Below, one piece after another: positions 1 through 64,000 of a stretch of DNA of 64,000 nucleotides. The notes below the pieces were generated by a model. That model saw only the letters and a program-made list of their open reading frames with translations. It was not told the origin of the DNA and did not search any database. Positions within the stretch are counted from its first letter, which is position 1, and each line of letters starts with the position of its first letter. The stretch is from Clostridia bacterium. GTDB taxonomy: Bacteria; Bacillota; Clostridia; Oscillospirales; CAG-272. Location of the stretch: NCBI GenBank assembly GCA_017453205.1, contig JAFTKO010000008.1, positions 91,218 to 155,217 on the forward strand, given 5' to 3'. Both the position numbers and the translations under genes were made by a program.

Positions 1-1293
1 CACGTTTTCGTCCAAGAGGTTTTTTTCATCGCGATGAAAGCGGACACGCCCGCCCTCCTCACCGCCGTATTCCAGCAAGCGGTGAATGGTCTTTGCCTCA
101 CAGGAGGTCGATTCGGAAAGACGCTTTGCCGCGCGTCCCGTGGGTGCGCAAAGTGCAATATTGAGCCCCATGCTGTCAAAAATATGGAGCAACGCGCGCA
201 CAACGGTGGTCTTACCTGTTCCGGGACCGCCTGTCAACAGCATCACGCCGTTCTCCAGTGCATCAAAGATCGCTTGCCGCTGTAAATGCGCGTACTGCAT
301 GCCGCTCTCGCTTTCTTCCTTTTGAATAAACGAACCAATGTTTGCAGTGTCCATGGCGGGACAGACCTTGTCCAACAATCGGAGCTTGCGTGCAATGTAT
401 TTTTCGTGCTCATAAAGCTGTACGTCATACAGATATTGCACGCCGTCAAAGGTGACGGTACGGAGCTTTTGCGATTTGAGCAAGAGCGACACGGCGTTCT
501 CCACGCGTTCGGTGGGAGCATCCAACAGCTTTGCGGCGCTTGCGATCAGCTTTTCGCGTGGGAGGCAGACATGACCGTTTTGCCCCGCGTTGGCACCAAG
601 CATATATTGGATCCCGCTGCAAAGCCGCTCGTCGGAATCGCGCTCAAGCCCGAGGCGGATCGCCAAACGGTCGGCACGTTCAAACCCGATGCCCTCAATC
701 TCCTCACACAGTAGATACGGGTTGTTTTTTGCCATATCCACGGCGTTCCCACCCCACTTTTTGTAAATGCGCACCGTCATGGCGGCACCGAAATACTCAC
801 GAAAGAAGAGCATGGCGGAACGGATCCCCGCCTTGTTTTTAAAATCCTCGGCAATCGCGCGGGCACGCTTGGGAGTGATGCCATTGATGGTGGCAAGCCA
901 ATCGGGGTGGTTCTCGATCACATCAAAGGTCTCGTCGCCAAACTCGTCCACAATGCGTTGCGCGGTCTTGGGGCCGATCCCCTTGATCGAGCCCGACGCA
1001 AGATAGCGCAAAATCGACGCGCGGTCGGCGGGCAGCTGCTTTTCGGATCGCTCGACCTTGAACTGACGCCCGTATTTGGGATTGTGCACCCATCTGCCGT
1101 ACACCGTGACCACATCACCCTCGCCAATGTAGGGCAATATCCCCGTAATGGTGATCAACTCATCGTTATCGGTGCCCATATCGCAAATGGCAAAGCCGTT
1201 TTCCTCATTGGCATAGATCACGTGCTCGATGCTTCCCGTCAGCCGCAGCATCCCCTGCTCGTCCATCGGGCCTTGCATAAAGCCCTCTTCCAT
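1..1293 (-). CDS. recD2: RecD2-like ATP-dependent DNA helicase, N-terminal part (cut by window edge)
   Basis: A 5'-3' helicase of superfamily 1 acting on DNA during repair; the RecD2/YrrC branch works without RecBC. I translated this frame by hand: 431 codons are open from the ATG at 1293 to the first base of the window with no stop, so the C-terminal roughly 300 residues lie outside. Seen: an N-terminal OB-like region, a helix-hairpin-helix section reading GSIKGIGPKTAQRIV, a second GIGFERADRLA hairpin, then Walker A GGPGTGKTT at residues 355-363 followed by APTGRAAKRL, both typical of RecD. The long N-terminus before Walker A is the mark of RecD2 as against RecD. Ribosome site GGAGTG lies just before the start. 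Confidence 0.93.
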   Translation of the reverse strand, partial: MEEGFMQGPMDEQGMLRLTGSIEHVIYANEENGFAICDMGTDNDELITITGILPYIGEGDVVTVYGRWVHNPKYGRQFKVERSEKQLPADRASILRYLASGSIKGIGPKTAQRIVDEFGDETFDVIENHPDWLATINGITPKRARAIAEDFKNKAGIRSAMLFFREYFGAAMTVRIYKKWGGNAVDMAKNNPYLLCEEIEGIGFERADRLAIRLGLERDSDERLCSGIQYMLGANAGQNGHVCLPREKLIASAAKLLDAPTERVENAVSLLLKSQKLRTVTFDGVQYLYDVQLYEHEKYIARKLRLLDKVCPAMDTANIGSFIQKEESESGMQYAHLQRQAIFDALENGVMLLTGGPGTGKTTVVRALLHIFDSMGLNIALCAPTGRAAKRLSESTSCEAKTIHRLLEYGGEEGGRVRFHRDEKNLLDENV

Positions 1294-1364
1294 ATGCTCA
1301 CTCCTTTCTGTGATTTTTTTTGGGGAAACTTTTGAAAGTAAGCTTTGTTAACGAAATCTTTTTT

Positions 1365-1536
1365 GTGGGGAAACTTTTGAAAAAGTTTCCCCACGCCCCT
1401 TCAAAACTTTCAACGCATTTTTAGAGAAAGAACTTAAAATCTGTGCGCTTCACTTTTTCAATAGCTCCCGCCAACCATTACACTTTCTCCGTGGGAGAAA
1501 GCGGTTACCGCCACCCAAAATGGTCCACAAAGTTAC
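1365..1536 (+). repeat. R1 dispersed element, copy 1 (short type)
   Basis: Fills the gap between recD2 and the next gene (1294-1623), which holds no gene. Module A is a perfect hairpin at 1365-1394 (GTGGGGAAACTTTT, 2-nt loop, complement). Module B at 1459-1536 has outer stem ACCATT (1474-1479) with AATGGT (1519-1524) and inner stem CTTTCTCC/GGAGAAAG around GTG. A broken second module A start is visible at about 1312-1345. Confidence 0.9.
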
Positions 1537-1623
1537 TTTTACTTGGAACCGGTTGATGTTTTGCTTGACTTTACGCGAATGAATGTTAGATGAAAAAGTT
1601 CCCCGCTTTCAAAGGGCATCTCC

Positions 1624-1953
1624 TTATTCGGGATCGATCAAATAGCACTCGGCTCCATAGCGGTCGATGAGCTCGGCATAGTCGTCTGCAAGCTCCTCAC
1701 CCGTCCCTACCGTTCCGTCCATCAGCTCGGTGGAAAGCAATACGACCAGTCGCGCGTGTCCCTTTCTCAAAAACGCGGACTGTGCCTCATGCAACAGCAT
1801 ATCCAGCATATCCGCGTCTTTCTTTTCCCGCACCTCGACCGCCACGGCGATCCGCTCCGATGCAAACAACAACTCGAAAAAGGTTTTCAGTGCACAGCAA
1901 AAGCCGAACACGGCAAACAGCGCAACTCCGATTTCAATCAGTATCCGAAGCAT
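1624..1953 (-). CDS. Small membrane-anchored protein of unknown function
   Basis: A 109-residue protein I do not recognise. Residues about 1-25 form one hydrophobic helix (ILIEIGVALFAVFGFCCALK), followed by a charged soluble domain with a VAVEVREKKDADMLDMLL stretch and an acidic end. It lies about 70 bp downstream of metK on the same strand and could be its cotranscribed partner. I chose the ATG at 1953 because GAGGGG sits 7-8 bases before it; an in-frame ATG 18 bases upstream (1971) has no ribosome site. Confidence 0.6.
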   Translation of the reverse strand: MLRILIEIGVALFAVFGFCCALKTFFELLFASERIAVAVEVREKKDADMLDMLLHEAQSAFLRKGHARLVVLLSTELMDGTVGTGEELADDYAELIDRYGAECYLIDPE

Positions 1954-2022
1954 TTCATCGCCCCCTCTCATTTGCAGAATATGCGAAAAAGGGGAAATGG
2001 TTACGGAAACTCAAAAGTGCCT

Positions 2023-3210
2023 TTATTTCAACAGCTTTTTCAACTCGTCGACAAGGTCGCACTTTTCCCAAGGAGCATCCACGTCCTCGCGCCCCATGTG
2101 ACCGTAAGCCGCGATCTGACAGTAGATGGGTCTGCGGAGATCAAATTTCCGAATGATCGCCGCAGGACGCAGATCGATCAATCCGTTGATTGCCTCCTCG
2201 ATCTTACTCTCCGCAACCTTTGCGGTTCCAAATGTATCAATGCGCACCGAAACAGGCTTTGCCACGCCAATGGCATAGGCTACTTGAACCTCACACTTGC
2301 TTGCCAAGCCTGCTTTGACGATGTTCTTTGCCACATAGCGCGCCGCATAGCAAGCCGAACGGTCGACCTTGGTCGGATCCTTGCCCGAAAAAGCGCCGCC
2401 GCCGTGACGTGCGTAACCGCCGTAGGTGTCTACGATGATCTTGCGTCCCGTCAATCCCGTATCGCCCGCAGGTCCTCCGATGACAAAGCGTCCCGTGGGG
2501 TTGATGTAGATTTTGGTTTCATTGTCCATCATGCCTGCGGGAACGGTCTTGTCGATCACCTCACGAATGATATCCGCGCGGATCTGCTCCGTCGAAACAT
2601 CGGCACTGTGCTGAGAGGAGACAACGATGGCGTCCACGCGCACAGGGTTGTCGTTCTCGTCATACTCCACGGTCACCTGTGTTTTGCCGTCGGGGCGGAG
2701 GTAGGACAGTGTCCCGTTTTTGCGCACCTCGGTCAGTTTTTTTGCAAGGGCATGTGAAAGGGAAACGGGCAACGGCATCAGCTCGGGAGTTTCGTCGCAA
2801 GCATAACCGAACATCAGTCCCTGGTCGCCCGCGCCCGTGTCAAGGCCGTCGGTATCGGTTCCCTCTTTTGCTTCGAGGGATTTGTCCACGCCCATGGCGA
2901 TATCGGGAGACTGTGCGTGGAGCGAGGTGAGCACGGCACAGCTGTTGCCGTCAAAGCCGTATTCGCCGTTGTCGTAGCCAATTTCGCAAACGGTCTTGCG
3001 GACGATGGCTTGCACGTCGACTTGAGCCTTGGTGGTCACCTCCCCCATCACGCAGACCATGCCCGTGGTGCAAAAGGTCTCGCACGCGACTCTCGATGCG
3101 GGATCCTGTCTCAGCATTTCGTCTAAGATCGCGTCGGACACCTTGTCGCAAATCTTATCGGGGTGTCCCTCAGTCACCGATTCACTGGTAAACAATTTCT
3201 TCTTACTCAT
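2023..3210 (-). CDS. metK: S-adenosylmethionine synthetase
   Basis: Makes S-adenosylmethionine from methionine and ATP in the cytoplasm. The 395-residue product has the usual family length. Seen: the methionine/ATP-site motif GHPDK at residues 15-19, [12 protein letters not shown] in the middle, and the phosphate loop [16 protein letters not shown]. The ATG at 3210 is set by AGGAG 10 bases before it; the open frame runs 28 codons further upstream into the leader but those codons have no family match. Expression should be controlled by the SAM-I riboswitch and terminator in its leader. Confidence 0.97.
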
Positions 3211-3264
3211 GTTTTGGGTTCTCCTAAATGTTTTCAAAAGTTCTAAAACATATCTTGCTTTTGA

Positions 3265-3385
3265 CAACAAAAAAACTCCGCCGCGACGGAGCATTCGGCT
3301 CTCATCTAACAGGATTTAGCACCTTACACACCGCAGGTTGCTGTAACATCATCGTGCCTGTCACTACGTTACTCTTGATAAGATA
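3265..3385 (-). promoter_or_regulatory. SAM-I (S-box) riboswitch with intrinsic terminator, upstream of metK
   Basis: Read on the minus strand. The aptamer (about 3385 to 3300) has the class hallmarks in order: P1 arm CTTATCAAGAG, the kink-turn GATGA, CAACC, AAGGTGCTAAATCC, and the P1 closing arm GATGAG. It is followed at 3292-3271 by the terminator hairpin CTCCG/CGGAG and a run of seven T. When SAM is bound, transcription should stop before metK: feedback control. Identification rests on these conserved blocks; I did not fold it by computer. Confidence 0.92.
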
Positions 3386-3400
3386 TATTTTATTGCATAT

Positions 3401-3429
3401 AGTATACCACACATTCCGACAGTTTGCAA
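3401..3429 (-). promoter_or_regulatory. Sigma-A promoter of the metK riboswitch transcript
   Basis: -35 TTGCAA at 3429-3424, 17-bp spacer, -10 TATACT at 3406-3401, just upstream of the aptamer. Confidence 0.8.
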
Positions 3430-3535
3430 GTCTTTTTTCACTTTTTTCAAGGTACTTTTTCAAAAAACAAACCGATATTATAAAAATGAATAAGAAGCTT
3501 TTCTTTTACTGTTGGTTATTTGTGAAATTCGGTGC

Positions 3536-3564
3536 TTGACAGAAAGTCGAAAAAGAGGTATAAT
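3536..3564 (+). promoter_or_regulatory. Sigma-A promoter of the antiporter gene
   Basis: Consensus -35 TTGACA (3536-3541) and -10 TATAAT (3559-3564) with a 17-bp spacer, 48 bases before the start codon. Confidence 0.88.
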
Positions 3565-3612
3565 TGTGAAGTATTTTAATAAAGGAAAACAGGAGAAAAG
3601 AAGGACATTTTT

Positions 3613-4923
3613 ATGAACGATTTTGATATTCTTTTTACATTGGCACTTGCGCTGTTTGCGGGACTGTTTATGTCGCGTATCGTCAAACCCTTGGGACTGC
3701 CCGCGGTCACAGGCTATCTTTTGGCGGGGATCTTACTCGGTCCCTACTGTCTCGGAAATCTCGGAGTAACCGGCTTGTTTGAAAGCATGGAGTCGATGGA
3801 CACGATGGCAACTATCGTACAGGACGTTGCCCTCGGCTTTATCGCGTTTGCCATCGGCACCGAGTTCAAGCTCTCGTCACTCAAAAAGACGGGGCGTCAG
3901 GCTACCGTGGTCGGTATTGTACAGGCGCTTGTTGCCATGTTGCTCGTAGACGGTGCGCTGATCGGTCTGCATTTTATCCTCGGCGAGGAAAGGCTCCCCC
4001 TGTCGGTCTGCATCACCTTGGGTGCTGTTGCAACCGCGACGGCTCCCGCGGCAACGCTGATGGTTGTCAAGCAATACAAGGCAAAGGGACCCTTGACCGA
4101 CATTCTGCTCCCCGTGGTTGCTTTGGATGACGCAGTGGGACTCATCTGCTTTGCAGTCTCCATCGGTGTGGCACAGGCGCTGGAGGGTGGTACTGTCAGC
4201 TTGATCTCGGTATTGGTCAATCCCCTGCTTGAGGTCGTTCTCTCCTTGGTGTTGGGTGCCGTGGTCGGTTTTGTCTTTACCGCGGTGGAAAACATGTTCA
4301 AGTCCAACAGTAAGCGTCTGTGTCTCTCGATCACCTTTGTGCTCTTGACCATTGCGCTCTCGCAGCTGAGCTATACCTTTGCAAACGGTGTCAAGATCGC
4401 GTTCTCCAATCTGCTTGTCTGCATGATGTTGGGAACCATCTTCTGCAACATCTGCGACTCCGCCGACGAGCTGATGGAAAAGACCGACAAATGGACCATG
4501 CCCATTTTTATCCTATTCTTTGTGATCAGCGGTGCACAACTCGAGTTCAGCATCTTTAAGGACTGGATCGTCATTTTGGTGGGTGTCATGTACATGATCT
4601 TCCGTACCCTCGGTAAATATCTCGGTGCGCGTTGGAGCGCACAGGCGACCAAGTGCACGCCCTCCATCGTTCGTTACCTCGGTATTACTCTTCTGCCGCA
4701 AGCCGGTGTGTCAATCGGTATGTCGATCACAGCCGCCGCAGTTTTGGCAACCGGAGGTACAGTGCGCAACATCGTCCTGTTTGCGGTCATGATCTACGAG
4801 CTGGTAGGACCGATGCTGACCAAGATCGCACTGACCAAAGCCGGCGACATTACGCCCAAGCCCGCCGAAAAGCTCACCGTGGCGCAAGCCTTTGCCGATG
4901 AGCCCGATGAAGAAGATAAATGA
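3613..4923 (+). CDS. Cation/proton antiporter of the CPA2 (Kef/NapA-like) group
   Basis: A 436-residue integral membrane protein predicted to exchange Na+ or K+ for H+ across the cytoplasmic membrane. About 12-13 hydrophobic helices are readable from residue 5 to 415. The pattern FVLAFAIG-like GFIAFAIGTEF and the paired aspartates ALDDAVGL at D172-D173, in a membrane helix, match the ion site of CPA2 antiporters. There is no C-terminal TrkA/RCK domain: the protein ends in a short acidic tail (DEPDEEDK), so it is a bare-transporter form. It is a single-gene unit with its own promoter and the terminator at 4992. The ion is not determined by the sequence. Confidence 0.85.
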   Translation: MNDFDILFTLALALFAGLFMSRIVKPLGLPAVTGYLLAGILLGPYCLGNLGVTGLFESMESMDTMATIVQDVALGFIAFAIGTEFKLSSLKKTGRQATVVGIVQALVAMLLVDGALIGLHFILGEERLPLSVCITLGAVATATAPAATLMVVKQYKAKGPLTDILLPVVALDDAVGLICFAVSIGVAQALEGGTVSLISVLVNPLLEVVLSLVLGAVVGFVFTAVENMFKSNSKRLCLSITFVLLTIALSQLSYTFANGVKIAFSNLLVCMMLGTIFCNICDSADELMEKTDKWTMPIFILFFVISGAQLEFSIFKDWIVILVGVMYMIFRTLGKYLGARWSAQATKCTPSIVRYLGITLLPQAGVSIGMSITAAAVLATGGTVRNIVLFAVMIYELVGPMLTKIALTKAGDITPKPAEKLTVAQAFADEPDEEDK

Positions 4924-4933
4924 TGAGATGAAT

Positions 4934-4963
4934 TTTTTGGAAACCTCTTAAAAGAAGTTTCCA
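4934..4963. repeat. Hairpin related to R1 module A
   Basis: GGAAAC and GTTTCC pair around CTCTTAAAAGAA. The loop and arms resemble the R1 hairpin but the tail and module B are absent; a decayed copy or a chance likeness. Confidence 0.45.
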
Positions 4964-4991
4964 AAATACAGTTCCCGCGCCGACAGAATTC

Positions 4992-5031
4992 AAAAACCGA
5001 GCCCTTTGCATTTGCAAAAGGCTCGGTTTTT
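4992..5031. terminator. Bidirectional terminator between convergent genes
   Basis: CCGAGCC (4997-5003) pairs with GGCTCGG (5020-5026), with AAAAA before and TTTTT after, so it can end both the antiporter and the minus-strand ATPase transcripts. Confidence 0.88.
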
Positions 5032-5039
5032 GATGGTGC

Positions 5040-7640
5040 TCAAATGCGTTCCCTATGGCAAACCAAATACAAAATTTGATATTTTTGTGACAGCTTGTCA
5101 AGCAATCTCCGTGCAGCGGTAAGGCGCTCGTCATCGAGGTTGACAAAGGGATCGTCCAAAAGCAAGAAAGGCTTTTCTCCATCGGCATAGAGCGCATCGG
5201 TAAGAGAGAGCCGGACGCAAAACTCCACGGCATCACGCCAACCGCGGCTGAAGCTCTCCATATTGCGTGTCTGCCCACCGTCGGGACGCAAGCTGACCTC
5301 AAATGAGGTGTCCATCACCGATTCGGGCGCATCCTCGCCAATGAGATCGGAAAGAAATTCGCGAAAGCTTGTCTGCATGCCATCCAAATACCGCGTGGAG
5401 AGTGCATTTTTTGCCTCCTCCAAAAAGCTTGCGGTGTGCTTGACGGTATCGGCATTTGCTTTTGCCTCGGTCAGACGGAGCCTGCATTGTGCCAGTTGTT
5501 CCTCGAGCTCGGGAATACGGTCAACGTCAAGAGAAAGGCGGTCGATACTGCTTTTTGCGGTGGCACGCGCTTGCTCCAGCTCGGCGGCACGCGCTTGCAG
5601 ATCGCGTTCCTCGTCGGCAAGACGGTCAAATTCCGCCACCTCCCCCACAGGGCTCGGTTGGTCGAGCCTCTTCTCTGCAACAAAGGCTTTGAGCTCGGCT
5701 TCCTTACGTCCGATCTCGTCGGTCAATCTGCGGTGCTCGGTCATCTGCTCACCCACGCGGTCAAGGCATTCGCCCGCGCGTAACTCTCCCGCGGGATCAT
5801 ATCTGCGCAAAAAGGGCTGTAACCGCAATTTCAACTCGCGCAAACGGGTTTGTGCCGCCGCACGGTCGGAGGCTCTCTTGCGCTCCGTGGCTTCGGCTTG
5901 CAATAGATTTGCGGTATCGCGGCGCAGGCGCTCGAGCTCGGCGCGGTAGTCCTCCTTTTGCGGAAAGGTTCCATAAAATCTTGCAAGATATGCGTGCAAC
6001 CGTGCTCTGATCTCCTCGCGGCGTCGGTGGAGGGCGTCGATCTCCTCGGTCACGCGGCGCCTCTGCTGTGCACTCTCATGATAACGCTCGGCAAACAACG
6101 TCAGCTCGGTCAAGGAGCGTCCAAGGTCGTCGGTGGGCATCTGATAGGAGAGCAACAGCTCGCGCACGGCAGAAAGGTCGGCTTCGCGCTGTGTCTGCCA
6201 TTTTTTCCGTTTTTCCTGCAGTGCCGCACGCTGACGGTTCTTTTGGGCGCGGCTGTGCGCGGAAACGATGCAAAGAACCAGCCCAAGGATCACACAAACC
6301 GCTCCTCCGCCCAAAAGCGGCAAGGACGCGGAGGCAAGTGCGGGAATGGCACCAAGCACCGCCAAAGCGATGCCAAGTGTCAAAAAGAGAACTGCGATCG
6401 GCAACATCGCGGAGCGCGCAGACAGGGGTGCGGGTACCACGGTATCTATGGCTTTTTGCAGCTTATCGGCATTGGAAAGCCGCTCAAACGCCTTGTCCAG
6501 CACGGGCTGTGCGGGTGCCCCCGTGGCAAAGCGGCGGGAAAGCCCATCGGACTCACGCGTGCTTTGCAAGGTCTCACAGCGGATCTTCAGCTCGCGCAAT
6601 TCCTCATTATCACGCTCCGCGCGCTCCATTCCCTCGCCCGTCGGGGTTCCCGACGGAAACCTTGCACGCAAGCGAGCCAAGCCCTCGGCATCGGAGGGCG
6701 CTGACGGAATGGCGTCCAAACGGGCGCGCGCATTGCCAATCTGCTCCCAAAGCTGCCTCTGCTCCTGCAATTGCGCGGATGTGGGCGGGGGATCGCCGAA
6801 AAAGGCTTCAACATGCTTCTTTTTATCGTTCAAGCGCGCCAGCTCGGCAAGCATCTGATGCTTGCGCTCCAGCAGAGCCGCTCTCTCTCGTGCAAGCCCC
6901 GCTTGTTCGAGGCGTCGGCGGTTCTCCTCACTCGTTTTCCGTACCGCTTGCAGCTTGGCATCCAGGGATAAAAGCGCGTCCTGTTGTGCTTGCATTGCCT
7001 CCTCCACGCGGCGGCAACGCTCCAGCTCGGTTTGCTTGAAAAGGATCTCCCCCTCCAGCTCGGCTATGGCACCGCGATTGCCCGTCATCACGTAGTAACG
7101 GCGTCGGCGGTCAAGCGCCGCCATAGCAGTGTCGTAGTTGCCGATATCCCCCACATCGTCCAAAAGATTGCCCAGCTTTGCCGAAATGCTGTTGTTGTCC
7201 TTTCCGCCCGTCAGCGCACGTTGGGAAAGATAGGTACTGCGCTCAAAGCCGTCGGCGTCGATGCCAAACAGCTCCTCGCCCAAAGCGGCAGAATAGATGA
7301 CAGACGGCTTGTTGGTAGCAAGGTCATAGAGCGCAAAGCTGTCACCACTCTCCTTGGCGGAAAAACTGCGCTCGACGCGGAATTTTCCGCGCGCCGTCTC
7401 AAACTCGAGACTACCCCCGTAGCTCCCGCCCTGCCACGGCATGTATTTTTTGCGCTCGTTCTCGTCGAGCGACCGTTTGGAGGTGGCGGGCAGACCGTAC
7501 AGCATGGCTTTGACGAACACGGCAAGCGTGCTTTTTCCCCAACCGTTCTTTTGATACAGGACATTCATCCCATCCTCAAGAGACAGGTCAAAATCACGGA
7601 GCGTTCCGAAATTGTCGATGTGTAAGCGTAACAGCTTCAC
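5040..7640 (-). CDS. YhaN/SbcC-like SMC-type ATPase
   Basis: An 866-residue ABC/SMC-type ATPase that probably works with the nuclease encoded just upstream, as SbcC does with SbcD, on DNA ends. Seen: Walker A QKNGWGKST at residues 30-38, long charged coiled-coil arms from about 170 to 740, a signature region SFSRGWRDAVEF, and Walker B PFLLLDDPFVNLDD near the C-terminus. Odd: between the arms (about residues 400-460) lie two strongly hydrophobic stretches, LPIAVLFLTLGIALAVLGA and GGAVCVILGLVLCIVSA, suggesting a membrane anchor in place of a zinc hook (no CxxC there). Its start overlaps the stop of the partner gene by 4 bases, implying translational coupling. Confidence 0.82.
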   Translation of the reverse strand: MKLLRLHIDNFGTLRDFDLSLEDGMNVLYQKNGWGKSTLAVFVKAMLYGLPATSKRSLDENERKKYMPWQGGSYGGSLEFETARGKFRVERSFSAKESGDSFALYDLATNKPSVIYSAALGEELFGIDADGFERSTYLSQRALTGGKDNNSISAKLGNLLDDVGDIGNYDTAMAALDRRRRYYVMTGNRGAIAELEGEILFKQTELERCRRVEEAMQAQQDALLSLDAKLQAVRKTSEENRRRLEQAGLARERAALLERKHQMLAELARLNDKKKHVEAFFGDPPPTSAQLQEQRQLWEQIGNARARLDAIPSAPSDAEGLARLRARFPSGTPTGEGMERAERDNEELRELKIRCETLQSTRESDGLSRRFATGAPAQPVLDKAFERLSNADKLQKAIDTVVPAPLSARSAMLPIAVLFLTLGIALAVLGAIPALASASLPLLGGGAVCVILGLVLCIVSAHSRAQKNRQRAALQEKRKKWQTQREADLSAVRELLLSYQMPTDDLGRSLTELTLFAERYHESAQQRRRVTEEIDALHRRREEIRARLHAYLARFYGTFPQKEDYRAELERLRRDTANLLQAEATERKRASDRAAAQTRLRELKLRLQPFLRRYDPAGELRAGECLDRVGEQMTEHRRLTDEIGRKEAELKAFVAEKRLDQPSPVGEVAEFDRLADEERDLQARAAELEQARATAKSSIDRLSLDVDRIPELEEQLAQCRLRLTEAKANADTVKHTASFLEEAKNALSTRYLDGMQTSFREFLSDLIGEDAPESVMDTSFEVSLRPDGGQTRNMESFSRGWRDAVEFCVRLSLTDALYADGEKPFLLLDDPFVNLDDERLTAARRLLDKLSQKYQILYLVCHRERI

Positions 7641-8707
7641 AGTCCCACCTCCTCACCGGTCAGCGCACGGAGACCGCAAGCAATGACGCGTTCTTTTTCT
7701 TCCTCTTTGAGCTTTGACGCCATCACACGGCGAATAAACTCCCCCTTGAGAGAGATATCGTGCGCATAGTCCTCGGGACGGATCAACAAACGGCTCCGGT
7801 CGGCAATCTTGGCAAAATAGAAGCGTTCGGAAAGCACGCCCGCAAGGTGCGCCACATCCTTTTGCGCCTCGGCGGGACAGGAGCCCACCAGCTCGACCTT
7901 GACAAGGTCCGACGCGGGAATATCCGACACGGCGTCAAGCAAGCGATTTTCAAGCTCCAACTGTGACGTAAACCCCGAAATGTCACACTCCACCGTGTGG
8001 AGCGTGCGGCGCGCAATGGGTACAAAGCGGTGCGAGACACGACCGCCCGTGATCTCAAGCAAAACATAACCTTTTTGCCCGCATTCGTCAAACCCGCGCC
8101 CCTCCAAGCATCCGCTGTAACAGGCGGTGCAACGTTGATCGATCTTTGCTGTGCGGTATTCGTGCAGATGCCCAAGGGCAAGATAGTCGATGTTCTTGTT
8201 TTTCAGCTTGGCAAAGCGAATGATATCCTCGCCGGCTACGCTCTTCCCCGCCCCCGCGCGCTCTTGCCCGTGCATCAACACGATGTTGAGCGCGTCGGCC
8301 TTGAGATTGAGCATATCGAGGTCGGGGCGCTCACTTCCCGTGATGACCACATCGCCAAAGGTATAGGAACGCCAGTTGTCGTCAAAGGTATAAAGGTTTT
8401 CCGGCTTGTCCTCGGCACTGCGGAGCGTGTTGCCGCGGTCGTGATTCCCCGCAAGATAAAAAAAGCAGAGCGAGGGATATGAGGCAATGAGCTCGTGCAC
8501 ATATTTTTCGGTTTTTTTGGTAATATGATTGCTGTCAAACAGATCGCCCGCGATCAAGATCGCCTCCACACCCCCGTCGGCGGCAAGACGAACCAGCTTT
8601 GCAAAGGTGGAAAGGATCTCCCCCTTGCGTTCGCGCGCCTTTTCTGTTGAGAGGTTCGCCTCCATCGGCGAATCCAAGTGCAGGTCGGCGCAATGGATCA
8701 GTTTCAT
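7637..8707 (-). CDS. YhaO/SbcD-like metallophosphoesterase (DNA nuclease subunit)
   Basis: A 356-residue calcineurin-type phosphoesterase with two metals, likely an exonuclease partner of the downstream SMC ATPase. Phosphoesterase motifs are visible in order: ADLHLDSP at the N-terminus, GDLFDSN, GNHDRG, MHGQE and GHLHEYR. The C-terminal 100 residues form a capping region typical of SbcD/YhaO. I chose the ATG at 8707 (MKLIHCADLHL) because the first motif sits at once after it and AAAGGA precedes it; the frame stays open 31 codons upstream, through the promoter, so a longer start is unlikely. Confidence 0.87.
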   Translation of the reverse strand: MKLIHCADLHLDSPMEANLSTEKARERKGEILSTFAKLVRLAADGGVEAILIAGDLFDSNHITKKTEKYVHELIASYPSLCFFYLAGNHDRGNTLRSAEDKPENLYTFDDNWRSYTFGDVVITGSERPDLDMLNLKADALNIVLMHGQERAGAGKSVAGEDIIRFAKLKNKNIDYLALGHLHEYRTAKIDQRCTACYSGCLEGRGFDECGQKGYVLLEITGGRVSHRFVPIARRTLHTVECDISGFTSQLELENRLLDAVSDIPASDLVKVELVGSCPAEAQKDVAHLAGVLSERFYFAKIADRSRLLIRPEDYAHDISLKGEFIRRVMASKLKEEEKERVIACGLRALTGEEVGL

Positions 8708-8771
8708 TCTCGGTATGCACGTCCTTTCCCACGCGATCCCTATTTTCGGATCGCAAATTTTCACTACTAAC

Positions 8772-8800
8772 AGTATAACATATTTTTCCCAAAAACGCAA
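8772..8800 (-). promoter_or_regulatory. Probable sigma-A promoter of the YhaO/YhaN pair
   Basis: -35 TTGCGT (8800-8795), 17-bp spacer, -10 TATACT (8777-8772) on the minus strand, about 65 bases before the start codon. Confidence 0.65.
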
Positions 8801-8872
8801 GACCGCTTTTGACGCAAATTGCGACGATTTTTTTGTTTTTGAAAAATTTTAAAAAGGAAATGCAGAAAACTC

Positions 8873-8901
8873 TTGACAACGGCGCCGTGTTGTGGTATAA
8901 T
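8873..8901 (+). promoter_or_regulatory. Strong sigma-A promoter of tRNA-Gln
   Basis: Perfect consensus: TTGACA (8873-8878), 17 bp, TATAAT (8896-8901), 30 bases before the mature tRNA. Confidence 0.92.
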
Positions 8902-8931
8902 TGGAATGTTGAAAATCAATACCATTCATTT

Positions 8932-9006
8932 TGGGGTATAGCCAAGCGGTAAGGCACCAGACTTTGACTCTGGCACTCGTAGGTCCGAATCCTGCTACCC
9001 CAGCCA
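8932..9006 (+). tRNA. tRNA-Gln (anticodon TTG), CCA encoded
   Basis: Acceptor TGGGGTA pairs with TACCCCA; the anticodon loop CTTTGAC gives TTG, reading CAA/CAG; the T arm is GTCCGAATC-like. Discriminator G at 9003, then CCA at 9004-9006 in the genome. A single-gene transcript with its own promoter and terminator. Confidence 0.95.
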
Positions 9007-9007
9007 A

Positions 9008-9048
9008 AAATCGACAAGTTTCGGCAGAAGCTTGTCGATTTTACTTTT
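9008..9048 (+). terminator. Terminator of tRNA-Gln
   Basis: AATCGACAAG (9009-9018) pairs with CTTGTCGATT (9031-9040), followed by a T-rich tail. Confidence 0.85.
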
Positions 9049-9125
9049 TACCTCTTCGCTCTTTCCTCAATACTTGTCGATTAGGTAAGAGAAGGTGCTA
9101 AATGGAACCGTTCGCTCGGCACGCT

Positions 9126-9399
9126 CACGACAACATTATTTACTTTTAGAGTGTTTTTCGTGGGGAAACTTTTGAAAAAAGTTTCCCCACACCCTTTCAA
9201 AACTTTTAACGCATTTTATATGTTGTTTTCGGGGGAATGATAGTGCCTCGTTCGTTAGCTTTCCGACGGTATGGGAATGTTGCTACGTTATTCCAAGCAA
9301 TAGCTCCCGCAACCATTTTGGTACCACCACCCAAAATGGTCCACATGGTTACATTGGATCCCAATCTCATACTTTAAATAAGTAAATGCTGTTGCCGTG
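9126..9399 (+). repeat. R1 dispersed element, copy 2 (long type, with end repeats)
   Basis: The most complete plus-strand copy; it explains most of the gene-free stretch 9049-9478. Left end CACGACAACATTATTTAC; right end (complement) CACGGCAACAGCATTTAC: imperfect terminal inverted repeats. Module A hairpin 9160-9190 (GTGGGGAAACTTTT arms). Between the modules lies the long-type linker GACGGTATGGGAATGTT. Module B stem ACCATTTTGG (9312-9321) pairs with CCAAAATGGT (9331-9340); the inner CTTTCTCC hairpin is missing. No clear target duplication is left. Confidence 0.88.
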
Positions 9400-9418
9400 T
9401 CACCACACGGAAATATAG

Positions 9419-9447
9419 TTGATTTTTAGTCGGAAGTGTAGTATAAT
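9419..9447 (+). promoter_or_regulatory. Sigma-A promoter of the lipoprotein gene
   Basis: TTGATT (9419-9424), 17 bp, TATAAT (9442-9447). Confidence 0.8.
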
Positions 9448-9478
9448 TAAAATAACAAAAGAGAAAGGGCTTAAATCC

Positions 9479-10270
9479 ATGAAACATAAATTTATAAAAT
9501 CGGCGGCGATCTGTTTTGCAATCACATTTGTCTTAACACTTATTTCCTGTACTTTTAAACCGAACAATTCCTCATCTGACTCAACCGCAGAAGAAAACGT
9601 CCCGAAAGAAAAGGAAATCTATTTGCCTTATACTTTGTTGGATCATTCTGAAAATTGTAAACGTACTTATTATTACAACGAATACGGAAACGAGATTAAG
9701 ACAACCAAAGAAAATTTGAACGGAGAACTCCTCGCCACATGGTTATATGAATACGATGAAAATCAAAATTTGATCAAAAGAACAGTGGACACAGGAGATG
9801 GAACCCCTTTTGTCCAATTGATACAGATCTATGACGACAAGGGGAAACTGCTTGAACAGCGTGAATATACAACAAACGGTGAGACAGTGAGTACATATCA
9901 GTATGACGACCAGAACAAAGTCATCTCCAAAAAACGCGGAGAAACGGTAACCGAAACATACATATATGCGGAGGATGGAAGCTATACGGTGCAATCGGCA
10001 AGTGATCCGGATGTATACAGGCATTATAATAAAGATGGAAAAATCACAGAGCGACATCTTACCGCAACCACAAAAGTGATATATGCATACAACATTGACG
10101 GTGTCCTTACCGAGGCTGTTACTTATTCGGGCAACGATATCACCGGAAAGCAGGTATATCAGCTTGACGAACACGGCAATCCAATAAAGGTCATTCAAGT
10201 ATCTTCGTCGGGCGCGGAGAGCGTGTTAGGCGAATATGAATATAAACGATATACGGTCAAAGTAAAATAA
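9479..10270 (+). CDS. Lipoprotein with RHS/YD-like or MORN-like repeats
   Basis: A 263-residue exported lipoprotein. The signal peptide MKHKFIKSAAICFAITFVLT ends in a lipobox LISC with the acylated cysteine near residue 26. The rest is a row of short beta-hairpin units of the form YYNEYGNEIKTTKEN, YEYDENQNLIKR, IYDDKGKLLEQREY, YQYDDQNKVISK, YNKDGKITERH and YNIDGVLTEAV, about 20-25 residues each, like the YD units of RHS shells or YwqK repeats. No toxin domain is attached, so it is a surface repeat protein of unknown partner. It is more AT-rich than its neighbours and stands alone between an R1 copy and a terminator, hinting at acquisition. The start at 9479 precedes the signal peptide. Confidence 0.72.
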   Translation: MKHKFIKSAAICFAITFVLTLISCTFKPNNSSSDSTAEENVPKEKEIYLPYTLLDHSENCKRTYYYNEYGNEIKTTKENLNGELLATWLYEYDENQNLIKRTVDTGDGTPFVQLIQIYDDKGKLLEQREYTTNGETVSTYQYDDQNKVISKKRGETVTETYIYAEDGSYTVQSASDPDVYRHYNKDGKITERHLTATTKVIYAYNIDGVLTEAVTYSGNDITGKQVYQLDEHGNPIKVIQVSSSGAESVLGEYEYKRYTVKVK

Positions 10271-10343
10271 GCCTTGGCTATGCTGTGAAACAACTAAATA
10301 AGTCTCGTTACAAATATTGTTTTTAATATTAAAATAGAAAACA

Positions 10344-10383
10344 AGAGCGGAAAACTTCCAAAGAAGTTTTCCGCTCTGTTTAT
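10344..10383. terminator. Bidirectional terminator hairpin
   Basis: AGAGCGGAAAACTT (10344-10357) pairs perfectly with AAGTTTTCCGCTCT (10364-10377); a T-rich stretch follows. It lies between convergent genes. The AAAACTT core echoes R1 module A. Confidence 0.75.
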
Positions 10384-10401
10384 TTTCTTGCCACTGAAAA
10401 A

Positions 10402-11586
10402 TCAGTTTGCAATACCCGAGTGCTCGATACCTTGCACCAAATATCTCTGGCAGAAAGCATACAAAACCACAAGAGGTAGAATGATCATCAATCCGCACGT
10501 GTTCCTAATTGCCGAATAGTACAGGTCTTGACCTGCGTACTCCAGCTTTAGGGACGAGGGGATATCGACGATCTTGACCAACAGATTGACGTTGGTTGAG
10601 TTAAAGAACAGTCCGGTGTAGAAGTCATCGGTCCACTGCCAACAGAACGAGAACAGGAATACTGTGATCATCATCGGAACAGACAGCGGGAGAATGATCT
10701 GCATGAAAGTACGGAAAGTTCCGGAACCGTCCATGTAAGCCGATTCTTCCAACTCGTCGGGGATACCGCGGAAGAACTGACGCATCAAGAAGATGTAAAG
10801 TCCGTTCTTAAACGCAAGTCCGGTCAACGAGAGCAGGACCATCGGGAAGTAGGTGTTACACAGGTTGATACCCGCCTGAGTGAGCTCCATTTGCACCTTG
10901 TATCTCGGAGCGCCGCGGTCGGTCTCATAGTAGCCCCACTTAATCTCTTCGGGAAGAATATCCAACTTGCTGAAGAACTCCGCAACACCCTCGCCGAGCT
11001 CGGTAATGTTATGTCCGAACACTTCAATTCCGCCGCCCTTGAGGAGCTTGACGATACCGAAAATGTCGAAATAACGGAACTCCATAAACATGGAGAGCTG
11101 CAAGGTTTGGTGAGGAACGATCATGGTCAGCATCACCAGCATAAACAGAAGATTTCTGCCCCTAAACTTGAACTTTGCAAAGCCGTAACCGATCAAGCAA
11201 CAGATAAAGGTTTGAATGATGGCACAGCAGAACGAAAGCGTAAAGGTATTCATAAACGCTTCCCAATAGCCAAGCTCATTGATGATGGCGCGGTAGATAT
11301 CCAACGTAAAGTTTTTGGGGATCAATCGTACCGTTACGTCCACAAAATCCTCGGGAGCCATGAAGGAACCGGATATCTTTGTCAAGAACGGGAACAGCAC
11401 GATGTAGGAAATACCCACCATCAAAACAATACGGAAGATGGCAAGAACGACCTTTGCAAGGAAATGGAAGTTCAGAAATTTTGCTTTCAGTCTGTCCTTC
11501 AGCGGAGAACGGTCAAAATCAACACGGATCTTGTTTTTGCTCTCGCGCTTGACGACCGGTTTTTTATCGATGTTTTGTGCGTTCAT
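10402..11586 (-). CDS. Carbohydrate ABC transporter permease, MalG type (pair B, second subunit)
   Basis: One half of a membrane channel for sugar or oligosaccharide import. At 394 residues it is about 100 longer than usual. Seen: six hydrophobic helices, and near the C-terminus the EAA loop EESAYMDGSGTFRTFMQIILP that docks the ATPase. The extra length is an inserted extracytoplasmic stretch of about 85 residues (from FRYFDIFGIVKLLKGGG to QAGINLCNTYFP) between helices. It is the last gene of the 14-kb minus-strand locus, 17 bp after the MalF-type partner. No ATPase gene is nearby, so it probably uses a shared MsmK/UgpC-like ATPase. Confidence 0.88.
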   Translation of the reverse strand: MNAQNIDKKPVVKRESKNKIRVDFDRSPLKDRLKAKFLNFHFLAKVVLAIFRIVLMVGISYIVLFPFLTKISGSFMAPEDFVDVTVRLIPKNFTLDIYRAIINELGYWEAFMNTFTLSFCCAIIQTFICCLIGYGFAKFKFRGRNLLFMLVMLTMIVPHQTLQLSMFMEFRYFDIFGIVKLLKGGGIEVFGHNITELGEGVAEFFSKLDILPEEIKWGYYETDRGAPRYKVQMELTQAGINLCNTYFPMVLLSLTGLAFKNGLYIFLMRQFFRGIPDELEESAYMDGSGTFRTFMQIILPLSVPMMITVFLFSFCWQWTDDFYTGLFFNSTNVNLLVKIVDIPSSLKLEYAGQDLYYSAIRNTCGLMIILPLVVLYAFCQRYLVQGIEHSGIAN

Positions 11587-11603
11587 TTCTTTACCTCCTT
11601 TTC

Positions 11604-12581
11604 TCAGTCATTTTTGCGTGAGTAGAATACAAACGCGGAAAGTACGGATGCAATCACAGCTACGATTGCAATGACGATGACAAAGTAGATCCATGCCATT
11701 GCCGAGCTGAGCACGTTTCCGTCCGCTTGCGAGTAAACGGAGGAAATGTACGACATGACCGGGTTGCTCTCGGTGGTAAAGGAGTCGATAATGGTATAAA
11801 CACCGTTTACCAGGATCATCGGGCTGATCATCGGGAAAGTGATCTTCCAGAAGGTCTCCCAAGCGGTCGCACCGTCGATCTTACACGACTCGTAAATTGC
11901 GGGCGAGATCGACTGCAAGCCGGCAAGGAAAATCAGCATCTGTACACCGGCACGGTTTACGATATCGTAAATATTGTTGATTGCTGTAGTAACGTACTCA
12001 ACGATCTCGGTACCAACCTTCATGTTTGCAAAAAGCTTTTCCATGTCCATGGTGGAAATCAGCTGGTCGGCGGTGCTCTGTCCGCTACCGTCATCGATAC
12101 CGCTGGAGTCCTCCATGTACTCACCCATGATGTCCGCCGCCGCAATGCTCTCCATAATACCGGTGGAAAGAATGACAGGGATAAAGAAGATTGCACGGAA
12201 CGCGCCTCTGCCCGCCGCCTTTTGGTTCAGCATCACCGCCATAAAGAGCGAGAAGATCAGAATTGCGGGAATATCAAACGCCAACTGCGACAAACCGGTA
12301 ACCAGCGTTTGGACGAAATCGGGGTCTACAAACAGCGCATCGCTGTAGTTTTTCCATCCGACATACTCCAGCGCGTAACCCGCGCCGGAGCTGCCTGCGA
12401 TATCGATCGTGTGAAAGCTCAACAAAATCGACTCGTAAACCATCGGTAGATAGATCAGAATAAATCCGATAATAAACGGGAGAACAAAGAACCAACCCGC
12501 ACGTGCCTTACGGCGGTCAAGGGAGGCAATCTTTTTCCTTTTCGGCTTCACAGCCGATCCCATATTTACATCTTTTGTCAT
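11604..12581 (-). CDS. Sugar ABC transporter permease, MalF type (pair B, first subunit)
   Basis: A 325-residue permease pairing with the next gene. A basic N-terminus (KPKRKKIASLDRRKARAGW) leads to about six helices. The EAA loop YESCKIDGATAWETFWKITF is in the C-terminal third. As in its partner there is an added extracytoplasmic loop, here about 60 residues rich in D, S and M (GEYMEDSSGIDDGSGQST onwards), between the third and fourth helices. Pair A in the same locus lacks such loops. The gene follows the DUF5696-like gene by 20 bp and has its own ribosome site. Confidence 0.88.
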   Translation of the reverse strand: MTKDVNMGSAVKPKRKKIASLDRRKARAGWFFVLPFIIGFILIYLPMVYESILLSFHTIDIAGSSGAGYALEYVGWKNYSDALFVDPDFVQTLVTGLSQLAFDIPAILIFSLFMAVMLNQKAAGRGAFRAIFFIPVILSTGIMESIAAADIMGEYMEDSSGIDDGSGQSTADQLISTMDMEKLFANMKVGTEIVEYVTTAINNIYDIVNRAGVQMLIFLAGLQSISPAIYESCKIDGATAWETFWKITFPMISPMILVNGVYTIIDSFTTESNPVMSYISSVYSQADGNVLSSAMAWIYFVIVIAIVAVIASVLSAFVFYSRKND

Positions 12582-12601
12582 GAGAAATTAACCTCCCTTT
12601 C

Positions 12602-15600
12602 TCAGTGTTCGATCACAACATAACCGCCGCTCGGGATCGTATATGTGGTAACGACACCCGTGGTGGGATCCTCGTAATCAACGATTACGGAGAAGTTGTT
12701 GTAGTTCAGAATAAAGGACTTGACATACGTCTTTGCATGGGTGGTATCGTCACGGTCGCCGTAGGTCACAACAACGATCTGATTGTTGTCCACACGGTGC
12801 TTGTCGTACACCACATCCGCATCGGTATCGCCCTCGGTATCCTCAGTCTCGGTATCCAACTGACCTGCGGCAATAATACCTTCTGCCGTAAAGATGGCAT
12901 TGTTATCTGTCAAAACCTGCAAAAGCAACTGATAATCCTCGTAGCTCTCGCTCTCCGTGTCATTCATCAAGGCAAGCAACTCTTCGAGTGCGGTCATTGC
13001 CTTAGTAACCACATAGTCGTCAGAGCCCTCGGTCACCAAAGAGCTATTTTTTTGCAACTCTTGTTCGGCGCTTGCAAATTCCTCTTGAGCGGACTTCTTA
13101 TAAGCATCGATCTTTGCCATCATCTTTGTCTTGGTATCGGCATCGATATCCGAAGCCTCGACCACAGCCTTTGCATTGTCAAGCTCGGCGATCAGCGCAT
13201 CGCCCTCTGCTTTTAGGGCGACCAACTGATTGTATTGCTTGAGAATACCCGAAGCCAACGACCGAATGGTATTGAGCACGGTTTGCAGATCCTTGACCGC
13301 ATCTTTGGGCTCCAAGGCGTCAAAATTCTCACCATGATCATCCATATGAGGATACAAAGCCTCCACCGCATCGGTCAATTCTTGAGACAGGAAAGTAATC
13401 TGCAAAATCAAGTTCGCATAGTCGCCCGACTCATATCCGTCGGCATCAACCGCGTAAATATCCTTGTTGATCTCTTCCATTTCTGCAAGGAACTTTTTGA
13501 CATTTGCGGTTGCGTTCTCGGCAGTCTGCCAAGCGTTTGCAACGGACAGGACCTTTTCGGTCTCGTTATCCTTTTGCTTCTGCTCTTCCGCTGCTGCGGC
13601 TTGCTCAAGCTTTGCCATCAGCTCTTCCTCGAGCTCATCACGGTCAAGAACACGCTGACCGACAAGGAACTGATGATTAACAATCACCTTGGTCTGAACG
13701 TCCTTGAGAAGTGCATTCAGCTCATTGTAATAGGAGACCACATCCTTTTCCCAAATATCGTAACGAACCGAGTAATACTGGCTGAGCAGCGGATCCTCTT
13801 TGAGCTCGTTGGTATTTTGATAGGAAAGAATGAAATACAGTCCCGCACCGTTTTCGAGTGCACGGAGAATCGCGTAGTTGGTGTCACCCTCCTCGTTAAA
13901 CGCCGTACCGGCAAACTGAATATAGCCATGCAGTACCGCGCCGATGAAAGGCACCGATGCGCTGGACTTGATGTAACGGCTGGAGTCGAGGTCCACATTG
14001 ATCATGTGGTCAAGATACCCCCAGCTGTAAGCATTGGCACCCTCGGACATCAAGCTGTAGCCTGCTGCCTGAAGATCTTGGAATGCTTGAACGGTGTAAT
14101 CCTTACCGTCCTCGCGGTTGTAAGGATCATCCTCATCAAAGTCGGAGTTAAGGGTGGTTCCCAAAGAACCGACGGACATGGTGGTAAGTCCATACTTCTC
14201 GTAGTTCTTGAGCAACTTTTCATAGAATTTGCTGTAACGCGAGGGCGAAATTGCAAGCTGGTAGAAGCTGACATATGCCTGTTGCGTTGCACTGTACTGT
14301 CTCAAGGAAGAATAACGGTTATCAATGGTCTTGATGGCATCCTTCTTGAGGCTGGTGCTGTCAAAGAGCGTGTTGACATTGATGTATGCAAAATCAAAGT
14401 CGGGGTAAAGTCCGAGATGCTCTTCTCCGCCGGCATTGACATCCGCCGCTTGAGAGATCAAGGTCTCAAAGCCGTCGGAGCCGCCAACAGCCTTTTCCCA
14501 CTTGAGCTTTGCGGGAACAGTGGAATACATACCGCCGTTTGCAAAACCGGTGAGCTTAAAGTTGATGTTCTTGACACCTTGATCGGAAAGTGCGTCATAC
14601 ATTTGATAGACGTTTTCAAAGGTGGTCAAGGGCGTCATGACATCCACGGGAATGGTCATGATCTGCTGAGTCGTCTCCAAAGCACCGAACACCTCGAGAT
14701 ACAGAGGAATGTTATCCTCGGTGGTCTCCTCGGTCAGCTTGGTCAGCTTGCCTTCGTCGATCAGATAATCGCGGTAAGCCTCTGCCATGCCGAGCCATGT
14801 GGTGTCGTAGTAGGTATAAGAAGCGTTCTCGGCTTGCTCTGCCTTACCCACATTCTCGTCGGTCAGCATTTGGTAATGGATGGTGATGTTACCCGTATAC
14901 TTACGCTCGGATACAACCGTCCAAGTAGAGCTGCTGGTGACCGAGATCGAGTCGGAAATGTCGTAGCTGTCCTTGGGCTTGGGGTTAAAGTAGTTCATCA
15001 TGGTGTTGTAATCACTCAGAGAACCTGCGTGGTAGGTAGCAATCTCCGCCAAAGATTCGCCCGACTCGATCACAGCCACATAGCCGCGCTCATAGATCTC
15101 GGCGTTCTTTTCGATCTCGGAAAGCGAGTAGGTCAAGGTTCCTTTCAGATCCTCGGTCACATACTTTTCAATCGCCTCGAGATCCATCACCGTGTTGGAA
15201 ACACGAAATTCATACGGAGTCAAGTCTCCCGTCATAGTCTTACCGTCGGTTCCCTTTTGAATCTCCATGGTTTCCTTATCGAGAACCAACTCGGAGGTGA
15301 AGTTGACAGTGTAGATCTTTTCGGTTGCGACCGTACCGTAAACGGGATAACGGATGGTCTTTTGATAGGTACCGGTGATCTGGTGGTATGCGTAGTCAAT
15401 ACCGTAGACCTTGCCGCGCACCGTGGTGGTGGACTTGGTGTTCAGCTGTTCAAAATCGAACAGAGAGCCCGAGCCGTCGGGATAGAAGTTATAGCCCGCG
15501 TACTTATTTCCTTCCGCATCGGTCAGACCCGCATTTTTGCTGTTACCCGCACCCATGTAAGGCAGGATGCTGATGTTTTCCAGCGTGTAGGTAGACATAT

Positions 15601-16528
15601 CGTAACGCAAGCCGTTGCAAGGCAGTGTGACGTTGAGTCCGCTTGCGTCCAAGGAGTACTCGAGAGCCATCTTAAACAGCGGATATTGCTCGTCGGTCGC
15701 CTCGTATCCGGTCTCGTCATGGTCGGCATCCATCTGCTCGAAGGTATAATCCTCGCAATAAGCCTTGATGTAAGCCTCGCACCAGTTGATCTCAACCGAG
15801 GATGCGTCGGTCGCAAATACCCAAATGTCCATTTCCTCACAAATGGGGTATGCTTGGAGCAGTTGCTCCTTTGCCTTTTTGGAGGTCTTGTCGGCAAGTC
15901 TCTGATCCTTATAGTAGGTCATGAACTTGTTATAGAAGAACTCCTGAATCTCGCCTTTCTCCACGGCTTCCTTCAAGGGTGTCTGGATATACTTGACAAA
16001 GCTCGTGTCGGAAATCCATCTCGGAACCAGCTTTCTGGATTCCTCGCGTCCGATGGTATACTCCACACGGACACCGTTTTTGATGTTGAGGACCGTGATC
16101 TGCTGACGCATTGCGGCCTCTTCAAAGCTGTACAGGTACTTGGTGGTACCGTTGTCCACGTACTGAACCACCAACTGAGAAAGAATCTGCTTTTTGGTGG
16201 AGTCGGAGCCCGTGGAAGAAGCAACGTCGTAAGGATTGGAGAACAGGATGTTGTTGGTTGCGATCTCGCGGGTTGCGACCTCGCCGCTGACAGCATCAAC
16301 GTAAAGCTCAAAGCCGTCTCTGGTCAGCATCAGCTTCATGCTTTCCAATTTATCCTCGGGTGTTCTGTACACCGTGCCGACATAGGTGCTTTGGATCACT
16401 TCGTCTGCATTCTTCTCATCTTTACTTGTATCCGTGGTTGTTTCCGCGGCGGATACGCCGATCACCATGGATCCGAGCAAAAGAATGACAGCCAAGAGTG
16501 TCGAAAGTATTCTGTTGTGTAATTTCAT
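12602..16528 (-). CDS. Large secreted DUF5696-like protein, probably glycan-active
   Basis: A 1308-residue exported protein. Residues 1-27 are a Sec signal peptide (LLAVILLLGSMVIGVSA) without a lipobox cysteine. Residues about 30-600 are beta-rich, with the DUF5696-type stretch LPCNGLRYDMSTYTLEN near 305. Residues about 620-960 alternate strands and helices in a way that suggests a TIM barrel (GVKNINFKLTGFANGG, LGLYPDFDFAYINVN, MSVGSLGTTLNSDFDEDD), which could make it a glycoside hydrolase; that is inference. Residues about 960-1200 are coiled coil, and the C-terminus is a beta domain. It sits between two permease pairs and presumably handles their substrate outside the cell. The family name is from memory. 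Confidence 0.72.
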   Translation of the reverse strand: MKLHNRILSTLLAVILLLGSMVIGVSAAETTTDTSKDEKNADEVIQSTYVGTVYRTPEDKLESMKLMLTRDGFELYVDAVSGEVATREIATNNILFSNPYDVASSTGSDSTKKQILSQLVVQYVDNGTTKYLYSFEEAAMRQQITVLNIKNGVRVEYTIGREESRKLVPRWISDTSFVKYIQTPLKEAVEKGEIQEFFYNKFMTYYKDQRLADKTSKKAKEQLLQAYPICEEMDIWVFATDASSVEINWCEAYIKAYCEDYTFEQMDADHDETGYEATDEQYPLFKMALEYSLDASGLNVTLPCNGLRYDMSTYTLENISILPYMGAGNSKNAGLTDAEGNKYAGYNFYPDGSGSLFDFEQLNTKSTTTVRGKVYGIDYAYHQITGTYQKTIRYPVYGTVATEKIYTVNFTSELVLDKETMEIQKGTDGKTMTGDLTPYEFRVSNTVMDLEAIEKYVTEDLKGTLTYSLSEIEKNAEIYERGYVAVIESGESLAEIATYHAGSLSDYNTMMNYFNPKPKDSYDISDSISVTSSSTWTVVSERKYTGNITIHYQMLTDENVGKAEQAENASYTYYDTTWLGMAEAYRDYLIDEGKLTKLTEETTEDNIPLYLEVFGALETTQQIMTIPVDVMTPLTTFENVYQMYDALSDQGVKNINFKLTGFANGGMYSTVPAKLKWEKAVGGSDGFETLISQAADVNAGGEEHLGLYPDFDFAYINVNTLFDSTSLKKDAIKTIDNRYSSLRQYSATQQAYVSFYQLAISPSRYSKFYEKLLKNYEKYGLTTMSVGSLGTTLNSDFDEDDPYNREDGKDYTVQAFQDLQAAGYSLMSEGANAYSWGYLDHMINVDLDSSRYIKSSASVPFIGAVLHGYIQFAGTAFNEEGDTNYAILRALENGAGLYFILSYQNTNELKEDPLLSQYYSVRYDIWEKDVVSYYNELNALLKDVQTKVIVNHQFLVGQRVLDRDELEEELMAKLEQAAAAEEQKQKDNETEKVLSVANAWQTAENATANVKKFLAEMEEINKDIYAVDADGYESGDYANLILQITFLSQELTDAVEALYPHMDDHGENFDALEPKDAVKDLQTVLNTIRSLASGILKQYNQLVALKAEGDALIAELDNAKAVVEASDIDADTKTKMMAKIDAYKKSAQEEFASAEQELQKNSSLVTEGSDDYVVTKAMTALEELLALMNDTESESYEDYQLLLQVLTDNNAIFTAEGIIAAGQLDTETEDTEGDTDADVVYDKHRVDNNQIVVVTYGDRDDTTHAKTYVKSFILNYNNFSVIVDYEDPTTGVVTTYTIPSGGYVVIEH

Positions 16529-16549
16529 TTTCTAACCTCCCGTCTGTCG

Positions 16550-18688
16550 TTAAGCCCGATACTGTAGCTCGGTGACGATGTTGGTAACAAGGCTGACCAG
16601 CTTCGACAGCAGCATGCTGAACAAAAGCACGATAAATACGATACAAGCCATTGCAACCACCGTTCCGAGAATGGTGATCAAGTTTTTGGACATGGAATAA
16701 TCGTGTGTTACCATGGTTCCGAAGAACAACAGCAATCCTACCCAAATAAAGGAGAGCGTACCGATAAAGGAGATGATCCCCGCCTCGGTGGTGGTAACGT
16801 AGTTGGAGAAGAAGGTCATGGGAATGGTCAAGATGATCAAGGGCAGCAAGCTGTAAGAGGTAGCAATGAAGATATCCTTAAAGCTTCCCTCACCCTCAAA
16901 CAGGGTGGTCAAGCACCAGTTTGCAAGAACAAACAGGAACAGGGGAACCAAAACCGAAATGCACTGTACCCAAATGGTGGAGTAAGTACCCGTGGGGTTC
17001 ATGACATAACCTTGACCCACGCTCTGATAGAAGAACGCAACAATGGTCAGTGCAATGAACACGAGAGACGCACGAACCGATCCGCGATGCTCGTGTTTAA
17101 GGTCGTAGAAACCGTCAAACGGATGGAACATCACATAGAAGCCGTACAACAGCTCCTGTCCAAAGGTCTTGCGTGCCTTACCGTCGGTAGCAACGCGCTT
17201 GTTGACCTTTGCCGCCCAACCGAAGAACTTGACTACAAGAACGATCAAGGCGATGATAATGACCAAGATTAAAATAAACCAAGTGGACATCCAATCCTTA
17301 CGGACTTCCTTGTAGGAGTTCGACCAGTTTGCGGTATCGTAAGCCGTCTCGTAGTATTCGAGAGACTCTTTAAACTCACCGCTGCGGTAGAGTGCATTAC
17401 CGATACCGACGTAAGCGGCGTCGAAGTTGGAGTTTCTCTGCAGGACCGCCTCCCAACAGGAGATCGCGTAATTGTAATCGAGCGAGTTCTCGGCGGCGAT
17501 CGCCTCAATCAGCATGTCGCCGTACTCGGTGCGCTCGTAAACGATGATTGTGTTGCTTCCCTTATCCAAAACCAACATCGTGTCGTTCTGATAGGTGACA
17601 GCCTCGATATTGGAAATACTACCCAGCATCGAACCCTTGTCACCAAAAGCAAACAACAGGTTACCGTTAAAGTCGTAGGTGTAAAGCTTGTTACGCTTGG
17701 AGTCGATAATGGTCCAAGTCTTTTCGGGACCGACCGCGACGTCCGTGACCGTGGAGGGTCCTGTATAGGTCGACTCGGTACTGGTAAAGTCGATCTCACC
17801 GGCAGGCGGCCAGAAGCCGTTACGTCTCATGATCTCATCTCCCGCGGGGTTGAGAAGCTTAACGGGCATATAGGTACCGGCCTTGGTTTTACCTCTGATC
17901 GCACTGCTCACGGAGTTTTGATCGATCGAGGAAGTGGTTACATAGATAAAACCTTCATCGGTAATGGTAATGTTATTGTACTCGGTGGAAACGTACTGCT
18001 GAGAAAGCTTTTGCTGTTCCTCGGTTTGGAAACGTCTCCACATGATCTCCCATGCGCTGATGGTGACCGCCTGTGCACCGACAAATCCGACAAACTGACC
18101 GTCGGCATCCATGACGATAATACCTTGGTAGGTGGTGGAGGATACGACATAAATTCTGCCGTACTGGTCGATCGCCATTGCAACGGGCTTGTAAACGTCA
18201 TCGCTGTCAAACAGTTGGCTCTCCGGGGCATCAATGATCGCCTCAAAGTTACCTTTCAAGTCAAAACGAACAATACGGTTCTTGTCAGTGTCACACACCC
18301 AAATCGCCTCATCGGTAACAAACACGCCCTGCGGTGCCGCAAGCGAGTCCTCGGTTCCCTGTGTGTTGATAAACGAAGAAATCTCGAACTCGTACTCATA
18401 GTAACGGCTCAAAACCACGATACGGTTGTTGCCGGTGTCGGCAATGTAAACCTTTTCGTTTTTGTCGGTGACCATGTCGCCGGGGTTGCTGAAGTTGAGC
18501 TCCATGCCCATTTGCGTGTAATCCACGGATTTATTCGCGGAGTACGCGTCGGGAGAATAGAGCGCTTCGCCGTTGATCGAGTAGGTGTAGGTCTGATATG
18601 CCGAGGAAGCACCCGCTCCCACGGTCATTGCCGATGCGATCATCACAAGGGACAATACAAGCAACAAAACAGATGTTATTCTTTTCAT
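16550..18688 (-). CDS. NHL-repeat / TPR / YIP1 membrane protein
   Basis: A 712-residue protein joining three parts. Residues 1-27 are a signal sequence. Residues about 50-390 are a six-bladed NHL-like propeller: repeated units such as GDMVTDKNEKVYIADTGNNR and GVFVTDEAIWVCDTDKNR. Residues about 395-440 hold a TPR-like pair (YNYAISCWEAVLQRNSNFDAA). A membrane helix at about 470-490 (WFILILVIIIALIVLVV) is followed by a five- or six-helix YIP1-type domain to the C-terminus. The propeller therefore faces outward on a membrane base. Proteins of this make-up recur in clostridial carbohydrate loci beside lplB/ytcP-type permeases; a sensing or docking role is my inference. It lies 10 bp after permease A2. 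Confidence 0.78.
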   Translation of the reverse strand: MKRITSVLLLVLSLVMIASAMTVGAGASSAYQTYTYSINGEALYSPDAYSANKSVDYTQMGMELNFSNPGDMVTDKNEKVYIADTGNNRIVVLSRYYEYEFEISSFINTQGTEDSLAAPQGVFVTDEAIWVCDTDKNRIVRFDLKGNFEAIIDAPESQLFDSDDVYKPVAMAIDQYGRIYVVSSTTYQGIIVMDADGQFVGFVGAQAVTISAWEIMWRRFQTEEQQKLSQQYVSTEYNNITITDEGFIYVTTSSIDQNSVSSAIRGKTKAGTYMPVKLLNPAGDEIMRRNGFWPPAGEIDFTSTESTYTGPSTVTDVAVGPEKTWTIIDSKRNKLYTYDFNGNLLFAFGDKGSMLGSISNIEAVTYQNDTMLVLDKGSNTIIVYERTEYGDMLIEAIAAENSLDYNYAISCWEAVLQRNSNFDAAYVGIGNALYRSGEFKESLEYYETAYDTANWSNSYKEVRKDWMSTWFILILVIIIALIVLVVKFFGWAAKVNKRVATDGKARKTFGQELLYGFYVMFHPFDGFYDLKHEHRGSVRASLVFIALTIVAFFYQSVGQGYVMNPTGTYSTIWVQCISVLVPLFLFVLANWCLTTLFEGEGSFKDIFIATSYSLLPLIILTIPMTFFSNYVTTTEAGIISFIGTLSFIWVGLLLFFGTMVTHDYSMSKNLITILGTVVAMACIVFIVLLFSMLLSKLVSLVTNIVTELQYRA

Positions 18689-18698
18689 ATTGTCCTCC

Positions 18699-19571
18699 TT
18701 AATCTTTCATACCGCTCGAACCCATCGTCTCGATGATGTTCGACTGTGCAATTACGAATACCAAAATCGGCACTGCCATCATCAACACGGTAGCCGCCGC
18801 GGACGCACCTTGACGCTTGATACCGCCGGCGGTGATCTGCGTGATCGCGTAGTTGATGGATTTGAGCTGTTCGGAATAGATGTAGGTAGAAGCACCCGCG
18901 TTCCACAGGTTTTGGAACGAATAGATGATCAAGGTCAGCCACGCGGGCTTAACCATGGGCATCGCGATGGTCCAGTAGGTACGCAACTCGCTGGCACCGT
19001 CCAAACGGGCACTCTCCAGAACCGTATCCGGAACCGAGCTGTCCATAAACTGCTTCATCAAGTACAAACCAAGCGTTGAACCCCAAGCGGGAACAACGAT
19101 TGCCCAGTAGGTATCGATCATGTGTAATGCACTCATGATGATAAAGCTGGTGATCGCGGTCACGGTGGAGTGGAACATGAGCGAGGTCTGAATGGTCTTA
19201 AAGATCGCTTTGCCGCCGGGGAATTTGATCTTTGCCAAGGCATATGCAGCCATGGACGCCAAGAACAGGTGTCCGAATGTACCGCAAACCGAGGTAAAGA
19301 TGGTGTTGAAAATGTAACGTGAGAACGGAACCCAAGAGTCGTTCATCAAGGTAAACAGGTCTCTGTAGTTACCGAGATGCGGACGGCTTACAAGGAATTT
19401 CGGGGGGTACATCCACAACTCATCCAAGGGCTTGAGCGATTGGCTGATGACGTAAACCATCGGCAGGACCATGAAAATTCCCAACAGGGTAAGCATTACT
19501 GTGATACCGGCGTCACCGCCCGCGGAACGTGACAGGACGACCTTATGTTTTCTTGTTCTTAACTTTGCCAT
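18699..19571 (-). CDS. Carbohydrate ABC transporter permease, MalG type (pair A, second subunit)
   Basis: A 290-residue permease of normal family length with six membrane helices. The docking loop VLESARLDGASELRTYWTIA is clear, and the N-terminus has the usual SQSLKPLDELWMYPPKF region. It starts 1 bp after the stop of its MalF-type partner, so the two are surely made together. It resembles YtcP-type permeases of complex-glycan importers. Unlike pair B it has no long external insert. Confidence 0.9.
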   Translation of the reverse strand: MAKLRTRKHKVVLSRSAGGDAGITVMLTLLGIFMVLPMVYVISQSLKPLDELWMYPPKFLVSRPHLGNYRDLFTLMNDSWVPFSRYIFNTIFTSVCGTFGHLFLASMAAYALAKIKFPGGKAIFKTIQTSLMFHSTVTAITSFIIMSALHMIDTYWAIVVPAWGSTLGLYLMKQFMDSSVPDTVLESARLDGASELRTYWTIAMPMVKPAWLTLIIYSFQNLWNAGASTYIYSEQLKSINYAITQITAGGIKRQGASAAATVLMMAVPILVFVIAQSNIIETMGSSGMKD

Positions 19572-19572
19572 A

Positions 19573-20520
19573 TCACGAACCTACCTTTGAGAGTACTTTC
19601 TTGACGACCGCGTTCGCGCCTACCATGATTAAGAACAGCACGGTCGCAATTGCCGAAGAATAACCGATTTCATAACGCTGTCCGCCATAGTCCTCGAGGT
19701 GGTGCATGATGGTATGCGCCGCATAGTCGACCGAGGGGAAGCCTGCCAATGCGGTAACAACGCCGCCAAAGCCGAACGAGCTGGTGATTGCCATGATCGC
19801 ACCGAACATCAACTGCGGCTTCATGCTGGGCAGTGTGATGTACCAAAGTTCCTGCCAACGGTTCTTGACACCGTCCACAGCACCCGCCTCGTAAAGTGAG
19901 CGGTCAACGCCCTGCAAACCTGCGATAAACGACAGGAACGAGGTACCGAGCGAGGTCCAAAGGGCAACAACGATACACAGCGGCATAACGGTGTCGGCGT
20001 CCTTGAACCACTTGTGCGGCTCGGTGAGGATTCCGATCTCCATCAAGGTCGCGTTTGCCCAACCCTTGGAGTCAGCCGAGAACAGCGTACCCCAAATCAA
20101 GTACACCTGACCGGAAATGGACGGTGCATAGAAGATGAGGGTAACGATGGAACGGATACGGGGGGAAAGCTCATTGATGAACCACGCGACCAGGAACGAC
20201 ATCAGATATGATGCCGGTCCCACGATGGCTGCGAAGATAAGGGTGTTGGTACATGCGGTCAAGAATACATCATCTGCGAAGAACAGGTTGATGTAGTTCT
20301 CAATCCAAACAATGCTCGGCATTTGGAGCATGTTAAAGTCGGTAAAGCTGATGAGCACCGAAAGCAAGACAGGCACAACGGTAAACAGGGTGAACACGAT
20401 CAGATAAGGTGCAATCAGAAGATATGCGACCCAGTTGCGTTTCATTTCCTTGCGGATCCATTGTCCGTATGTCAAATCTTTTCTGGCAACAGCTTTATAT
20501 TCTGCTGTTTTAGCTGACAT
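19573..20520 (-). CDS. Sugar ABC transporter permease, MalF/LplB type (pair A, first subunit)
   Basis: A 315-residue permease. A short N-terminal cytosolic segment is followed by six helices, with the EAA loop LYEAGAVDGVKNRWQELWYI in the C-terminal third. It follows the giant binding-protein gene by 43 bp and is coupled to the MalG-type gene. Together with the binding protein it forms a conventional importer lacking only the ATPase, which many Clostridia encode elsewhere and share among importers. Confidence 0.9.
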   Translation of the reverse strand: MSAKTAEYKAVARKDLTYGQWIRKEMKRNWVAYLLIAPYLIVFTLFTVVPVLLSVLISFTDFNMLQMPSIVWIENYINLFFADDVFLTACTNTLIFAAIVGPASYLMSFLVAWFINELSPRIRSIVTLIFYAPSISGQVYLIWGTLFSADSKGWANATLMEIGILTEPHKWFKDADTVMPLCIVVALWTSLGTSFLSFIAGLQGVDRSLYEAGAVDGVKNRWQELWYITLPSMKPQLMFGAIMAITSSFGFGGVVTALAGFPSVDYAAHTIMHHLEDYGGQRYEIGYSSAIATVLFLIMVGANAVVKKVLSKVGS

Positions 20521-20563
20521 TTGCTCTTTCTCCTTACTAAAGTTTTTTCATGAAGCGGAACGT

Positions 20564-23500
20564 TTATTGATAAGAAGCAAGCGCATCCGCGGCGTCTCTG
20601 AGACATTCGCCGATGAAGTAGACCAGTTGTTGCTCGTTCAAGCTACTGATCCTGTAGCCGCCGTCCTCGGACTCGGCGGTCTGCTTGCCAACGTTCTTAT
20701 AGTACGTAGGCATTTGAACGACCTTGCCGTTGACCTTGACGACGTCCATCATCTGTCCGTCCCAATCGTTCGCAAGAATTGCTTCAAACAGGGATGCCGC
20801 TTCATCAAGTTGAGCAATCTTCTGATTTGCAACAGCATACTTGGCGGCTTCGATCGCCTCGGCATACTTGGTGTTGCCTTCGGCAATGTACTTTTCGGTC
20901 AAATTATCGATGGCATTCATCGCTTGGTTCATTCTCTTGGAAGCCAACGTCTGACCGATCTCAAGCGTTTCGAGGTTGAACTCCTCGCGCTTACGGGTAA
21001 TTTCTTTATTGATCGTATTGATATAGCTGAGAATCTCGGTGGTAGGATCGGCGTCATCGTTCAAAGCTGAGAGGAACGCAAAGTTGGTGTGACGGTCGAT
21101 AAAGTAACTACCGGGATAGTTCGGGATTGCCGCAAGGTTTTCAAACTGCTTCGACACCTCGGAGTATTCATCGCGTGTCCAAGGCATGGTCTCAAGCGCG
21201 ACGCGGTTTGCGGTCGGGTGCTTTGCGGAATCACCGATAATAGCGACCATTTCGTTTGCATACTCGGTCTGCGCTTCGGCTCCGGTGTACCACTTCATAA
21301 AGGTCCAAGCAGAAGCCTCGTCCTCAATTCCGGAAATCATAACAACTGCGTTGATGGTGGAGTCAGCGGTGTTATTAATGATAAGATTACCGTTTTCATC
21401 ATACAATTTGGCGCCATTTTCATCGGTTTGAACGGTACCGGGAACCGGAACGAACGCCCATTTACCGTCGATCTCGGTTGCGAACACCTTGAGCTGGTTG
21501 TAAAGACCCGTGTAGTCGGCAAGGATGATCGGCATTTCACCGGTTCTGAAACGGTTTGCCGCATCGTACTGGTAGGGGAAGGAGTGCTGTGTAAACATGT
21601 TACACATCTTCTCAAACGCCGCCAATCCCTTTACAGAGTCGAGGTTGATTCTCATACCGTCATCGGCGTAAAGGTCACCGTTGGACTGATACAGGAACAC
21701 CTTGTAGTTGGTGGTCACACCGATCTCCATGTTGTTCGATTCCAGCTTGGACTGTGCGGTATAGATCTCATCCCAAGTCTTGGGAATTTCAATCTCCAGC
21801 TCCGCAAGAATGTCAAGGCGGACAAACATCATTTGGAAGGTCTGTGTCTCCGGCAAGCCGTAGGTATGAATGTCACCGTCGGCATCCGCAATCTCGAGCT
21901 GAAGCATTGCCGCTCTGGTAAAGCACTCTTTAACAATCTCGTTAAAGCCGTCCATTTCCTCCACGTTTGTCAATGCTCCGCGGATCGCGTAGTTGATAAC
22001 GGTCGCGTCTGCAAGTCCCAAGTAAACATCGGGTCCCATGCCTGCAAGGATGGAGGGCAACAGGGTACTACCGGTAACCAGCTTTAGGTTAACAGCGATA
22101 TTGTTTTCGGGAGTAAACTTGTTGGTGGTAAGGTTACGAATAACCTGAGATTGGTCACGACCGTATGCAAGCCATACGTCAATGGTCGCGTCGGTGGTTC
22201 CGTCATCCATAGCGCCCATGCTGTTGTAGTCACGTACAAAGCTTTGGAAGAAGCTGGAGAACTCGTGCAACAGGGTTTTCCAGAAGCCTGCGGCGGCCTT
22301 GGGCAGCTCTGCGGAGGCGGGTTGAATCATGATGTAATCAAGCTGCAAGGGCTGTGTCTTTGCGTCGGTAAGGAAAGTACCGAGGTTACCGATGTAGCTC
22401 TTGAGGTTATCGAGGTTCTTTGCGATTTCATCCTCGTCATAAGCAAGCTTACGCAACAGGTTGAGCAACTGGTCACAGGTTCCCGTATAGGAGGATGCGG
22501 TATCCGCAGTCTCCTTGAGGAAGTTGGAAATCCCCTCCAAGCTATTCGCCTGTTTCATCATATCGATCAGCGTGTCGGGGAGCAAACGCGAGAAGCTGTA
22601 ATCGCGGTAATCGTCGGGATCGGTACCCGTCAGCTTAATGATACCAAGGTAGTCATCATTGAGCGCATCCAACGTTTCCTGGAGCTGTTGAACGACCTCG
22701 CTCATGGAGCCCAAGGTGACCTCCCAGTGCAGGGTGTAGGTCACGCCCTCACGGAAGTAGATCTGATAGGTATCGGCAACGCCATCGCCGTTTGCATCAG
22801 CGCCTGTGGAAAGACCGGTGACCTGCCATTTGGTTCCGTAATCATAACGGAGCTCGGCAGCCTCGGAGAACGGGATCCCGTTGTAGTAGCCCGCAGTGGT
22901 GCCGAAAGCCGCTTGATATGCCTCTTCGCTCTCATAATTTGTATAGATGGAAAGAGAACGGCTGACGTACATACCATCGAGGTAGCTCTGCTTGTAACGG
23001 CTGTAGATCTCGTACATACCCGAGCCGCTGACACTGAACTGGTATTCCACCCACTGACCCGCAGTGGACCACTTTTCGGTACCGATGGTGTTGAGCACCG
23101 TGCGGGTGGTATCGGCGGGAGAGGTGAGAGGAGAAGTACGATCCTCTACGGGGTAAACACCGTTGGTGGAGGTATTGGAGGCAAGCTCCGCCTCAATCTT
23201 TACGATGCCGGTACCCTCGTTGAGATTTCCTACATTATTATTAATGGAAGCAAGATAGTCGGCGTAAGACTTGGTCTGCGTGTAGGGCTTAATGATGATC
23301 GCCGCCAACGCCATAGACTCGTTTACACTGTCCATCGTCAAGGAGATCTTGCCGGTTTCCGCATCGGGCTCGAGAACGAAACCGAAGTCATCGGCATAGA
23401 ACCCGCCGCTATCACGCATGGTGTAGGACGTCCACTCGGGCGTCTGTACCATGGTGGGACGCAGCTCGTTGGTGTCTGCGTCTGTGGTGAAGAAGCGCAG

Positions 23501-24331
23501 CTCGTATTTTTCAATAAATTCATAGATCGCCTGTGTGATCACAGTGGGGCGCTCTACCGTCACGCTCTTACCGTCCTCGGCAGCCGTGCAGGTCAAGCCC
23601 GCGGCAACAGCCTCACCGATGATCGTGTCAAGCACATCGCCCTTGCCCAACGTGTAAACCGCGGTAAGGCCCGAGGTTCCGTCAGCCTTGAAGGACGACC
23701 AGATCTTTGCCAGCGTCAGCGCACGCGCCTCGGAAAAGGGTGCCTCGCCGTTGATGTAGAACTCACGTTCCACAGACGCGGACTTACCGACGATCGGATA
23801 ATACAGCAACTCAATGCTGTACAGTCCCTTTTCAATGTTTTGCGCGGAAAGGTCGAGCGTCCATGTCACAGAACCGACGCTGGGCGTGTAGAGTGCCCAT
23901 TTGCCGCCGATCTCTGCGGGATAGACCAAGTCATCCTTTTTATAACCCGCCGCGACAGCCTCATCGACAGACTTGTAAGTAGCAAGGACCTCATAGTTGC
24001 CGTCCTCGTCCTTTTTGGTCTTGTCGTAAACCGTCATTGTCCACGTGCCGTCTACAAGCTCAATGGTGTTTCCGTCTTCATCCACGAAAACCCAATTGGC
24101 AGAGGCGTCAAAGGTCTTGGCTTCTGTCTTGGTGGGATTTTGGAAATACGCGGAGTTTCTTTCGATATACTCCTGATACGAGATGGTATTCAACTCGTCG
24201 ACGTAATCCTCAATCGACTTGTCCGTGACTGCGGAGCCGCTGTCAGCACTGACCGCAACCGCCGCGGTACTCACAAGAAACATGAACGCCAAAGCGATAC
24301 AAGCAAATCTTGTGAACTTCGTTTTTCTCAT
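20564..24331 (-). CDS. Giant extracellular solute-binding protein (family 1) with carbohydrate-binding-like regions
   Basis: A 1255-residue exported binding protein for the locus, about three times the usual size. Residues 1-30 are a Sec signal (ACIALAFMFLVSTAAVAVSA) with no lipobox cysteine. Two beta-rich regions follow; the second, about 375-545 (IVKIEAELASNTSTNGVYPV, then a GQWVEYQFSVSGSGMYEIY-like stretch), reads like a CBM6/35-type fold. A helical linker leads to the family 1 binding domain at about 710-1130 (ILAGMGPDVYLGL, PKTWDEIYTAQSKLE, WTFMKWYTG). The C-terminus is helical. The ATG at 24331 has AGGAGG 8 bases upstream and begins the signal peptide; the frame is open for 91 more codons upstream but those overlap the promoter. 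Confidence 0.87.
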   Translation of the reverse strand: MRKTKFTRFACIALAFMFLVSTAAVAVSADSGSAVTDKSIEDYVDELNTISYQEYIERNSAYFQNPTKTEAKTFDASANWVFVDEDGNTIELVDGTWTMTVYDKTKKDEDGNYEVLATYKSVDEAVAAGYKKDDLVYPAEIGGKWALYTPSVGSVTWTLDLSAQNIEKGLYSIELLYYPIVGKSASVEREFYINGEAPFSEARALTLAKIWSSFKADGTSGLTAVYTLGKGDVLDTIIGEAVAAGLTCTAAEDGKSVTVERPTVITQAIYEFIEKYELRFFTTDADTNELRPTMVQTPEWTSYTMRDSGGFYADDFGFVLEPDAETGKISLTMDSVNESMALAAIIIKPYTQTKSYADYLASINNNVGNLNEGTGIVKIEAELASNTSTNGVYPVEDRTSPLTSPADTTRTVLNTIGTEKWSTAGQWVEYQFSVSGSGMYEIYSRYKQSYLDGMYVSRSLSIYTNYESEEAYQAAFGTTAGYYNGIPFSEAAELRYDYGTKWQVTGLSTGADANGDGVADTYQIYFREGVTYTLHWEVTLGSMSEVVQQLQETLDALNDDYLGIIKLTGTDPDDYRDYSFSRLLPDTLIDMMKQANSLEGISNFLKETADTASSYTGTCDQLLNLLRKLAYDEDEIAKNLDNLKSYIGNLGTFLTDAKTQPLQLDYIMIQPASAELPKAAAGFWKTLLHEFSSFFQSFVRDYNSMGAMDDGTTDATIDVWLAYGRDQSQVIRNLTTNKFTPENNIAVNLKLVTGSTLLPSILAGMGPDVYLGLADATVINYAIRGALTNVEEMDGFNEIVKECFTRAAMLQLEIADADGDIHTYGLPETQTFQMMFVRLDILAELEIEIPKTWDEIYTAQSKLESNNMEIGVTTNYKVFLYQSNGDLYADDGMRINLDSVKGLAAFEKMCNMFTQHSFPYQYDAANRFRTGEMPIILADYTGLYNQLKVFATEIDGKWAFVPVPGTVQTDENGAKLYDENGNLIINNTADSTINAVVMISGIEDEASAWTFMKWYTGAEAQTEYANEMVAIIGDSAKHPTANRVALETMPWTRDEYSEVSKQFENLAAIPNYPGSYFIDRHTNFAFLSALNDDADPTTEILSYINTINKEITRKREEFNLETLEIGQTLASKRMNQAMNAIDNLTEKYIAEGNTKYAEAIEAAKYAVANQKIAQLDEAASLFEAILANDWDGQMMDVVKVNGKVVQMPTYYKNVGKQTAESEDGGYRISSLNEQQLVYFIGECLRDAADALASYQ

Positions 24332-24571
24332 TTGCGTTTCCTCCTGCAAACTGAAATAATGGGGTTTTCCCCTTTTTGATCTTGTACCCGCTGCCGCAAG
24401 ACTCCCGTGGGCGCCAACCGCAACCGATACAAACAGGGTTCGCTCCCGTCCGCCCTCACCGCGCCAAGCCCGCTTTTTCACCCAAAAGCAGTACAAAGCT
24501 CCGTAAAAAACGGCGCAAAAGCGTTCAGCCCACCCCAAACAGAGCAGACTTCCCCCCATTTTGATAGAATA

Positions 24572-24600
24572 ATCATACCACAAAATCGCTTCTTTGTCAA
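24572..24600 (-). promoter_or_regulatory. Sigma-A promoter of the 14-kb carbohydrate locus
   Basis: TTGACA (24600-24595), 17 bp, TATGAT (24577-24572) on the minus strand. Transcription would begin near 24565 and leave a leader of about 230 bases before the first gene. Confidence 0.85.
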
Positions 24601-24737
24601 GCAAAACCGTTCACGAAAAAATTCGGAAAAAACGCCGTCAAGCCCCAAAATTCATTGGTTTGACAAACAGAAGTTTCAAAAAGTTTACAACTCGGTTTGT
24701 TCACAAAATATTCAAAAATGATCGATTTTTGCGTATG

Positions 24738-24767
24738 GTAAATTTTATTTACGGTAAATTTGTTAAC
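24738..24767. promoter_or_regulatory. Candidate operator pair (palindrome copies 1 and 3)
   Basis: GTAAATTTTATTTAC at 24738-24752 is a perfect palindrome (6-bp arms, 3-base centre). A diverged neighbour, GTAAATTTGTTAAC, follows at 24754-24767. They lie about 140 bp upstream of the locus promoter. Confidence 0.5.
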
Positions 24768-24842
24768 AAAGCACTTAATTTCACTGATTTTTGTTTATTT
24801 TTTTTGATTATTTTTTCTGTTTTGAAAGTATATTTTTGATAA

Positions 24843-24857
24843 GTAAATTTTATTTAC
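24843..24857. promoter_or_regulatory. Candidate operator (palindrome copy 2)
   Basis: An exact second copy of GTAAATTTTATTTAC, with its centre 105 bp (ten helical turns) from that of copy 1. Confidence 0.5.
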
Positions 24858-25164
24858 CCACAAAAAGAAGTTTGCTTTTGTTGTTTGGCAAAAAAACAGG
24901 CTTTGAATATTGTGCAATCTACACAATTTTTGAACCGAATTTTCTACATCTGCACTTTTTGCACAAAAACGGTCATTTTCATCCATTTTGTTACCATTTT
25001 TGTTATTTATTATTAAAATATTATAAATTTTGTATCTATTTTATGCAATTGAAAAAAACTCGAAACAGACAAACGAAAAACAAAAAAAGAACCGCAATAT
25101 ACGCAGTTCCTTAAAAATACCGATCCCCTCTTCTGTGAAGGATTTAGAAAGAAGAGGGAGCGAA

Positions 25165-25202
25165 AGGGAGAGGGAAACTTTTTCAAAAGTATCCCTCTCC
25201 CT
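25165..25202 (-). terminator. Hairpin at the end of the Sms/Suf operon
   Basis: AGGGAGAGGGA (25165-25175) pairs with TCCCTCTCCCT (25192-25202); the loop ACTTTTTCAAAAGT is of the R1 module A style. On the minus strand it lies just after the Fe-S genes. Its T tail is weak, so function as a terminator is probable but not certain. Confidence 0.55.
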
Positions 25203-25225
25203 CGCATCATTCATATCATTTTAAT

Positions 25226-26143
25226 TCACTTTAAAAATCCGTTGATGATCTGTTCTTCGGCTTCTTTTTCGGTCAGTCCCAGCGTCATAAGCTTGATGAG
25301 CTGTTCGCCTGCGATCTTACCGATGGCGGCTTCGTGGATCAGCGAGGCATCGACATGATTTGCTTCGATCTGCGGAAGTGCCGTGACTTGAGCATCGTCC
25401 ATGATGATGGCATCGCACTCGGTGTGTCCGGAACAGCGGTTGTTTCCGCGCACATGCGAAAGAAAAGTCTGACGGCTGTTATCCTTTGCCACCGAACGCG
25501 AGACCACATGCGTGCCGCAATCCTCACCGTCGAGGTCGACCGTAAAATCGGTCTCGGCAAATTGGTTGCCGTGCGTCATGATCTTTTCGCGCACGATCAG
25601 CGTGGCTCCCGACGCAAGTTTTGCAGACGTGTTGCGCTTTGTCGAGTCCACACCCTTGATCTGTGCGGTCTCCATTTCCATATAGCTATCCTCGCCGAGG
25701 ATCGCCACCGTGGTGGGGTTCATCACATTTTTGCCGCTTCCGTCACCTTCGCCGTAGTGCTTTTCAATGTATTTGACTTTCGCTCCTTTGGCAAGATAGA
25801 ACGAATGAATACCGCTGTGCTCACTCTCCCCGGAGCCGCTGTTGTGAATGCCGCACCCCGCCACAATGGTCACGTCGCAGTCCTCGCCGATGTGAAAATC
25901 ATTGTAGACCAGCTCCTTGAGTCCTGTTTGCGAAAGCAAAACGGGAATGTGCAGGCTCTCGTTCTTCGTACCGGGCTTGACATAAATATCAATGCCGGAT
26001 TTGTCGGTTTTCTTAACAATGGTGATATTTTCGGAGTCATTTTTGCCGTACAGAGCACCATTGACGCGCAGAGAATATGCGCCCTGCGGTACCTCGTGGA
26101 TGCCTGCGATCTGCTCGAGAAGATTTTTTTGTATCGCGTCCAT
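25226..26143 (-). CDS. SufB/SufD-type Fe-S scaffold protein (SmsB-like)
   Basis: A 305-residue member of the SufBD family, which builds Fe-S clusters in complex with the ATPase SufC. At this length it lacks the N-terminal domain of true SufB or SufD and corresponds to the minimal SMS-type partner. Seen: the parallel beta-helix core (GLKELVYNDFHIGEDCDVTI, HSFYLAKGAKVKYIEKHYGE), CSGHTECDAIIMDDA, and the conserved C-terminal helix region LIHEAAIGKIAGEQLIKLMT ending in EAEEQIINGFLK. It shares bases with the SufC stop (TGATG), so translation is coupled. No cysteine desulfurase or SufU is next to it. Confidence 0.85.
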   Translation of the reverse strand: MDAIQKNLLEQIAGIHEVPQGAYSLRVNGALYGKNDSENITIVKKTDKSGIDIYVKPGTKNESLHIPVLLSQTGLKELVYNDFHIGEDCDVTIVAGCGIHNSGSGESEHSGIHSFYLAKGAKVKYIEKHYGEGDGSGKNVMNPTTVAILGEDSYMEMETAQIKGVDSTKRNTSAKLASGATLIVREKIMTHGNQFAETDFTVDLDGEDCGTHVVSRSVAKDNSRQTFLSHVRGNNRCSGHTECDAIIMDDAQVTALPQIEANHVDASLIHEAAIGKIAGEQLIKLMTLGLTEKEAEEQIINGFLK

Positions 26144-26859
26144 CAGTCACATACCTCCCTGGTAAAACGGCACCCCGACTGCACGTTGAGCAGCTCGGGC
26201 AAAATCTCGTTCTTGGCACCGTAAGCCGTCACCTTACCGCCCGAAACGACAATAATTTTGTCGGCAATGTCAAGGATGCGTTCCTGGTGCGAAATGATGA
26301 GAATGGTGCCGTGGGTGCGCTCGTACATACTGCGGAACACTTGAATGAGGTTGTGAAAGCTCCACAGGTCAATCCCCGCCTCGGGCTCGTCGAACACCGA
26401 CAGCTTGGTGCCGCGCGCATTGATCATAGCAATCTCAATTCTCTTCAGCTCGCCGCCCGAAAGAGAGCCGTCCACCTCGCGGTTGACATAATCCTTGGCA
26501 CAAAGACCGACCTCGGCAAGGTAGGCGCACGCCTCGCCGACCGAGATCTTTTTCCCCGCCGCCATAGAGATCAGATCCTTGACCGTGATCCCCTTAAAGC
26601 GCACGGGCTGTTGGAACGCAAAGCTGACACCGCGGCGTGCGCGATCGGTAATGGAAAGATCGGTGATGTCCTCGCCGTCGAGATAGATTTTCCCCGACGT
26701 GGGCGTATAAATACCCGCAATCAGCTTTGCCATGGTGGATTTTCCGCTTCCGTTCGGGCCCGTGACCGCCACAAAGCGGTCATCTATTTGCAGACTGATG
26801 TCGGAAAGGATCTCCTTCCCTTCCTCCGTCCGATAGGTTACGTTTTTAAATTCTAACAT
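26143..26859 (-). CDS. SufC-type ATPase (SmsC-like)
   Basis: A 238-residue ABC ATPase that drives the SufBD-type scaffold in Fe-S assembly, in the cytosol. Motifs: Walker A GPNGSGKST near residue 34, SufC-type Q-loop FAFQQPVRFKGI, signature LSGGELKRIEIAM, Walker B LSVFDEPEAGIDL and switch ISHQER. The phrase ARRGVSFAFQQP is characteristic of SufC rather than of transporters. First gene of a two-gene operon, with a sigma-A promoter at 26899-26927. Confidence 0.9.
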   Translation of the reverse strand: MLEFKNVTYRTEEGKEILSDISLQIDDRFVAVTGPNGSGKSTMAKLIAGIYTPTSGKIYLDGEDITDLSITDRARRGVSFAFQQPVRFKGITVKDLISMAAGKKISVGEACAYLAEVGLCAKDYVNREVDGSLSGGELKRIEIAMINARGTKLSVFDEPEAGIDLWSFHNLIQVFRSMYERTHGTILIISHQERILDIADKIIVVSGGKVTAYGAKNEILPELLNVQSGCRFTREVCD

Positions 26860-26898
26860 TGCAAGTCCTTTTCTTTTAAATTACACAGTATCTTATAT

Positions 26899-26927
26899 AT
26901 TTTATCCTTTTTTGGAGATAATTGCAA
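26899..26927 (-). promoter_or_regulatory. Sigma-A promoter of the SmsC/SmsB-like operon
   Basis: TTGCAA (26927-26922), 17 bp, TAAAAT (26904-26899) on the minus strand. Confidence 0.75.
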
Positions 26928-26988
26928 GGATATTGTGTGTTTTGTCTTGTTAAATTTCTGTGAACGAAAAGCCAATGCCGAAGTTTTG

Positions 26989-26997
26989 TGGTATAAT
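26989..26997 (+). promoter_or_regulatory. Extended -10 promoter of the methyltransferase gene
   Basis: TGGTATAAT at 26989-26997 is an extended -10 element; no good -35 is present 17 bp upstream. It is divergent from the Fe-S operon promoter. Confidence 0.65.
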
Positions 26998-27049
26998 TTT
27001 AGATAATTTCCCTTTGCAGCTTTGAAATATCTCCGAAAGGATCATTCCC

Positions 27050-28279
27050 ATGTCAAGAACATTTCCAACCATCACCATCACCGACAAAGCCGAAAAAATG
27101 CTCCGCGGCGGGCACGTTTGGGTATACGCCGACGAAGTCCTCGCCCTTTCGCAAACCCCCGAAAACGGATCCCTCGTTGACGTCCTCACGCAAAAAGGAC
27201 GCTATCTCGGCACCGGCTTTTACAACGCCAACTCCAAGATCCGTGTGCGCGTGGTCTCCAAAAATGCCAACGACCGCTTTGACGCCGCCTTTTGGGAGCG
27301 CAAGCTCCGTTGGGCGCTCGACTACCGCCGCGCCGTAATGGGCGAACAGGATTTTCGTTGCTGCCGCCTCATCTTCGGCGAAGCCGATGCCTTCCCCGGA
27401 CTCACGGTCGACCGTTTTGACAGTATCCTCGTCACACAGGTCCTTTCACTTGGCATTGAACAGATCAAAGAAACGCTGTACGCCACGCTGGTTCGGCTGC
27501 TCCGCGAGGAATTTGGACAAAAGATTGACGCACTGTACGAGCGCAACGACGTTGCCATCCGCGAGCTGGAGGGCATGAAGCAATACACCGATTTTTGGTC
27601 GGGCGACGGACTTGCCACCGACCTTGACGGAAAGACGACCATCACCGAAAACGGCATCGTCTACGAGGTGGACTATATCCACGGACAAAAAACCGGCTTT
27701 TTCCTCGATCAAAAATACAACCGCGCCGCCATTCGCAAGATCGCACAGGGGCGCCGCGTGCTCGACTGCTTTACCCACACGGGGTCCTTTGCCCTCAACG
27801 CCGCCGCCGCGGGCGCAGAGTTGGTCAATGCCGTGGACATTTCGGCGGATGCGATCAAGTTAGCAGAAGCTAACGCACGCCGAAATTCCTTGCAGCACAA
27901 TATGAAATTCACTTGTTGCGATGTTTTCGATCTATTAACAGAGTTAGCAAACGCCAACCAAAAGGATTATGACTTTATTATCCTCGATCCTCCCGCGTTT
28001 ACCAAGAGCCGTGACACCTTAAAAAATGCCATTAAGGGCTACAAAGAGATCAATCTCAAAGCCATGAAGCTTCTTCCCCGCGGCGGTTACCTTGCTACCT
28101 GCTCCTGCTCTCACTTTATGACCGAAACTTACTTCAAGCAAATGCTCCACAACGCCGCTGCGGACGCCGGCGTCGGTCTCCGTCAGATCGAAGCCCGCCA
28201 ACAGTCCCCCGACCACCCCATCCTTTGGAATGTCCCCGAAACCGATTACCTCAAATTCTTTATATTTCAAATCGTGTAA
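27050..28279 (+). CDS. RlmI-like 23S rRNA cytosine-C5 methyltransferase
   Basis: A 409-residue SAM-dependent methyltransferase that modifies ribosomal RNA. An N-terminal PUA domain (residues about 1-75, ITITDKAEKMLRGGHVWVY) is followed by an EEHUD-type middle and a Rossmann domain: VLDCFTHTGSFALNAAAAGA (SAM site) and ILDPPAFTKS with the catalytic-loop prolines. CSCSHFM near the C-terminus holds the expected cysteine. Length and domain order match the RlmI/RlmQ group; which cytosine is methylated cannot be told. Single-gene unit, followed by a strong hairpin. Confidence 0.9.
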   Translation: MSRTFPTITITDKAEKMLRGGHVWVYADEVLALSQTPENGSLVDVLTQKGRYLGTGFYNANSKIRVRVVSKNANDRFDAAFWERKLRWALDYRRAVMGEQDFRCCRLIFGEADAFPGLTVDRFDSILVTQVLSLGIEQIKETLYATLVRLLREEFGQKIDALYERNDVAIRELEGMKQYTDFWSGDGLATDLDGKTTITENGIVYEVDYIHGQKTGFFLDQKYNRAAIRKIAQGRRVLDCFTHTGSFALNAAAAGAELVNAVDISADAIKLAEANARRNSLQHNMKFTCCDVFDLLTELANANQKDYDFIILDPPAFTKSRDTLKNAIKGYKEINLKAMKLLPRGGYLATCSCSHFMTETYFKQMLHNAAADAGVGLRQIEARQQSPDHPILWNVPETDYLKFFIFQIV

Positions 28280-28307
28280 TTTAAACTTTATAAACTTCTT
28301 TAACTTT

Positions 28308-28420
28308 GCGGGGGAGAGGGAGAACTTTTTTGTAAAAAAGCTCTCCCTCTCCCCCGCGCCCCCTCTCTCTTTCAAAAAATTTTTCACGTATTTATAAGAA
28401 TTAAATTTTAAAATCTATGC
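28308..28420 (+). repeat. Large hairpin with R1-like tail, after the methyltransferase gene
   Basis: GCGGGGGAGAGGGAG (28308-28322) pairs with CTCCCTCTCCCCCGC (28343-28357), and the inner arms CTTTTTT/AAAAAAG pair too. The following bases (a CCCC run, CTTTCAAAA, TTTTCACGTATTTATA, TTAAATTTTAAAAT, TGCGCTTTTA) track the R1 linker step by step, so this is a diverged R1 module A, probably also serving as a terminator. Confidence 0.6.
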
Positions 28421-28559
28421 GCTTTTATTTTAGAAAAAGAATTGATATCTTTCTAAAATTTTATTAAAAATATAGTTAAAGAATCTATGATAAAGGCTAT
28501 TTTTAATTATTTGTTTATTTTCCCATTTATTAAACTTTTTTGGTGAGGGGGATATATTT

Positions 28560-28910
28560 TCTCAAAAAAGCATGCTTGTTATGGCAAGGCAACTTTTAGC
28601 CGTCTCCTTGGTGGGAAGGCGCCTAAGGTTACTGTTGCACGATAATAGTACCACTGACGTTTTACGGCAAACAACTTTTAGCCTCCTCCTTTGGGGGAGG
28701 TGGCGAGCAACGCAAGACGGAAGGAGTACTTGAAAAAACCTTTCCAATAGACAACTCCCTCACCCGCTGACGCGGGAGCGTGAAGTCGTCTTGACGACTT
28801 CACGGTGACAAGGCGTAGCCTTTGACGGAAGGAGTCCTTTCAAAAAAGCAACTTTACAATGGGTAACTGTCTCGTGGGAGCCCCTTATGCAAAAAGAGAC
28901 TCCCACGAAA
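28560..28910. repeat. Cluster of palindromic intergenic repeats
   Basis: Fills the gap before murC; no gene seen. It holds a twice-used CAACTTTTAGCC, a CTCCTCCTTTGGGGGAGG hairpin, two copies of GACGGAAGGAGT, the hairpin CCCGC/GCGGG, a perfect 12+2+12 inverted repeat CGTGAAGTCGTC/GACGACTTCACG at 28779-28804, and TCGTGGGAG/CTCCCACGA at 28872-28908 just after murC. The GGGGGAGGTGGC...GACGGAAGGAGT pattern is like intergenic repeats I recall from Ruminococcaceae genomes. Confidence 0.65.
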
Positions 28911-28921
28911 ATATGATTCAT

Positions 28922-30322
28922 TTATAATTCTAACCGATCAAACACTTGATAGATATCCCCGGCGCCCATAACGATGACGAGGTCGCCGTTGCGAGCCTCT
29001 TTTTTGATCGTCTCGGCAACGGCGTCAAAGGAGCCGCAATAAGTGGCTTTTTCACCGATGCGATCGGCAAGCGTTTTTGAGGTCACGCCGTAGATGTTCT
29101 CCTCGCGCGCGGCGTAAATGTCAGCAAAATACACGCGGTCGGCATCTCCAAACGCACGGGAAAATTCCTCCAACAATCCCGCAGTACGGCTGTAGGTATG
29201 CGGCTGATAAGCACACAGCACGCGGGCAAAGCCAAGCTCTTTTGCGCCCGCAAGCGTCGCTTTGATCTCGTCCGGATGATGCCCGTAGTCATCGTAGATG
29301 ACGGCGCCGCTCGGCAGTTCTCCCTTGTATTCCATGCGACGGTTGGCGCCCCGAAAGCTTGCAAGTCCGTCCGCCACCTTCTCGGGAACGATGCCGCAAA
29401 GCGTCGCCGCGCTTGCGGCCGCCAAGGCATTGTAGAGGTTGTGTTTGCCCACCGTCCGCATTCGGACACGGCAAAGGACTTCCCCTCTGCGGCAAAAATC
29501 AAATGCGGTCTCGCCAAGCTCACGGCAAATATTTTTCGCAGTAAAATCCGCAGGCGCGTCAAGGGCAAAGGTCACCTTTTTTCCCGCAAAAGGAGCAAGC
29601 GCAGTCACGCTTTCGGCATCGTCGGCATTATAGAGCGCCGTACCGTCCTTGCCCGTCCGTTCCGCATATCGCAAAAACGAGGTACGGATCTGTTTCATAC
29701 TGTGAAAATAATCGACATGATCCATTCCGATATTGAGGATCACCGCCAGCGTAGGATTAAAATCAAGGAAAGAATCCATGTACTCGCAGGCTTCAAAAAC
29801 GATGTGCTCCCGCGCGCGACCGATGCGGCACGGGGAATTTCCAAGCGACGGCAGTGACGCACCGCAAAGCACGGTGGGATCCCCCGCAGCAAGGAAAATG
29901 CTCGCACACATTGCCGTGCAGGTGCTCTTTCCGTGCATGCCCGCCACACCCACGCAAGCGCCGAAGCCCGTCATTAGGTAGCCCAGATAGTCGGCGCGCG
30001 AGAATAACGGCTTGCCCGCTTGCTTTGCCGCCACATATTCGGGATTTTGGGCATCGATGGCAACAGTATAGACCACAGCATCATAGTTCTCCACATGGGA
30101 GGCGTCATGTCCGTAATCCACGCGGATGCCTTGTGCTTCGAGTGCCTCGGTCACCGCGGTTTTGGTTCGATCCGAACCTCCGACTGTCAGCCCGTTGTGC
30201 GCCGAAAGCTCCGCCAACGCCGACATACTGATGCCGCCGATGCCGATGAAAAAAATACTCCGACAGTTCCTCAACGCCTCTGCGATTGCCACCGCACCGT
30301 AATGTGTGTTCTCCACAGACAT
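28922..30322 (-). CDS. murC: UDP-N-acetylmuramate--L-alanine ligase
   Basis: Adds L-alanine to UDP-MurNAc, the first amino acid of the peptidoglycan stem, using ATP, in the cytoplasm. 466 residues, normal length. Seen: N-terminal UDP site FIGIGGISMSALAE, P-loop GMHGKSTCTAM (S/T before K pattern of Mur ligases), central TLAVILNIGMDHVDYF, and C-terminal IYDDYGHHPDEIKATL, which is the MurC signature. It stands apart from a dcw cluster. Ribosome site GAAGGGAGAAAAGAC before the ATG. Confidence 0.96.
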   Translation of the reverse strand: MSVENTHYGAVAIAEALRNCRSIFFIGIGGISMSALAELSAHNGLTVGGSDRTKTAVTEALEAQGIRVDYGHDASHVENYDAVVYTVAIDAQNPEYVAAKQAGKPLFSRADYLGYLMTGFGACVGVAGMHGKSTCTAMCASIFLAAGDPTVLCGASLPSLGNSPCRIGRAREHIVFEACEYMDSFLDFNPTLAVILNIGMDHVDYFHSMKQIRTSFLRYAERTGKDGTALYNADDAESVTALAPFAGKKVTFALDAPADFTAKNICRELGETAFDFCRRGEVLCRVRMRTVGKHNLYNALAAASAATLCGIVPEKVADGLASFRGANRRMEYKGELPSGAVIYDDYGHHPDEIKATLAGAKELGFARVLCAYQPHTYSRTAGLLEEFSRAFGDADRVYFADIYAAREENIYGVTSKTLADRIGEKATYCGSFDAVAETIKKEARNGDLVIVMGAGDIYQVFDRLEL

Positions 30323-30528
30323 GTCTTTTCTCCCTTCTTTTTTCCAAGTGTGAAGTGAAACTTAAAATTGTAACCGAAATCCGACTTTTTTCTCCAAAAT
30401 CATTTACACACGGCTTGGAAATTCACAAAAATATCTATCATTCTTTGAATATTCATCACAAAAACATTTTATACTATATACATCAGAAAAAACACTGAAA
30501 GTAAAATCACCGAACGGAGGAAATCACC

Positions 30529-30834
30529 ATGCAGATCACAGATATTAAAGTCAGAAAGCTTTTTGATGAAGGACCGATGAAGGCTATTGTTTCCGTCACC
30601 TTTGACGGTCAGCTTGCCGTTCACGACATTAAGGTCATCAACGCGCGCGATAAATTCTTTATCGTCATGCCCAGCCGCAAGAACCCCGATGAAAGCTACC
30701 GCGACATTGTACATCCCATCAATGCGCAATTCCGCGGAATGCTGGAAGAAGCGGTGATTACGGCTTACGAAGCCGCTGTTGCCGAAGCGCAAGCCGCCGA
30801 GAACACGGAAACCCCCGCGCCCGAAACGGTATAA
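30529..30834 (+). CDS. spoVG: SpoVG family regulator
   Basis: A 101-residue SpoVG homologue: small nucleic-acid-binding protein tied to sporulation, septation and envelope gene control in Bacillota. The start MQITDIKVRKLFDEGPMKA and the block FFIVMPSRKNPDESYRDI are near diagnostic. The C-terminal tail rich in A and E (AVAEAQAAENTETPAPET) is typical. GGAGG lies 8 bases before the ATG. It is divergent from murC. A candidate TATACT -10 is at 30470-30475, but I cannot assign a convincing -35 or sigma-H site. Confidence 0.95.
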   Translation: MQITDIKVRKLFDEGPMKAIVSVTFDGQLAVHDIKVINARDKFFIVMPSRKNPDESYRDIVHPINAQFRGMLEEAVITAYEAAVAEAQAAENTETPAPETV

Positions 30835-30850
30835 ACCGCAAATTTTGAAA

Positions 30851-30878
30851 GACTGCCGCACCGCGGCGGTCTTTTTTT
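30851..30878 (+). terminator. Terminator of spoVG
   Basis: GACTGCCGC (30851-30859), loop ACC, GCGGCGGTC (30863-30871), then seven T. Confidence 0.92.
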
Positions 30879-30898
30879 GCGGAGTAAGGGAAATGATC

Positions 30899-31131
30899 AG
30901 AGTGCAGACCTAAAGTACAAAAAATGTCAAATTGTACAAAGTCTTTAGTCGCTTTTTCTTTGACCATATAGGCGCAAAGAAAAAGCTTGCAAAAAGAAAG
31001 CGCCGAAAAAGGATTTCGCGCTCTGCGGAGCGCGAGGAGGGCTCCGCGCCCTCCACTGCGCGAGCTTTTGAAAAAGCTCGACCAAAACTTTCAGCAAACT
31101 GACAAAACTCGTTAGTTTTGTCTACAGGCTC
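30899..31131. repeat. R2 element, copy 1 (MITE-like, 233 bp)
   Basis: Nearly identical to 47804-48037. Ends: GAGTGCAGACC at the left and GTCTACAGGCTC at the right, which are inverted repeats of each other (GAG..TGTAGAC). Inside: GCTTTTTCTTTG pairing with CAAAGAAAAAGC, a GC-rich palindromic block (GCGCTCTGCGGAGCGC and GGAGGGCTCCGCGCCCTCC), and CGAGCTTTT/AAAAGCTCG. No coding frame. The right end lies 3 bp from the stop codon of the next gene. Confidence 0.88.
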
Positions 31132-31134
31132 AAA

Positions 31135-31638
31135 TTATATTTCCCCGTGCGCCAACAACACCGTATCCCGCCGCAAAGACAGCGTCCCGAAGGTCCGCAT
31201 TCCCGTGCCGACACTGCCGGGATTGAAGAGATACATGGGGCGGGTCAGCGTCTTTTGCCCGATCACGCGCCCCTTGGGGATCACCTCCGAAAGCGGCTGA
31301 TGCGTATGTCCAAACAGTACAATGTCGGCACCGATCTCGGCAGCGTGAGAGATCAGCGCACCGATCCCGCCCTTGACACCGTACAAATGCCCGTGCGTGG
31401 CAAGCACCGTGTGTCCCTCGAGCGCGATAACGATCTCGTTGGGCGCGTCTGTGTCGGAGGACCAATCACAATTCCCGCGTACTGCATAAAGAGGTGTGTC
31501 TCCGAGTTCCGTGGCATTGGCATCGCGCAAGCCGTCCCCCAAAAAGAAGACCGCGTCGATACGACCGGGCTGGCGTTCGATCGCCTCTTTCATCCCACTG
31601 CTTCTACCGTGTGAATCCGAAAAAATCAAAATTTCCAA
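31135..31638 (-). CDS. YfcE/MJ0936-type phosphodiesterase
   Basis: A 167-residue metal-dependent phosphodiesterase of the YfcE family, substrate unknown. Motifs in order: FSDSHGRSSG, FFLGDGLRD, VRGNCDWS, THGHLYG, FGHTHQP and NPGSVG, the full set of metal ligands. The start is a TTG at 31638, set by AGAGGA seven bases upstream and by the motif that follows at once; no ATG fits. Promoter at 31671-31699. Confidence 0.9.
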   Translation of the reverse strand: MEILIFSDSHGRSSGMKEAIERQPGRIDAVFFLGDGLRDANATELGDTPLYAVRGNCDWSSDTDAPNEIVIALEGHTVLATHGHLYGVKGGIGALISHAAEIGADIVLFGHTHQPLSEVIPKGRVIGQKTLTRPMYLFNPGSVGTGMRTFGTLSLRRDTVLLAHGEI

Positions 31639-31670
31639 GTTATTTTCCTCTGCGTTTGAACTTCCCTATT

Positions 31671-31699
31671 ATTATAGCATTTCGACGCGCATTTGTCTA
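31671..31699 (-). promoter_or_regulatory. Sigma-A promoter of the YfcE-type gene
   Basis: TAGACA (31699-31694), 17 bp, TATAAT (31676-31671) on the minus strand. Confidence 0.75.
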
Positions 31700-31811
31700 C
31701 CCGTTGGCAAATTTTTTGCAGATGTTTTTTCGAGTTGCTGTGCCAAAAGCACCGTTGTTCCCATATACTGCCCATGAAAGCACGATGAATGGAAAGGAGT
31801 TTTACAAGAAT

Positions 31812-32042
31812 ATGCAACTCGATCAAAAAATGCTGAACCGTCTGCTTGCTATGAACGACGACCAACTGGGGGACTTGATCAAGAACATCGCAACAGAGGC
31901 GGGCATCGATCCCGCGACACTGGGGCTCAACCCCAATAATATCTCACAGATCCGCCAAGCGCTGGGCGGTGCCACCGAACAGGATCTGCAACAGTTGAAC
32001 ACCATGTACGACGCCTATAAACAAAACCGTCGGAAACCTTGA
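31812..32042 (+). CDS. Small protein of unknown function (first of three)
   Basis: A 76-residue, mostly helical, soluble protein: two helices (QKMLNRLLAMNDDQLGDLI, ISQIRQALGGATEQDLQQL) around a short GIDPATLGLNPNN turn, ending in basic KQNRRKP. I know no function. The ATG at 31812 follows AAGGAG by 12 bases, a little far; the ATG at 31785 (MNGKEFYKN) is the alternative. It heads a compact run with the two next genes (23 and 12 bp gaps). A CATATACT sequence at 31762-31769 resembles a sigma-E -10, but with no matching -35. Confidence 0.6.
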   Translation: MQLDQKMLNRLLAMNDDQLGDLIKNIATEAGIDPATLGLNPNNISQIRQALGGATEQDLQQLNTMYDAYKQNRRKP

Positions 32043-32065
32043 TGTAAGAGAGGAGGAATCTCCCT

Positions 32066-32557
32066 ATGGAAGAAGAAAAGCAAGGAACCTCCGCCGCGCC
32101 GTCGGCTGATATGCTCGGTGCTTTACTCTCCAACCCCGATCTGCTTCGGCGCATCGGTTCGATCATGAGCGCCGCAACACAAAACACGGGGGCGCCGTCT
32201 CCCGATACTTCGTCCGCAAAAACCAATGAAGCCGGCTCCGAGGTCTCGGCATCGGCGTCCGACACTCCCGCATCGACCCCGACGGCGGGCGGGATCCCAT
32301 TGGATGGCTTGGGGGCGGTCTTATCCGATCCCTCCATGCTCGCAAAGATTCCACAGATCATGGCGGTCATGAAGCCAATGCTGGCATCCATGGCGCCGCC
32401 AAAAGCCGAGCACGAGCACTCTCCGTCCTCACCCGAGCTGTGCCGCGACCATCTGCTCTTGGCACTCAAGCCCTTTTTGTCGCCCGAGCGGCGCGAGGCA
32501 GTGGACTCGATCATTCGCATTTCCAAGCTTGGCGCCGTGTTTAAGCAATTGAAATAA
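32066..32557 (+). CDS. Small acidic protein with an internal duplication (second of three)
   Basis: A 163-residue protein of unknown function. Two similar segments, MLGALLSNPDLLRRIGSIM (from residue 15) and GLGAVLSDPSMLAKIPQIM (from about 85), point to an internal duplication; a low-complexity T/A/S/P stretch joins them. The end, LLLALKPFLSPERREAVDSI then ISKLGAVFKQLK, is helical. Short helical proteins with LLxDP-type repeats are common in Clostridia, but I cannot name a family. Good ribosome site (GAGGAGG). Confidence 0.65.
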   Translation: MEEEKQGTSAAPSADMLGALLSNPDLLRRIGSIMSAATQNTGAPSPDTSSAKTNEAGSEVSASASDTPASTPTAGGIPLDGLGAVLSDPSMLAKIPQIMAVMKPMLASMAPPKAEHEHSPSSPELCRDHLLLALKPFLSPERREAVDSIIRISKLGAVFKQLK

Positions 32558-32569
32558 GGAGGGGTGACG

Positions 32570-33031
32570 ATGTATTCGAGATACCATGACCGCCCCGTAC
32601 ACGTGCCCGAAAATTACAGCGGGTGCGCGTTTTCCGACCGTCCGGCCAAAGAAACACCACCTGCGGCACCCTACCGCTTGGATGTGGGAAAGCCGACACC
32701 CGCACCGTCGAGCGACCGAAAGGATCCTTCCGTCATGCCGCCCCCACCGCGCGCCGTGATCATCCCCAAAAAAGATGACGCACCGCCTCCTCCGCCTCCC
32801 GCCGAGGAAAAAGAGCGGCATGAACCCCATGAGGAAAAAAGAGAACATCACGACGCGGCGTTCCTGCAACCCTTTCAAGGGCTCTTCGGTCACATCGGGC
32901 ACGCCTTTCCGTTCTCCCACGGACTGGGCTTTGACGAGCTGCTTTTGCTCGGTCTGATCATTCTGCTCTCGCAAAACGAGGGAGACTCCGATGTCGTTCT
33001 TTGGCTGGCGTTGCTGCTGTTTTGCGGATGA
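32570..33031 (+). CDS. Proline/histidine-rich protein with hydrophobic C-terminal tail (third of three)
   Basis: A 153-residue protein of unknown function. Residues 1-100 are disordered, with PPPPRAVIIP and a charged run EEKERHEPHEEKREHHD. The last 35 residues form two hydrophobic segments split by acidic turns: DELLLLGLIILLSQNEGD and VVLWLALLLFCG. I recall similar tails in clostridial proteins near spore genes, a weak link. The ATG at 32570 is 7 bases from AGGAGG; a GTG two codons earlier overlaps that site. Its stop codon lies inside the 10-bp target duplication of an R1 element. Confidence 0.65.
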   Translation: MYSRYHDRPVHVPENYSGCAFSDRPAKETPPAAPYRLDVGKPTPAPSSDRKDPSVMPPPPRAVIIPKKDDAPPPPPPAEEKERHEPHEEKREHHDAAFLQPFQGLFGHIGHAFPFSHGLGFDELLLLGLIILLSQNEGDSDVVLWLALLLFCG

Positions 33032-33036
33032 TCTGA

Positions 33037-33329
33037 CACGGCAACAGCATTTATATTTTTTTAAGGATGAGGCTGGGATCGAATGTAACCATGTGGACCA
33101 TTTTGGGTGGTGGTAACCGCTTTCTCCCACGGAGAAAGTGTAATGGTTGGCGGGAGCTATTGTTTGGAACAACGTACTAACATTCCTATACCGTCAGAAA
33201 ACTACCGAAAGAGGAACAGACATTCCCGTGATAAAATATAAAATTCGTTGAAAGTTCTTGAGGGGGCGTGGGGGAACTTCTTGAAAGAAGTTCCCCCACA
33301 AAAAACTACAAGTAAATGCTATTACCGCA
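33037..33329 (-). mobile_element. R1 element, copy 4: 293 bp, end repeats and 10-bp target duplication
   Basis: Flanked by a perfect direct repeat GATGATCTGA (33027-33036 and 33330-33339). The left end CACGGCAACAGCATTTA and the complement of the right end TGCGGTAATAGCATTTA agree at 13 of 17 bases. Read on the minus strand: module A hairpin 33299-33268 (GTGGGGGAACTTCTT arms), long linker, module B with AACCATT/AATGGT stem (33147-33142 with 33102-33097) and inner CTTTCTCC/GGAGAAAG hairpin. No transposase frame, so it must move in trans. Confidence 0.85.
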
Positions 33330-33348
33330 GATGATCTGAAAAAAAGAC

Positions 33349-33377
33349 TTGATTTTCGTCCGATTTTATGGTATCAT
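33349..33377 (+). promoter_or_regulatory. Sigma-A promoter of the VanZ-phosphoesterase gene
   Basis: TTGATT (33349-33354), 17 bp, TATCAT (33372-33377). The leader then holds a hairpin, CGCACAC/GTGTGCG (about 33391-33417), just before the start. Confidence 0.78.
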
Positions 33378-33431
33378 ACTCATAAAGGGATCGCACACGC
33401 GTATCAAGTGTGTGCGAAATGGGTATATATT

Positions 33432-34676
33432 ATGAAAAAGAAAACGAAATTACTGCTCCTGCGCGTGCTTTTGGGCGTGCTGATCCTTGCAAATATGGTT
33501 GTCATCTTCCTGTTCTCCGCACAAAACGGCGAGGAATCGGGAAAGACCAGCGGCGAGGTGACCAAGGTAGTTGCGGAGGTCACCGTCAAGGATTTTGCGC
33601 AAAAGCCCGCACAGGAGCAAACCAAGATCATCGAAAAAATGCACCCCATATTGCGAAAGCTGGCGCACATGACCGAGTTCGGCTCGCTTGGTGCCTTGAT
33701 CTTCTTATTGCTTCTGACTTGGAAAGGGAGTGTTTGGTGGCGCTTTGGCGCCTCCTTGGCAGGGACCTTTCTCTACGCCTGCACCGATGAATTACATCAG
33801 CTGCTTGCCGAGGACCGCGGTCCGCAATTTATCGATGTCCTCATCGACACCTCGGGAGCGCTCATCACCTGTTCCGTGCTCCTTGCGGTCGTTCTGCTCA
33901 TCAAACACAAAAAAGGAAAAAAATCTTCGCATATGCAAACAACACACTACGAAATCAAAAGCACTGTCAAAGATCTGCGCCTCCGTTTGGCACTGGCATC
34001 CGATCTGCACGGCTGTGAGACCGACGAGATCCTTGCCTGCTTGCGCAAGGAACAGCCCGACATGATCTTGATCCCGGGCGACTTGACCGATGACGCGGGA
34101 CTCCGCGACAAGGACAATGCCTGTTATCAATTCTTGCGGGACTGTACCGCCATCGCCCCCACCTACTACTCGCTCGGCAACCACGAGCTGGCATGCTACC
34201 ACAAGGGCAACCCTTGGCGGCATCCGCATCCCCGATCCGTGCCCGCCGAGGTCAAGGCGCGCATTGCCGACACAGGCGCGGTCCTGTTGGATAATGAAAG
34301 TGTTTTGCACGGTGTTGTGCGCATTTGCGGGTTGACCTCGGGCATCAACGGCAAAAAGAACGAACCCGACGCGACAGCGCTCAAACGCTTTGCAAGCGAG
34401 TCCGGCTACCGCATTTTACTCTGCCACCACCCCGAATATTTTATGCCCTACATCAAGGAAACAGACATCGAGCTGACGGTCTGCGGACACGCGCACGGCG
34501 GTCAGTGGCGCTTTTTCGGACGGGGGACCTACGCACCCGGGCAAGGGATCTTCCCCAAATACACTGCGGGCGTCCTTGAAAACCGTTGCGTCATCAGCCG
34601 CGGGCTCGGCAACCATACCCGCATCCCCCGCATCTTCAACAAGCCCGAGCTTGTTATCATTCACATTCAATCATAA
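33432..34676 (+). CDS. VanZ-like membrane domain fused to a metallophosphoesterase
   Basis: A 414-residue fusion. Residues 1-160 are VanZ-like: helix LLGVLILANMVVIFLFSAQNG (SAQNG is typical), RKLAHMTEFGSLGALIFLLL, and YACTDELHQLLAEDRGPQFIDV, the family core with its EH/DELHQ motif. A basic link KHKKGKK leads from about residue 175 into a calcineurin-type phosphoesterase: ASDLHGCE, IPGDLTDD, LGNHELA, LCHHPEY, CGHAHGGQWR, with all metal ligands. Topology suggests the enzyme is cytosolic. The ribosome site is poor and a hairpin precedes the ATG. An internal ATG (residue 168) after AAAGGAAAAAAA could yield the enzyme alone. Thioredoxin follows by 21 bp. Confidence 0.85.
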   Translation: MKKKTKLLLLRVLLGVLILANMVVIFLFSAQNGEESGKTSGEVTKVVAEVTVKDFAQKPAQEQTKIIEKMHPILRKLAHMTEFGSLGALIFLLLLTWKGSVWWRFGASLAGTFLYACTDELHQLLAEDRGPQFIDVLIDTSGALITCSVLLAVVLLIKHKKGKKSSHMQTTHYEIKSTVKDLRLRLALASDLHGCETDEILACLRKEQPDMILIPGDLTDDAGLRDKDNACYQFLRDCTAIAPTYYSLGNHELACYHKGNPWRHPHPRSVPAEVKARIADTGAVLLDNESVLHGVVRICGLTSGINGKKNEPDATALKRFASESGYRILLCHHPEYFMPYIKETDIELTVCGHAHGGQWRFFGRGTYAPGQGIFPKYTAGVLENRCVISRGLGNHTRIPRIFNKPELVIIHIQS

Positions 34677-34697
34677 AAAACAAAGGAGAATAAAAAA

Positions 34698-35006
34698 ATG
34701 TCAGTCATCACCATTACTTCCGAAAATTTTGAAACCGAGGTTCTGACCTCCGAAAAGCCCGTGCTCATCGACTTTTGGGCAGCATGGTGCGGTCCTTGCC
34801 GCATGCTCTCCCCCGTGGTCGACGAGATCGCCGAGGAGACTCCCGACATCAAGGTCTGCAAAGTCAACGTGGACGAGCAGGAAGAGCTCGCCGCCCGCTT
34901 TGGCATCATGAGCATTCCCACGCTCCTCTGCTTCCGCGACGGAAAGCTCGTCAATCAAATGGTCGGCGTGCATCCCAAGGCGGAAATTCTTGAAATGCTG
35001 AAGTAA
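34698..35006 (+). CDS. trxA: Thioredoxin
   Basis: A 102-residue thioredoxin that reduces disulfides in the cytosol. Active site WCGPC at residues 30-34, the conserved FWAAWCGPCRMLSPV context, D25, and the cis-proline loop MSIPTLLCF are all present. It has AAAGGAG before the ATG and seems cotranscribed with the VanZ fusion gene. Confidence 0.96.
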   Translation: MSVITITSENFETEVLTSEKPVLIDFWAAWCGPCRMLSPVVDEIAEETPDIKVCKVNVDEQEELAARFGIMSIPTLLCFRDGKLVNQMVGVHPKAEILEMLK

Positions 35007-35026
35007 TTTTATAATTTTTATTTTTC

Positions 35027-35200
35027 GTGGGGAAACTTTTAAAAAAGTTTCCCCACACCCCTTCAAAACTTTTAACGCATTTTTATAAAATAAGCTTTAA
35101 AATTTGTGCGTTTTACTCTTTCAATAGCTCCCGCAATCCGTTACACTTTCTCCGTTGGAGAAAGCGGTTACCGCCACCCAAACCGGACTACCGAGCAAGT
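35027..35200 (+). repeat. R1 dispersed element, copy 5 (short type)
   Basis: Hairpin 35027-35056 (GTGGGGAAACTTTT, 2-nt loop). Module B outer stem TCCGTT (35137-35142) with AACCGGA (35181-35187): a different stem sequence from copy 1 but still pairing. Inner CTTTCTCC/GGAGAAAG kept. The rest of the gap to 35415 holds a weak promoter-like TATAGAAT and an inverted CGGTAT/ATACCG around 35338-35360 that could be an operator of the next gene. Confidence 0.88.
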
Positions 35201-35415
35201 ATCTTTTCATTCTTACTTTTCCATCGTGGCAGATGGTCGCGTAAACAGTCTCCGATCATCCCCATATCAAGTGACGCGGACGGAAATTCTCGCAATGCGA
35301 GAGAGATTTTCGCTTTGTGGGGTGGTATTTTTTGTGACGGTATGGTATAGAATGATACCGAACACATGCACCGTTACGCAAAATTCTCTGCCACGGTGCC
35401 AAAGGAGGTATTTAC

Positions 35416-36729
35416 ATGGAACCAAAAACGATAGGAAAATTCATCTCGGTTTTGCGCCGCGCCAACGGGATGACACAACGGGAGTTGGCGGAAAAGCTCT
35501 TTGTCTCGGACAAGACCGTGAGCCGCTGGGAGCGCGACGAATGTGCGCCCGACCTCTCGCTCATCCCCGTGATCGCCGATCTGTTTGGCGTGACGGCGGA
35601 TGAGTTGATTCGCGGTGAGCGGAAAAGCGAGCAAAAACGCGAACAGCCCGACGAAAAAAGCAATCCGCGGAGTGAAAAGCAGTATCGGCTCCTGTTACAG
35701 CAACGGCTGACAAAATACAAAAACCTTACGCTGATCTCCTTTGGGCTGTTGCTTTTGGGACTGATCGGCGCAATGATCGCCAACCTCGGCTTTACCTCGG
35801 GACTGGTCGGCTTTTGCGTGGGTGCCGTTTTTCTCGTCGCCGCCGCGATTTGTCAAGTCTGCTTTTTCAACAATGCCTATCTGCACACCGAGGACGAAGA
35901 AAACTCACAAGAGATCCTCCTTTTTCACACCCGTCTGATCCGCATTGCCAAAAATCTCGCTTACATCGCTCTTGTTTTCTTTGGCGCCATTTTGCCGCTC
36001 CTGTTTTGCCCGAGCTACACGGGACTCATGACATGGTCATGGATCATGTTCGGCGCGGTTGCCGCGCTGTGCTTGCTTGCCGTCGGCGTATTTACCTATG
36101 AGATCATTTTGAAAAAGCGTTGGAGCGAGCGCGGACTGCTCTATCTCAGTGAGCGGGAACAGGCGCTTGACAAATACCGCCATGGGCTCTTGAAAAGGCT
36201 GACCGTGATTGCCGCATCGCTCACTGCCGTATTGCTTGTCGGTATCGTGATTACACGTTCCATCGACATCTACGCCATCGAGCGCCCCGAGGTCATCTAC
36301 AATTACGAGGACTTTAAAAGCTTGATGGAGGGCTATTCTTATATCGATGCGGAAGGAAACCGCATCACCGAGCAACAGGTGTTCTACGATTATGAGGTGT
36401 TGTTCTTCGGTCAAAATATTTCAAGCTCGGATAATGTCATTGAAAAGGTACCTTCGGACACCTCGGAGGAGCCGACCGAGGTGCGTGACGCACAGGGGAA
36501 CCTGCTTTGTACCTACTACGACCGCAACTCGAGCGTGCGCTATGTGGAATTTTCCTTTGAGGAAAGCGCCGACGGTCTGCCCGTCAAGGTCTATACGCAA
36601 TTTACGCTGTTTGCCGCACAAACACTTGTGGACAATATCACCGCAGGGCTGATCGTTGCCATTGTGCTTGCGCTCCTTATTTGCGTCATTGTTTACCTCG
36701 CAAAACGGACACCCAAAGCAAACATATAA
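35416..36729 (+). CDS. Xre-type HTH regulator with six-helix membrane domain
   Basis: A 437-residue membrane-bound transcription regulator. Residues 1-66 form an Xre/Cro HTH: GMTQRELAEKLFVSDKTVSRWERDECAPDLSL. After a charged linker come six hydrophobic helices (four between about 100 and 225, one at about 255, one at the C-terminus). Between the last two is an external domain of about 120 residues (YNYEDFKSLMEGYSYIDAEGNR onwards), possibly the sensor. The architecture recurs in Clostridia. GGAGG is 10 bases before the ATG. Targets are unknown; a nearby inverted repeat could be its own operator. Confidence 0.85.
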   Translation: MEPKTIGKFISVLRRANGMTQRELAEKLFVSDKTVSRWERDECAPDLSLIPVIADLFGVTADELIRGERKSEQKREQPDEKSNPRSEKQYRLLLQQRLTKYKNLTLISFGLLLLGLIGAMIANLGFTSGLVGFCVGAVFLVAAAICQVCFFNNAYLHTEDEENSQEILLFHTRLIRIAKNLAYIALVFFGAILPLLFCPSYTGLMTWSWIMFGAVAALCLLAVGVFTYEIILKKRWSERGLLYLSEREQALDKYRHGLLKRLTVIAASLTAVLLVGIVITRSIDIYAIERPEVIYNYEDFKSLMEGYSYIDAEGNRITEQQVFYDYEVLFFGQNISSSDNVIEKVPSDTSEEPTEVRDAQGNLLCTYYDRNSSVRYVEFSFEESADGLPVKVYTQFTLFAAQTLVDNITAGLIVAIVLALLICVIVYLAKRTPKANI

Positions 36730-36732
36730 CCA

Positions 36733-36776
36733 TACCGCCGCCGCAAAGCCGTATTTGCGTGCGGCGGTAATGCTTT
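36733..36776 (+). terminator. Terminator of the HTH regulator
   Basis: TACCGCCGC (36733-36741) pairs with GCGGCGGTA (36761-36769), followed by ATGCTTTT. Confidence 0.75.
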
Positions 36777-36813
36777 TAAATATTATATTTTTTCTAATTT
36801 TTCAAAAAAGCGG

Positions 36814-36842
36814 TTGTTTTTTTTGTTTATTTATGTTATAAT
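36814..36842 (+). promoter_or_regulatory. Sigma-A promoter of the polysaccharide operon
   Basis: TTGTTT (36814-36819), 17 bp, TATAAT (36837-36842). Confidence 0.75.
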
Positions 36843-36887
36843 ATAATCTGTATGCAATCTGATAATGTGCGAGGGGAGGAGAACCGA

Positions 36888-37847
36888 ATGGAAAACCGGA
36901 CAATTGCCGTTTTGTTGGCGGTCTATGATCCGCGCGTCGATTGGCTGACCGCGTTGCTCGATTCACTCAACCGTCAAACCTACCCCAACCTTTGCCTGTA
37001 TGTCAGAGATGATGCCTCACCGCATTTCCCGCTTGACGAATTGGAAAAGCTTTTGCGCAAGCATATCACAAGCTTTCCATTTGTTTTGCACCGGAATGAG
37101 TGCAATCTCGGTTCCAATGAGACCTTTGCCGCACTGATACGTGACTGTCATGAGCCCTACATCGCGTTTTGCGATCAAGATGACGTGTGGCTCCCGGACA
37201 AGCTGACAAACACCGTGCGCCTGTTGGAGGAAAGTCCGCTTTCCCCGATCTTGGTCTGCTCCAATGTCAAGGTCATCGACGGTGACGGCAACGAGATCGC
37301 CCCCACCATGGAGCAACATCGCCGCCGCCACACTTTTTTGCGCGGCACGGATTTGGCTCCCACGCTCATTTACCGCAACTTTGCCATGGGATGCACCATG
37401 GTACTGCGGCGCGAGACCGCGCTCTCCTATCTGCCCTTCCCCTCCGCAGTGGTTCACGACCATGATCTTGCCTTTCGAGCCGCCTGTGACGGTGCCATCG
37501 ATTTTCTTGCCGAGCCGCAGCTGCTTTACCGCGTGTACGGCGGAAATCAAACGGGCGTCATGACAGGGGTACGCTCCAAAGCCGACTATCTCAAACAACG
37601 CATCGGCGTATTTGACGCGCGCGTCCGTGCATTTGGCGAGGTCGCGTCGTTCCCCGCGTTGGAAGAAGCGCTTGCTTGGAGCGAAGCTCGCAAACAAAAC
37701 TTCCACCGTCAAAAGGGCGGTTTCCGTGCGCTGTGGCGGTTGCGTCACGTCAATTTTGTGACGTCGGTGTTTGAGCTTTTCGCTTTGCGTCTGCCCGCCC
37801 CCATCTTCCGTTTTGCCATCCGCTTGGTGCAAAAAGGATTTTTATAA
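36888..37847 (+). CDS. Family 2 glycosyltransferase, probably a rhamnosyltransferase
   Basis: A 319-residue GT2 enzyme that adds a sugar to a lipid-linked wall polymer at the inner membrane face. Seen: start IAVLLAVYDPRVDWLTALLDS, nucleotide-site DDASPHF, and the DXD-type FCDQDDVWLPDKL near residue 95, followed by HDHDLAFRAAC. The QDDVW form is usual in RgpB-like rhamnosyltransferases, and the neighbours (rmlD, RgpC/D-like exporter) support that; the donor sugar is inferred. The ATG at 36888 follows GGGGAGGAG; an ATG 12 codons earlier overlaps it. Confidence 0.85.
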   Translation: MENRTIAVLLAVYDPRVDWLTALLDSLNRQTYPNLCLYVRDDASPHFPLDELEKLLRKHITSFPFVLHRNECNLGSNETFAALIRDCHEPYIAFCDQDDVWLPDKLTNTVRLLEESPLSPILVCSNVKVIDGDGNEIAPTMEQHRRRHTFLRGTDLAPTLIYRNFAMGCTMVLRRETALSYLPFPSAVVHDHDLAFRAACDGAIDFLAEPQLLYRVYGGNQTGVMTGVRSKADYLKQRIGVFDARVRAFGEVASFPALEEALAWSEARKQNFHRQKGGFRALWRLRHVNFVTSVFELFALRLPAPIFRFAIRLVQKGFL

Positions 37848-37884
37848 TTATAAAAGCATCGACCGACAGAAAGGATTTCTACTC

Positions 37885-38730
37885 ATGAAAATTTTAGTTA
37901 CCGGTGTCAAAGGACAATTGGGCTACGACATTTGCCGCATTCTCTCCGACCGCGGCATCGAGCACCGCGGCGTTGACATTGAGGATTTTGATATCACCGA
38001 CGCTGCCGCCGTAAATTCTTATATAACCGACTACCGCCCCGATGCGGTCATTCACTGCTCGGCTTACACCGCGGTGGACAAGGCCGAGGACAATGCCGAG
38101 CTCTGCACTCGTGTCAACGCCGAGGGCCCTGCCAACATTGCCGCAGCGGCGGTCGGCGTGGGCGCCAAAATGATGTACATTTCCACCGACTACGTATTCC
38201 CCGGCACGGGCGAATGCTTCTACAAGCCCGAGGATGCCACGGGACCGCTCTCGGTGTACGGAAAGACCAAGCTGATGGGCGAGCAGGCGGTAAAACAGGC
38301 AACCGACCGTCACTTTATCGTCCGCATCTCATGGGTGTTCGGCAAAAACGGCAACAACTTTGTCAAAACCATGCTCCGTCTTGCCGAGACAAAAACCGAC
38401 CTCAACGTGGTCGCCGATCAGATCGGTTCCCCGACCTACACCTACGACCTTTCGGTTCTGCTTTGCGATATGATCGTCACCGAAAAATACGGCACCTATC
38501 ATGCCACCAACGAGGGGACCTGCTCCTGGGCGGAGTTTGCCGCCGAGATCATGCGTCAAGGAGGTAAGACCACCGCAATCCACCCCATCCCCACCTCGGA
38601 GTATCCCACGCGCGCATCGCGTCCGCTCAACTCGCGTATGAGCAAGGACAAGCTCGTGGAAAACGGATTTTCGCGTCTGCCCGATTGGAAGGACGCCCTT
38701 GCCCGATACCTCGTTGAGTTAAATTCCTAA
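37885..38730 (+). CDS. rmlD: dTDP-4-dehydrorhamnose reductase
   Basis: A 281-residue short-chain reductase making dTDP-L-rhamnose, the last step of the pathway. NAD(P) site VTGVKGQLGYD at residues 5-15, catalytic YGKTKLMGE, YISTDYVFPG and the substrate region GSPTYTYDLS are all typical. The other rml genes are not in the window. AAAGGATTT precedes the ATG at 37885. It is 37 bp after the glycosyltransferase gene. Confidence 0.94.
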   Translation: MKILVTGVKGQLGYDICRILSDRGIEHRGVDIEDFDITDAAAVNSYITDYRPDAVIHCSAYTAVDKAEDNAELCTRVNAEGPANIAAAAVGVGAKMMYISTDYVFPGTGECFYKPEDATGPLSVYGKTKLMGEQAVKQATDRHFIVRISWVFGKNGNNFVKTMLRLAETKTDLNVVADQIGSPTYTYDLSVLLCDMIVTEKYGTYHATNEGTCSWAEFAAEIMRQGGKTTAIHPIPTSEYPTRASRPLNSRMSKDKLVENGFSRLPDWKDALARYLVELNS

Positions 38731-38755
38731 ATTCACAATTTTGAAAGGAAGCTTT

Positions 38756-40225
38756 ATGAAGAACAAAGCCATTCGGATCTCCGCCGTGGTATTGGCGGTC
38801 TACCTTGTGCTGGGAGCGCTGTTTTATCCCATCGCGGGGGAGAGTCTGCATTTTACGGCAGACAGCACCGAGACCGTCAGCAGCAAAGCGGCGCTCGGAG
38901 AATTTACACAGGGAGACTTGATTCAACAATCCTTTTTGTGTGAGTTTGACGACCTGCAGACGCTGACACTTTTGGTGGGAACCATGGCGCGGAAAAATAC
39001 CGACGTCATCAAAGTGGAGCTGACCGACAAATACGGCACGGTTCGATATTCCGCAACCCTCGACACCTCGACCATGAAGGACAACAGCGAATATACCGTC
39101 ACCTTGGATCCAATGATCGAGGATGTCAAAGGACAATACTTTACACTTTCTTTGACCAGCCTGTACGGCACCAAAGGAAATTCGGTCACCTTTTATTATG
39201 GAAACTCGGTAGACACGGGACGCGTGGATGTTCCCGTGGAGATCGAGGACACCGAGGCGCTTTATCTCAACGGTGTGCGTATGCTGGATGACGAAAATAA
39301 CCTCTGCGGGCTTTGCCTCAAGATCGGCGGCATCAACCGCCATTGGTTCGGTCCCGCGTATTGGTATATTTATGCGGGTGTCGGAGTCCTGCTCCTCCTC
39401 TGTCTCATTTATCTTGTCCGTTGCCGCAGCAAGGGCAAAAGCAACACCATCCTCGGCGTGGTGTACTCACTGAAACGATACAATTTTTTGATCCGTCAGT
39501 TGGTAGCGCGCGACTTTAAGACCAAATACAAGCGCTCGGTACTCGGTATGCTGTGGAGCTTTCTCAACCCTCTGCTCACCATGAGCATTCAGTATGTCGT
39601 TTTTTCCACGCTCTTCAAATCCTCTATCGAAAATTTCGTAATCTATCTGCTCAGCGGTATCGTCTGCTTCAACTTCTTCAATGAAGCGACCAACATGTGT
39701 CTGATGAGCATTGTCGGAAACGCAACACTCATCAACAAGGTCTACGTGCCAAAGTACATTTATCCGTTCTCACGCACACTGTCCTCGGGCATCAATCTCC
39801 TGCTCTCCTTGGTACCGCTCTTTATCATGATGCTGATCACACAAACATGGCCCACCAAAGCCATCCTGCTCCTTCCCTTTGTTTTGTTGATGCTCTTTAT
39901 GCTCAGCTACGGCGTGGGACTGATTTTGGCGACCATGATGGTCTTTTTCCGCGATACGCAGTTCCTGTGGGGCATCTGCTCGATGCTGTTGATGTATCTC
40001 ACCCCCGTGTTCTACCCCGAGACCATCATCCCCTCGCAGTTTATGACGGTCTATAAGCTCAACCCGCTCTATCACGTTCTCCGCTTTATCCGAAGCATCT
40101 TGATCGACGGTGTTTCGCTGGAGCCCAAGGCCTACCTTTACTGCATCCTGCTTTGCGGCATCCCGTTCCTTGTCGGCGTGCTGATCTTCCGCAAAAACCA
40201 AGACAAATTCGTTCTCAACATCTGA
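38756..40225 (+). CDS. Wzm/RgpC-like polysaccharide ABC permease with an extracellular N-terminal domain
   Basis: The membrane channel of an ABC-2 exporter for a lipid-linked polymer, 489 residues, against 260-280 for the family. The exporter core is residues about 240-489: LVARDFKTKYKRSVLGMLWSF, five or six helices, FFRDTQFLWGICSML, YLTPVFYPETIIP, NPLYHVLRFIRSILIDG. Added before it are a helix (about 8-26), a beta-rich external domain of about 170 residues (GEFTQGDLIQQSFLCEFDDL, LTDKYGTVRYSATLDTSTM) and a second helix at about 202-223. The ATG at 38756 has AAAGGAAG upstream; a TTG five codons earlier is unlikely. Confidence 0.88.
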   Translation: MKNKAIRISAVVLAVYLVLGALFYPIAGESLHFTADSTETVSSKAALGEFTQGDLIQQSFLCEFDDLQTLTLLVGTMARKNTDVIKVELTDKYGTVRYSATLDTSTMKDNSEYTVTLDPMIEDVKGQYFTLSLTSLYGTKGNSVTFYYGNSVDTGRVDVPVEIEDTEALYLNGVRMLDDENNLCGLCLKIGGINRHWFGPAYWYIYAGVGVLLLLCLIYLVRCRSKGKSNTILGVVYSLKRYNFLIRQLVARDFKTKYKRSVLGMLWSFLNPLLTMSIQYVVFSTLFKSSIENFVIYLLSGIVCFNFFNEATNMCLMSIVGNATLINKVYVPKYIYPFSRTLSSGINLLLSLVPLFIMMLITQTWPTKAILLLPFVLLMLFMLSYGVGLILATMMVFFRDTQFLWGICSMLLMYLTPVFYPETIIPSQFMTVYKLNPLYHVLRFIRSILIDGVSLEPKAYLYCILLCGIPFLVGVLIFRKNQDKFVLNI

Positions 40226-40265
40226 CCGCGCGGAAATTCATTTTAGAAAGGATCTTTCATCACAG

Positions 40266-40991
40266 ATGATCAAAGCCAATAATATTACCATCTGCTACCG
40301 AATGTCACACGACAAAATACAAAGCATCAAAGAGTATCTTGTGGCGCTCATCAAGCACAAGCTCCGCTACGAGGAGTTCCGCGCGCTGGAAAACGTCAGC
40401 TTTGAGATCAAAAAAGGCGAGGTCGTAGGCATTGTGGGCAACAACGGCGCCGGCAAAAGTACGCTGCTCAAGGTCATTTCGGGAATCCTCAAGCCTACCA
40501 AAGGCAATGTGGAGCTGAGGGGAAACGTGGTCCCGATGCTTGAGCTGGGCAGCGGCTTCGACTACGATCTGACAGGGCGCGAAAACATCTTCCTCAACGG
40601 CGCTATCCTCGGCTATTCCGAGAGCTTTCTCAAATCCAAATACAACGAGATCGTGGAGTTCTCCGAACTCGGCGAGTTTATCGACATTCCCGTGCGCAAT
40701 TATTCCTCGGGTATGATCATGCGCCTCGCCTTCTCCATCGCCTCCATGGTCAGCCCCGATATCCTCATCGTCGATGAGATCCTCGCCGTGGGCGACGCCG
40801 CTTTCCAAGAAAAAAGCTATGCCCGTATGACCGAGCTCATGAGCCACGGCACCACCGTTCTCCTTGTTTCCCATAACATCGAACAGATCCGCCGCCTCTG
40901 CGACCGCGTCATCTGGCTCGACCACGGTCACGTTGTCGCCATCGGTGATACCCAATCCGTCTGCGACCAATACGCACAGTCGAATAAATAA
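40266..40991 (+). CDS. Wzt/RgpD-like polysaccharide export ATPase
   Basis: The 241-residue ATPase partner of the permease. Seen: Walker A GNNGAGKST near residue 58, the export-type VVPMLELGSGFDYDLTGREN, signature NYSSGMIMRLAF, Walker B ILIVDEILAVGD and switch VSHNIEQ. It stops after the nucleotide domain: the C-terminal carbohydrate-recognition domain of Wzt proteins is absent, which may be linked to the extra domain on its permease. Last gene of the four-gene operon; the terminator is at 41090. Confidence 0.92.
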   Translation: MIKANNITICYRMSHDKIQSIKEYLVALIKHKLRYEEFRALENVSFEIKKGEVVGIVGNNGAGKSTLLKVISGILKPTKGNVELRGNVVPMLELGSGFDYDLTGRENIFLNGAILGYSESFLKSKYNEIVEFSELGEFIDIPVRNYSSGMIMRLAFSIASMVSPDILIVDEILAVGDAAFQEKSYARMTELMSHGTTVLLVSHNIEQIRRLCDRVIWLDHGHVVAIGDTQSVCDQYAQSNK

Positions 40992-41089
40992 GATGTGCGT
41001 TTTTGCCGAAACTTTCTTAAAATGAAGAAAAAATCGGCTTTGCCGCTTTCGACATCCCCAAGAACTTTCACAGCTTTGATTTTCCATCG

Positions 41090-41120
41090 AAGGAACTGCA
41101 AACATTGCGGTTCCTTCTTT
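41090..41120 (+). terminator. Terminator of the polysaccharide operon
   Basis: AAGGAACTGC (41090-41099) pairs with GCGGTTCCTT (41107-41116) with one G-T pair; a T-rich tail follows. Confidence 0.82.
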
Positions 41121-41146
41121 TATTTTCCACCGATAGGAGTACATAC

Positions 41147-41175
41147 AAAAAAGGCACTGCAATGTCTGCAGTGCC
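41147..41175 (-). terminator. Terminator of the ABC exporter operon
   Basis: On the minus strand GGCACTGCA (41175-41167) pairs with TGCAGTGCC (41161-41153), followed by six T. It lies beyond the R1 copy at 41191-41376, so that copy is inside the transcript. Confidence 0.8.
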
Positions 41176-41190
41176 TCGGGAGGGTAACCA

Positions 41191-41376
41191 TATCACACTA
41201 AAAGTAACCTTGTGGACCATTTTGGGTGGTGGGAACCGCTTTCTTCCACGGAGAAAGTGTAATGGTTTGCGGATCTATTGAAAAAGAAAACGCACAAAGT
41301 TTAAAATTTATTTTAAAAAATGCGTTAAAAGTTTTGAAAGGGGCTTGGGGAAAACTTTTTCAAAAGTTTTCCCCAA
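41191..41376 (-). repeat. R1 dispersed element, copy 6 (short type)
   Basis: Minus orientation. Hairpin 41345-41376 (TTGGGGAAAACTTTT arms, perfect 15 bp). Module B stem ACCATT (41216-41221 on the plus strand) with AATGGT (41261-41266). It separates the exporter gene stop (41384) from its terminator. Confidence 0.87.
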
Positions 41377-41383
41377 AGAATTT

Positions 41384-43363
41384 TTACTCCAACTCAAACG
41401 CGCCGGTGTAGAGTTGGTAGTATTGACCCTTTTGGTCGATGAGGTGCTGATGGTCACCGCGCTCGATGATGCGCCCGTGGTCAAGAACCATGATGACATC
41501 GGAGTTGCGGACGGTGGAAAGGCGGTGCGCGATGACAAACACCGTGCGTCCTTTCATAAGGGCATCCATACCCTTTTGGACGATCGCCTCGGTACGGGTG
41601 TCGATGGAGGAGGTCGCCTCGTCAAGGATCATGACGGGAGGATCGGCAACGGCGGCACGCGCGATGGCAATGAGCTGTCGCTGACCTTGCGAGAGGTTGG
41701 CGCCATTGTTGGTCAGCTCGGTCTCATAGCCGCCGGGCAGACGGGTGATAAAGTCGTCGGCGCCAGCCAGCTTTGCCGCGCGGATACATTCCTCGTCGGT
41801 CGCATCGAGCTTTCCGTAGCGGATGTTGTCCATGACTGTGCCCGTAAAGAGGTTGGTTTCCTGCAACACAATGCCAAGAGAGCGGCGCAGATCGGATTTT
41901 TTGATCTTGTTGATATTGATACCGTCATAACGCACCTTACCGTCGGCGATATCGTAAAAGCGGTTGATCAAGTTGGTAATGGTGGTCTTGCCCGCGCCCG
42001 TCGCACCGACAAACGCTACCTTTTGTCCGGGCTCGGCGTAGAGCGTCACGTCGTGGAGCACATTCTTGCCCTCTTCATAAGCAAAGTCGACTTCTACCAT
42101 GCGGACGTCACCGCAAAGAGGCGTGTAGGTGACGGAGCCGTCCGCGCTGTGCGGGTGCTTCCAAGCCCACTGTCCCGTGCGCTCGACAGTCTCTGTAACG
42201 GTACCGTCGGGAGCGATTTTGGCATTGACCAGTGTTACGTAGCCGTCGTCGACCTCGGGAACCTGATCCATCAGCTCAAAGATGCGTTCGGCACCCGCCA
42301 TACCCATAACGATCGAGTTGATCTGCTGGGACACCTGATTGATGTTACCCGTAAACTGCTTGGTCATGGAAAGGAACGGCACGATGATATCCACACCGAA
42401 CGGCAAGCCCGAAATGCTGAAGTTGGGCGCACCGGTGACAAGAATGAGACCGCCGACCATGGCGACGATGACGTACATGACGTTACCGATGTTCATAAGG
42501 ATCGGCCCGAGCATATTGGCATTTGCGTTGGCGCGGTAGCTTTCCTCAAACAGCGCTTCGTTGATTTCGTCAAAATCCTCGATACACTCGTCCTCGTGGC
42601 AAAAGACCTTAACGACCTTTTGTCCGTTCATCATCTCCTGCACAAAGCCCTCGATCCTTGCCACCGACTTTTGCAGACGGAGGAAGTATTTTGCCGAGCC
42701 GCCGCCGATCTTTTTGGTGACAAGCATCATAAACAGCACGCCGACAAACAGGAGCAGCGTCAGCCAAATGCTGTAATAAAACATGATGAACAACACGCTG
42801 AGCACGATGATCGACGAACGAAGCATGGTGGGGATCGACTGTGCCACCAACTGACGCAGAGTATCGATATCGTTGGTGTAATAGCTCATGATGTCGCCGT
42901 GCTTGTGTGTGTCAAAATACTTAATGGGTAGATTTTGCATGCGCTCGAACATCGTGCGGCGCATCTTGCACAAAAAGCCTTGCGTGATATACGCGGTAAG
43001 CTGCGTATCGAGTGTGATGGTAACCAAAGAAAGCGCGTACATAGCCGCCAAAAAGATGATCTGCGGAAGGATCTCGGCGCTTGCCTGTTTCCATGCGTCT
43101 GCCGCGGAAAGCTGTTGCGTCACGGCAATCTCCTGCCATGTCTCGATCAACTCGGTCACCTTTTGCAAAAAGACCGCGGGAATGGCGGATGCAATGGCGG
43201 TAAACAGGATGCAGACCACGGTCATCGGCACGAGTACGGGGTAAAACTTGACCAGCATCCCAAGCAAGCGTTTCAGCACGCCGGCTTTCACCTTTGGGCG
43301 ACCCGCAGGGTGTTCCATGGGCTTGCCCTGCGGCATTGCCTTGGCATTATTCTGCTGCTTCAT
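41384..43363 (-). CDS. ABC exporter half-transporter (ATP-hydrolysing subunit)
   Basis: A 659-residue membrane-ATPase fusion, one half of a heterodimeric multidrug/lipid exporter of the TM287/288-BmrCD kind. Six helices (about residues 45-370), then an insert of about 45 residues (GQWAWKHPHSADGSVTYTPL) before the ATPase: Walker A GATGAGKTT, signature LSQGQRQLIAIARA, Walker B VMILDEATSSID with the catalytic Glu, switch IAHRLSTV. The ATG at 43363 has GGAGG 8 bases upstream and overlaps the partner gene by 17 bases; the frame stays open a further 23 codons, in the partner's reading frame region. Confidence 0.9.
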   Translation of the reverse strand: MKQQNNAKAMPQGKPMEHPAGRPKVKAGVLKRLLGMLVKFYPVLVPMTVVCILFTAIASAIPAVFLQKVTELIETWQEIAVTQQLSAADAWKQASAEILPQIIFLAAMYALSLVTITLDTQLTAYITQGFLCKMRRTMFERMQNLPIKYFDTHKHGDIMSYYTNDIDTLRQLVAQSIPTMLRSSIIVLSVLFIMFYYSIWLTLLLFVGVLFMMLVTKKIGGGSAKYFLRLQKSVARIEGFVQEMMNGQKVVKVFCHEDECIEDFDEINEALFEESYRANANANMLGPILMNIGNVMYVIVAMVGGLILVTGAPNFSISGLPFGVDIIVPFLSMTKQFTGNINQVSQQINSIVMGMAGAERIFELMDQVPEVDDGYVTLVNAKIAPDGTVTETVERTGQWAWKHPHSADGSVTYTPLCGDVRMVEVDFAYEEGKNVLHDVTLYAEPGQKVAFVGATGAGKTTITNLINRFYDIADGKVRYDGININKIKKSDLRRSLGIVLQETNLFTGTVMDNIRYGKLDATDEECIRAAKLAGADDFITRLPGGYETELTNNGANLSQGQRQLIAIARAAVADPPVMILDEATSSIDTRTEAIVQKGMDALMKGRTVFVIAHRLSTVRNSDVIMVLDHGRIIERGDHQHLIDQKGQYYQLYTGAFELE

Positions 43364-45092
43364 TGCCGTCACCTCCGTTCGTTTGTTGCTCAAAGACCTC
43401 ACGGTAGATCTCACTGGTGCGGAGCAACTCATCGTGTTTGCCCATCTCGGTGATCCTGCCGTTGTCCATCACAAGGATCAGATCGGCGTCCTCCACCGAG
43501 GAGATCCGCTGTGCAATGATGATCTTGGTCGTTTCGGGAATGTAAGATTTGAAGCCGGCGCGGATCAACGCGTCGGTCTTGGTGTCCACGGCACTGGTCG
43601 AGTCATCGAGAATGAGGATCTTGGGCTTTTTCAACAGCGCGCGCGCAATGCAAAGACGCTGTTTTTGACCGCCCGAGACGTTGGTACCGCCCTGCTCGAT
43701 CTTGGTGTCGTAGCCATCGGGAAAGGACATGACAAAATCGTCGGCCTGTGCAAGCTTGCATGCCTCGCGAATCTCCTCGTCGGTCGCGTCGGCTTTGCCC
43801 CATTGCAGATTCTCGCGGATCGTGCCCGAGAACAATAGGTTCTTTTGCAGCACCATTGCCACCGCATCACGCAGTACGTCAATGTCATATTTTCGCACGT
43901 CGACGCCGCCGACCTTGACAGCACCCTCGGTCACATCGTAAAGCCGCGGAATGAGCTGTACCAGCGAGGATTTGCTCGAGCCCGTACCGCCGATGATCCC
44001 CACGGTCATGCCCGACTTGATGTGCAGATCGATGTCCGCAAGCGCAAATTTTTGGGCTTTTTGGGAGTATTTGAAGCTGACGCCCTCAAAGTCGATCGAG
44101 CCGTCCTTGACCTCGGTCACAGCGTTTGCGGGCGAGACCATGGAGGGCTCCTCATCGAGCACTGCCATGATACGCTTTGCCGACTCGGTAGACATGGTGA
44201 TCATGACATAGATCATCGAAAGCATCATCAGCGCCATGAGGATCGCCATACCGTAGTTGAGCATAGCGGAAATATGTCCGACGTCGATCTCGGCGGTGGT
44301 GATCGCCAATTTGGAGCCCATGAAGAGAATGAACACCATATTGACATACATACACAGCTGCATCAAAGGCGTGTTCAGTGCCACGATGCGCTCGGCACGG
44401 GTAAAGTCGCCGCGTATGTTCTCGGCGCTTGCGCCGAACTTCTCTTTTTCATATTCCTCACGGGAAAAGCCCTTGACCACACGCATGGCGCGGACGTTCT
44501 CCTCGATCGACTCATTGAGGCGGTCGTATTTTTTGAACACCGCGCGGAACGCAGGCATCGCCTTTCTACCGATCATAATAAGACCGAACGCCAACACGGG
44601 AATGACCACCACAAACGCCATGGCGAGCATACCGCCCATGTTGAACGCCATAATGACCGAGAAAATGAGCATCAGAGGACTGCGGATGGCAGTGCGGATG
44701 ATCATCATAAAGGACATTTGCACGTTTGAGACGTCGGTAGTCAACCGGGTAACCAACGAGGAGGAGGAAAATTTGTCGATGTTTTGGAACGAGTAGGTTT
44801 GAATTTTTGCGAACAGGTCCTTTCGCAAATTTTTTGAAAATCCCGAAGATGCCTTGGCGCAGGTAAAGCCCGCAATACCGCCGCAACACAGCGACAGAAT
44901 TGCCATCACAGTCAAAAGTCCCCCGGTTTTGAGGATCTCAGACATCTCTGCGCCCGCCTTGATGTCATTGATCAGATTTGCGGTGACAAACGGGATCAGT
45001 GTTTCGATCACCGCCTCACCGACAATGAAAATCAGCGTAAGGATGACGTAAATTTTGTACTCTCTTACGCATTTTGCAAGTCTTTTCAGCAT
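43347..45092 (-). CDS. ABC exporter half-transporter (degenerate-site subunit)
   Basis: The 581-residue partner. Six helices, then Walker A GGTGSSKSSL, signature VSGGQKQRLCIARA, and Walker B ILILDDSTSAVD, in which Asp replaces the catalytic Glu; the switch is IIAQRISSV with Gln instead of His. Both changes mark the degenerate site seen in one subunit of heterodimeric exporters. Substrate unknown. It has its own promoter at 45145-45173 and is divergent from a TetR gene, which likely controls it. Confidence 0.92.
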   Translation of the reverse strand: MLKRLAKCVREYKIYVILTLIFIVGEAVIETLIPFVTANLINDIKAGAEMSEILKTGGLLTVMAILSLCCGGIAGFTCAKASSGFSKNLRKDLFAKIQTYSFQNIDKFSSSSLVTRLTTDVSNVQMSFMMIIRTAIRSPLMLIFSVIMAFNMGGMLAMAFVVVIPVLAFGLIMIGRKAMPAFRAVFKKYDRLNESIEENVRAMRVVKGFSREEYEKEKFGASAENIRGDFTRAERIVALNTPLMQLCMYVNMVFILFMGSKLAITTAEIDVGHISAMLNYGMAILMALMMLSMIYVMITMSTESAKRIMAVLDEEPSMVSPANAVTEVKDGSIDFEGVSFKYSQKAQKFALADIDLHIKSGMTVGIIGGTGSSKSSLVQLIPRLYDVTEGAVKVGGVDVRKYDIDVLRDAVAMVLQKNLLFSGTIRENLQWGKADATDEEIREACKLAQADDFVMSFPDGYDTKIEQGGTNVSGGQKQRLCIARALLKKPKILILDDSTSAVDTKTDALIRAGFKSYIPETTKIIIAQRISSVEDADLILVMDNGRITEMGKHDELLRTSEIYREVFEQQTNGGDGNEAAE

Positions 45093-45144
45093 AAAATCTT
45101 CTCAATAGCTTCCTTTCTTTAGATTCGTTTTGCAAACTCTCTAT

Positions 45145-45173
45145 ATTTTATCATAATTTAGGATAAATGTCAA
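45145..45173 (-). promoter_or_regulatory. Sigma-A promoter of the ABC exporter operon
   Basis: TTGACA (45173-45168), 17 bp, TAAAAT (45150-45145) on the minus strand. Confidence 0.83.
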
Positions 45174-45291
45174 TCCCGTAAAACGTTGAAATTTCTCACT
45201 CCCGTTTTTTTGTTTTTGGCAAACCTGTATTGAATAATTTATCAAATAAAATAAATAAATTGAACGAAATGTTAACATTGAAAGGAATTGA

Positions 45292-45320
45292 TTGACAAAT
45301 CGGAAAAAACATGATATAAT
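45292..45320 (+). promoter_or_regulatory. Sigma-A promoter of the TetR-type gene
   Basis: Perfect TTGACA (45292-45297), 17 bp, TATAAT (45315-45320). Confidence 0.9.
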
Positions 45321-45322
45321 TT

Positions 45323-45339
45323 CAGCACACAGTGTGCTG
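45323..45339. promoter_or_regulatory. Probable TetR operator
   Basis: CAGCACACAGTGTGCTG is a perfect 17-bp palindrome placed right after the -10 box, over the transcription start. Expected autorepression site. Confidence 0.75.
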
Positions 45340-45361
45340 TACTGCGGAGGAGGTGCTTTTT

Positions 45362-45949
45362 TTGGCAAATGAAAAAAACGAGCTGATCAAGGACGGAATG
45401 TCCGATAAGATCGTCGAAACTGCCGAAAAGATCGTTACCGCAAACGGTGCACATACCCTCACGGTCCGAATGATCCTGCAAACACTCGGCATTACCAACC
45501 GCGTGTTTTACAATCGCTTTCACAACATCGACGAGGTGCTCAACGCCATTTACAGAAATACCATTCTCAAAGTGCGGGAAAGCATCGCCTCGGTGGTCAG
45601 CGGTGAAAAGGATTTTTTCGAGCGCGTTTTGGATATCGTTACAAAGACCTTGATCATTTCCTACGATACCAGAATGCAATTTACGCCGTATGTATTTGAA
45701 AACGATTCGATCAGCCAAAGCAATTTTGAATGGTGGAAAGCCGAGATCAAAAAGCTGATCGACTACGCCAAGGAGCAAAAGTACATCAAGGATGTCGACT
45801 CCGACAGCCTCAGTTACTCAATTTGGTGCTTTTGCCGCGGCTTTAACGCCGATGCCGTGGGACGAAAGCTCCCAAAGGACGAGGCGGTAAAAAATTTCAA
45901 ATACGGCTTCGGCTTTTTGCTCGAGGGACTCAAAGCAACACCCCAATAA
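45362..45949 (+). CDS. TetR/AcrR family regulator
   Basis: A 195-residue one-component repressor. N-terminal HTH: KIVETAEKIVTANGAHTLTV, then MILQTLGITNRVFYNRFHNI, with the TetR recognition pattern (Y/F-N-R-F). The rest is an all-helical ligand domain. It is divergent from the exporter pair it probably regulates. The start is a TTG at 45362, seven bases after AGGAGGT; an in-frame GTG at 45332 lies inside the operator and before the ribosome site, so it is rejected. Confidence 0.87.
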   Translation: MANEKNELIKDGMSDKIVETAEKIVTANGAHTLTVRMILQTLGITNRVFYNRFHNIDEVLNAIYRNTILKVRESIASVVSGEKDFFERVLDIVTKTLIISYDTRMQFTPYVFENDSISQSNFEWWKAEIKKLIDYAKEQKYIKDVDSDSLSYSIWCFCRGFNADAVGRKLPKDEAVKNFKYGFGFLLEGLKATPQ

Positions 45950-46054
45950 AAAAAGATTGTTAGGTTCTTGCCCGAAATGACGTATCATCGGGCGGCGTTT
46001 TGCAAATACTGTAAAAAGCGGAGAACCTCTGTTTAGAAAGGAACGTCACTCATC

Positions 46055-47761
46055 ATGAAAAACGAGATCTTACACGAGAAAACCGAATTTGCCAACGTGC
46101 GCGAATTGATCGAATGGGCAGGCGAAACCTACGGGGAAAAGACCGCGTTCTCTTTCCGCCGCAATCCGCATGATGCGGAAGTGGAAAAGGTCAGCTTCCT
46201 CCAATTCCGCGACGATGTCCGCGCTTTGGCAAGCGAGCTTCACGCAAGGGGCTTGGCGGGCAAGCACTGCGTCATCATCGGAAAAATGTCCTACGAGTGG
46301 GCAACCGTCTATTATGCGACACTCTCCGTAGGGGCTACCTTGGTCCCGTTGGATCGCGACTGGTTGGCGGAGGATCTTGCCGACACCGCGGCAAAAGCCA
46401 ATGCCGATTTCCTGTTCTGCGACGAGGATATTGCCGAAAAGGCAGCCGTCATTGAAAAAAGCGTCAAGCTGACCGCTCCCGCCGTCTATCTGTTGGCGAA
46501 AAAAGAGGAAAACACGCTTGCAAAAATGATTGATGCCGGACGCGAAAAATTTGCCGCTTCCTCCGACGTTTACTACAATACCTATATCAACCCCGCCAAT
46601 CTCGCTCTCTTGGTATTCACCTCGGGCACAACGGGTACTACGGGTAAGGGCAAGGGCGTTATGCTCTCGCAAAACGCAGTGCTCTCCTGCATGTCCTCGG
46701 TCACGCCCTATATCGATTTTGCGGATAAGACGCTGAGCGTTCTTCCGCCCCACCACACCTACGGCTCCACCGTGATGCTCATCGGTCACGTGATGATCGG
46801 TACCGAGATCTATATTTCGGCGGGTATCCGTTATATCATGAAGGAGCTCAAGGAGCAAAAGCCGGGACACTTGGTACTGGTTCCCCTGTATCTCGAGACC
46901 TTCTACCGTAAGATCCTTGCCAACATTAAGGATCAAGGCAAGACCGATTTGGTGTTTAACATGATCAAGGTCAGCAACGCACTGCGCAAGGTCGGCGTCG
47001 ATCTGCGTGCGAAATTCTTCGGCTCGATCCTTGCGGCGTTTGGCGGCGAGATCAAGATGATCATTTCGGGCGGCGCTCCCATCAACCCCGAAATTCTCAA
47101 CTTCTTTGACGCCATCGGCATCTCCACCCTCAACGGCTACGGCATCACCGAGTGCGCACCGCTGATCGCGGTCAACCGCAGCTTACATGTCGTTCCCGGC
47201 AGTGTGGGTAACGTCATTGATGCGGACACGGTCAAGATCAAGGAGCCCAACGAGGACGGCGAGGGCGAGATCTGTGTCAAGGGTCCCAACGTCATGCTCG
47301 GTTACTACAATGACGAAGCAGCTACCGCCGAGGCATTTGACAAGGAAGGCTACTTCCGCACGGGCGACTACGGTAAGTTGGACAAAAACAACGTCCTGTA
47401 TATCACGGGCAGAAAGAAGAACTTGATCATCCTTTCCAACGGCAAAAATGTTTATCCGGAGGAAATCGAGAGCGCGTTGATTGCAACCCCCGGTGTGCTT
47501 GACATCATTGTTTACGAAGGTCAAAGCAAGCGCGGCATGGAGCACAACGCCATTGTTGCCGAGATCTTCCCCGATAAGGAATATTTGGAAAAGAACGGCA
47601 TCACCGATGCAGAGGCACATCTCAAGCCCTTTATCGACAGCTACAACCGCACCGCCGTTCCCTACAAAAAGATCGGTGTCTTGAAGGTCCGCGATGCCGA
47701 GTTCCCCAAGAACACGCTCAGAAAGATTATGAGAGCTAAGCTCGATATGACCATCGACTGA
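46055..47761 (+). CDS. Long-chain acyl-CoA synthetase-like AMP-forming ligase
   Basis: A 568-residue ANL-superfamily enzyme that activates a carboxylic acid, probably a fatty acid, to acyl-AMP and acyl-CoA (or loads a carrier). Seen: P-loop A3 at residues 189-201, unusually TSGTTGTTGKGKG; A5 STLNGYGITECAP; A7 EGYFRTGDYGKLDKNN; A8 ITGRKKNLIILSNGKNVYPEE; and the A10 lysine in PKNTLRKIMR. The A3 loop holds a tandem TTG triplet (9-bp direct repeat). No ACP or lipid gene lies beside it. Terminator at 47771. Confidence 0.88.
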   Translation: MKNEILHEKTEFANVRELIEWAGETYGEKTAFSFRRNPHDAEVEKVSFLQFRDDVRALASELHARGLAGKHCVIIGKMSYEWATVYYATLSVGATLVPLDRDWLAEDLADTAAKANADFLFCDEDIAEKAAVIEKSVKLTAPAVYLLAKKEENTLAKMIDAGREKFAASSDVYYNTYINPANLALLVFTSGTTGTTGKGKGVMLSQNAVLSCMSSVTPYIDFADKTLSVLPPHHTYGSTVMLIGHVMIGTEIYISAGIRYIMKELKEQKPGHLVLVPLYLETFYRKILANIKDQGKTDLVFNMIKVSNALRKVGVDLRAKFFGSILAAFGGEIKMIISGGAPINPEILNFFDAIGISTLNGYGITECAPLIAVNRSLHVVPGSVGNVIDADTVKIKEPNEDGEGEICVKGPNVMLGYYNDEAATAEAFDKEGYFRTGDYGKLDKNNVLYITGRKKNLIILSNGKNVYPEEIESALIATPGVLDIIVYEGQSKRGMEHNAIVAEIFPDKEYLEKNGITDAEAHLKPFIDSYNRTAVPYKKIGVLKVRDAEFPKNTLRKIMRAKLDMTID

Positions 47762-47770
47762 TCCACAATA

Positions 47771-47804
47771 AACCCCCACGAAACTGAGTTTCGTGGGGGT
47801 TTTA
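47771..47804 (+). terminator. Terminator of the acyl-CoA ligase gene
   Basis: AACCCCCACGAAAC (47771-47784), loop TGA, GTTTCGTGGGGGTT (47788-47801), then TT. Confidence 0.88.
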
Positions 47805-48037
47805 GAGTGTAGACCAAAGGTGCAAAAAATGTCAAATTGTACAAATCCTTTAGTCGCTTTTTCTTTGACCATATAGGCGCAAAGAAAAAGCTTGCAAAAA
47901 GAAAGCGCCGAAAAAAGGATTTCGCGCTCTGCGGAGCGCGAGGAGGGCTCCGCGCCCTCCACTGCGCGAGCTTTTAAAAAAGCTCGACCAAAACTTGCAG
48001 CAAGCTGACGAAACTCGTTCGTTTTATCTACAGTCTC
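47804..48037. repeat. R2 element, copy 2 (MITE-like, 234 bp)
   Basis: About nine in ten bases match 30899-31131. Left end GAGTGTAGACC, right end GTCTACAGTCTC (inverted repeats). Same three internal hairpins. It lies directly against the ligase terminator, and a second hairpin with the same stem follows it. Confidence 0.88.
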
Positions 48038-48041
48038 TAAC

Positions 48042-48073
48042 CCCCCACGAAGCCTCGGTTTCGTGGGGGCTTT
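48042..48073. repeat. Second copy of the CCCCCACGAA hairpin
   Basis: CCCCCACGAA (48042-48051) pairs with TTCGTGGGGG (48060-48069). The stem equals that of the terminator at 47771, with a different loop (GCCTCGG). The two flank the R2 copy. Confidence 0.7.
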
Positions 48074-48082
48074 ATCTATGTG

Positions 48083-48778
48083 CTACTGTTCCAGCGAATA
48101 GAAATACAGACTTCCGTCGTCGCGCTTGGCAAAGGTAGCGGTATAGGGTTGGGAAACATTCTCACCGTCCGAAAGCGTAAACGTCATACGGTAGGTGTGG
48201 GCAGTCTCCTCAAGGCCTTGCACCGAAATCCCGACCTGCGATTCCCATGCCTGCAAGGGAGCGGTATAGCCGCGCACATTTTTGAGATAAGTAAAAACCT
48301 CACCATCCTTATGTCGGACACTTGCGGTGCCGAAATAACGGTACACGGTGTTTTCAAAATCCTCGGCGGGAATTAAGGTGGAGAGATCCGATTGCGGGAA
48401 AAGACGCTCCGACGCGGACAACGACTGTGAACTGCCCGTGTAAAGCAGATAGTTGTCACGCAGCATATCATTCAGTATCGCGTCACGGTAAGCGGCAACC
48501 GCCTGTGATGCGGTACCAAAGGGGTGCAAATAGATACTGTTGGCAGTTAAAATTTCCACCATGTCGCAAAGAGACGCGGCAAGCTCGCCGTCGGTAGGAT
48601 GTACCGCCTCGGTCGGCTCTGCACCGTAGTTGGTCAGATCCAAGCCAAACACGCCGCGCACCCACAGTGGATTGGCGCCCGCAACACAGGAGACCAAAAA
48701 CACAGCGGTCAGCACCGGTAAAAGAATCAATATTCCTCTGTGCATCCGACGCCGATATCTGCGGTTGCGATACCTCAT
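48083..48778 (-). CDS. Membrane-anchored protein of unknown function
   Basis: A 231-residue protein I do not recognise. A very basic N-terminus (MRYRNRRYRRRMHRG) precedes one membrane helix ILILLPVLTAVFLVSCVAG; the LVSC resembles a lipobox, so lipid attachment is possible. The rest is outside the cell: a helical part with AAYRDAILNDMLRDNYLL and a C-terminal beta domain (VGISVQGLEETAHTYRMTFT, YTATFAKRDDGSLYFYSL) like small ligand-binding folds. It has a clear promoter and an upstream row of GTCGTATA repeats. Confidence 0.62.
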   Translation of the reverse strand: MRYRNRRYRRRMHRGILILLPVLTAVFLVSCVAGANPLWVRGVFGLDLTNYGAEPTEAVHPTDGELAASLCDMVEILTANSIYLHPFGTASQAVAAYRDAILNDMLRDNYLLYTGSSQSLSASERLFPQSDLSTLIPAEDFENTVYRYFGTASVRHKDGEVFTYLKNVRGYTAPLQAWESQVGISVQGLEETAHTYRMTFTLSDGENVSQPYTATFAKRDDGSLYFYSLEQ

Positions 48779-48816
48779 TTTTTCCCACTCCCCTCTTTTT
48801 AGACATTTCTATCCAT

Positions 48817-48845
48817 ATTGTACCAAATCCGCAACATTTTGTCAA
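48817..48845 (-). promoter_or_regulatory. Sigma-A promoter of the 48083-48778 gene
   Basis: TTGACA (48845-48840), 17 bp, TACAAT (48822-48817) on the minus strand. Confidence 0.83.
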
Positions 48846-48913
48846 TACCTAAATCGACATTTTCTCACAATATCTTGTATTTTTTGCTTGTTTTTTAACA
48901 CAAGATGTTCTGT

Positions 48914-48962
48914 TTTGTCGTATATTTTCTATTTTTTGTCGTATACGACGTGATATACGACA
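48914..48962. promoter_or_regulatory. Array of GTCGTATA half-sites (candidate operator)
   Basis: Two direct TTTGTCGTATA copies (48914-48924, 48935-48945); the second extends to the perfect palindrome GTCGTATACGAC (48939-48950); a last inverted TATACGACA is at 48954-48962. Located 70-120 bp upstream of the promoter of the 48083-48778 gene. Confidence 0.6.
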
Positions 48963-48982
48963 TTTACAGTGCTTTATCACAA

Positions 48983-49498
48983 TTATTTTCCGTATGAAAG
49001 CTTCTCAGCGGCACAAAGCTCCTCAACGTGGCGGTGCTCGTCGGAAAGAATGTGCGAAATTACCGAACGCACCACACGGTCCTGCGTGCGTCCCATCAGC
49101 GTTTGATAGCGGTCGATCCCACGTTTTTCCTCACGCAGCGAATCGGAGACCATGCGCGAAGTCCCGCGGCATGTCGGCGCGCAACTATTTCCCATCCCGT
49201 CGGGGGAGCCCACCCGCAGCTGTGTACAGATGGTGGGGTTGCCGCCCAGCGCCAAAATCAGCTCACCCAACAACCGAAAATGCCGCATCTCGTCCTTGGC
49301 AAGCTCTTCAAACAGCTCCGAAAGTGCCTTGTTGTGCCCCGCCGTGAGCAGGCTACGGTAGACGTAAGCCGAAATGGCATAAAGCTCCTCTAGGTAACTC
49401 TCCTCCAACGCGCGCGCAAAGCGCTGATCCCGCACCACGCACCCTTGCAATGTGGGATGAAAAGGCGGAAAAGATTTTTTCTCGGAATGATGTTCCAT
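48983..49498 (-). CDS. Ferritin-like di-iron protein
   Basis: A 171-residue four-helix-bundle protein of the ferritin/rubrerythrin kind, which may hold a di-iron or di-manganese site for peroxide or iron handling. Metal-ligand helices are readable: ALEESYLEELYAISAYVY, LAKDEMRHFRLLGEL (ExxRH), SLREEKRGIDRYQTLM and ISHILSDEHRHVEEL (ExxH). A loop with two cysteines (SCAPTCRGT) sits between helices two and three; there is no rubredoxin domain. Ribosome site GAGAGGAACGG is rather far from the ATG. Confidence 0.82.
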   Translation of the reverse strand: MEHHSEKKSFPPFHPTLQGCVVRDQRFARALEESYLEELYAISAYVYRSLLTAGHNKALSELFEELAKDEMRHFRLLGELILALGGNPTICTQLRVGSPDGMGNSCAPTCRGTSRMVSDSLREEKRGIDRYQTLMGRTQDRVVRSVISHILSDEHRHVEELCAAEKLSYGK

Positions 49499-49581
49499 AT
49501 TTTAATACCGTTCCTCTCTATATATGTTTGTAAAAATGCTTCTCTTCCGGTATATGCGTGCGCCAACGAAAATGTGACATC

Positions 49582-49852
49582 CACGGTAACAGCGGTTATT
49601 TTTATTTTTTTTGTGGGAACCCTTTTGAAAAAGGGGTTCCCACACCCTCCCAAAACTTTCAACGCAGGTTTATATCTTGGCATCATGGGAATGTCAGTGC
49701 CTCTTTCGGTAGTTTTCTGACGGTATGGGAATGTTTGTACGCGATTCCACAGATACTCCCGCTGACCATTTTGGTACCACCACCCAAAACGGTCCACATG
49801 GTTACATTGGGTCATAATCTCATACTTTAAAAAAGTAAATGCTGTTGCAGTG
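49582..49852 (+). repeat. R1 dispersed element, copy 7 (long type, with end repeats)
   Basis: Left end CACGGTAACAGCGGTTA, complement of right end CACTGCAACAGCATTTAC. Hairpin 49613-49643 (GTGGGAACCCTTTT arm with one bulge). Module B stem ACCATTTTGG (49765-49774) with CCAAAACGGT (49784-49793). It takes up most of the gene-free 49499-49933. Confidence 0.87.
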
Positions 49853-49871
49853 CCGCAGCATCAAAAACCTC

Positions 49872-49900
49872 TTTACATTTTGCTTTTTTTGTGATAAAAT
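49872..49900 (+). promoter_or_regulatory. Sigma-A promoter of the zinc-ribbon membrane protein gene
   Basis: TTTACA (49872-49877), 17 bp, TAAAAT (49895-49900). Confidence 0.72.
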
Positions 49901-49933
49901 ATAATAAAAGCCCCCCGAAAGGAGCCACATTAT

Positions 49934-50521
49934 ATGAAGATTCCGTTCCAAAACCGCGATCTTGTGCGGTATGTGCGCCGCCGCGATGCCTTACGTCTCA
50001 TCGGATACGCGCTGTGGGTTGCCCTGCTGATCGGCGGTGCGCTCTCCTACAATCACAATCATCAGACCTATCCCGATTACCGCCGTATGGTGGGCTGGCG
50101 CATGGCGATTTGGGTGCTTGCCGCCGTTGCTTCGGGCTTTCTCATCTTCCGCATTTGGAGGTTCTTTACCGACCGTACCTTTTCGGGAACGATTGTCACA
50201 TCGGCGCTCTCTCGCTCGTACAGCGCCTCCAACGATCCCGGCGAGGGAACCGATTACGATTTCCGCCTAAACACCTACCTCAAGGTGCGTACCGATCAAG
50301 GCAAGCTCCGCCGTATCCGCTTTGAGCAAAAGCCCGGCTTTTACCTCTACTACCATGAGGGCAATCGCGTCACCCACTTTCACGGGCTCCCCTATCCCGT
50401 CAATACCGATCCCGACGCGTCCCACGGTTGCGTCTGCTCTGCCTGCGGCACCCACAGCAAAGCTCTCGTCGACCGTTGTCCCGTTTGCGACCACTCGATC
50501 ATCGATCCGAAAAACATCTAA
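49934..50521 (+). CDS. Membrane protein with C-terminal zinc ribbon
   Basis: A 195-residue protein of unknown function. Two membrane helices near residues 22-42 (LIGYALWVALLIGGALSY) and 57-78 (MAIWVLAAVASGFLIFRIW), then a beta-rich cytosolic domain (FSGTIVTSALSRSYSA, YLKVRTDQGKLRRIRF) with a HxHGLPYPV stretch, and at the end a four-cysteine ribbon CSACGTHSKALVDRCPVCDH. The order membrane-then-ribbon is the reverse of the common zinc-ribbon membrane proteins. GAAAGGAG lies 8-9 bases before the ATG. Single gene with promoter and terminator. Confidence 0.72.
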   Translation: MKIPFQNRDLVRYVRRRDALRLIGYALWVALLIGGALSYNHNHQTYPDYRRMVGWRMAIWVLAAVASGFLIFRIWRFFTDRTFSGTIVTSALSRSYSASNDPGEGTDYDFRLNTYLKVRTDQGKLRRIRFEQKPGFYLYYHEGNRVTHFHGLPYPVNTDPDASHGCVCSACGTHSKALVDRCPVCDHSIIDPKNI

Positions 50522-50528
50522 ACCAAGA

Positions 50529-50559
50529 AAGGAACCGCAAACACCGCGGTTCCTTTTTT
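50529..50559. terminator. Bidirectional terminator
   Basis: AAGGAACCGC (50529-50538) pairs with GCGGTTCCTT (50546-50555), then T's; it serves the plus gene and the convergent minus gene. Confidence 0.88.
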
Positions 50560-50567
50560 AAAAAGTA

Positions 50568-52508
50568 TTATTTCAACAATTTCTCAGCCAAGAGGTTGAT
50601 ATAAAAGCCACCGAGCACGGAGCGGGCTTGGAAGCCGGCTTGTTTTGCATCCAACGTGTAGTACCAGTCGGTGACGGGGACACGGTCCTCGCTCTCACAG
50701 ATCATACGCGCAATCGCCTCAAACACCTTCTTGGTATATTTTGGGTTGTCGGTCATCACGGTCGTCCATGCCATCCAGTCGAGCTTGGTGTAGTCGGAAC
50801 GGCTGTCCAGCGGTACGCCGTAGCGGTTCATCTTGGACAGGTAGACCTCGACCTCCTCGCGGCTGACCTTTTCGTCAAAGAGCTTGAGCCCCAGCAGACG
50901 ATCCCAAATGATGTTATATTTCATGCTCCAGGTGTCGTCGCGGTCAAAGGTGAGGCGCCAACCCTTGGCATTCTGCTTTTTGGCATCCTTTACCCAGCGG
51001 TCTGCCATATCCTTGGCAAGTGCGCCGTACTTGGGCTCGTCAAAGAGCTTTGCGTAGGCGCCCAGCGCGACAATGGCTTTGAGGCTGAGGTTGCAGTTTT
51101 GCGCGAGATGCCCCGCAAAATCATCGGTACAAAGCTGATTTTCGGGGTTGTAGCCGTACTCCGCAAGGTAGTCCGCCCACTGCTTGAGCAGATCGCGGTT
51201 CGCGTCCGCAAGTGCGCGGTCACCGTCCACGGCGCAGGCAGCCGCCACGGTAAGGATGGCGTTGCCGCACTCCTCCACGGGCATTTGCATTTCCAAGGTC
51301 AATTCACCGTTCTTCAAGCCGTAGACCTGACCGTTGCAGTAGGGGTAACAGCCACAGTCATGCGGAGCAAACTCGTACTTCCACAGGTCGGTGCGGGCAA
51401 AAGCAAAGAGCGGACGCATCATGCCGCGAACCAGCTCGGGATTGTAAAGCAGGAAAAGCGGGATCGAGGGGTAAGTAACATCAAGCGTCGCAAGACAGCC
51501 GTTGCTGAAATTCTCCTTGGAGAGGAACATCACTTCGCCGTCGACCTCGATCAGCTTATGAGCGGCAATTGCTTGACGGTAGGTCAGAGCGCCGATCTTG
51601 GCGTATTCGGGAGAAATCGCCTCCATGTCGGCAATCAGCTTGGCGTCAAACGCAGCACACGCTTGGCGCAGATCCTCGGCTTCGTTGACTGCGGCGGCAA
51701 GCATGATCTCAAAATCGCCGTAAAACTTTTTGTAGTAGGCGTCGATGGGCTTGTGGTAATATTCAATGGATTTCACATCATCATAAGCCAATACGATCAC
51801 ATCGGAAAGCTTATCCGAGGTCGTGTAGACGATGGGAAGCTTGTCATGAGGGATGTTTTTGTCGAGATCCACCTCACAATACTTTGCGGAAATACGCTTT
51901 TTAAACAGCGTGCGGCGGCGCAGCTGCGTAGCAACACCCGCGTTGGGATGTACCAAATGCAAATATCCCCAATCGATGCGAACGTCGTCGCCGCTGCGAT
52001 TGAGTATCTTTTGCTCCGCACCGCCGATGCTGACATGTCCCGCTTCGGCCTTGGCAACAAAATCCTGACCGACAAGATCGCCCGTCAGCTCTGCGGAAGC
52101 GTCAAAGTAGACCTCAAAGGTGTGTCCCTCTTCCTTGGGGGTAATCTCATAGAAGATGTAGGATACGGGGCGTGACATGACCTCGAGACGGTCCATAAGG
52201 AGCGGGGTGAGGAAGGTCACGGTAAGGTCGCATGCCTTGTGCGTAAAGGTGTAGACGGTGGAGGTGGGATTGACGGTGACGGAGGTCTGCTTGAGCGCCT
52301 TGCCGTCGGACAGATACTGATCCTTGATGCGCGAAAGCCCCATAAAGCGATAGACCTCGCCGTCAATGATGAGGACGCCGCACATCGACTGACGCGCGCC
52401 CGTCCAGTGGCGGGTATGGTCGCCGTTGAGGTTGTCATCAAAGCTCCAAACGCTGAAATACGGGTCGCAGGTAATCAGCGGCACCGCAGTGGGACGAAAT
52501 TTTTTCAT
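50568..52508 (-). CDS. DUF4965/DUF1793 (glutaminase A-like) domain protein
   Basis: A 646-residue protein of the GtaA-like group, named after a fungal glutaminase; in bacteria the members are often thought to act on glycans. Seen: start RPTAVPLITCDPYFSVWSF, HTRHWTGARQSMCGVLI (DUF5127-like sandwich), and the helical toroid half with YPSIPLFLLYNPELVRGMMR, FAPHDCGCYPYCNGQVYG, EECGNAILTVAAAC and ENQLCTDDFAGHLAQNCNLS. There is no signal peptide, so the protein appears cytosolic. Substrate unknown; assignment is by remembered family patterns. Confidence 0.8.
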   Translation of the reverse strand: MKKFRPTAVPLITCDPYFSVWSFDDNLNGDHTRHWTGARQSMCGVLIIDGEVYRFMGLSRIKDQYLSDGKALKQTSVTVNPTSTVYTFTHKACDLTVTFLTPLLMDRLEVMSRPVSYIFYEITPKEEGHTFEVYFDASAELTGDLVGQDFVAKAEAGHVSIGGAEQKILNRSGDDVRIDWGYLHLVHPNAGVATQLRRRTLFKKRISAKYCEVDLDKNIPHDKLPIVYTTSDKLSDVIVLAYDDVKSIEYYHKPIDAYYKKFYGDFEIMLAAAVNEAEDLRQACAAFDAKLIADMEAISPEYAKIGALTYRQAIAAHKLIEVDGEVMFLSKENFSNGCLATLDVTYPSIPLFLLYNPELVRGMMRPLFAFARTDLWKYEFAPHDCGCYPYCNGQVYGLKNGELTLEMQMPVEECGNAILTVAAACAVDGDRALADANRDLLKQWADYLAEYGYNPENQLCTDDFAGHLAQNCNLSLKAIVALGAYAKLFDEPKYGALAKDMADRWVKDAKKQNAKGWRLTFDRDDTWSMKYNIIWDRLLGLKLFDEKVSREEVEVYLSKMNRYGVPLDSRSDYTKLDWMAWTTVMTDNPKYTKKVFEAIARMICESEDRVPVTDWYYTLDAKQAGFQARSVLGGFYINLLAEKLLK

Positions 52509-52568
52509 AGTGGTATTCCTTTCCTGTGTTTTTGTTTCGCGGGACTGCTCCCCGCGCCATCACCTTTT

Positions 52569-52597
52569 ATTATACCGCATATGACGACCGAAATCAA
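52569..52597 (-). promoter_or_regulatory. Sigma-A promoter of the DUF4965-like gene
   Basis: TTGATT (52597-52592), 17 bp, TATAAT (52574-52569) on the minus strand. The leader holds a small CGCGGG/CCCGCG hairpin. Confidence 0.82.
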
Positions 52598-52827
52598 TAT
52601 GTATTCTTGCCATCAGCATGAGTATTTTGCGCATTTGAAAGCCCAAGCAAAGGCCATGGAAAGTTTTTTTGCACATCAACCGCCCCCTCCCCGCGGATAA
52701 AGAGGAGGGCGGCAACAAATACTGTGCTATCGGCTTTTGCAACCGCCCATAAAAATGAATGAGAAACAAATGGGGGACTTACATTAAAAAAATTTGGGAG
52801 ATTTTTTCCATAAAAATTGCAATTCTC
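52598..52827. other. Gene-free stretch between divergent promoters
   Basis: Holds a hairpin at 52681-52711 (CGCCCCCTCC with GGAGGGCG) and a 39-codon open frame (MTTEINMYSCHQHEYF...) that lacks a ribosome site. Nothing else recognised. Confidence 0.55.
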
Positions 52828-52856
52828 TTGCAATTGGGGAAAAACTCTGCTATAAT
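52828..52856 (+). promoter_or_regulatory. Sigma-A promoter of hisS-ruvX
   Basis: TTGCAA (52828-52833), 17 bp, TATAAT (52851-52856). The leader is only about 30 bases; there is no room for a T-box. Confidence 0.83.
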
Positions 52857-52892
52857 ATAAAGCAGAACACAATCACAGCGAGGTATCAAAAC

Positions 52893-54188
52893 ATGAGCGA
52901 GAAGCTTTCGACACAACCCTACAAGGGCACAAGAGATTTTTATCCGCAGGATATGCGCCTGCGCAACTGGTTTTTCGGCGTGATTCGCAACGTCCTGGAA
53001 ACATCCGCGTTTGACGAATACAACGGACCGATGCTGGAATCTCTCGACCTTTACGCCGCCAAGAGCGGTGAGGAGATCGCCAACGAGCAGACCTATAACT
53101 TTACCGACCGCGGCGAGCGCAGACTGGCGATCCGTCCCGAAATGACACCCACTGTAGCGCGCATGGTGGCGGGCAAAATGGGCACGCTCAATTTCCCGCT
53201 CAAGTGGTTTTCGATCCCCAATATGTATCGCTACGAGCGTCCCCAGCGCGGACGTCTGCGCGAATTTTGGCAGATCAACGTCGACATTTTCGGCTGCGAC
53301 ACCTACGAGGCAGACCTCGAGTGCATCGTCAGTGCCATCAACATTCTGCGTGCTTACGGTGCGGACAAGTCGATGTTTACGGTGCACATCAACAACCGCC
53401 GTTTCTTTAACGACGTCATCGCCGCCATCGCGGGAACCGACACCGAGGGCAGCCGCAAGGTCTCCAAGGTCATCGATCGCAAAAATAAGATCCCGCGCGA
53501 GGCTTACGAGCAGGAGCTGATGGCATTGGGGCTCTCCGAGGAGCAAATTGAAAGGATCGACGCCCTGTACCGCATGAACGTCATGGACGCCACCGCCATT
53601 TGCCCCGACTCGGTGGGCTCGCAGGAGCTCCGTCAGCTCTTTGACGCACTTGAACGAACCGGCTTGCTCGAATACTGCATGTTCGATTTCGGCATCATTC
53701 GGGGGCTGGACTACTACACGGGTACGGTATTCGAGGTCTTTGACAACGCGCCCGAAAACAACCGCGCCATGTTCGGCGGCGGCAGATACGACAATTTGGT
53801 CGGGTTGTTTGTAAAGAACGCCAAGATTTCCGGCGTGGGCTACGGCATGGGTGACGTAACGCTCGAAAACTTCCTTTACACGCACAATCTCGTGCCCGAA
53901 ACCTTTGGCTCGGGTGTCAAGGTGCTTGTCGCGCGCTTTGACGATGTTCCCTATGAGACCTACATGGCAACCGTCGACGCGCTCCGCAACGCGGGCATTG
54001 TGTCCTCGGTCTATCTCGGCTCCAAAAAATTCGGCAAGCAGATCGACTTTGCCGCAAAGGACGGTTACTCTCACCTCGTCATCATCGGCGGTGACGAAGC
54101 CGCAAAGGGTGTGGTCCGCTTAAAAGATCTTTCCACCCGCGAAGAGGACGAGCTGACGCTTGCCGCGGCAATTGAGAAGCTGAAATGA
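52893..54188 (+). CDS. hisS: Histidyl-tRNA synthetase
   Basis: Charges tRNA-His. 431 residues, normal bacterial length, class II. Motif 1 region YKGTRDFYPQDMRLRNWFF, motif 2 RYERPQRGRLREFWQINVD, HisA motif GIIRGLDYYTGTVFEV and motif 3 GGGRYDNLVGLF are present, with a C-terminal anticodon domain (VLVARFDDVPYETYMATV). The ATG at 52893 begins MSEKLSTQPYKGTRD; the ribosome site (CGAGG) is weak. The open frame continues upstream but over the promoter. Its stop overlaps ruvX (ATGA). Confidence 0.96.
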   Translation: MSEKLSTQPYKGTRDFYPQDMRLRNWFFGVIRNVLETSAFDEYNGPMLESLDLYAAKSGEEIANEQTYNFTDRGERRLAIRPEMTPTVARMVAGKMGTLNFPLKWFSIPNMYRYERPQRGRLREFWQINVDIFGCDTYEADLECIVSAINILRAYGADKSMFTVHINNRRFFNDVIAAIAGTDTEGSRKVSKVIDRKNKIPREAYEQELMALGLSEEQIERIDALYRMNVMDATAICPDSVGSQELRQLFDALERTGLLEYCMFDFGIIRGLDYYTGTVFEVFDNAPENNRAMFGGGRYDNLVGLFVKNAKISGVGYGMGDVTLENFLYTHNLVPETFGSGVKVLVARFDDVPYETYMATVDALRNAGIVSSVYLGSKKFGKQIDFAAKDGYSHLVIIGGDEAAKGVVRLKDLSTREEDELTLAAAIEKLK

Positions 54189-54640
54189 GCGAAACCAAGA
54201 TTACAGACCTCAAGGAAACGCGGGGACGCATCCTCGGCGTGGATTTTGGCGACACCCGCACGGGGCTTGCCGTGTCGGACATCAGCCGCTTTCTCGCCTC
54301 GGGCATCGGTTACGTCTCCCCCGGAGGCATCGAAAAGACCGCCGATAAGGTCGCCGAGGTCGCACGCGAGCAAAAGGTCGGCGCCGTCGTGGTCGGTCTC
54401 CCCAAAAACATGGACGGTTCCGAGGGGTTCCGCGCCGAGCGTTGCCGTGCGTTTGCCGAGCTCCTGCGCGAACGGCTGGAAAACATCCCCGTCGCCATGA
54501 TCGACGAGCGCCTCACCACCATGTCCGCCTCCCGCTACCTCAACGAGACCAACACCCGCGGCTCTCACCGAAAGGGTGTCATTGACACACTGTCCGCACA
54601 GATCATCCTGCAAAACGCATTGGACAGATTAAAAAATTGA
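54185..54640 (+). CDS. ruvX: RuvX/YqgF-type Holliday junction resolvase
   Basis: A 151-residue RNase H-fold nuclease, also linked to rRNA maturation. Motifs: GRILGVDFGDTRTGLAVSD (first catalytic Asp), VVVGLPKNMDGSEG, and IDERLTT followed by KGVIDTLSAQIILQ with the last Asp. The first 13 residues are an extra lead before the fold. It overlaps hisS by 4 bases, so translation is coupled; the unit ends at a good terminator. Confidence 0.94.
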   Translation: MSETKITDLKETRGRILGVDFGDTRTGLAVSDISRFLASGIGYVSPGGIEKTADKVAEVAREQKVGAVVVGLPKNMDGSEGFRAERCRAFAELLRERLENIPVAMIDERLTTMSASRYLNETNTRGSHRKGVIDTLSAQIILQNALDRLKN

Positions 54641-54647
54641 TCGCATA

Positions 54648-54699
54648 AAAACACAGCGTAGCCGCGAGTATTTCACGGTTACGCTGTGTTTGTTTTTTG
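54648..54699 (+). terminator. Terminator of hisS-ruvX
   Basis: AACACAGCGTA (54650-54660) pairs with TACGCTGTGTT (54680-54690), then TGTTTTTTG. Confidence 0.88.
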
Positions 54700-54885
54700 T
54701 CAGAAACTTCTTAAAAGAAGTTTCCGACACCTTCAAGAACTTTCAAAAAAAGGATGATGTGGATATTGTGGAGTGTTTTTGCGCTATTCCGTAGTTTTTT
54801 GACGGTAAAGGGATGTTTGATTGCTTTATCCCAACAATAGCTCCCGCACCCGTTTTGGTACCACCACCCAAAACGGGCTCCCGAA
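54699..54885 (+). repeat. R1 dispersed element, copy 8 (long linker, right end lost)
   Basis: Hairpin 54699-54728 (GTCAGAAACTTCTT arm, one mismatch). Module B stem CCCGTTTTGG (54849-54858) pairs perfectly with CCAAAACGGG (54868-54877), a compensated change relative to copy 2. Confidence 0.85.
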
Positions 54886-54924
54886 ATAATCACCTAAAAT
54901 ATATCTCCTTTAGTCCCCAAGTCT

Positions 54925-55413
54925 TCAATCCTTTTCAAACCCATGTACAAAGCCCGAGGCATCAGCCGAGCAGATATCGCCGCCGATGACGCGGTTGCGG
55001 TAAACCAGCACGTTGGCATAGACCGTTCCCTCGTAGTCGGGGTAATTGGTCACGCTAAGGGTGTAGCGGGTAACGTCCTTGCCCTTGAACTTGGTCAAGT
55101 TCAACCCCTGTTCCTTCTGAATTTCGTTGTACGCGGCAAACACCTTGTCAAACTCGGAGGGGATGGTCACGGTCTTGGTCTCCACCGGCTCGGCGGTCAC
55201 CTCCCAACCGAACTGCGCTAAAAATTCGACCGCGTCGGCGGCGGTTTTGACCTTGTCGTAGCTGTAGCTGACCTCTCCGTCCACATCCGTGGAGGTTTGC
55301 GACGAGATGGCGTAAGTGGGCACAAAAGCGATCAGCGTGATAAGTACGGTCAGAGCCACACAAATGACCCCCACCAGCTTGATGGTGCTTGCACGAAGTG
55401 AATAGATAAACAT
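54925..55413 (-). CDS. DUF4830-like membrane-anchored protein
   Basis: A 162-residue protein with one N-terminal helix (LVGVICVALTVLITLIAFV) and an external domain whose pattern, AVEFLAQFGWEVTAEPVETK, VTIPSEFDKVFAAYNEIQKE, GKDVTRYTLSVTNYP, matches what I recall of DUF4830. The function is unknown. The ATG at 55413 has GGGAGG seven bases upstream; an ATG seven codons earlier does not. It follows rodA by 53 bp on the same strand and may share its transcript, which hints at the envelope. Confidence 0.78.
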   Translation of the reverse strand: MFIYSLRASTIKLVGVICVALTVLITLIAFVPTYAISSQTSTDVDGEVSYSYDKVKTAADAVEFLAQFGWEVTAEPVETKTVTIPSEFDKVFAAYNEIQKEQGLNLTKFKGKDVTRYTLSVTNYPDYEGTVYANVLVYRNRVIGGDICSADASGFVHGFEKD

Positions 55414-55466
55414 AAAGCGCCTCCCATGTTTCATTACTGGTAAAATATATGAAACGGGATTGCGCT

Positions 55467-56642
55467 TTATGAATTGTAGAGTGAAATATCCAAATCAAAA
55501 GTTTCGTGTCGTTCTCGGGTGGTGCGGACCGCGTCCGAATGCGCGTAAACATTATGTAGCAGACCGAGCATCATAAAGGTCGCCAGCATCGACGATCCGC
55601 CGCAAGAAAGAAGCGGGAGTGTGATGCCGATGACGGGAAGCATGGCAAAGCACATGCCGATATTGAGCAAAATTTGTGCCACAAGCATCGCGCCGATGCC
55701 CACACAAATCAAGCCCCCGTAGTCCGAACGGCTTGCCGTGCGCGCGATCATGAACACGCGAACCACCATCACCATAAATATAATGATGACAAGCGCACCG
55801 CCGAGGAAGCCGAATTTTTCGCAAACCGTAGCATAAATAAAGTCGGTGTGCGAGGCGGGGAGAATTTCGTAATAGTAGCCGCCGAAAACGCCGTTTCCGA
55901 TCAGCCCACCCGCGCCGATGGCATCACGGCTGAGCAAGGGTTGCATCCCGTAGCCCAAGGGGTCCATTTCGGGGTTAAAGCCCACAACAATGCGCTGCTG
56001 CTGATACTCCGAAAGATGCTCCCACAAATAAGGAGACAACAGCACGACCAAAATCGCCGCCCCGAGAAAATACCCCGGGTGCAATCCCGCGCAAAACAGC
56101 ATCAGAGCGATGATGGCAAGGTAAATGATCGCCACCCCAAGGTCGCCCGAAAGCAGGATAAAGCCCACGATCAGCCCCGCGTGTCCCGCCAAAAGCAGAA
56201 CCGTAAGCGGACGGTTGATGTGATCCTGCACGGTAAACAGGTGCTTGGAAAAGGTGCAAACAAAGGTGAACTTGATAAACTCCGACGGCTGTATCATAAA
56301 GCCCGTACCCGGGATCTCCAGCCAACTCTTGTTCGCCGTCTCGCGGCTCTCTCCGCTGCTGCCCCATATCAAGGTGATGACCAACAACAGCACCGAGCCG
56401 ATCAGCATATAGATCCACAGCTTGTCCACAATCACGCGATAGTCCACAAACGCGATGACAAACGTCACAAATATCCCCACGATAAAGATCGCAATCTGCA
56501 TCTTCAGCTTCGACATTCCAAAGTTGTCTACCGCGCCCCATACCGTTACAATACTGATAATCGAAAGAAGCGTCGCACACCCAAAAAGCACGGGATCAAT
56601 GTTCCGTACCGCTTCTTTTATGATACTCCACACCTTTTGCAT
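55467..56642 (-). CDS. rodA: RodA/FtsW-type SEDS peptidoglycan glycosyltransferase
   Basis: A 391-residue polytopic protein (about ten helices) that polymerises lipid II for cell-wall growth. SEDS marks: the loop KSWLEIPGTGFMIQPSEFIKF (residues near 105-125, ending in QPSE), GDLGVAIIYLA, the LSRDAIGAGGLIGNGVFGG loop with HTDFIYATVCEKFGFLG, and IGITLPLLSCGGSSM. The catalytic-loop Asp of RodA is in HTDFI or nearby. The ATG at 56642 has GGAGG six bases upstream; the open frame extends 24 codons into an R1 copy and is rejected. RodA as against FtsW/SpoVE is by overall look. Confidence 0.9.
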   Translation of the reverse strand: MQKVWSIIKEAVRNIDPVLFGCATLLSIISIVTVWGAVDNFGMSKLKMQIAIFIVGIFVTFVIAFVDYRVIVDKLWIYMLIGSVLLLVITLIWGSSGESRETANKSWLEIPGTGFMIQPSEFIKFTFVCTFSKHLFTVQDHINRPLTVLLLAGHAGLIVGFILLSGDLGVAIIYLAIIALMLFCAGLHPGYFLGAAILVVLLSPYLWEHLSEYQQQRIVVGFNPEMDPLGYGMQPLLSRDAIGAGGLIGNGVFGGYYYEILPASHTDFIYATVCEKFGFLGGALVIIIFMVMVVRVFMIARTASRSDYGGLICVGIGAMLVAQILLNIGMCFAMLPVIGITLPLLSCGGSSMLATFMMLGLLHNVYAHSDAVRTTRERHETFDLDISLYNS

Positions 56643-56669
56643 ATGCGACCTCCTTTCTGTATTTCTTTC

Positions 56670-56851
56670 GTGGGGAAAACTTTTTAAAAAAAGTTTTCCC
56701 CACACCCCTTTCAAAAACCTTCAACGCATTTTTATAAATGAAATTTTAAAATTTGTGCGTTTTCCGTTTCAACAGCTCCCGCAATCCGTTACACTTTCTC
56801 CGTTGGAGAAAGCGGTTACCACCACCCAAACCGGACTGCCGAATAAGTAAC
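56670..56851 (+). repeat. R1 dispersed element, copy 9 (short type)
   Basis: Hairpin 56670-56703 (GTGGGGAAAACTTTTT arms, 16 bp). Module B stem TCCGTT (56785-56790) with AACCGGA (56829-56835). Closest to copy 5, including the right-hand CTGCCGAATAAGTA tail. Confidence 0.88.
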
Positions 56852-56933
56852 AATCCGTGAAAAGCAGGTAATACCGTATTTTTTACGTCAAGGATGCTTA
56901 TCTGAAAAAATTTTTCTCAAGCTCTTTCAAAAT

Positions 56934-57410
56934 TCACAGCGTTTTTATCACGATCACTTGTTCGGTCTCTGCTTTGTAAGCAACCAAAGCTTTTTTGTTA
57001 TTCAGCTCCGAAAAATGAGGTTTCAACATTCCGCGCATTGCCGCTATAAAAGGCGCGGTTTCGGCGAAAAAAACGCTTCCGTCATCGGTTTGGACAGTCA
57101 CTTTAAAACAGATAGTCGCGTTAAAATGCGGTTGCGGATCGGTCAAAACCGTTTCGCAGAATACCACTTCATCACAATTTTTTGTGATCGCCGACATACG
57201 GCAGAGCTGAATGATTGCCAACGGTACACAGAATGCCGCAACGGGGATCAGCAACAGTAAAAGACGAAAGCTTTGCACCAACAAAGAGATCAATGTCAGA
57301 AAACAGGCAAGCACCGCCAAAAGGAGCCCGCAACCGATCAGCTCTCTTTTGCACACCGTGTAATCTAAGGAGGTACGCAACAATGCTTTGTTTTCATCGG
57401 CTTTTGACAT
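56934..57410 (-). CDS. Small two-helix membrane protein of unknown function
   Basis: A 158-residue protein. Two adjacent membrane helices at about residues 24-70 (LIGCGLLLAVLACFLTLISL and LLLLLIPVAAFCVPLAIIQL), then a cytosolic beta-rich domain (FNATICFKVTVQTDDGSVFF, ETAPFIAAMRGMLKPHF, VAYKAETEQVIVI). No family recognised. It lies on the proS strand, separated from proS by an R1 module A. AAGGAG lies 11 bases before the ATG. Confidence 0.65.
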   Translation of the reverse strand: MSKADENKALLRTSLDYTVCKRELIGCGLLLAVLACFLTLISLLVQSFRLLLLLIPVAAFCVPLAIIQLCRMSAITKNCDEVVFCETVLTDPQPHFNATICFKVTVQTDDGSVFFAETAPFIAAMRGMLKPHFSELNNKKALVAYKAETEQVIVIKTL

Positions 57411-57429
57411 ACAAAATTCTCCTTCTTAA

Positions 57430-57476
57430 AAATGCGTTGAAAGGGTGTGGGGAAACTTTTGAAAAAGTTTCCCCAC
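57430..57476 (-). repeat. R1 dispersed element, copy 10 (module A only)
   Basis: GTGGGGAAACTTTT (57447-57460), 2-nt loop, complement (57463-57476), with the usual tail AATGCGTTGAAAGG on its left, so minus orientation. Located just after the proS stop. Confidence 0.85.
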
Positions 57477-57496
57477 AAAAACAAAACATATCATTC

Positions 57497-58939
57497 TCAA
57501 TACTGTCTGCCCCAGATGACCATATGCTTGGCGGGCTTGCCGCAGCAGACGCAGGTATCGGAGAGGTGATCCTCGGTAAAGGGGATGCAACGCGACTTGA
57601 CGCCGCCTGTGGTGTCCTTGATCTGTTCCTCGCATTCGGTCTCGCCGCACCACATGGCTTTGATATAGCCCGATTTGTTGGCGGCAATGTCGAGGAACTC
57701 CTCATAGGAGCGTGCCTCATAGGTACGGTTGGTACGGTTTTCAAGCGCGCGTTGGTACATTTCGTCGTGCACCTTTTGGAGCGCCTTTTCGACCTCCTCG
57801 GCAAGGTTGTCGAGCGAGACAAAAGTCTTTTCACGCGTCACGCGGCTGACAAGCACGCAGGAGTTATTTTCGATGTCACGCGGACCGATCTCAAGACGGA
57901 GCGGCACGCCTTTCATCTCGTACTGGCTGAACTTCCAGCCCGTGGAGTTATCGCTGTCATCGAGCTTGACGCGGAATTTCTTTGCAAGCGCGGCTTTGAT
58001 CTCGTTCGCTTTTTCCAGCACGCCCTCCTTGTGCTGTGCCACGGGAATGACGACAAGCTGAATGGGAGCGATGGCGGGCGGGAGGATAAGCCCGTTATCG
58101 TCGCCGTGCGTCATGATGATAGCGCCGATCATACGGGTGGAAACGCCCCAAGAGGTTTGGTGCGGATATTTTTGTGTGTTGTCACGCGCGGTGTACATAA
58201 TATCAAATGCCTCGGCAAAGCCGGTGCCGAAGTAGTGCGAGGTCCCGCCTTGAAGCGCCACACCGTTGTGCATCATGGGCTCGATGGTGTAGGTCTCGCG
58301 AGCACCCGCAAATTTTTCCTTTTCGGTCTTACGTCCCGTGTAAGCGGGGATCGCCAACGACTCGGCATAGAAGTCCTCATAGACCTTCAGCATTTGCAGG
58401 GTCTCCTGTCTTGCCTCCTCCTCTGTCTCGTGCATGGTGTGCCCCTCCTGCCACAAGAACTCGGAGGTGCGGAGGAACGGACGGGTGGTCTTTTCCCAAC
58501 GCACAACATTACACCACTGGTTGTAGAGCTTGGGCAGATCGCGGTAGGACTGGATGACATTGCGGTAATGTTCACAGAACAGTGTTTCGGAGGTCGGACG
58601 AACAATGAGGCGCTCGCTCAGCTTCGTTCCGCCGCCCATGGTAACAATGGCACACTCGGGCGCAAAGCCCTCTACGTGATCCTTCTCCTTTTGGAGCAAG
58701 CTTTCGGGAATAAACATGGGCATATAAACATTTTCGTGTCCCAACGCCTTAAAGCGTGCGTCAAGCTCCTTTTGGATGTTCTCCCAAATGGCGTAGCCGT
58801 AAGGGCGAATGATCATGCACCCTTTGACGCCGGAGTAGTCCACCAGCTCCGCCTTTTTGACAACGTCGGTATACCATTGCGCAAAATCAACGTCCATCGA
58901 CGTGATCTGCTCGACCATTTTTGCATTGTTTTTTGCCAT
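57497..58939 (-). CDS. proS: Prolyl-tRNA synthetase (type 3, archaeal/eukaryotic-like)
   Basis: Charges tRNA-Pro. 480 residues with no inserted editing domain, the ProS3 form also common in Clostridia. Class II motifs: [19 protein letters not shown] (motif 1), [24 protein letters not shown] (motif 2 area), [21 protein letters not shown] (motif 3). The C-terminal zinc-type domain has MWCGETECE and [20 protein letters not shown], with the usual terminal Tyr. Strong promoter at 59017-59045; no T-box seen in the short leader. Confidence 0.96.
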
Positions 58940-59016
58940 AACAAAACCTTTCCTGTCTCCGCAAAACGAATTTTACGGAATGATGTCGCATAAAAGCATA
59001 ATATTACATTATACTA

Positions 59017-59045
59017 ATTATAACGCAAGGCGGCAAAAATGTCAA
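59017..59045 (-). promoter_or_regulatory. Sigma-A promoter of proS
   Basis: TTGACA (59045-59040), 17 bp, TATAAT (59022-59017) on the minus strand. Confidence 0.9.
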
Positions 59046-59074
59046 GATGTTTTTGAAATTTGAGGTAACTTCCC

Positions 59075-59797
59075 ATGCAAAAAAGCAATTTGAAACACAT
59101 AAATCTCTGTAACGTAACCATCCACGACCTTACGGTGGACGAGGCGGTGGAGGCGGCATTGGCTGAGCGCGGCGCTCCATGCTTTACGGTCACGCCCAAT
59201 GCGCTGATGCTGGAGGCTTGCCGACGCAATCCCGCGGATGCCGCGCTGCTCAACAGTGCCACGCTCTCTCTCCCCGACGGCGCGGGAGTTCTGCTTGCCG
59301 CAAAAAAACAAAAAACACCGCTCGGCGGGCGTGTGGCTGGCATTGCATTTGGGGAAGCCTTGCTCAAACGGGCGGCACAAGACGGCTTGCGCGTCTTTTT
59401 ATTGGGCGGCAGCGACGGCGTAGCGCAAAGAGCGGCGGAACGGTTGTGTCAGCGCTTCCCCAACCTCACGGTCTGCGGGACGTATTGGGGCTACTTTGGC
59501 AAAGAGGGCGAGGACGACCGCACTGTATGCGCAATCATCCGCGCTTGCCGTCCCGATATTCTGTTTGTCTGCTTCGGCTTTCCCGCACAGGAGCGTTGGA
59601 TCGCCTCGCATCTCGACGCTCTCGGTGGTGTCCGTGTGGTCGCGGGACTTGGCGGCTCGCTCGATGTCTGGTCGGGGGATCTTCGCCGTGCCCCCGCACT
59701 CGTTTCCCGCCTTGGTCTCGAATGGGCATGGCGTATGCTCCGCCAACCCAAACGGCTCAAAGGCTTGCCCGCAATTGTGAGATTTGTGTTGAGATGA
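59075..59797 (+). CDS. WecG/TagA/CpsF-type glycosyltransferase
   Basis: A 240-residue family 26 enzyme that adds N-acetylmannosamine or a similar sugar to an undecaprenyl-linked carrier, an early step for teichoic-acid-like or other wall polymers. Seen: FTVTPNALMLEACRRNP, LPDGAGVLLAAKK, the conserved VFLLGGSDGVAQRAAERL nucleotide region, and VCFGFPAQERWIASH followed by GLGGSLDVWSGDLRRAP. The C-terminal LEWAWRMLRQPKRLKG is the usual membrane-binding end. GAGGTAAC precedes the ATG. Stands alone, divergent from proS. Confidence 0.92.
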   Translation: MQKSNLKHINLCNVTIHDLTVDEAVEAALAERGAPCFTVTPNALMLEACRRNPADAALLNSATLSLPDGAGVLLAAKKQKTPLGGRVAGIAFGEALLKRAAQDGLRVFLLGGSDGVAQRAAERLCQRFPNLTVCGTYWGYFGKEGEDDRTVCAIIRACRPDILFVCFGFPAQERWIASHLDALGGVRVVAGLGGSLDVWSGDLRRAPALVSRLGLEWAWRMLRQPKRLKGLPAIVRFVLR

Positions 59798-59878
59798 TAT
59801 TTTTTGGGCTGTCCCGGAATTGAAGATTATACGGAGATCTGTGTTACTCCGCGAATGCTTGTGGGAAAGCGTAAAAAT

Positions 59879-59937
59879 AGGCACCGTAACGATACGATGC
59901 CTAAAAATGTGCAAAAAAATGAAGTTGCACTTTTTTT
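59879..59937 (+). terminator. Hairpins after the TagA-like gene, second one a terminator
   Basis: AGGCACCGTA/TACGATGCCT (59879-59902, one mismatch), then GTGCAA (59909-59914) with TTGCAC (59925-59930) and seven T. Confidence 0.75.
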
Positions 59938-59955
59938 AGTTTTGTCTACAGTCTC
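59938..59955. repeat. R2 right-end fragment
   Basis: AGTTTTGTCTACAGTCTC matches the right end of both R2 copies; the rest of the element is missing. It lies just before the end of the PmbA-like gene. Confidence 0.65.
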
Positions 59956-59960
59956 GATAT

Positions 59961-61304
59961 TTATTTTCCCGCAATGCTAACGCCTTTGACAAGAACATTG
60001 GGGGAACCGAATACGGTAAAGCCGCCGGGAATACCCCATTTGACATCATTGCCGAGGCGGTCGATCTGTTTGAGCAGTTCAAAGAAGTTCCCCGCAACGG
60101 TAAAGGACTTGATGGGCTCGGCACGTTTGCCGTCGCGGATCATAAAGCCCGCGCTTTCAATGGAGAAATCGCCCGTGACCGCATTGGCACCCGCGTGAAA
60201 GCCCTTGCATTCGGTGATATAGATGCCGTTGCCGACGGCGGCAAAGAGCGCTTCCTCGGTGGCATCGCCCGCGGCAATCGAAAAGTTGTAGGGAGCGATC
60301 GAAACAGGCGAAGCGTAACTTCCCTTTTGCCCATTGCCCGTCGACGCGATCCCCGCTTTTTTGGCAGTGGTGAGGTCGTAGAGCAGGGTTTTGAGCACAC
60401 CGCCCTCGATGACGTTGCGGCGCGCGGTGGCAACACCCTCGCCGTCAAAGGGCGTTTGCATAGCGGCACCCTCACGCATGGGATCGTCTATCAAGGTCAC
60501 ACAGGGCGCGGCGACCGTTTCGCCCTCCTTTCCCGCAAGGAGCGACAGACCAAGCTGTGCGTTCTTTGCCGAGAACACGGGCGAGAAAGTGGACAGGAAC
60601 TGACGGAATTGTGTCCCATCAAACACCGCGTCATATTTCCCCGAGGCAATCGTTCCCGCGCCCAGTTTATCAAGTGCGCCTTGCACACCCTTGGCGGGGA
60701 GCTCTTTCAGCGCTTCATAGGAGGTGCCTTCACCAAACTCAAAGTTTTCCTGCGCTTCCTCGCCGTCGCGCACCACGGGGTTGACATATGCACCGCTCAT
60801 CCCCACGAGGTTGGAAAGCGAAAGCCCGTGGGAGTTATACATGGCGATCTCGGTGGTCACGGTCAGCGCACAGGTCTGTGTGCCGTCGGTCACCTTTTCA
60901 TTTTGCGCATAGAGTGCTCTTTGCAGAGAGAGTGCCGTGTCACGCACCGCCGCGGCATCGTTCAGCTTGACATCGCGTTCGGACAGCTTGGCATAGGCGG
61001 GAGAGCCCGCAAAGATGAACACCTCATCCTCGCTGTCGATGCAACGCGCGTTCGACATTGCCTTTTGCACCAGCTCTTCCAGCGCATCGGCAGTCATCAG
61101 CTCGCCCGAGGCATAGCCCATTTTGCCGTCTACGATGCAGCGAAAGCAGACACCGCCTCCCACACTCGAGGCAAAAGAGCTGATCTCATCCTTGAGTGTC
61201 TCGGCGCTGATGCTTTCCTCCATTTGGTAATAGATCTCGTACTCGGTCAGCCCCGCGCGTTCGGCGGCGTCGACCAATATCTGCTTCATTTCTTCAAATT
61301 TCAT
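59961..61304 (-). CDS. pmbA: TldE/PmbA-like protease partner
   Basis: A 447-residue member of the TldD/PmbA family; with TldD it forms a metalloprotease that trims peptides. This subunit lacks the HExxxH metal site, as expected for TldE. Typical blocks: YQMEESISAETLKDEISSFA, VDGKMGYASGE, VTLIDDPMREGAAMQTPFDG, GGVLKTLLYDLTTAKKAG and FHAGANAVTGDFSIESAGFM. It begins one base after the tldD stop, so the two are coupled. Natural substrate in this organism unknown. Confidence 0.92.
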   Translation of the reverse strand: MKFEEMKQILVDAAERAGLTEYEIYYQMEESISAETLKDEISSFASSVGGGVCFRCIVDGKMGYASGELMTADALEELVQKAMSNARCIDSEDEVFIFAGSPAYAKLSERDVKLNDAAAVRDTALSLQRALYAQNEKVTDGTQTCALTVTTEIAMYNSHGLSLSNLVGMSGAYVNPVVRDGEEAQENFEFGEGTSYEALKELPAKGVQGALDKLGAGTIASGKYDAVFDGTQFRQFLSTFSPVFSAKNAQLGLSLLAGKEGETVAAPCVTLIDDPMREGAAMQTPFDGEGVATARRNVIEGGVLKTLLYDLTTAKKAGIASTGNGQKGSYASPVSIAPYNFSIAAGDATEEALFAAVGNGIYITECKGFHAGANAVTGDFSIESAGFMIRDGKRAEPIKSFTVAGNFFELLKQIDRLGNDVKWGIPGGFTVFGSPNVLVKGVSIAGK

Positions 61305-61305
61305 A

Positions 61306-62685
61306 TCAGCGACCTCCTACGGTAATGGTGGAAACGCGGATGAGCGGCTGTCCCACATCGGTGGGGACACTGCCGCTGGACGAACCGCACATACCTTGCG
61401 CGGTCTCGAGATTTTGTCCGACCATATCGATGTTTTGCAGGATCTCGGAGCCGGTACCGATCAAGGATGCACCGCGCACGGGCTCACAGATCTTCCCGTT
61501 TCTCACAAGATAGCCCTCGGTGACGGCAAAGTTAAACGCGCCTGTGAGAGGATTGACCGAGCCGCCGCCCATTTTGCGGCAGTAGAGCCCATGCTCCATC
61601 GACGCGATGATGTCCTCGTTTTTGTCGGGACCGTTGGCAATAAAGGTGTTGGTCATCCGCGAGGTTGCCTCAAAGGTGTAGCCCTGTCTGCGTCCGCTCC
61701 CCGTCATGGGCATTCCCATACGGCGGGAGCCGAGGCGGTCGATCATATAGCTTTTGAGAATACCGTTTTCGATCAGCACATTGCGCTGTGTGGGCGTTCC
61801 CTCGTCATCGATGTTGACCGAGCCCCACGCGCCCGGGATAGTTCCGTCGTCGATCGCCGTGACCTTGGGATTGGCAATCTGCTGACCGAGCTTGCCCGCC
61901 ATTTGCGACGCGCCGATCGAGACCGAGGTTGCCTCCAAGGAGTGTCCGCAAGCCTCGTGGAAAATGACACCGCCAAAGCCGTTTTCAATGGCGACCGTCA
62001 TCGTGCCCGCGGGGCAGTAGTCGGCGCGCAGATTGACCATTGCTTGACGCGACGCCTCGCGCCCGATGTCGGCGGGATCGACCTTGTCAAAAAATTCAAG
62101 TCCCATCCCAGCTCCCGGCGACGCCGAGCCGGACTGATTGACCCCCGCAGCACTTGCAACCGAGGAGATGGCAATGCGCGTGCGCACATGGCGGTCGGTG
62201 GTATAAAGCCCCTCGGTGTTGGCGACCAAGATGGTATGGTCGACGCCAAGCAAGGAGCCCGACACCTGCGAAATAGCGGGATCGTACTCCTTTGCAGCAA
62301 AACACCCCGCGCGCAACAGGTCGGCCCGCACACGCGCATCCACACTCGACGGCACAATGGCGGCGGGGTGGATATTGGGGAGCAGACGCTCACGCAAGGT
62401 TACACAAATCTCTTTTTTCAGCTCTCCCATGGCAACCGCCACCGCGCGGGCGCATTTCATCAATCCCTCGCGTGAGGTGTCGGATGTCGACGCAAACACG
62501 GTACGCGTACCGAGAAAGGCGCGAATGCCCACTCCCGAGATCAGATTGTCGGTGACACGGTCGATCTTTCCGTCCACCATCGAGACCGAATTGTTACGGG
62601 TGATCTCCCCGTAAAGCTCGGCAAAATCGGCACCGCCCGACATCGCGCAGGCAAGCACCGCTTCCGCGATCGATTTTGAAATCAT
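61306..62685 (-). CDS. tldD: TldD-type metalloprotease
   Basis: The 459-residue catalytic subunit. The zinc site HEACGH is at residues 243-248 in GGVIFHEACGHSLEATSV, with the later cysteine region GMCGSSSGSVPTDVGQP in place. Other family blocks: VDGKIDRVTDNLISGVGIR, DDGTIPGAWGSVNIDDEGTP and NTFIANGPDKNEDI. Ribosome site GGAGGAATGAACC before the ATG. Promoter at 62722-62750; operon tldD-pmbA. Confidence 0.95.
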   Translation of the reverse strand: MISKSIAEAVLACAMSGGADFAELYGEITRNNSVSMVDGKIDRVTDNLISGVGIRAFLGTRTVFASTSDTSREGLMKCARAVAVAMGELKKEICVTLRERLLPNIHPAAIVPSSVDARVRADLLRAGCFAAKEYDPAISQVSGSLLGVDHTILVANTEGLYTTDRHVRTRIAISSVASAAGVNQSGSASPGAGMGLEFFDKVDPADIGREASRQAMVNLRADYCPAGTMTVAIENGFGGVIFHEACGHSLEATSVSIGASQMAGKLGQQIANPKVTAIDDGTIPGAWGSVNIDDEGTPTQRNVLIENGILKSYMIDRLGSRRMGMPMTGSGRRQGYTFEATSRMTNTFIANGPDKNEDIIASMEHGLYCRKMGGGSVNPLTGAFNFAVTEGYLVRNGKICEPVRGASLIGTGSEILQNIDMVGQNLETAQGMCGSSSGSVPTDVGQPLIRVSTITVGGR

Positions 62686-62721
62686 GGTTCATTCCTCCGT
62701 TCACAAGCTGTATTGCATATT

Positions 62722-62750
62722 ATTATACCATAAATAAAGAAAAAATGCAA
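62722..62750 (-). promoter_or_regulatory. Sigma-A promoter of tldD-pmbA
   Basis: TTGCAT (62750-62745), 17 bp, TATAAT (62727-62722) on the minus strand. The -35 box lies within the arm of the hairpin at 62741-62780. Confidence 0.78.
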
Positions 62751-62780
62751 TCTCTTTCGCTGTTTTGAGATTGCATTTTT
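62741..62780. terminator. Perfect bidirectional hairpin terminator
   Basis: AAAAATGCAATCTC (62741-62754) pairs with GAGATTGCATTTTT (62767-62780). No obvious gene feeds into it from either side except possible read-through from tRNA-Glu; it overlaps the tldD promoter. A further CCGTTTTT/AAAAACGG hairpin is at about 62803-62820. Confidence 0.7.
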
Positions 62781-62869
62781 TATCATGGGCAAGTGTTCCT
62801 CCGTTTTTTAGGAAAAACGGCGCGGAGAATATCGGCAACAGAGTTGCATACCAACCGCGATGGAACCTC

Positions 62870-62902
62870 GCAAAGAAAAAGCAAGTCTTTGTGGGGACTT
62901 GC
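62870..62902 (-). terminator. Terminator of tRNA-Glu
   Basis: On the minus strand GCAAGTC (62902-62896) pairs with GACTTGC (62887-62881), then TTTTTCTTT. Confidence 0.88.
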
Positions 62903-62914
62903 TGAATATTCAAT

Positions 62915-62989
62915 TGGTGACCCCTACGGGAATCGAACCCATATCTTCGCCGTGAGAGGGCGACGTCTTGACCGTTTGACTAAGGGGCC
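62915..62989 (-). tRNA. tRNA-Glu (anticodon CTC), CCA encoded
   Basis: Minus strand. Acceptor GGCCCCT pairs with AGGGGTC; the anticodon stem TCGCC/GGCGA holds the loop CTCTCAC, so anticodon CTC reads GAG. T arm GGGTTCGATTCCC. CCA at 62917-62915. A CTC Glu tRNA is an extra besides the essential TTC one. Single-gene transcript with its own promoter and terminator. Confidence 0.94.
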
Positions 62990-63006
62990 TTGTCAACGAC
63001 TTTCAT

Positions 63007-63035
63007 ATTATACCACATCTTTTTCAAAATTGCAA
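63007..63035 (-). promoter_or_regulatory. Sigma-A promoter of tRNA-Glu
   Basis: TTGCAA (63035-63030), 17 bp, TATAAT (63012-63007) on the minus strand. Confidence 0.83.
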
Positions 63036-63092
63036 GAGGTTTTTGAAAAAAAGTTAAATTTTTTTTTGAAAATCAAAGCCAAACTAACTTTG

Positions 63093-63175
63093 GGGGCGTT
63101 TTGGGTGGTGGTAACCGCCCTCTCCCACAGAGAAAGTGTAATGCCTTGCGGGAGCTATTGTTTGGAATAACCGTA
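63093..63175 (-). repeat. R1 dispersed element, copy 11 (module B only)
   Basis: Minus orientation. Outer stem here is GGCATT with AACGCC (63145-63140 with 63100-63095), changed on both sides relative to the other copies; the inner stem keeps pairing through G-T pairs. No module A. Confidence 0.82.
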
Positions 63176-63198
63176 AAAAGTCCCCTCAAAAAACATCC

Positions 63199-63762
63199 TC
63201 AAACCCGTGTTCCCAAAATGTTCTTTAATTTTGTTGCAAGGTACGCCGCGAGGATCGATTTTGCGATATCGAACGGTAAAAACGGCAGGACGCACACGGC
63301 AAGTGCCGAAAGGAGAGAGGTCTGCATAAGGAAGATATACTGTACCGTTCCGCAAATATAGCAGATCACCACGCCCGCAAGGCAAGCAAGCGAGGTCCAA
63401 AAAATTGCGGCAACATTCGAGCGTGCGCGTCTGACGAGACGGCAAAACAAACTCACCAAGGGCGCAACAAGCAGATACGACCACAGATATCCGCCCGTCG
63501 GTCCGACAAAGATCATTGCGCCGCTCCCCCCGCCGCTGAACACGGGCAGACCGCAAAGCCCGAGCGCCATAAACACGGCAACTGCGGTTAAGCTCCCGAC
63601 AGGCGAGAGCGTTGCCGCTGTGATCAGTACCCCAAGCAGCCCGAGCGACACGGGGATCGGTCCAATGGGGACAGCAATGGGTGAGAGCACCGAGATCAGC
63701 GCAGCAAACAGCGCGCATACCGTCAAATGCTGCAACGAACGTCGTTTTTCCAAGCGCGGCAT
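63199..63762 (-). CDS. bioY: BioY-type biotin transporter S component
   Basis: A 187-residue membrane protein (six helices) that binds biotin outside the cell; with an ECF module it imports the vitamin. The family pattern is clear: IAVPIGPIPVSLGLLGVLI near the first helix, GSLTAVAVFMALGLCGLPVF, then GPTGGYLWSYLLVAP, and the C-terminal FLPFDIAKSILAAYLATKL. No biotin synthesis gene is near, which fits uptake. The start ATG at 63762 is preceded by AAAGGAGG. Confidence 0.93.
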   Translation of the reverse strand: MPRLEKRRSLQHLTVCALFAALISVLSPIAVPIGPIPVSLGLLGVLITAATLSPVGSLTAVAVFMALGLCGLPVFSGGGSGAMIFVGPTGGYLWSYLLVAPLVSLFCRLVRRARSNVAAIFWTSLACLAGVVICYICGTVQYIFLMQTSLLSALAVCVLPFLPFDIAKSILAAYLATKLKNILGTRV

Positions 63763-63802
63763 CGATGCGCACCTCCTTTATTCGTCTTTCCGATCAAGCT
63801 TT

Positions 63803-63831
63803 ATTATACCAAAACAAAGGCTCTTTGTCAA
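63803..63831 (-). promoter_or_regulatory. Sigma-A promoter of bioY
   Basis: TTGACA (63831-63826), 17 bp, TATAAT (63808-63803) on the minus strand. Confidence 0.9.
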
Positions 63832-63866
63832 GTTCTTCTATATAATTCCGCACGGCAACAGTGTTG

Positions 63867-64000
63867 TGTTACAATAGATGTGAGACTAAAAGTAAAAAAA
63901 GAATAGAAAAAGTGATTGAGTTCTGTTAAAATAAAGTCACCACAACCAAATCTAACAGAAAGGACTCAATCACTTCATGAAACATTATACCACAAACAAA
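63867..64000 (+). mobile_element. Left end of a probable insertion sequence (cut by window edge)
   Basis: An extended -10 (TGTTACAAT, 63867-63875) is followed by an inverted repeat: AAGTGATTGAGT TCTGTTA (63910-63928) against TAACAGAAAGGACTCAATCACTT (shown in part; 63953-63975). Directly after it begins an ATG frame. A promoter, a hairpin over the start region and a short basic start are the usual look of an IS transposase leader. The family cannot be fixed from eight codons; IS30-like is my guess. Confidence 0.5.
63977..64000 (+). CDS. First eight codons of a probable transposase
   Basis: ATG at 63977 gives MKHYTTNK up to the last base of the window. Only the position after the inverted repeat and the start composition support it; the ribosome site GAAAGGA lies 16 bases upstream, inside the hairpin arm. 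Confidence 0.4.

What the first reader, a model, noticed from the sequence alone, without database searches (positions are those of the whole stretch)
1365..63175. R1: a dense family of structured intergenic elements, about one per 6-7 kb
At least ten copies (1365, 9126, 33037, 35027, 41191, 49582, 54699, 56670, 57430, 63093), plus hairpin-only or diverged relatives (4934, 10344, 25165, 28308), lie only between genes, in both orientations. Each has module A (perfect 14-16 bp hairpin, GTGGGGAAACTTTT type, with an AACGCATTTTTATA-like tail) and/or module B (CAATAGCTCCCGC, an inner CTTTCTCC hairpin, and ACCACCACCCAAA). Two linker types exist: short (TTTAAAATTTGTGCG) and long (GACGGTATGGGAATGTT). 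I know no named family with this make-up.
Basis: partly seen in the sequence, partly recalled or inferred. Interest (0 to 1): 0.82.

Follow-up and report, generated by a model that had tools for sequence, protein, structure and literature searches.

The report
Modular hopping DNA repeats, gut Clostridia
The window holds members of an apparently unnamed family of short, hairpin-rich DNA repeats that have hopped into the gaps between genes many times in one group of gut bacteria, are built from interchangeable parts, and seem to depend on an enzyme borrowed from elsewhere to move.

Summary
All ten listed copies exist; a core model finds 9 strong cores in the window, and palindromes with perfect arms of 12 bp or more number 9 against 0 in ten shuffles. 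Genome-wide the model finds 66 cores in 2.29 Mb, so one per 6-7 kb is local enrichment. Cores occur in 13 of 35 genomes of the genus, own included, and only weakly in 8 other genomes of a 395-genome family sample. Rfam, phages, plasmids and viral contigs give nothing; ISfinder could not be searched.

Best reading: non-autonomous mobile elements of BOX/MITE type. One end type (E2) carries terminal inverted repeats and 10-bp target duplications (0 of 2000 shuffles); window copy 33037-33329 has a perfect one, and five related genomes examined lack it. A second end type (E1) often sits in the loop of another palindrome. Hairpin form, linker, core tip and ends are interchangeable; the core stem shows compensatory changes. 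No autonomous partner was found.

Unexplained: the tail behind the hairpin tracks the hairpin's left arm in parallel register.

Verdict: a real, apparently undescribed modular mobile repeat family; new variant of a known kind.

The parts
1339..1588 (+). Copy a: E1-type element (hairpin A 1365-1394, linker 1, core with inner hairpin 1459-1528), lying inside a palindrome whose arms are about 1322-1338 and 1589-1604; right E1 end weak (7 mismatches)
   Evidence: (size 250, flank stem 11/14)
9126..9399 (+). Copy b: E2-type element, 274 bp, hairpin A 9160-9190, linker 2, core without inner hairpin 9298-9344; flanks match only 6/10 as target duplication
33027..33036 (.). Left copy of the 10-bp target duplication GATGATCTGA of copy c
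33037..33329 (-). Copy c: E2-type element, 293 bp, hairpin A 33268-33299, linker 2, core with inner hairpin 33093-33162; perfect 10-bp target duplication; site without element in the five related genomes examined
   Evidence: single-strand fold z -4.71 (DNA), -5.25 (RNA)
33330..33339 (.). Right copy of the 10-bp target duplication GATGATCTGA of copy c
35027..35200 (+). Copy d: hairpin A 35027-35056, linker 1, core with inner hairpin 35122-35191; no outer ends recognised
41191..41376 (-). Copy e: hairpin A 41345-41376, linker 1, diverged core 41212-41280; no outer ends recognised
49582..49852 (+). Copy f: E2-type element, 271 bp, hairpin with changed but still paired arms, linker 2, core without inner hairpin 49750-49797; flanks match only 5/10
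54696..54881 (+). Copy g: diverged hairpin and linker 2, core without inner hairpin 54835-54881
56670..56903 (+). Copy h: hairpin A 56670-56703, linker 1, core with inner hairpin 56770-56839, right E1 end and, after it, remains of a P right arm and tail (both by eye)
57446..57477 (-). Copy i: stand-alone palindrome P (hairpin plus short tail), no core
63091..63160 (-). Copy j: core with inner hairpin, hairpin A missing
28308..28425 (+). Diverged relative: long hairpin, tail and linker-1 remains without core
   Evidence: (family D9)

Best explanation
This is a lineage-restricted family of non-autonomous mobile DNA elements, mostly about 220-340 bp, built like BOX elements or MITEs from interchangeable palindromic modules. 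A typical element has an outer end, a hairpin (simple, or extended by two more hairpins in one arm), a tail, one of at least two linkers, a conserved core (CAATAGCTCCCGC, then a stem closing on a tip that usually contains ACCACCACCC), and the other outer end. E2 elements move by a cut that leaves 10-bp target duplications (shown). E1 elements often lie in the loops of other palindromes P, without a measurable duplication (shown for part of the copies; the insertion step is inferred). They are probably moved in trans by a transposase encoded elsewhere, at present or in the past (inferred). The conserved core and hairpin are probably recognised in folded single-stranded DNA or RNA form by that enzyme or a host protein (inferred). 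No evidence was found that they serve the host.
For: TIR: E2 20-mer with up to 3 mismatches, 32 hits in the genome against 0 for the reversed pattern; at least one of the 32, C14:12880, lies in coding-like DNA. Target duplication: 15 copies with both ends; flank identity 0.627 at length 10 against 0.312 shuffled, 0 of 2000; lengths 9 and 11 give 0.407 (6 of 2000) and 0.327 (148 of 2000). Without the three copies that have an end with 5-6 mismatches: 0.733 against 0.328, 0 of 2000. Empty site: copy c is absent from the orthologous gap of the five genomes compared (G022, G028, G006, G029, G019); G022 aligns straight across. E1: 8 ends in the own genome, 0 control; 70 in G020, 0 control; flanks score on average 9.65 of 14 as hairpin arms against 8.44 with partners shuffled, 0 of 500; 8 of 23 rows reach 11 or more. 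66 cores in the own genome, 13 of 35 genus genomes. Neighbour-gene orientations spread 24/18/17/16, 2 unknown, of 77. Many module combinations among 50 cores. Core stem: 95.3% of cells paired and 26 double-sided changes, 0 of 500 shuffles each.
Against: No autonomous element or transposase with these ends was found: the close E1 and E2 pairs seen are about 200-411 bp apart, and several ends are unpaired and were not all followed, for example C27:10523. DDE_Tnp_1 (PF01609) has no match in the own genome (assembly 73% complete). Only 7 of 15 E2 copies have 8 or more of 10 matching flank bases. E1 shows no target duplication at 2-12 bp, and 15 of 23 E1 rows have fewer than 11 of 14 arm pairs. 14 of 50 cores have no recognised end on either side. 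Two weaker covariation measures of the core stem are reached by 14 and 31 of 500 shuffles. Ends are species-specific while the core is genus-wide, the reverse of a simple MITE.
Confidence: 0.85

Rival explanations
1. The elements are cis-acting or trans-acting structured RNAs (leader, attenuator, terminator or small RNA) kept for a host function.
For: Core stem and hairpin keep pairing through changes within and between species; copy c folds far better than shuffles (z -4.71 as DNA, -5.25 as RNA).
Against: No orientation preference relative to neighbouring genes (24/18/17/16, 2 unknown, of 77, crude gene calls); patchy within the genus, 22 of 35 genomes without a core hit; target duplication and empty sites; no Rfam family. 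Stable folds are also typical of MITEs (PMC10969869, passages).
Confidence: 0.07
2. REP/RAYT-type repeats moved as single strands by a Y1 tyrosine transposase.
For: Short palindromes with conserved bases beside them; clear Y1 transposase genes in 3 of the 13 core-bearing genomes of the genus (G017, G018, G020), plus a 49-aa fragment in the own genome, against 1 of 22 core-less ones (G004; G019 has a hit below the cut-off); E1 copies without target duplication, part of them in hairpin loops.
Against: None in G022 (97% complete, 43 cores), G007 (81%, 51) or G014 (84%, 34). E2 copies have 10-bp duplications, which Y1 transposition does not make (recalled). No GTAG or CGTC tag, or complement, within 6 nt of 55 hairpins.
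Confidence: 0.06
3. E1 'ends' are simply the outer part of the element's own long closing stem, not an insertion into a pre-existing palindrome P.
For: The outer arms pair well in part of the E1 copies (8 of 23 rows with 11 or more of 14) and differ between copies.
Against: Right flanks in several copies continue with a P tail (own C14:17484, C8:42235, C40:27868; G020 L211 read in reverse), and P occurs in genomes with no core hit.
Confidence: 0.2
4. Chance or low-complexity similarity of terminators.
For: Some hairpin-only copies (4934, 10344, 25165) lack the tail and look like terminators (by eye).
Against: Nothing expected by shuffles or reversed patterns for the core, the palindromes and the E2 ends.
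Confidence: 0.01

Closest known systems
BOX elements of Streptococcus pneumoniae and S. suis (PMC3049150, passages read)
   Same: Interspersed, modular, hairpin-rich repeats; S. suis has two families with different end modules (A/C and E/F) around the same inner boxB module, as E1 and E2 ends surround the same core here; proposed parasitic.
   Different: No sequence comparison was made. Here one end type has exact 10-bp target duplications, the other is often found in palindrome loops, and the inner core stem covaries between species. boxB repeats in tandem as an inner module; here whole units repeat in tandem (G007).
MITEs (Correia, Nezha, QMITE2, RUP; PMC10969869 and PMC3049150, passages read)
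   Same: Small, non-coding, TIRs, target duplications, stable fold, intergenic.
   Different: MITEs are thought to be moved by transposons with matching ends; none found here. Here the inside is conserved across species and the ends change.
REP palindromes with RAYT (PMC3733652, passages read)
   Same: P is a short extragenic palindrome in high copy with conserved bases on one side.
   Different: No GTAG or CGTC tag, no clear match in distribution with Y1 transposase, and longer composite elements with TIR and 10-bp duplications.
SPRITE (terminator-like repeat of S. pneumoniae; PMC3049150, passages read)
   Same: Terminator-like hairpin repeat.
   Different: P has its T-run before the hairpin (46 of 55 have 5 or more T in the 9 bases before, 0 of 55 after) and a tail that tracks the hairpin arm.
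Double-hairpin elements and GC clusters of fungal mitochondrial DNA (recalled; one yeast mitochondrial mobile-DNA paper seen only in a search listing)
   Same: Short mobile hairpins that nest in one another (recalled).
   Different: Different genetic system; comparison from memory only.

Membership tests
MITE (non-autonomous DNA transposon) | Terminal inverted repeats | tested here: met
   E2 pattern 32 hits, 0 control; E1 pattern 8 hits, 0 control; looser E1 pattern 70 and 0 in G020, 14 and 2 in the own genome
MITE (non-autonomous DNA transposon) | Target site duplication of fixed length | tested here: met
   E2: 10 bp, 0 of 2000 shuffles. E1: not seen at 2-12 bp
MITE (non-autonomous DNA transposon) | Ends match an autonomous transposon in the host | tested here: inconclusive
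   No close pair of ends around a gene, some unpaired ends not followed; PF01609 absent; assembly 73% complete
MITE (non-autonomous DNA transposon) | Presence/absence at orthologous sites | tested here: met
   Copy c site without element in the 5 related genomes compared; one site tested
BOX-type modular repeat | Several modules in permutations, different ends around a shared inner module | tested here: met
   Module combinations and end types among 50 cores
BOX-type modular repeat | Sequence homology to boxA/B/C | not tested
   No box module sequence was compared
REP/RAYT | GTAG (or CGTC) tag beside the palindrome | tested here: not met
   0 of 55 distinct hairpins have either tag or its complement within 6 nt
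REP/RAYT | Associated Y1 tyrosine transposase | tested here: inconclusive
   Clear gene in 3 of 13 core-bearing and 1 of 22 core-less genomes; absent in G022 (97% complete, 43 cores), G007 and G014
Known Rfam RNA (T-box considered by eye) | Covariance-model match | tested here: not met
ISfinder MITE or IS entry | Match to a catalogued element | not testable with these tools
   ISfinder not held; phages, plasmids and viral contigs gave no match to the core

The most novel reading that the evidence does not exclude
Palindrome P is a new kind of folded nucleic-acid signal in which the tail lies along the hairpin as a third strand. The tail's letter runs track the hairpin's LEFT arm in the same 5'-3' order (G-run to C-run, A-run to T-run, T-run to A-run, TTCTT to AAGAA), which ordinary antiparallel pairing does not predict but third-strand (triplex) pairing partly does. 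The mobile core-bearing elements would use this shape both as their own end signal and as their landing pad.
Probability: 0.1. Interest if true: 0.85.

Novelty: new variant of a known kind. Interest (0 to 1): 0.55.

Why it matters
It adds an apparently undescribed, recently mobile repeat family in a gut lineage known here only from assembled genomes, with a clean insertion site (copy c), a core conserved between species, and ends that are exchanged. That inverts the usual MITE picture and gives a natural system for asking how modular repeats swap parts. The one insertion studied in detail falls between a stop codon and a promoter-like site, so such insertions could alter gene expression. If the parallel-register relation between hairpin and tail reflects a third strand, it would be a rare genome-wide covariation signature of triple-helix formation.

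Tried and rejected
T-box antiterminator likeness of the reverse core (by eye): no Rfam match. Autonomous partner through E2 or E1 ends: C12:35318 is an element cut off right after CAATAGCTCCCGC, and C1:20955 and C14:12880 show no further element; the unpaired E1 ends C27:10523, C29:71072 and C37:59905 were not followed. Y1 transposase link: not supported, though not excluded. Transposase PF01609: none in the own genome. Antiparallel pairing of the tail with the hairpin loop (a switch): fits TTCTT/AAGAA but not the A-run/T-run relation. Full triplex reading: C positions in the arm are matched by C, and arms with AGC are matched by GC, neither of which fits standard triads (recalled).

Limits of my own calls. 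Model R1 was built from 28 cores that I picked as distinct, with a hand-given structure shifted by one or two columns, so it works mainly by sequence. The stem count uses 19 of those 28: seven with the inner hairpin and two of odd length were left out. The genome search scored only 40 of 67-99 first-look candidates per DNA query, so 77 clusters is a lower bound; at least one pair (C29:107796 and C37:23142) looks like one locus assembled twice. One search has 23 rows, of which L125, L130 and C14 are each counted twice. One search includes three copies with an end at 5-6 mismatches; one search repeats the test without them. The 55 hairpins were picked by having a tail of the CAA(A/G)A..CTT kind; 12 of 55 could not be parsed. 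T-run and A-run lengths are equal in 25 of 34. In one search, 21 of 40 fetched P places gave no hairpin under my strict rule. In one search the inner-hairpin table is offset by one base. Copies of a repeat are related by descent, so permutation counts are not probabilities.
Full report
What was checked. The window is 64 kb of a 2.29-Mb, 73% complete assembly in 44 contigs. The ten listed copies are repeats of one another at the stated places. A core model finds nine strong cores, and the core pattern gives seven exact matches against none in 100 shuffles. Nine palindromes with perfect arms of at least 12 bp stand against none in ten shuffles. Rfam has no family for them.

Copy number and lineage. 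Three DNA queries give 77 clusters in the genome, a lower bound with at least one locus counted twice. The model gives 66 cores, so the window is about five times denser than average. Cores occur in 13 of 35 genomes of the genus, own included (66, 53, 51, 43, 34, 20, 17, 16, 6, 6, 5, 3, 1); the other 22 have no hit. In a sample of 395 genomes of the family, scanned with stricter filters, 8 genomes outside the genus have 1-3 hits, best E 1.2e-8. A scan of one genome for each of 84,980 species, by exact pattern, returned 20 loci, all in four MAGs: RGIG5253, RGIG6183, RGIG4228 and SIG659; the isolate titles of three name sheep or roe deer gut. A viral-contig scan and searches of phage and plasmid records found none.

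Anatomy. From 5' to 3': outer end; T-run; hairpin A, either simple or with two more hairpins in its right arm (GGCAAGCC and GGCAAAGCC tips); a tail; linker 1 or linker 2; CAATAGCTCCCGC; the core stem with or without an inner hairpin; outer end. Hairpin form, linker and inner hairpin occur in many combinations among the 50 readable cores. The core stem keeps 95.3% of cells paired across 19 distinct sequences, with 26 cells changed on both sides; no shuffle of 500 reaches either value and slid controls reach at most 5 cells, while two weaker measures are reached by 14 and 31 of 500. The inner hairpin is CTTTCTCC/GGAGAAAG in 15 and CCTTCTCC/GGAGAAGG in 10 of 29 copies; the other four are single variants (read with its one-base offset). 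In several G020 copies the tip of the core stem is replaced by other hairpins.

Mobility of E2. The end CACGGCAACAGCATTTACTT occurs 32 times with up to 3 mismatches, 0 in the reversed control. Fifteen copies have both ends. Their flanks agree at 0.627 over exactly 10 bp, against 0.312 with partners shuffled (0 of 2000); 7 of 15 have at least 8 of 10. Without three copies with poor ends the value is 0.733 against 0.328, again 0 of 2000. Copy c (33037-33329) is flanked by GATGATCTGA twice. The same gap in the five genomes compared (G022, G028, G006, G029, G019) holds no element, and G022 aligns across the site. The insertion lies between the stop codon of one gene and what looks like the -35 box of the next (by eye). 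E2 ends are common only in this genome (31 hits), with 4 in G014 and 0-2 in each other genome of the genus.

E1. The end TAAGCTTTGTTAACGTAAAAT has 8 hits in the own genome, 0 in the control. The looser AAGCTTNNTTARCGTAA has 70 in G020 against 0, 14 in the own genome against 2, and 1 in G014. The flanks of E1 copies tend to form the two arms of a hairpin: 23 rows, mean 9.65 of 14 against 8.44 with partners shuffled, 0 of 500; 8 rows reach 11 or more, the rest are weaker. No duplication is seen. The right arm is in several copies followed by a P tail. I read this as E1 sitting in the loop of a pre-existing palindrome P. P with tail is also found in genomes of the genus with no core hit: G003, G005, G008, G023 and G030 (19 of 40 fetched places confirmed by sequence). 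So P is a wider, separate layer. In G007 whole units also stand in tandem about 203 bp apart, and L208 holds a head-to-head dimer.

Orientation and function. Neighbour genes show no preferred orientation (24 convergent, 17 divergent, 18 and 16 in line, 2 unknown, of 77; crude gene calls). That, with the patchy spread, speaks against a host regulatory RNA and for parasitic DNA. Folding of copy c is far better than shuffles, as expected for MITEs.

Who moves it. Nobody was found. PF01609 is absent in the own genome. Clear Y1 transposase genes occur in 3 of 13 core-bearing and 1 of 22 core-less genomes and are missing from G022, G007 and G014. The close pairs of ends that I saw are about 200-411 bp apart and enclose no gene; some unpaired ends were not followed. 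A DDE-type transposase acting in trans is the natural inference from TIRs and 10-bp duplications.

The odd relation. In 55 distinct P hairpins, chosen by their tail, the tail type goes with the hairpin type: 34 TTTT/CAAAA, 19 TTCTT/CAAGAAC, 2 variant hairpins with CAAGAAC, no crossing. T-run and A-run lengths are equal in 25 of 34. In the 43 that could be parsed, run lengths agree in parallel register: A-run with T-run rho 0.85, G-run with C-run 0.64, C-run with C-run 0.87, each with 0 of 801 permutations; own genome alone (29) 0.86, 0.62 and 1.00, also 0 of 801. Among the 14 from other genomes A/T holds (0 of 801), G/C is weaker (6 of 801) and C/C is weak (108 of 801). Nineteen further P copies from core-less genomes broadly follow the same rule by eye, with one arm containing AGC answered by GC. 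Block inheritance of hairpin plus tail explains co-occurrence but not why each subtype is matched. A third-strand geometry (recalled chemistry) fits the G/A half and the T half, not the C positions. I leave this as unexplained.

Known families. BOX elements are the nearest analogue: S. suis has two families with different end modules around the same inner module (PMC3049150, passages). MITE and REP literature was read in passages only (PMC10969869; PMC3733652). P lacks the GTAG and CGTC tags of REPs (0 of 55). A text search for CAATAGCTCCCGC found no paper, and two topic searches showed none on this family among the papers listed (10 of 23 and 12 of 43). ISfinder was not available. I therefore call it a new variant of a known kind.

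Noticed in passing
30899-31134 and 47804-48040; solo end 59936-59971: A second repeat of about 240 bp, 94-95% identical, with end-like sequences GAGTGTAGACC and (G/A)TCTACAG(G/T)CTC; probably another MITE. Its hairpin CGAGCTTTT..AAAAGCTCG is followed by ACCAAAACTTTCAGC, much like P and its tail.
   Followed up: no
3299-3384 (-): SAM riboswitch (Rfam RF00162, 65.3 bits) directly upstream of the ORF at 2023-3294 on the minus strand.
   Followed up: no
10344-10377 and 47770-47802: Perfect 15-bp palindromes without the P tail, probably ordinary terminators.
   Followed up: partly
L208 (G020:C31), about 411 bp between E1 ends: Head-to-head dimer of the element with the same kind of E1 end on both sides.
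   Followed up: partly
L158 (G000:C12, around 35318): E2 element cut off exactly after CAATAGCTCCCGC, apparently running into the 3' part of a gene.
   Followed up: partly
G000 contigs C29 and C37: Matching hits in mirrored order (107796/23142 and 71072/59905) suggest that one stretch was assembled twice.
   Followed up: no
G000 contig C8 (54.8 kb): 14 of the 77 clusters, denser than the window itself; the elements cluster on some contigs.
   Followed up: no
P repeats, own genome and genus: Tail runs track the hairpin's left arm in parallel register.
   Followed up: yes
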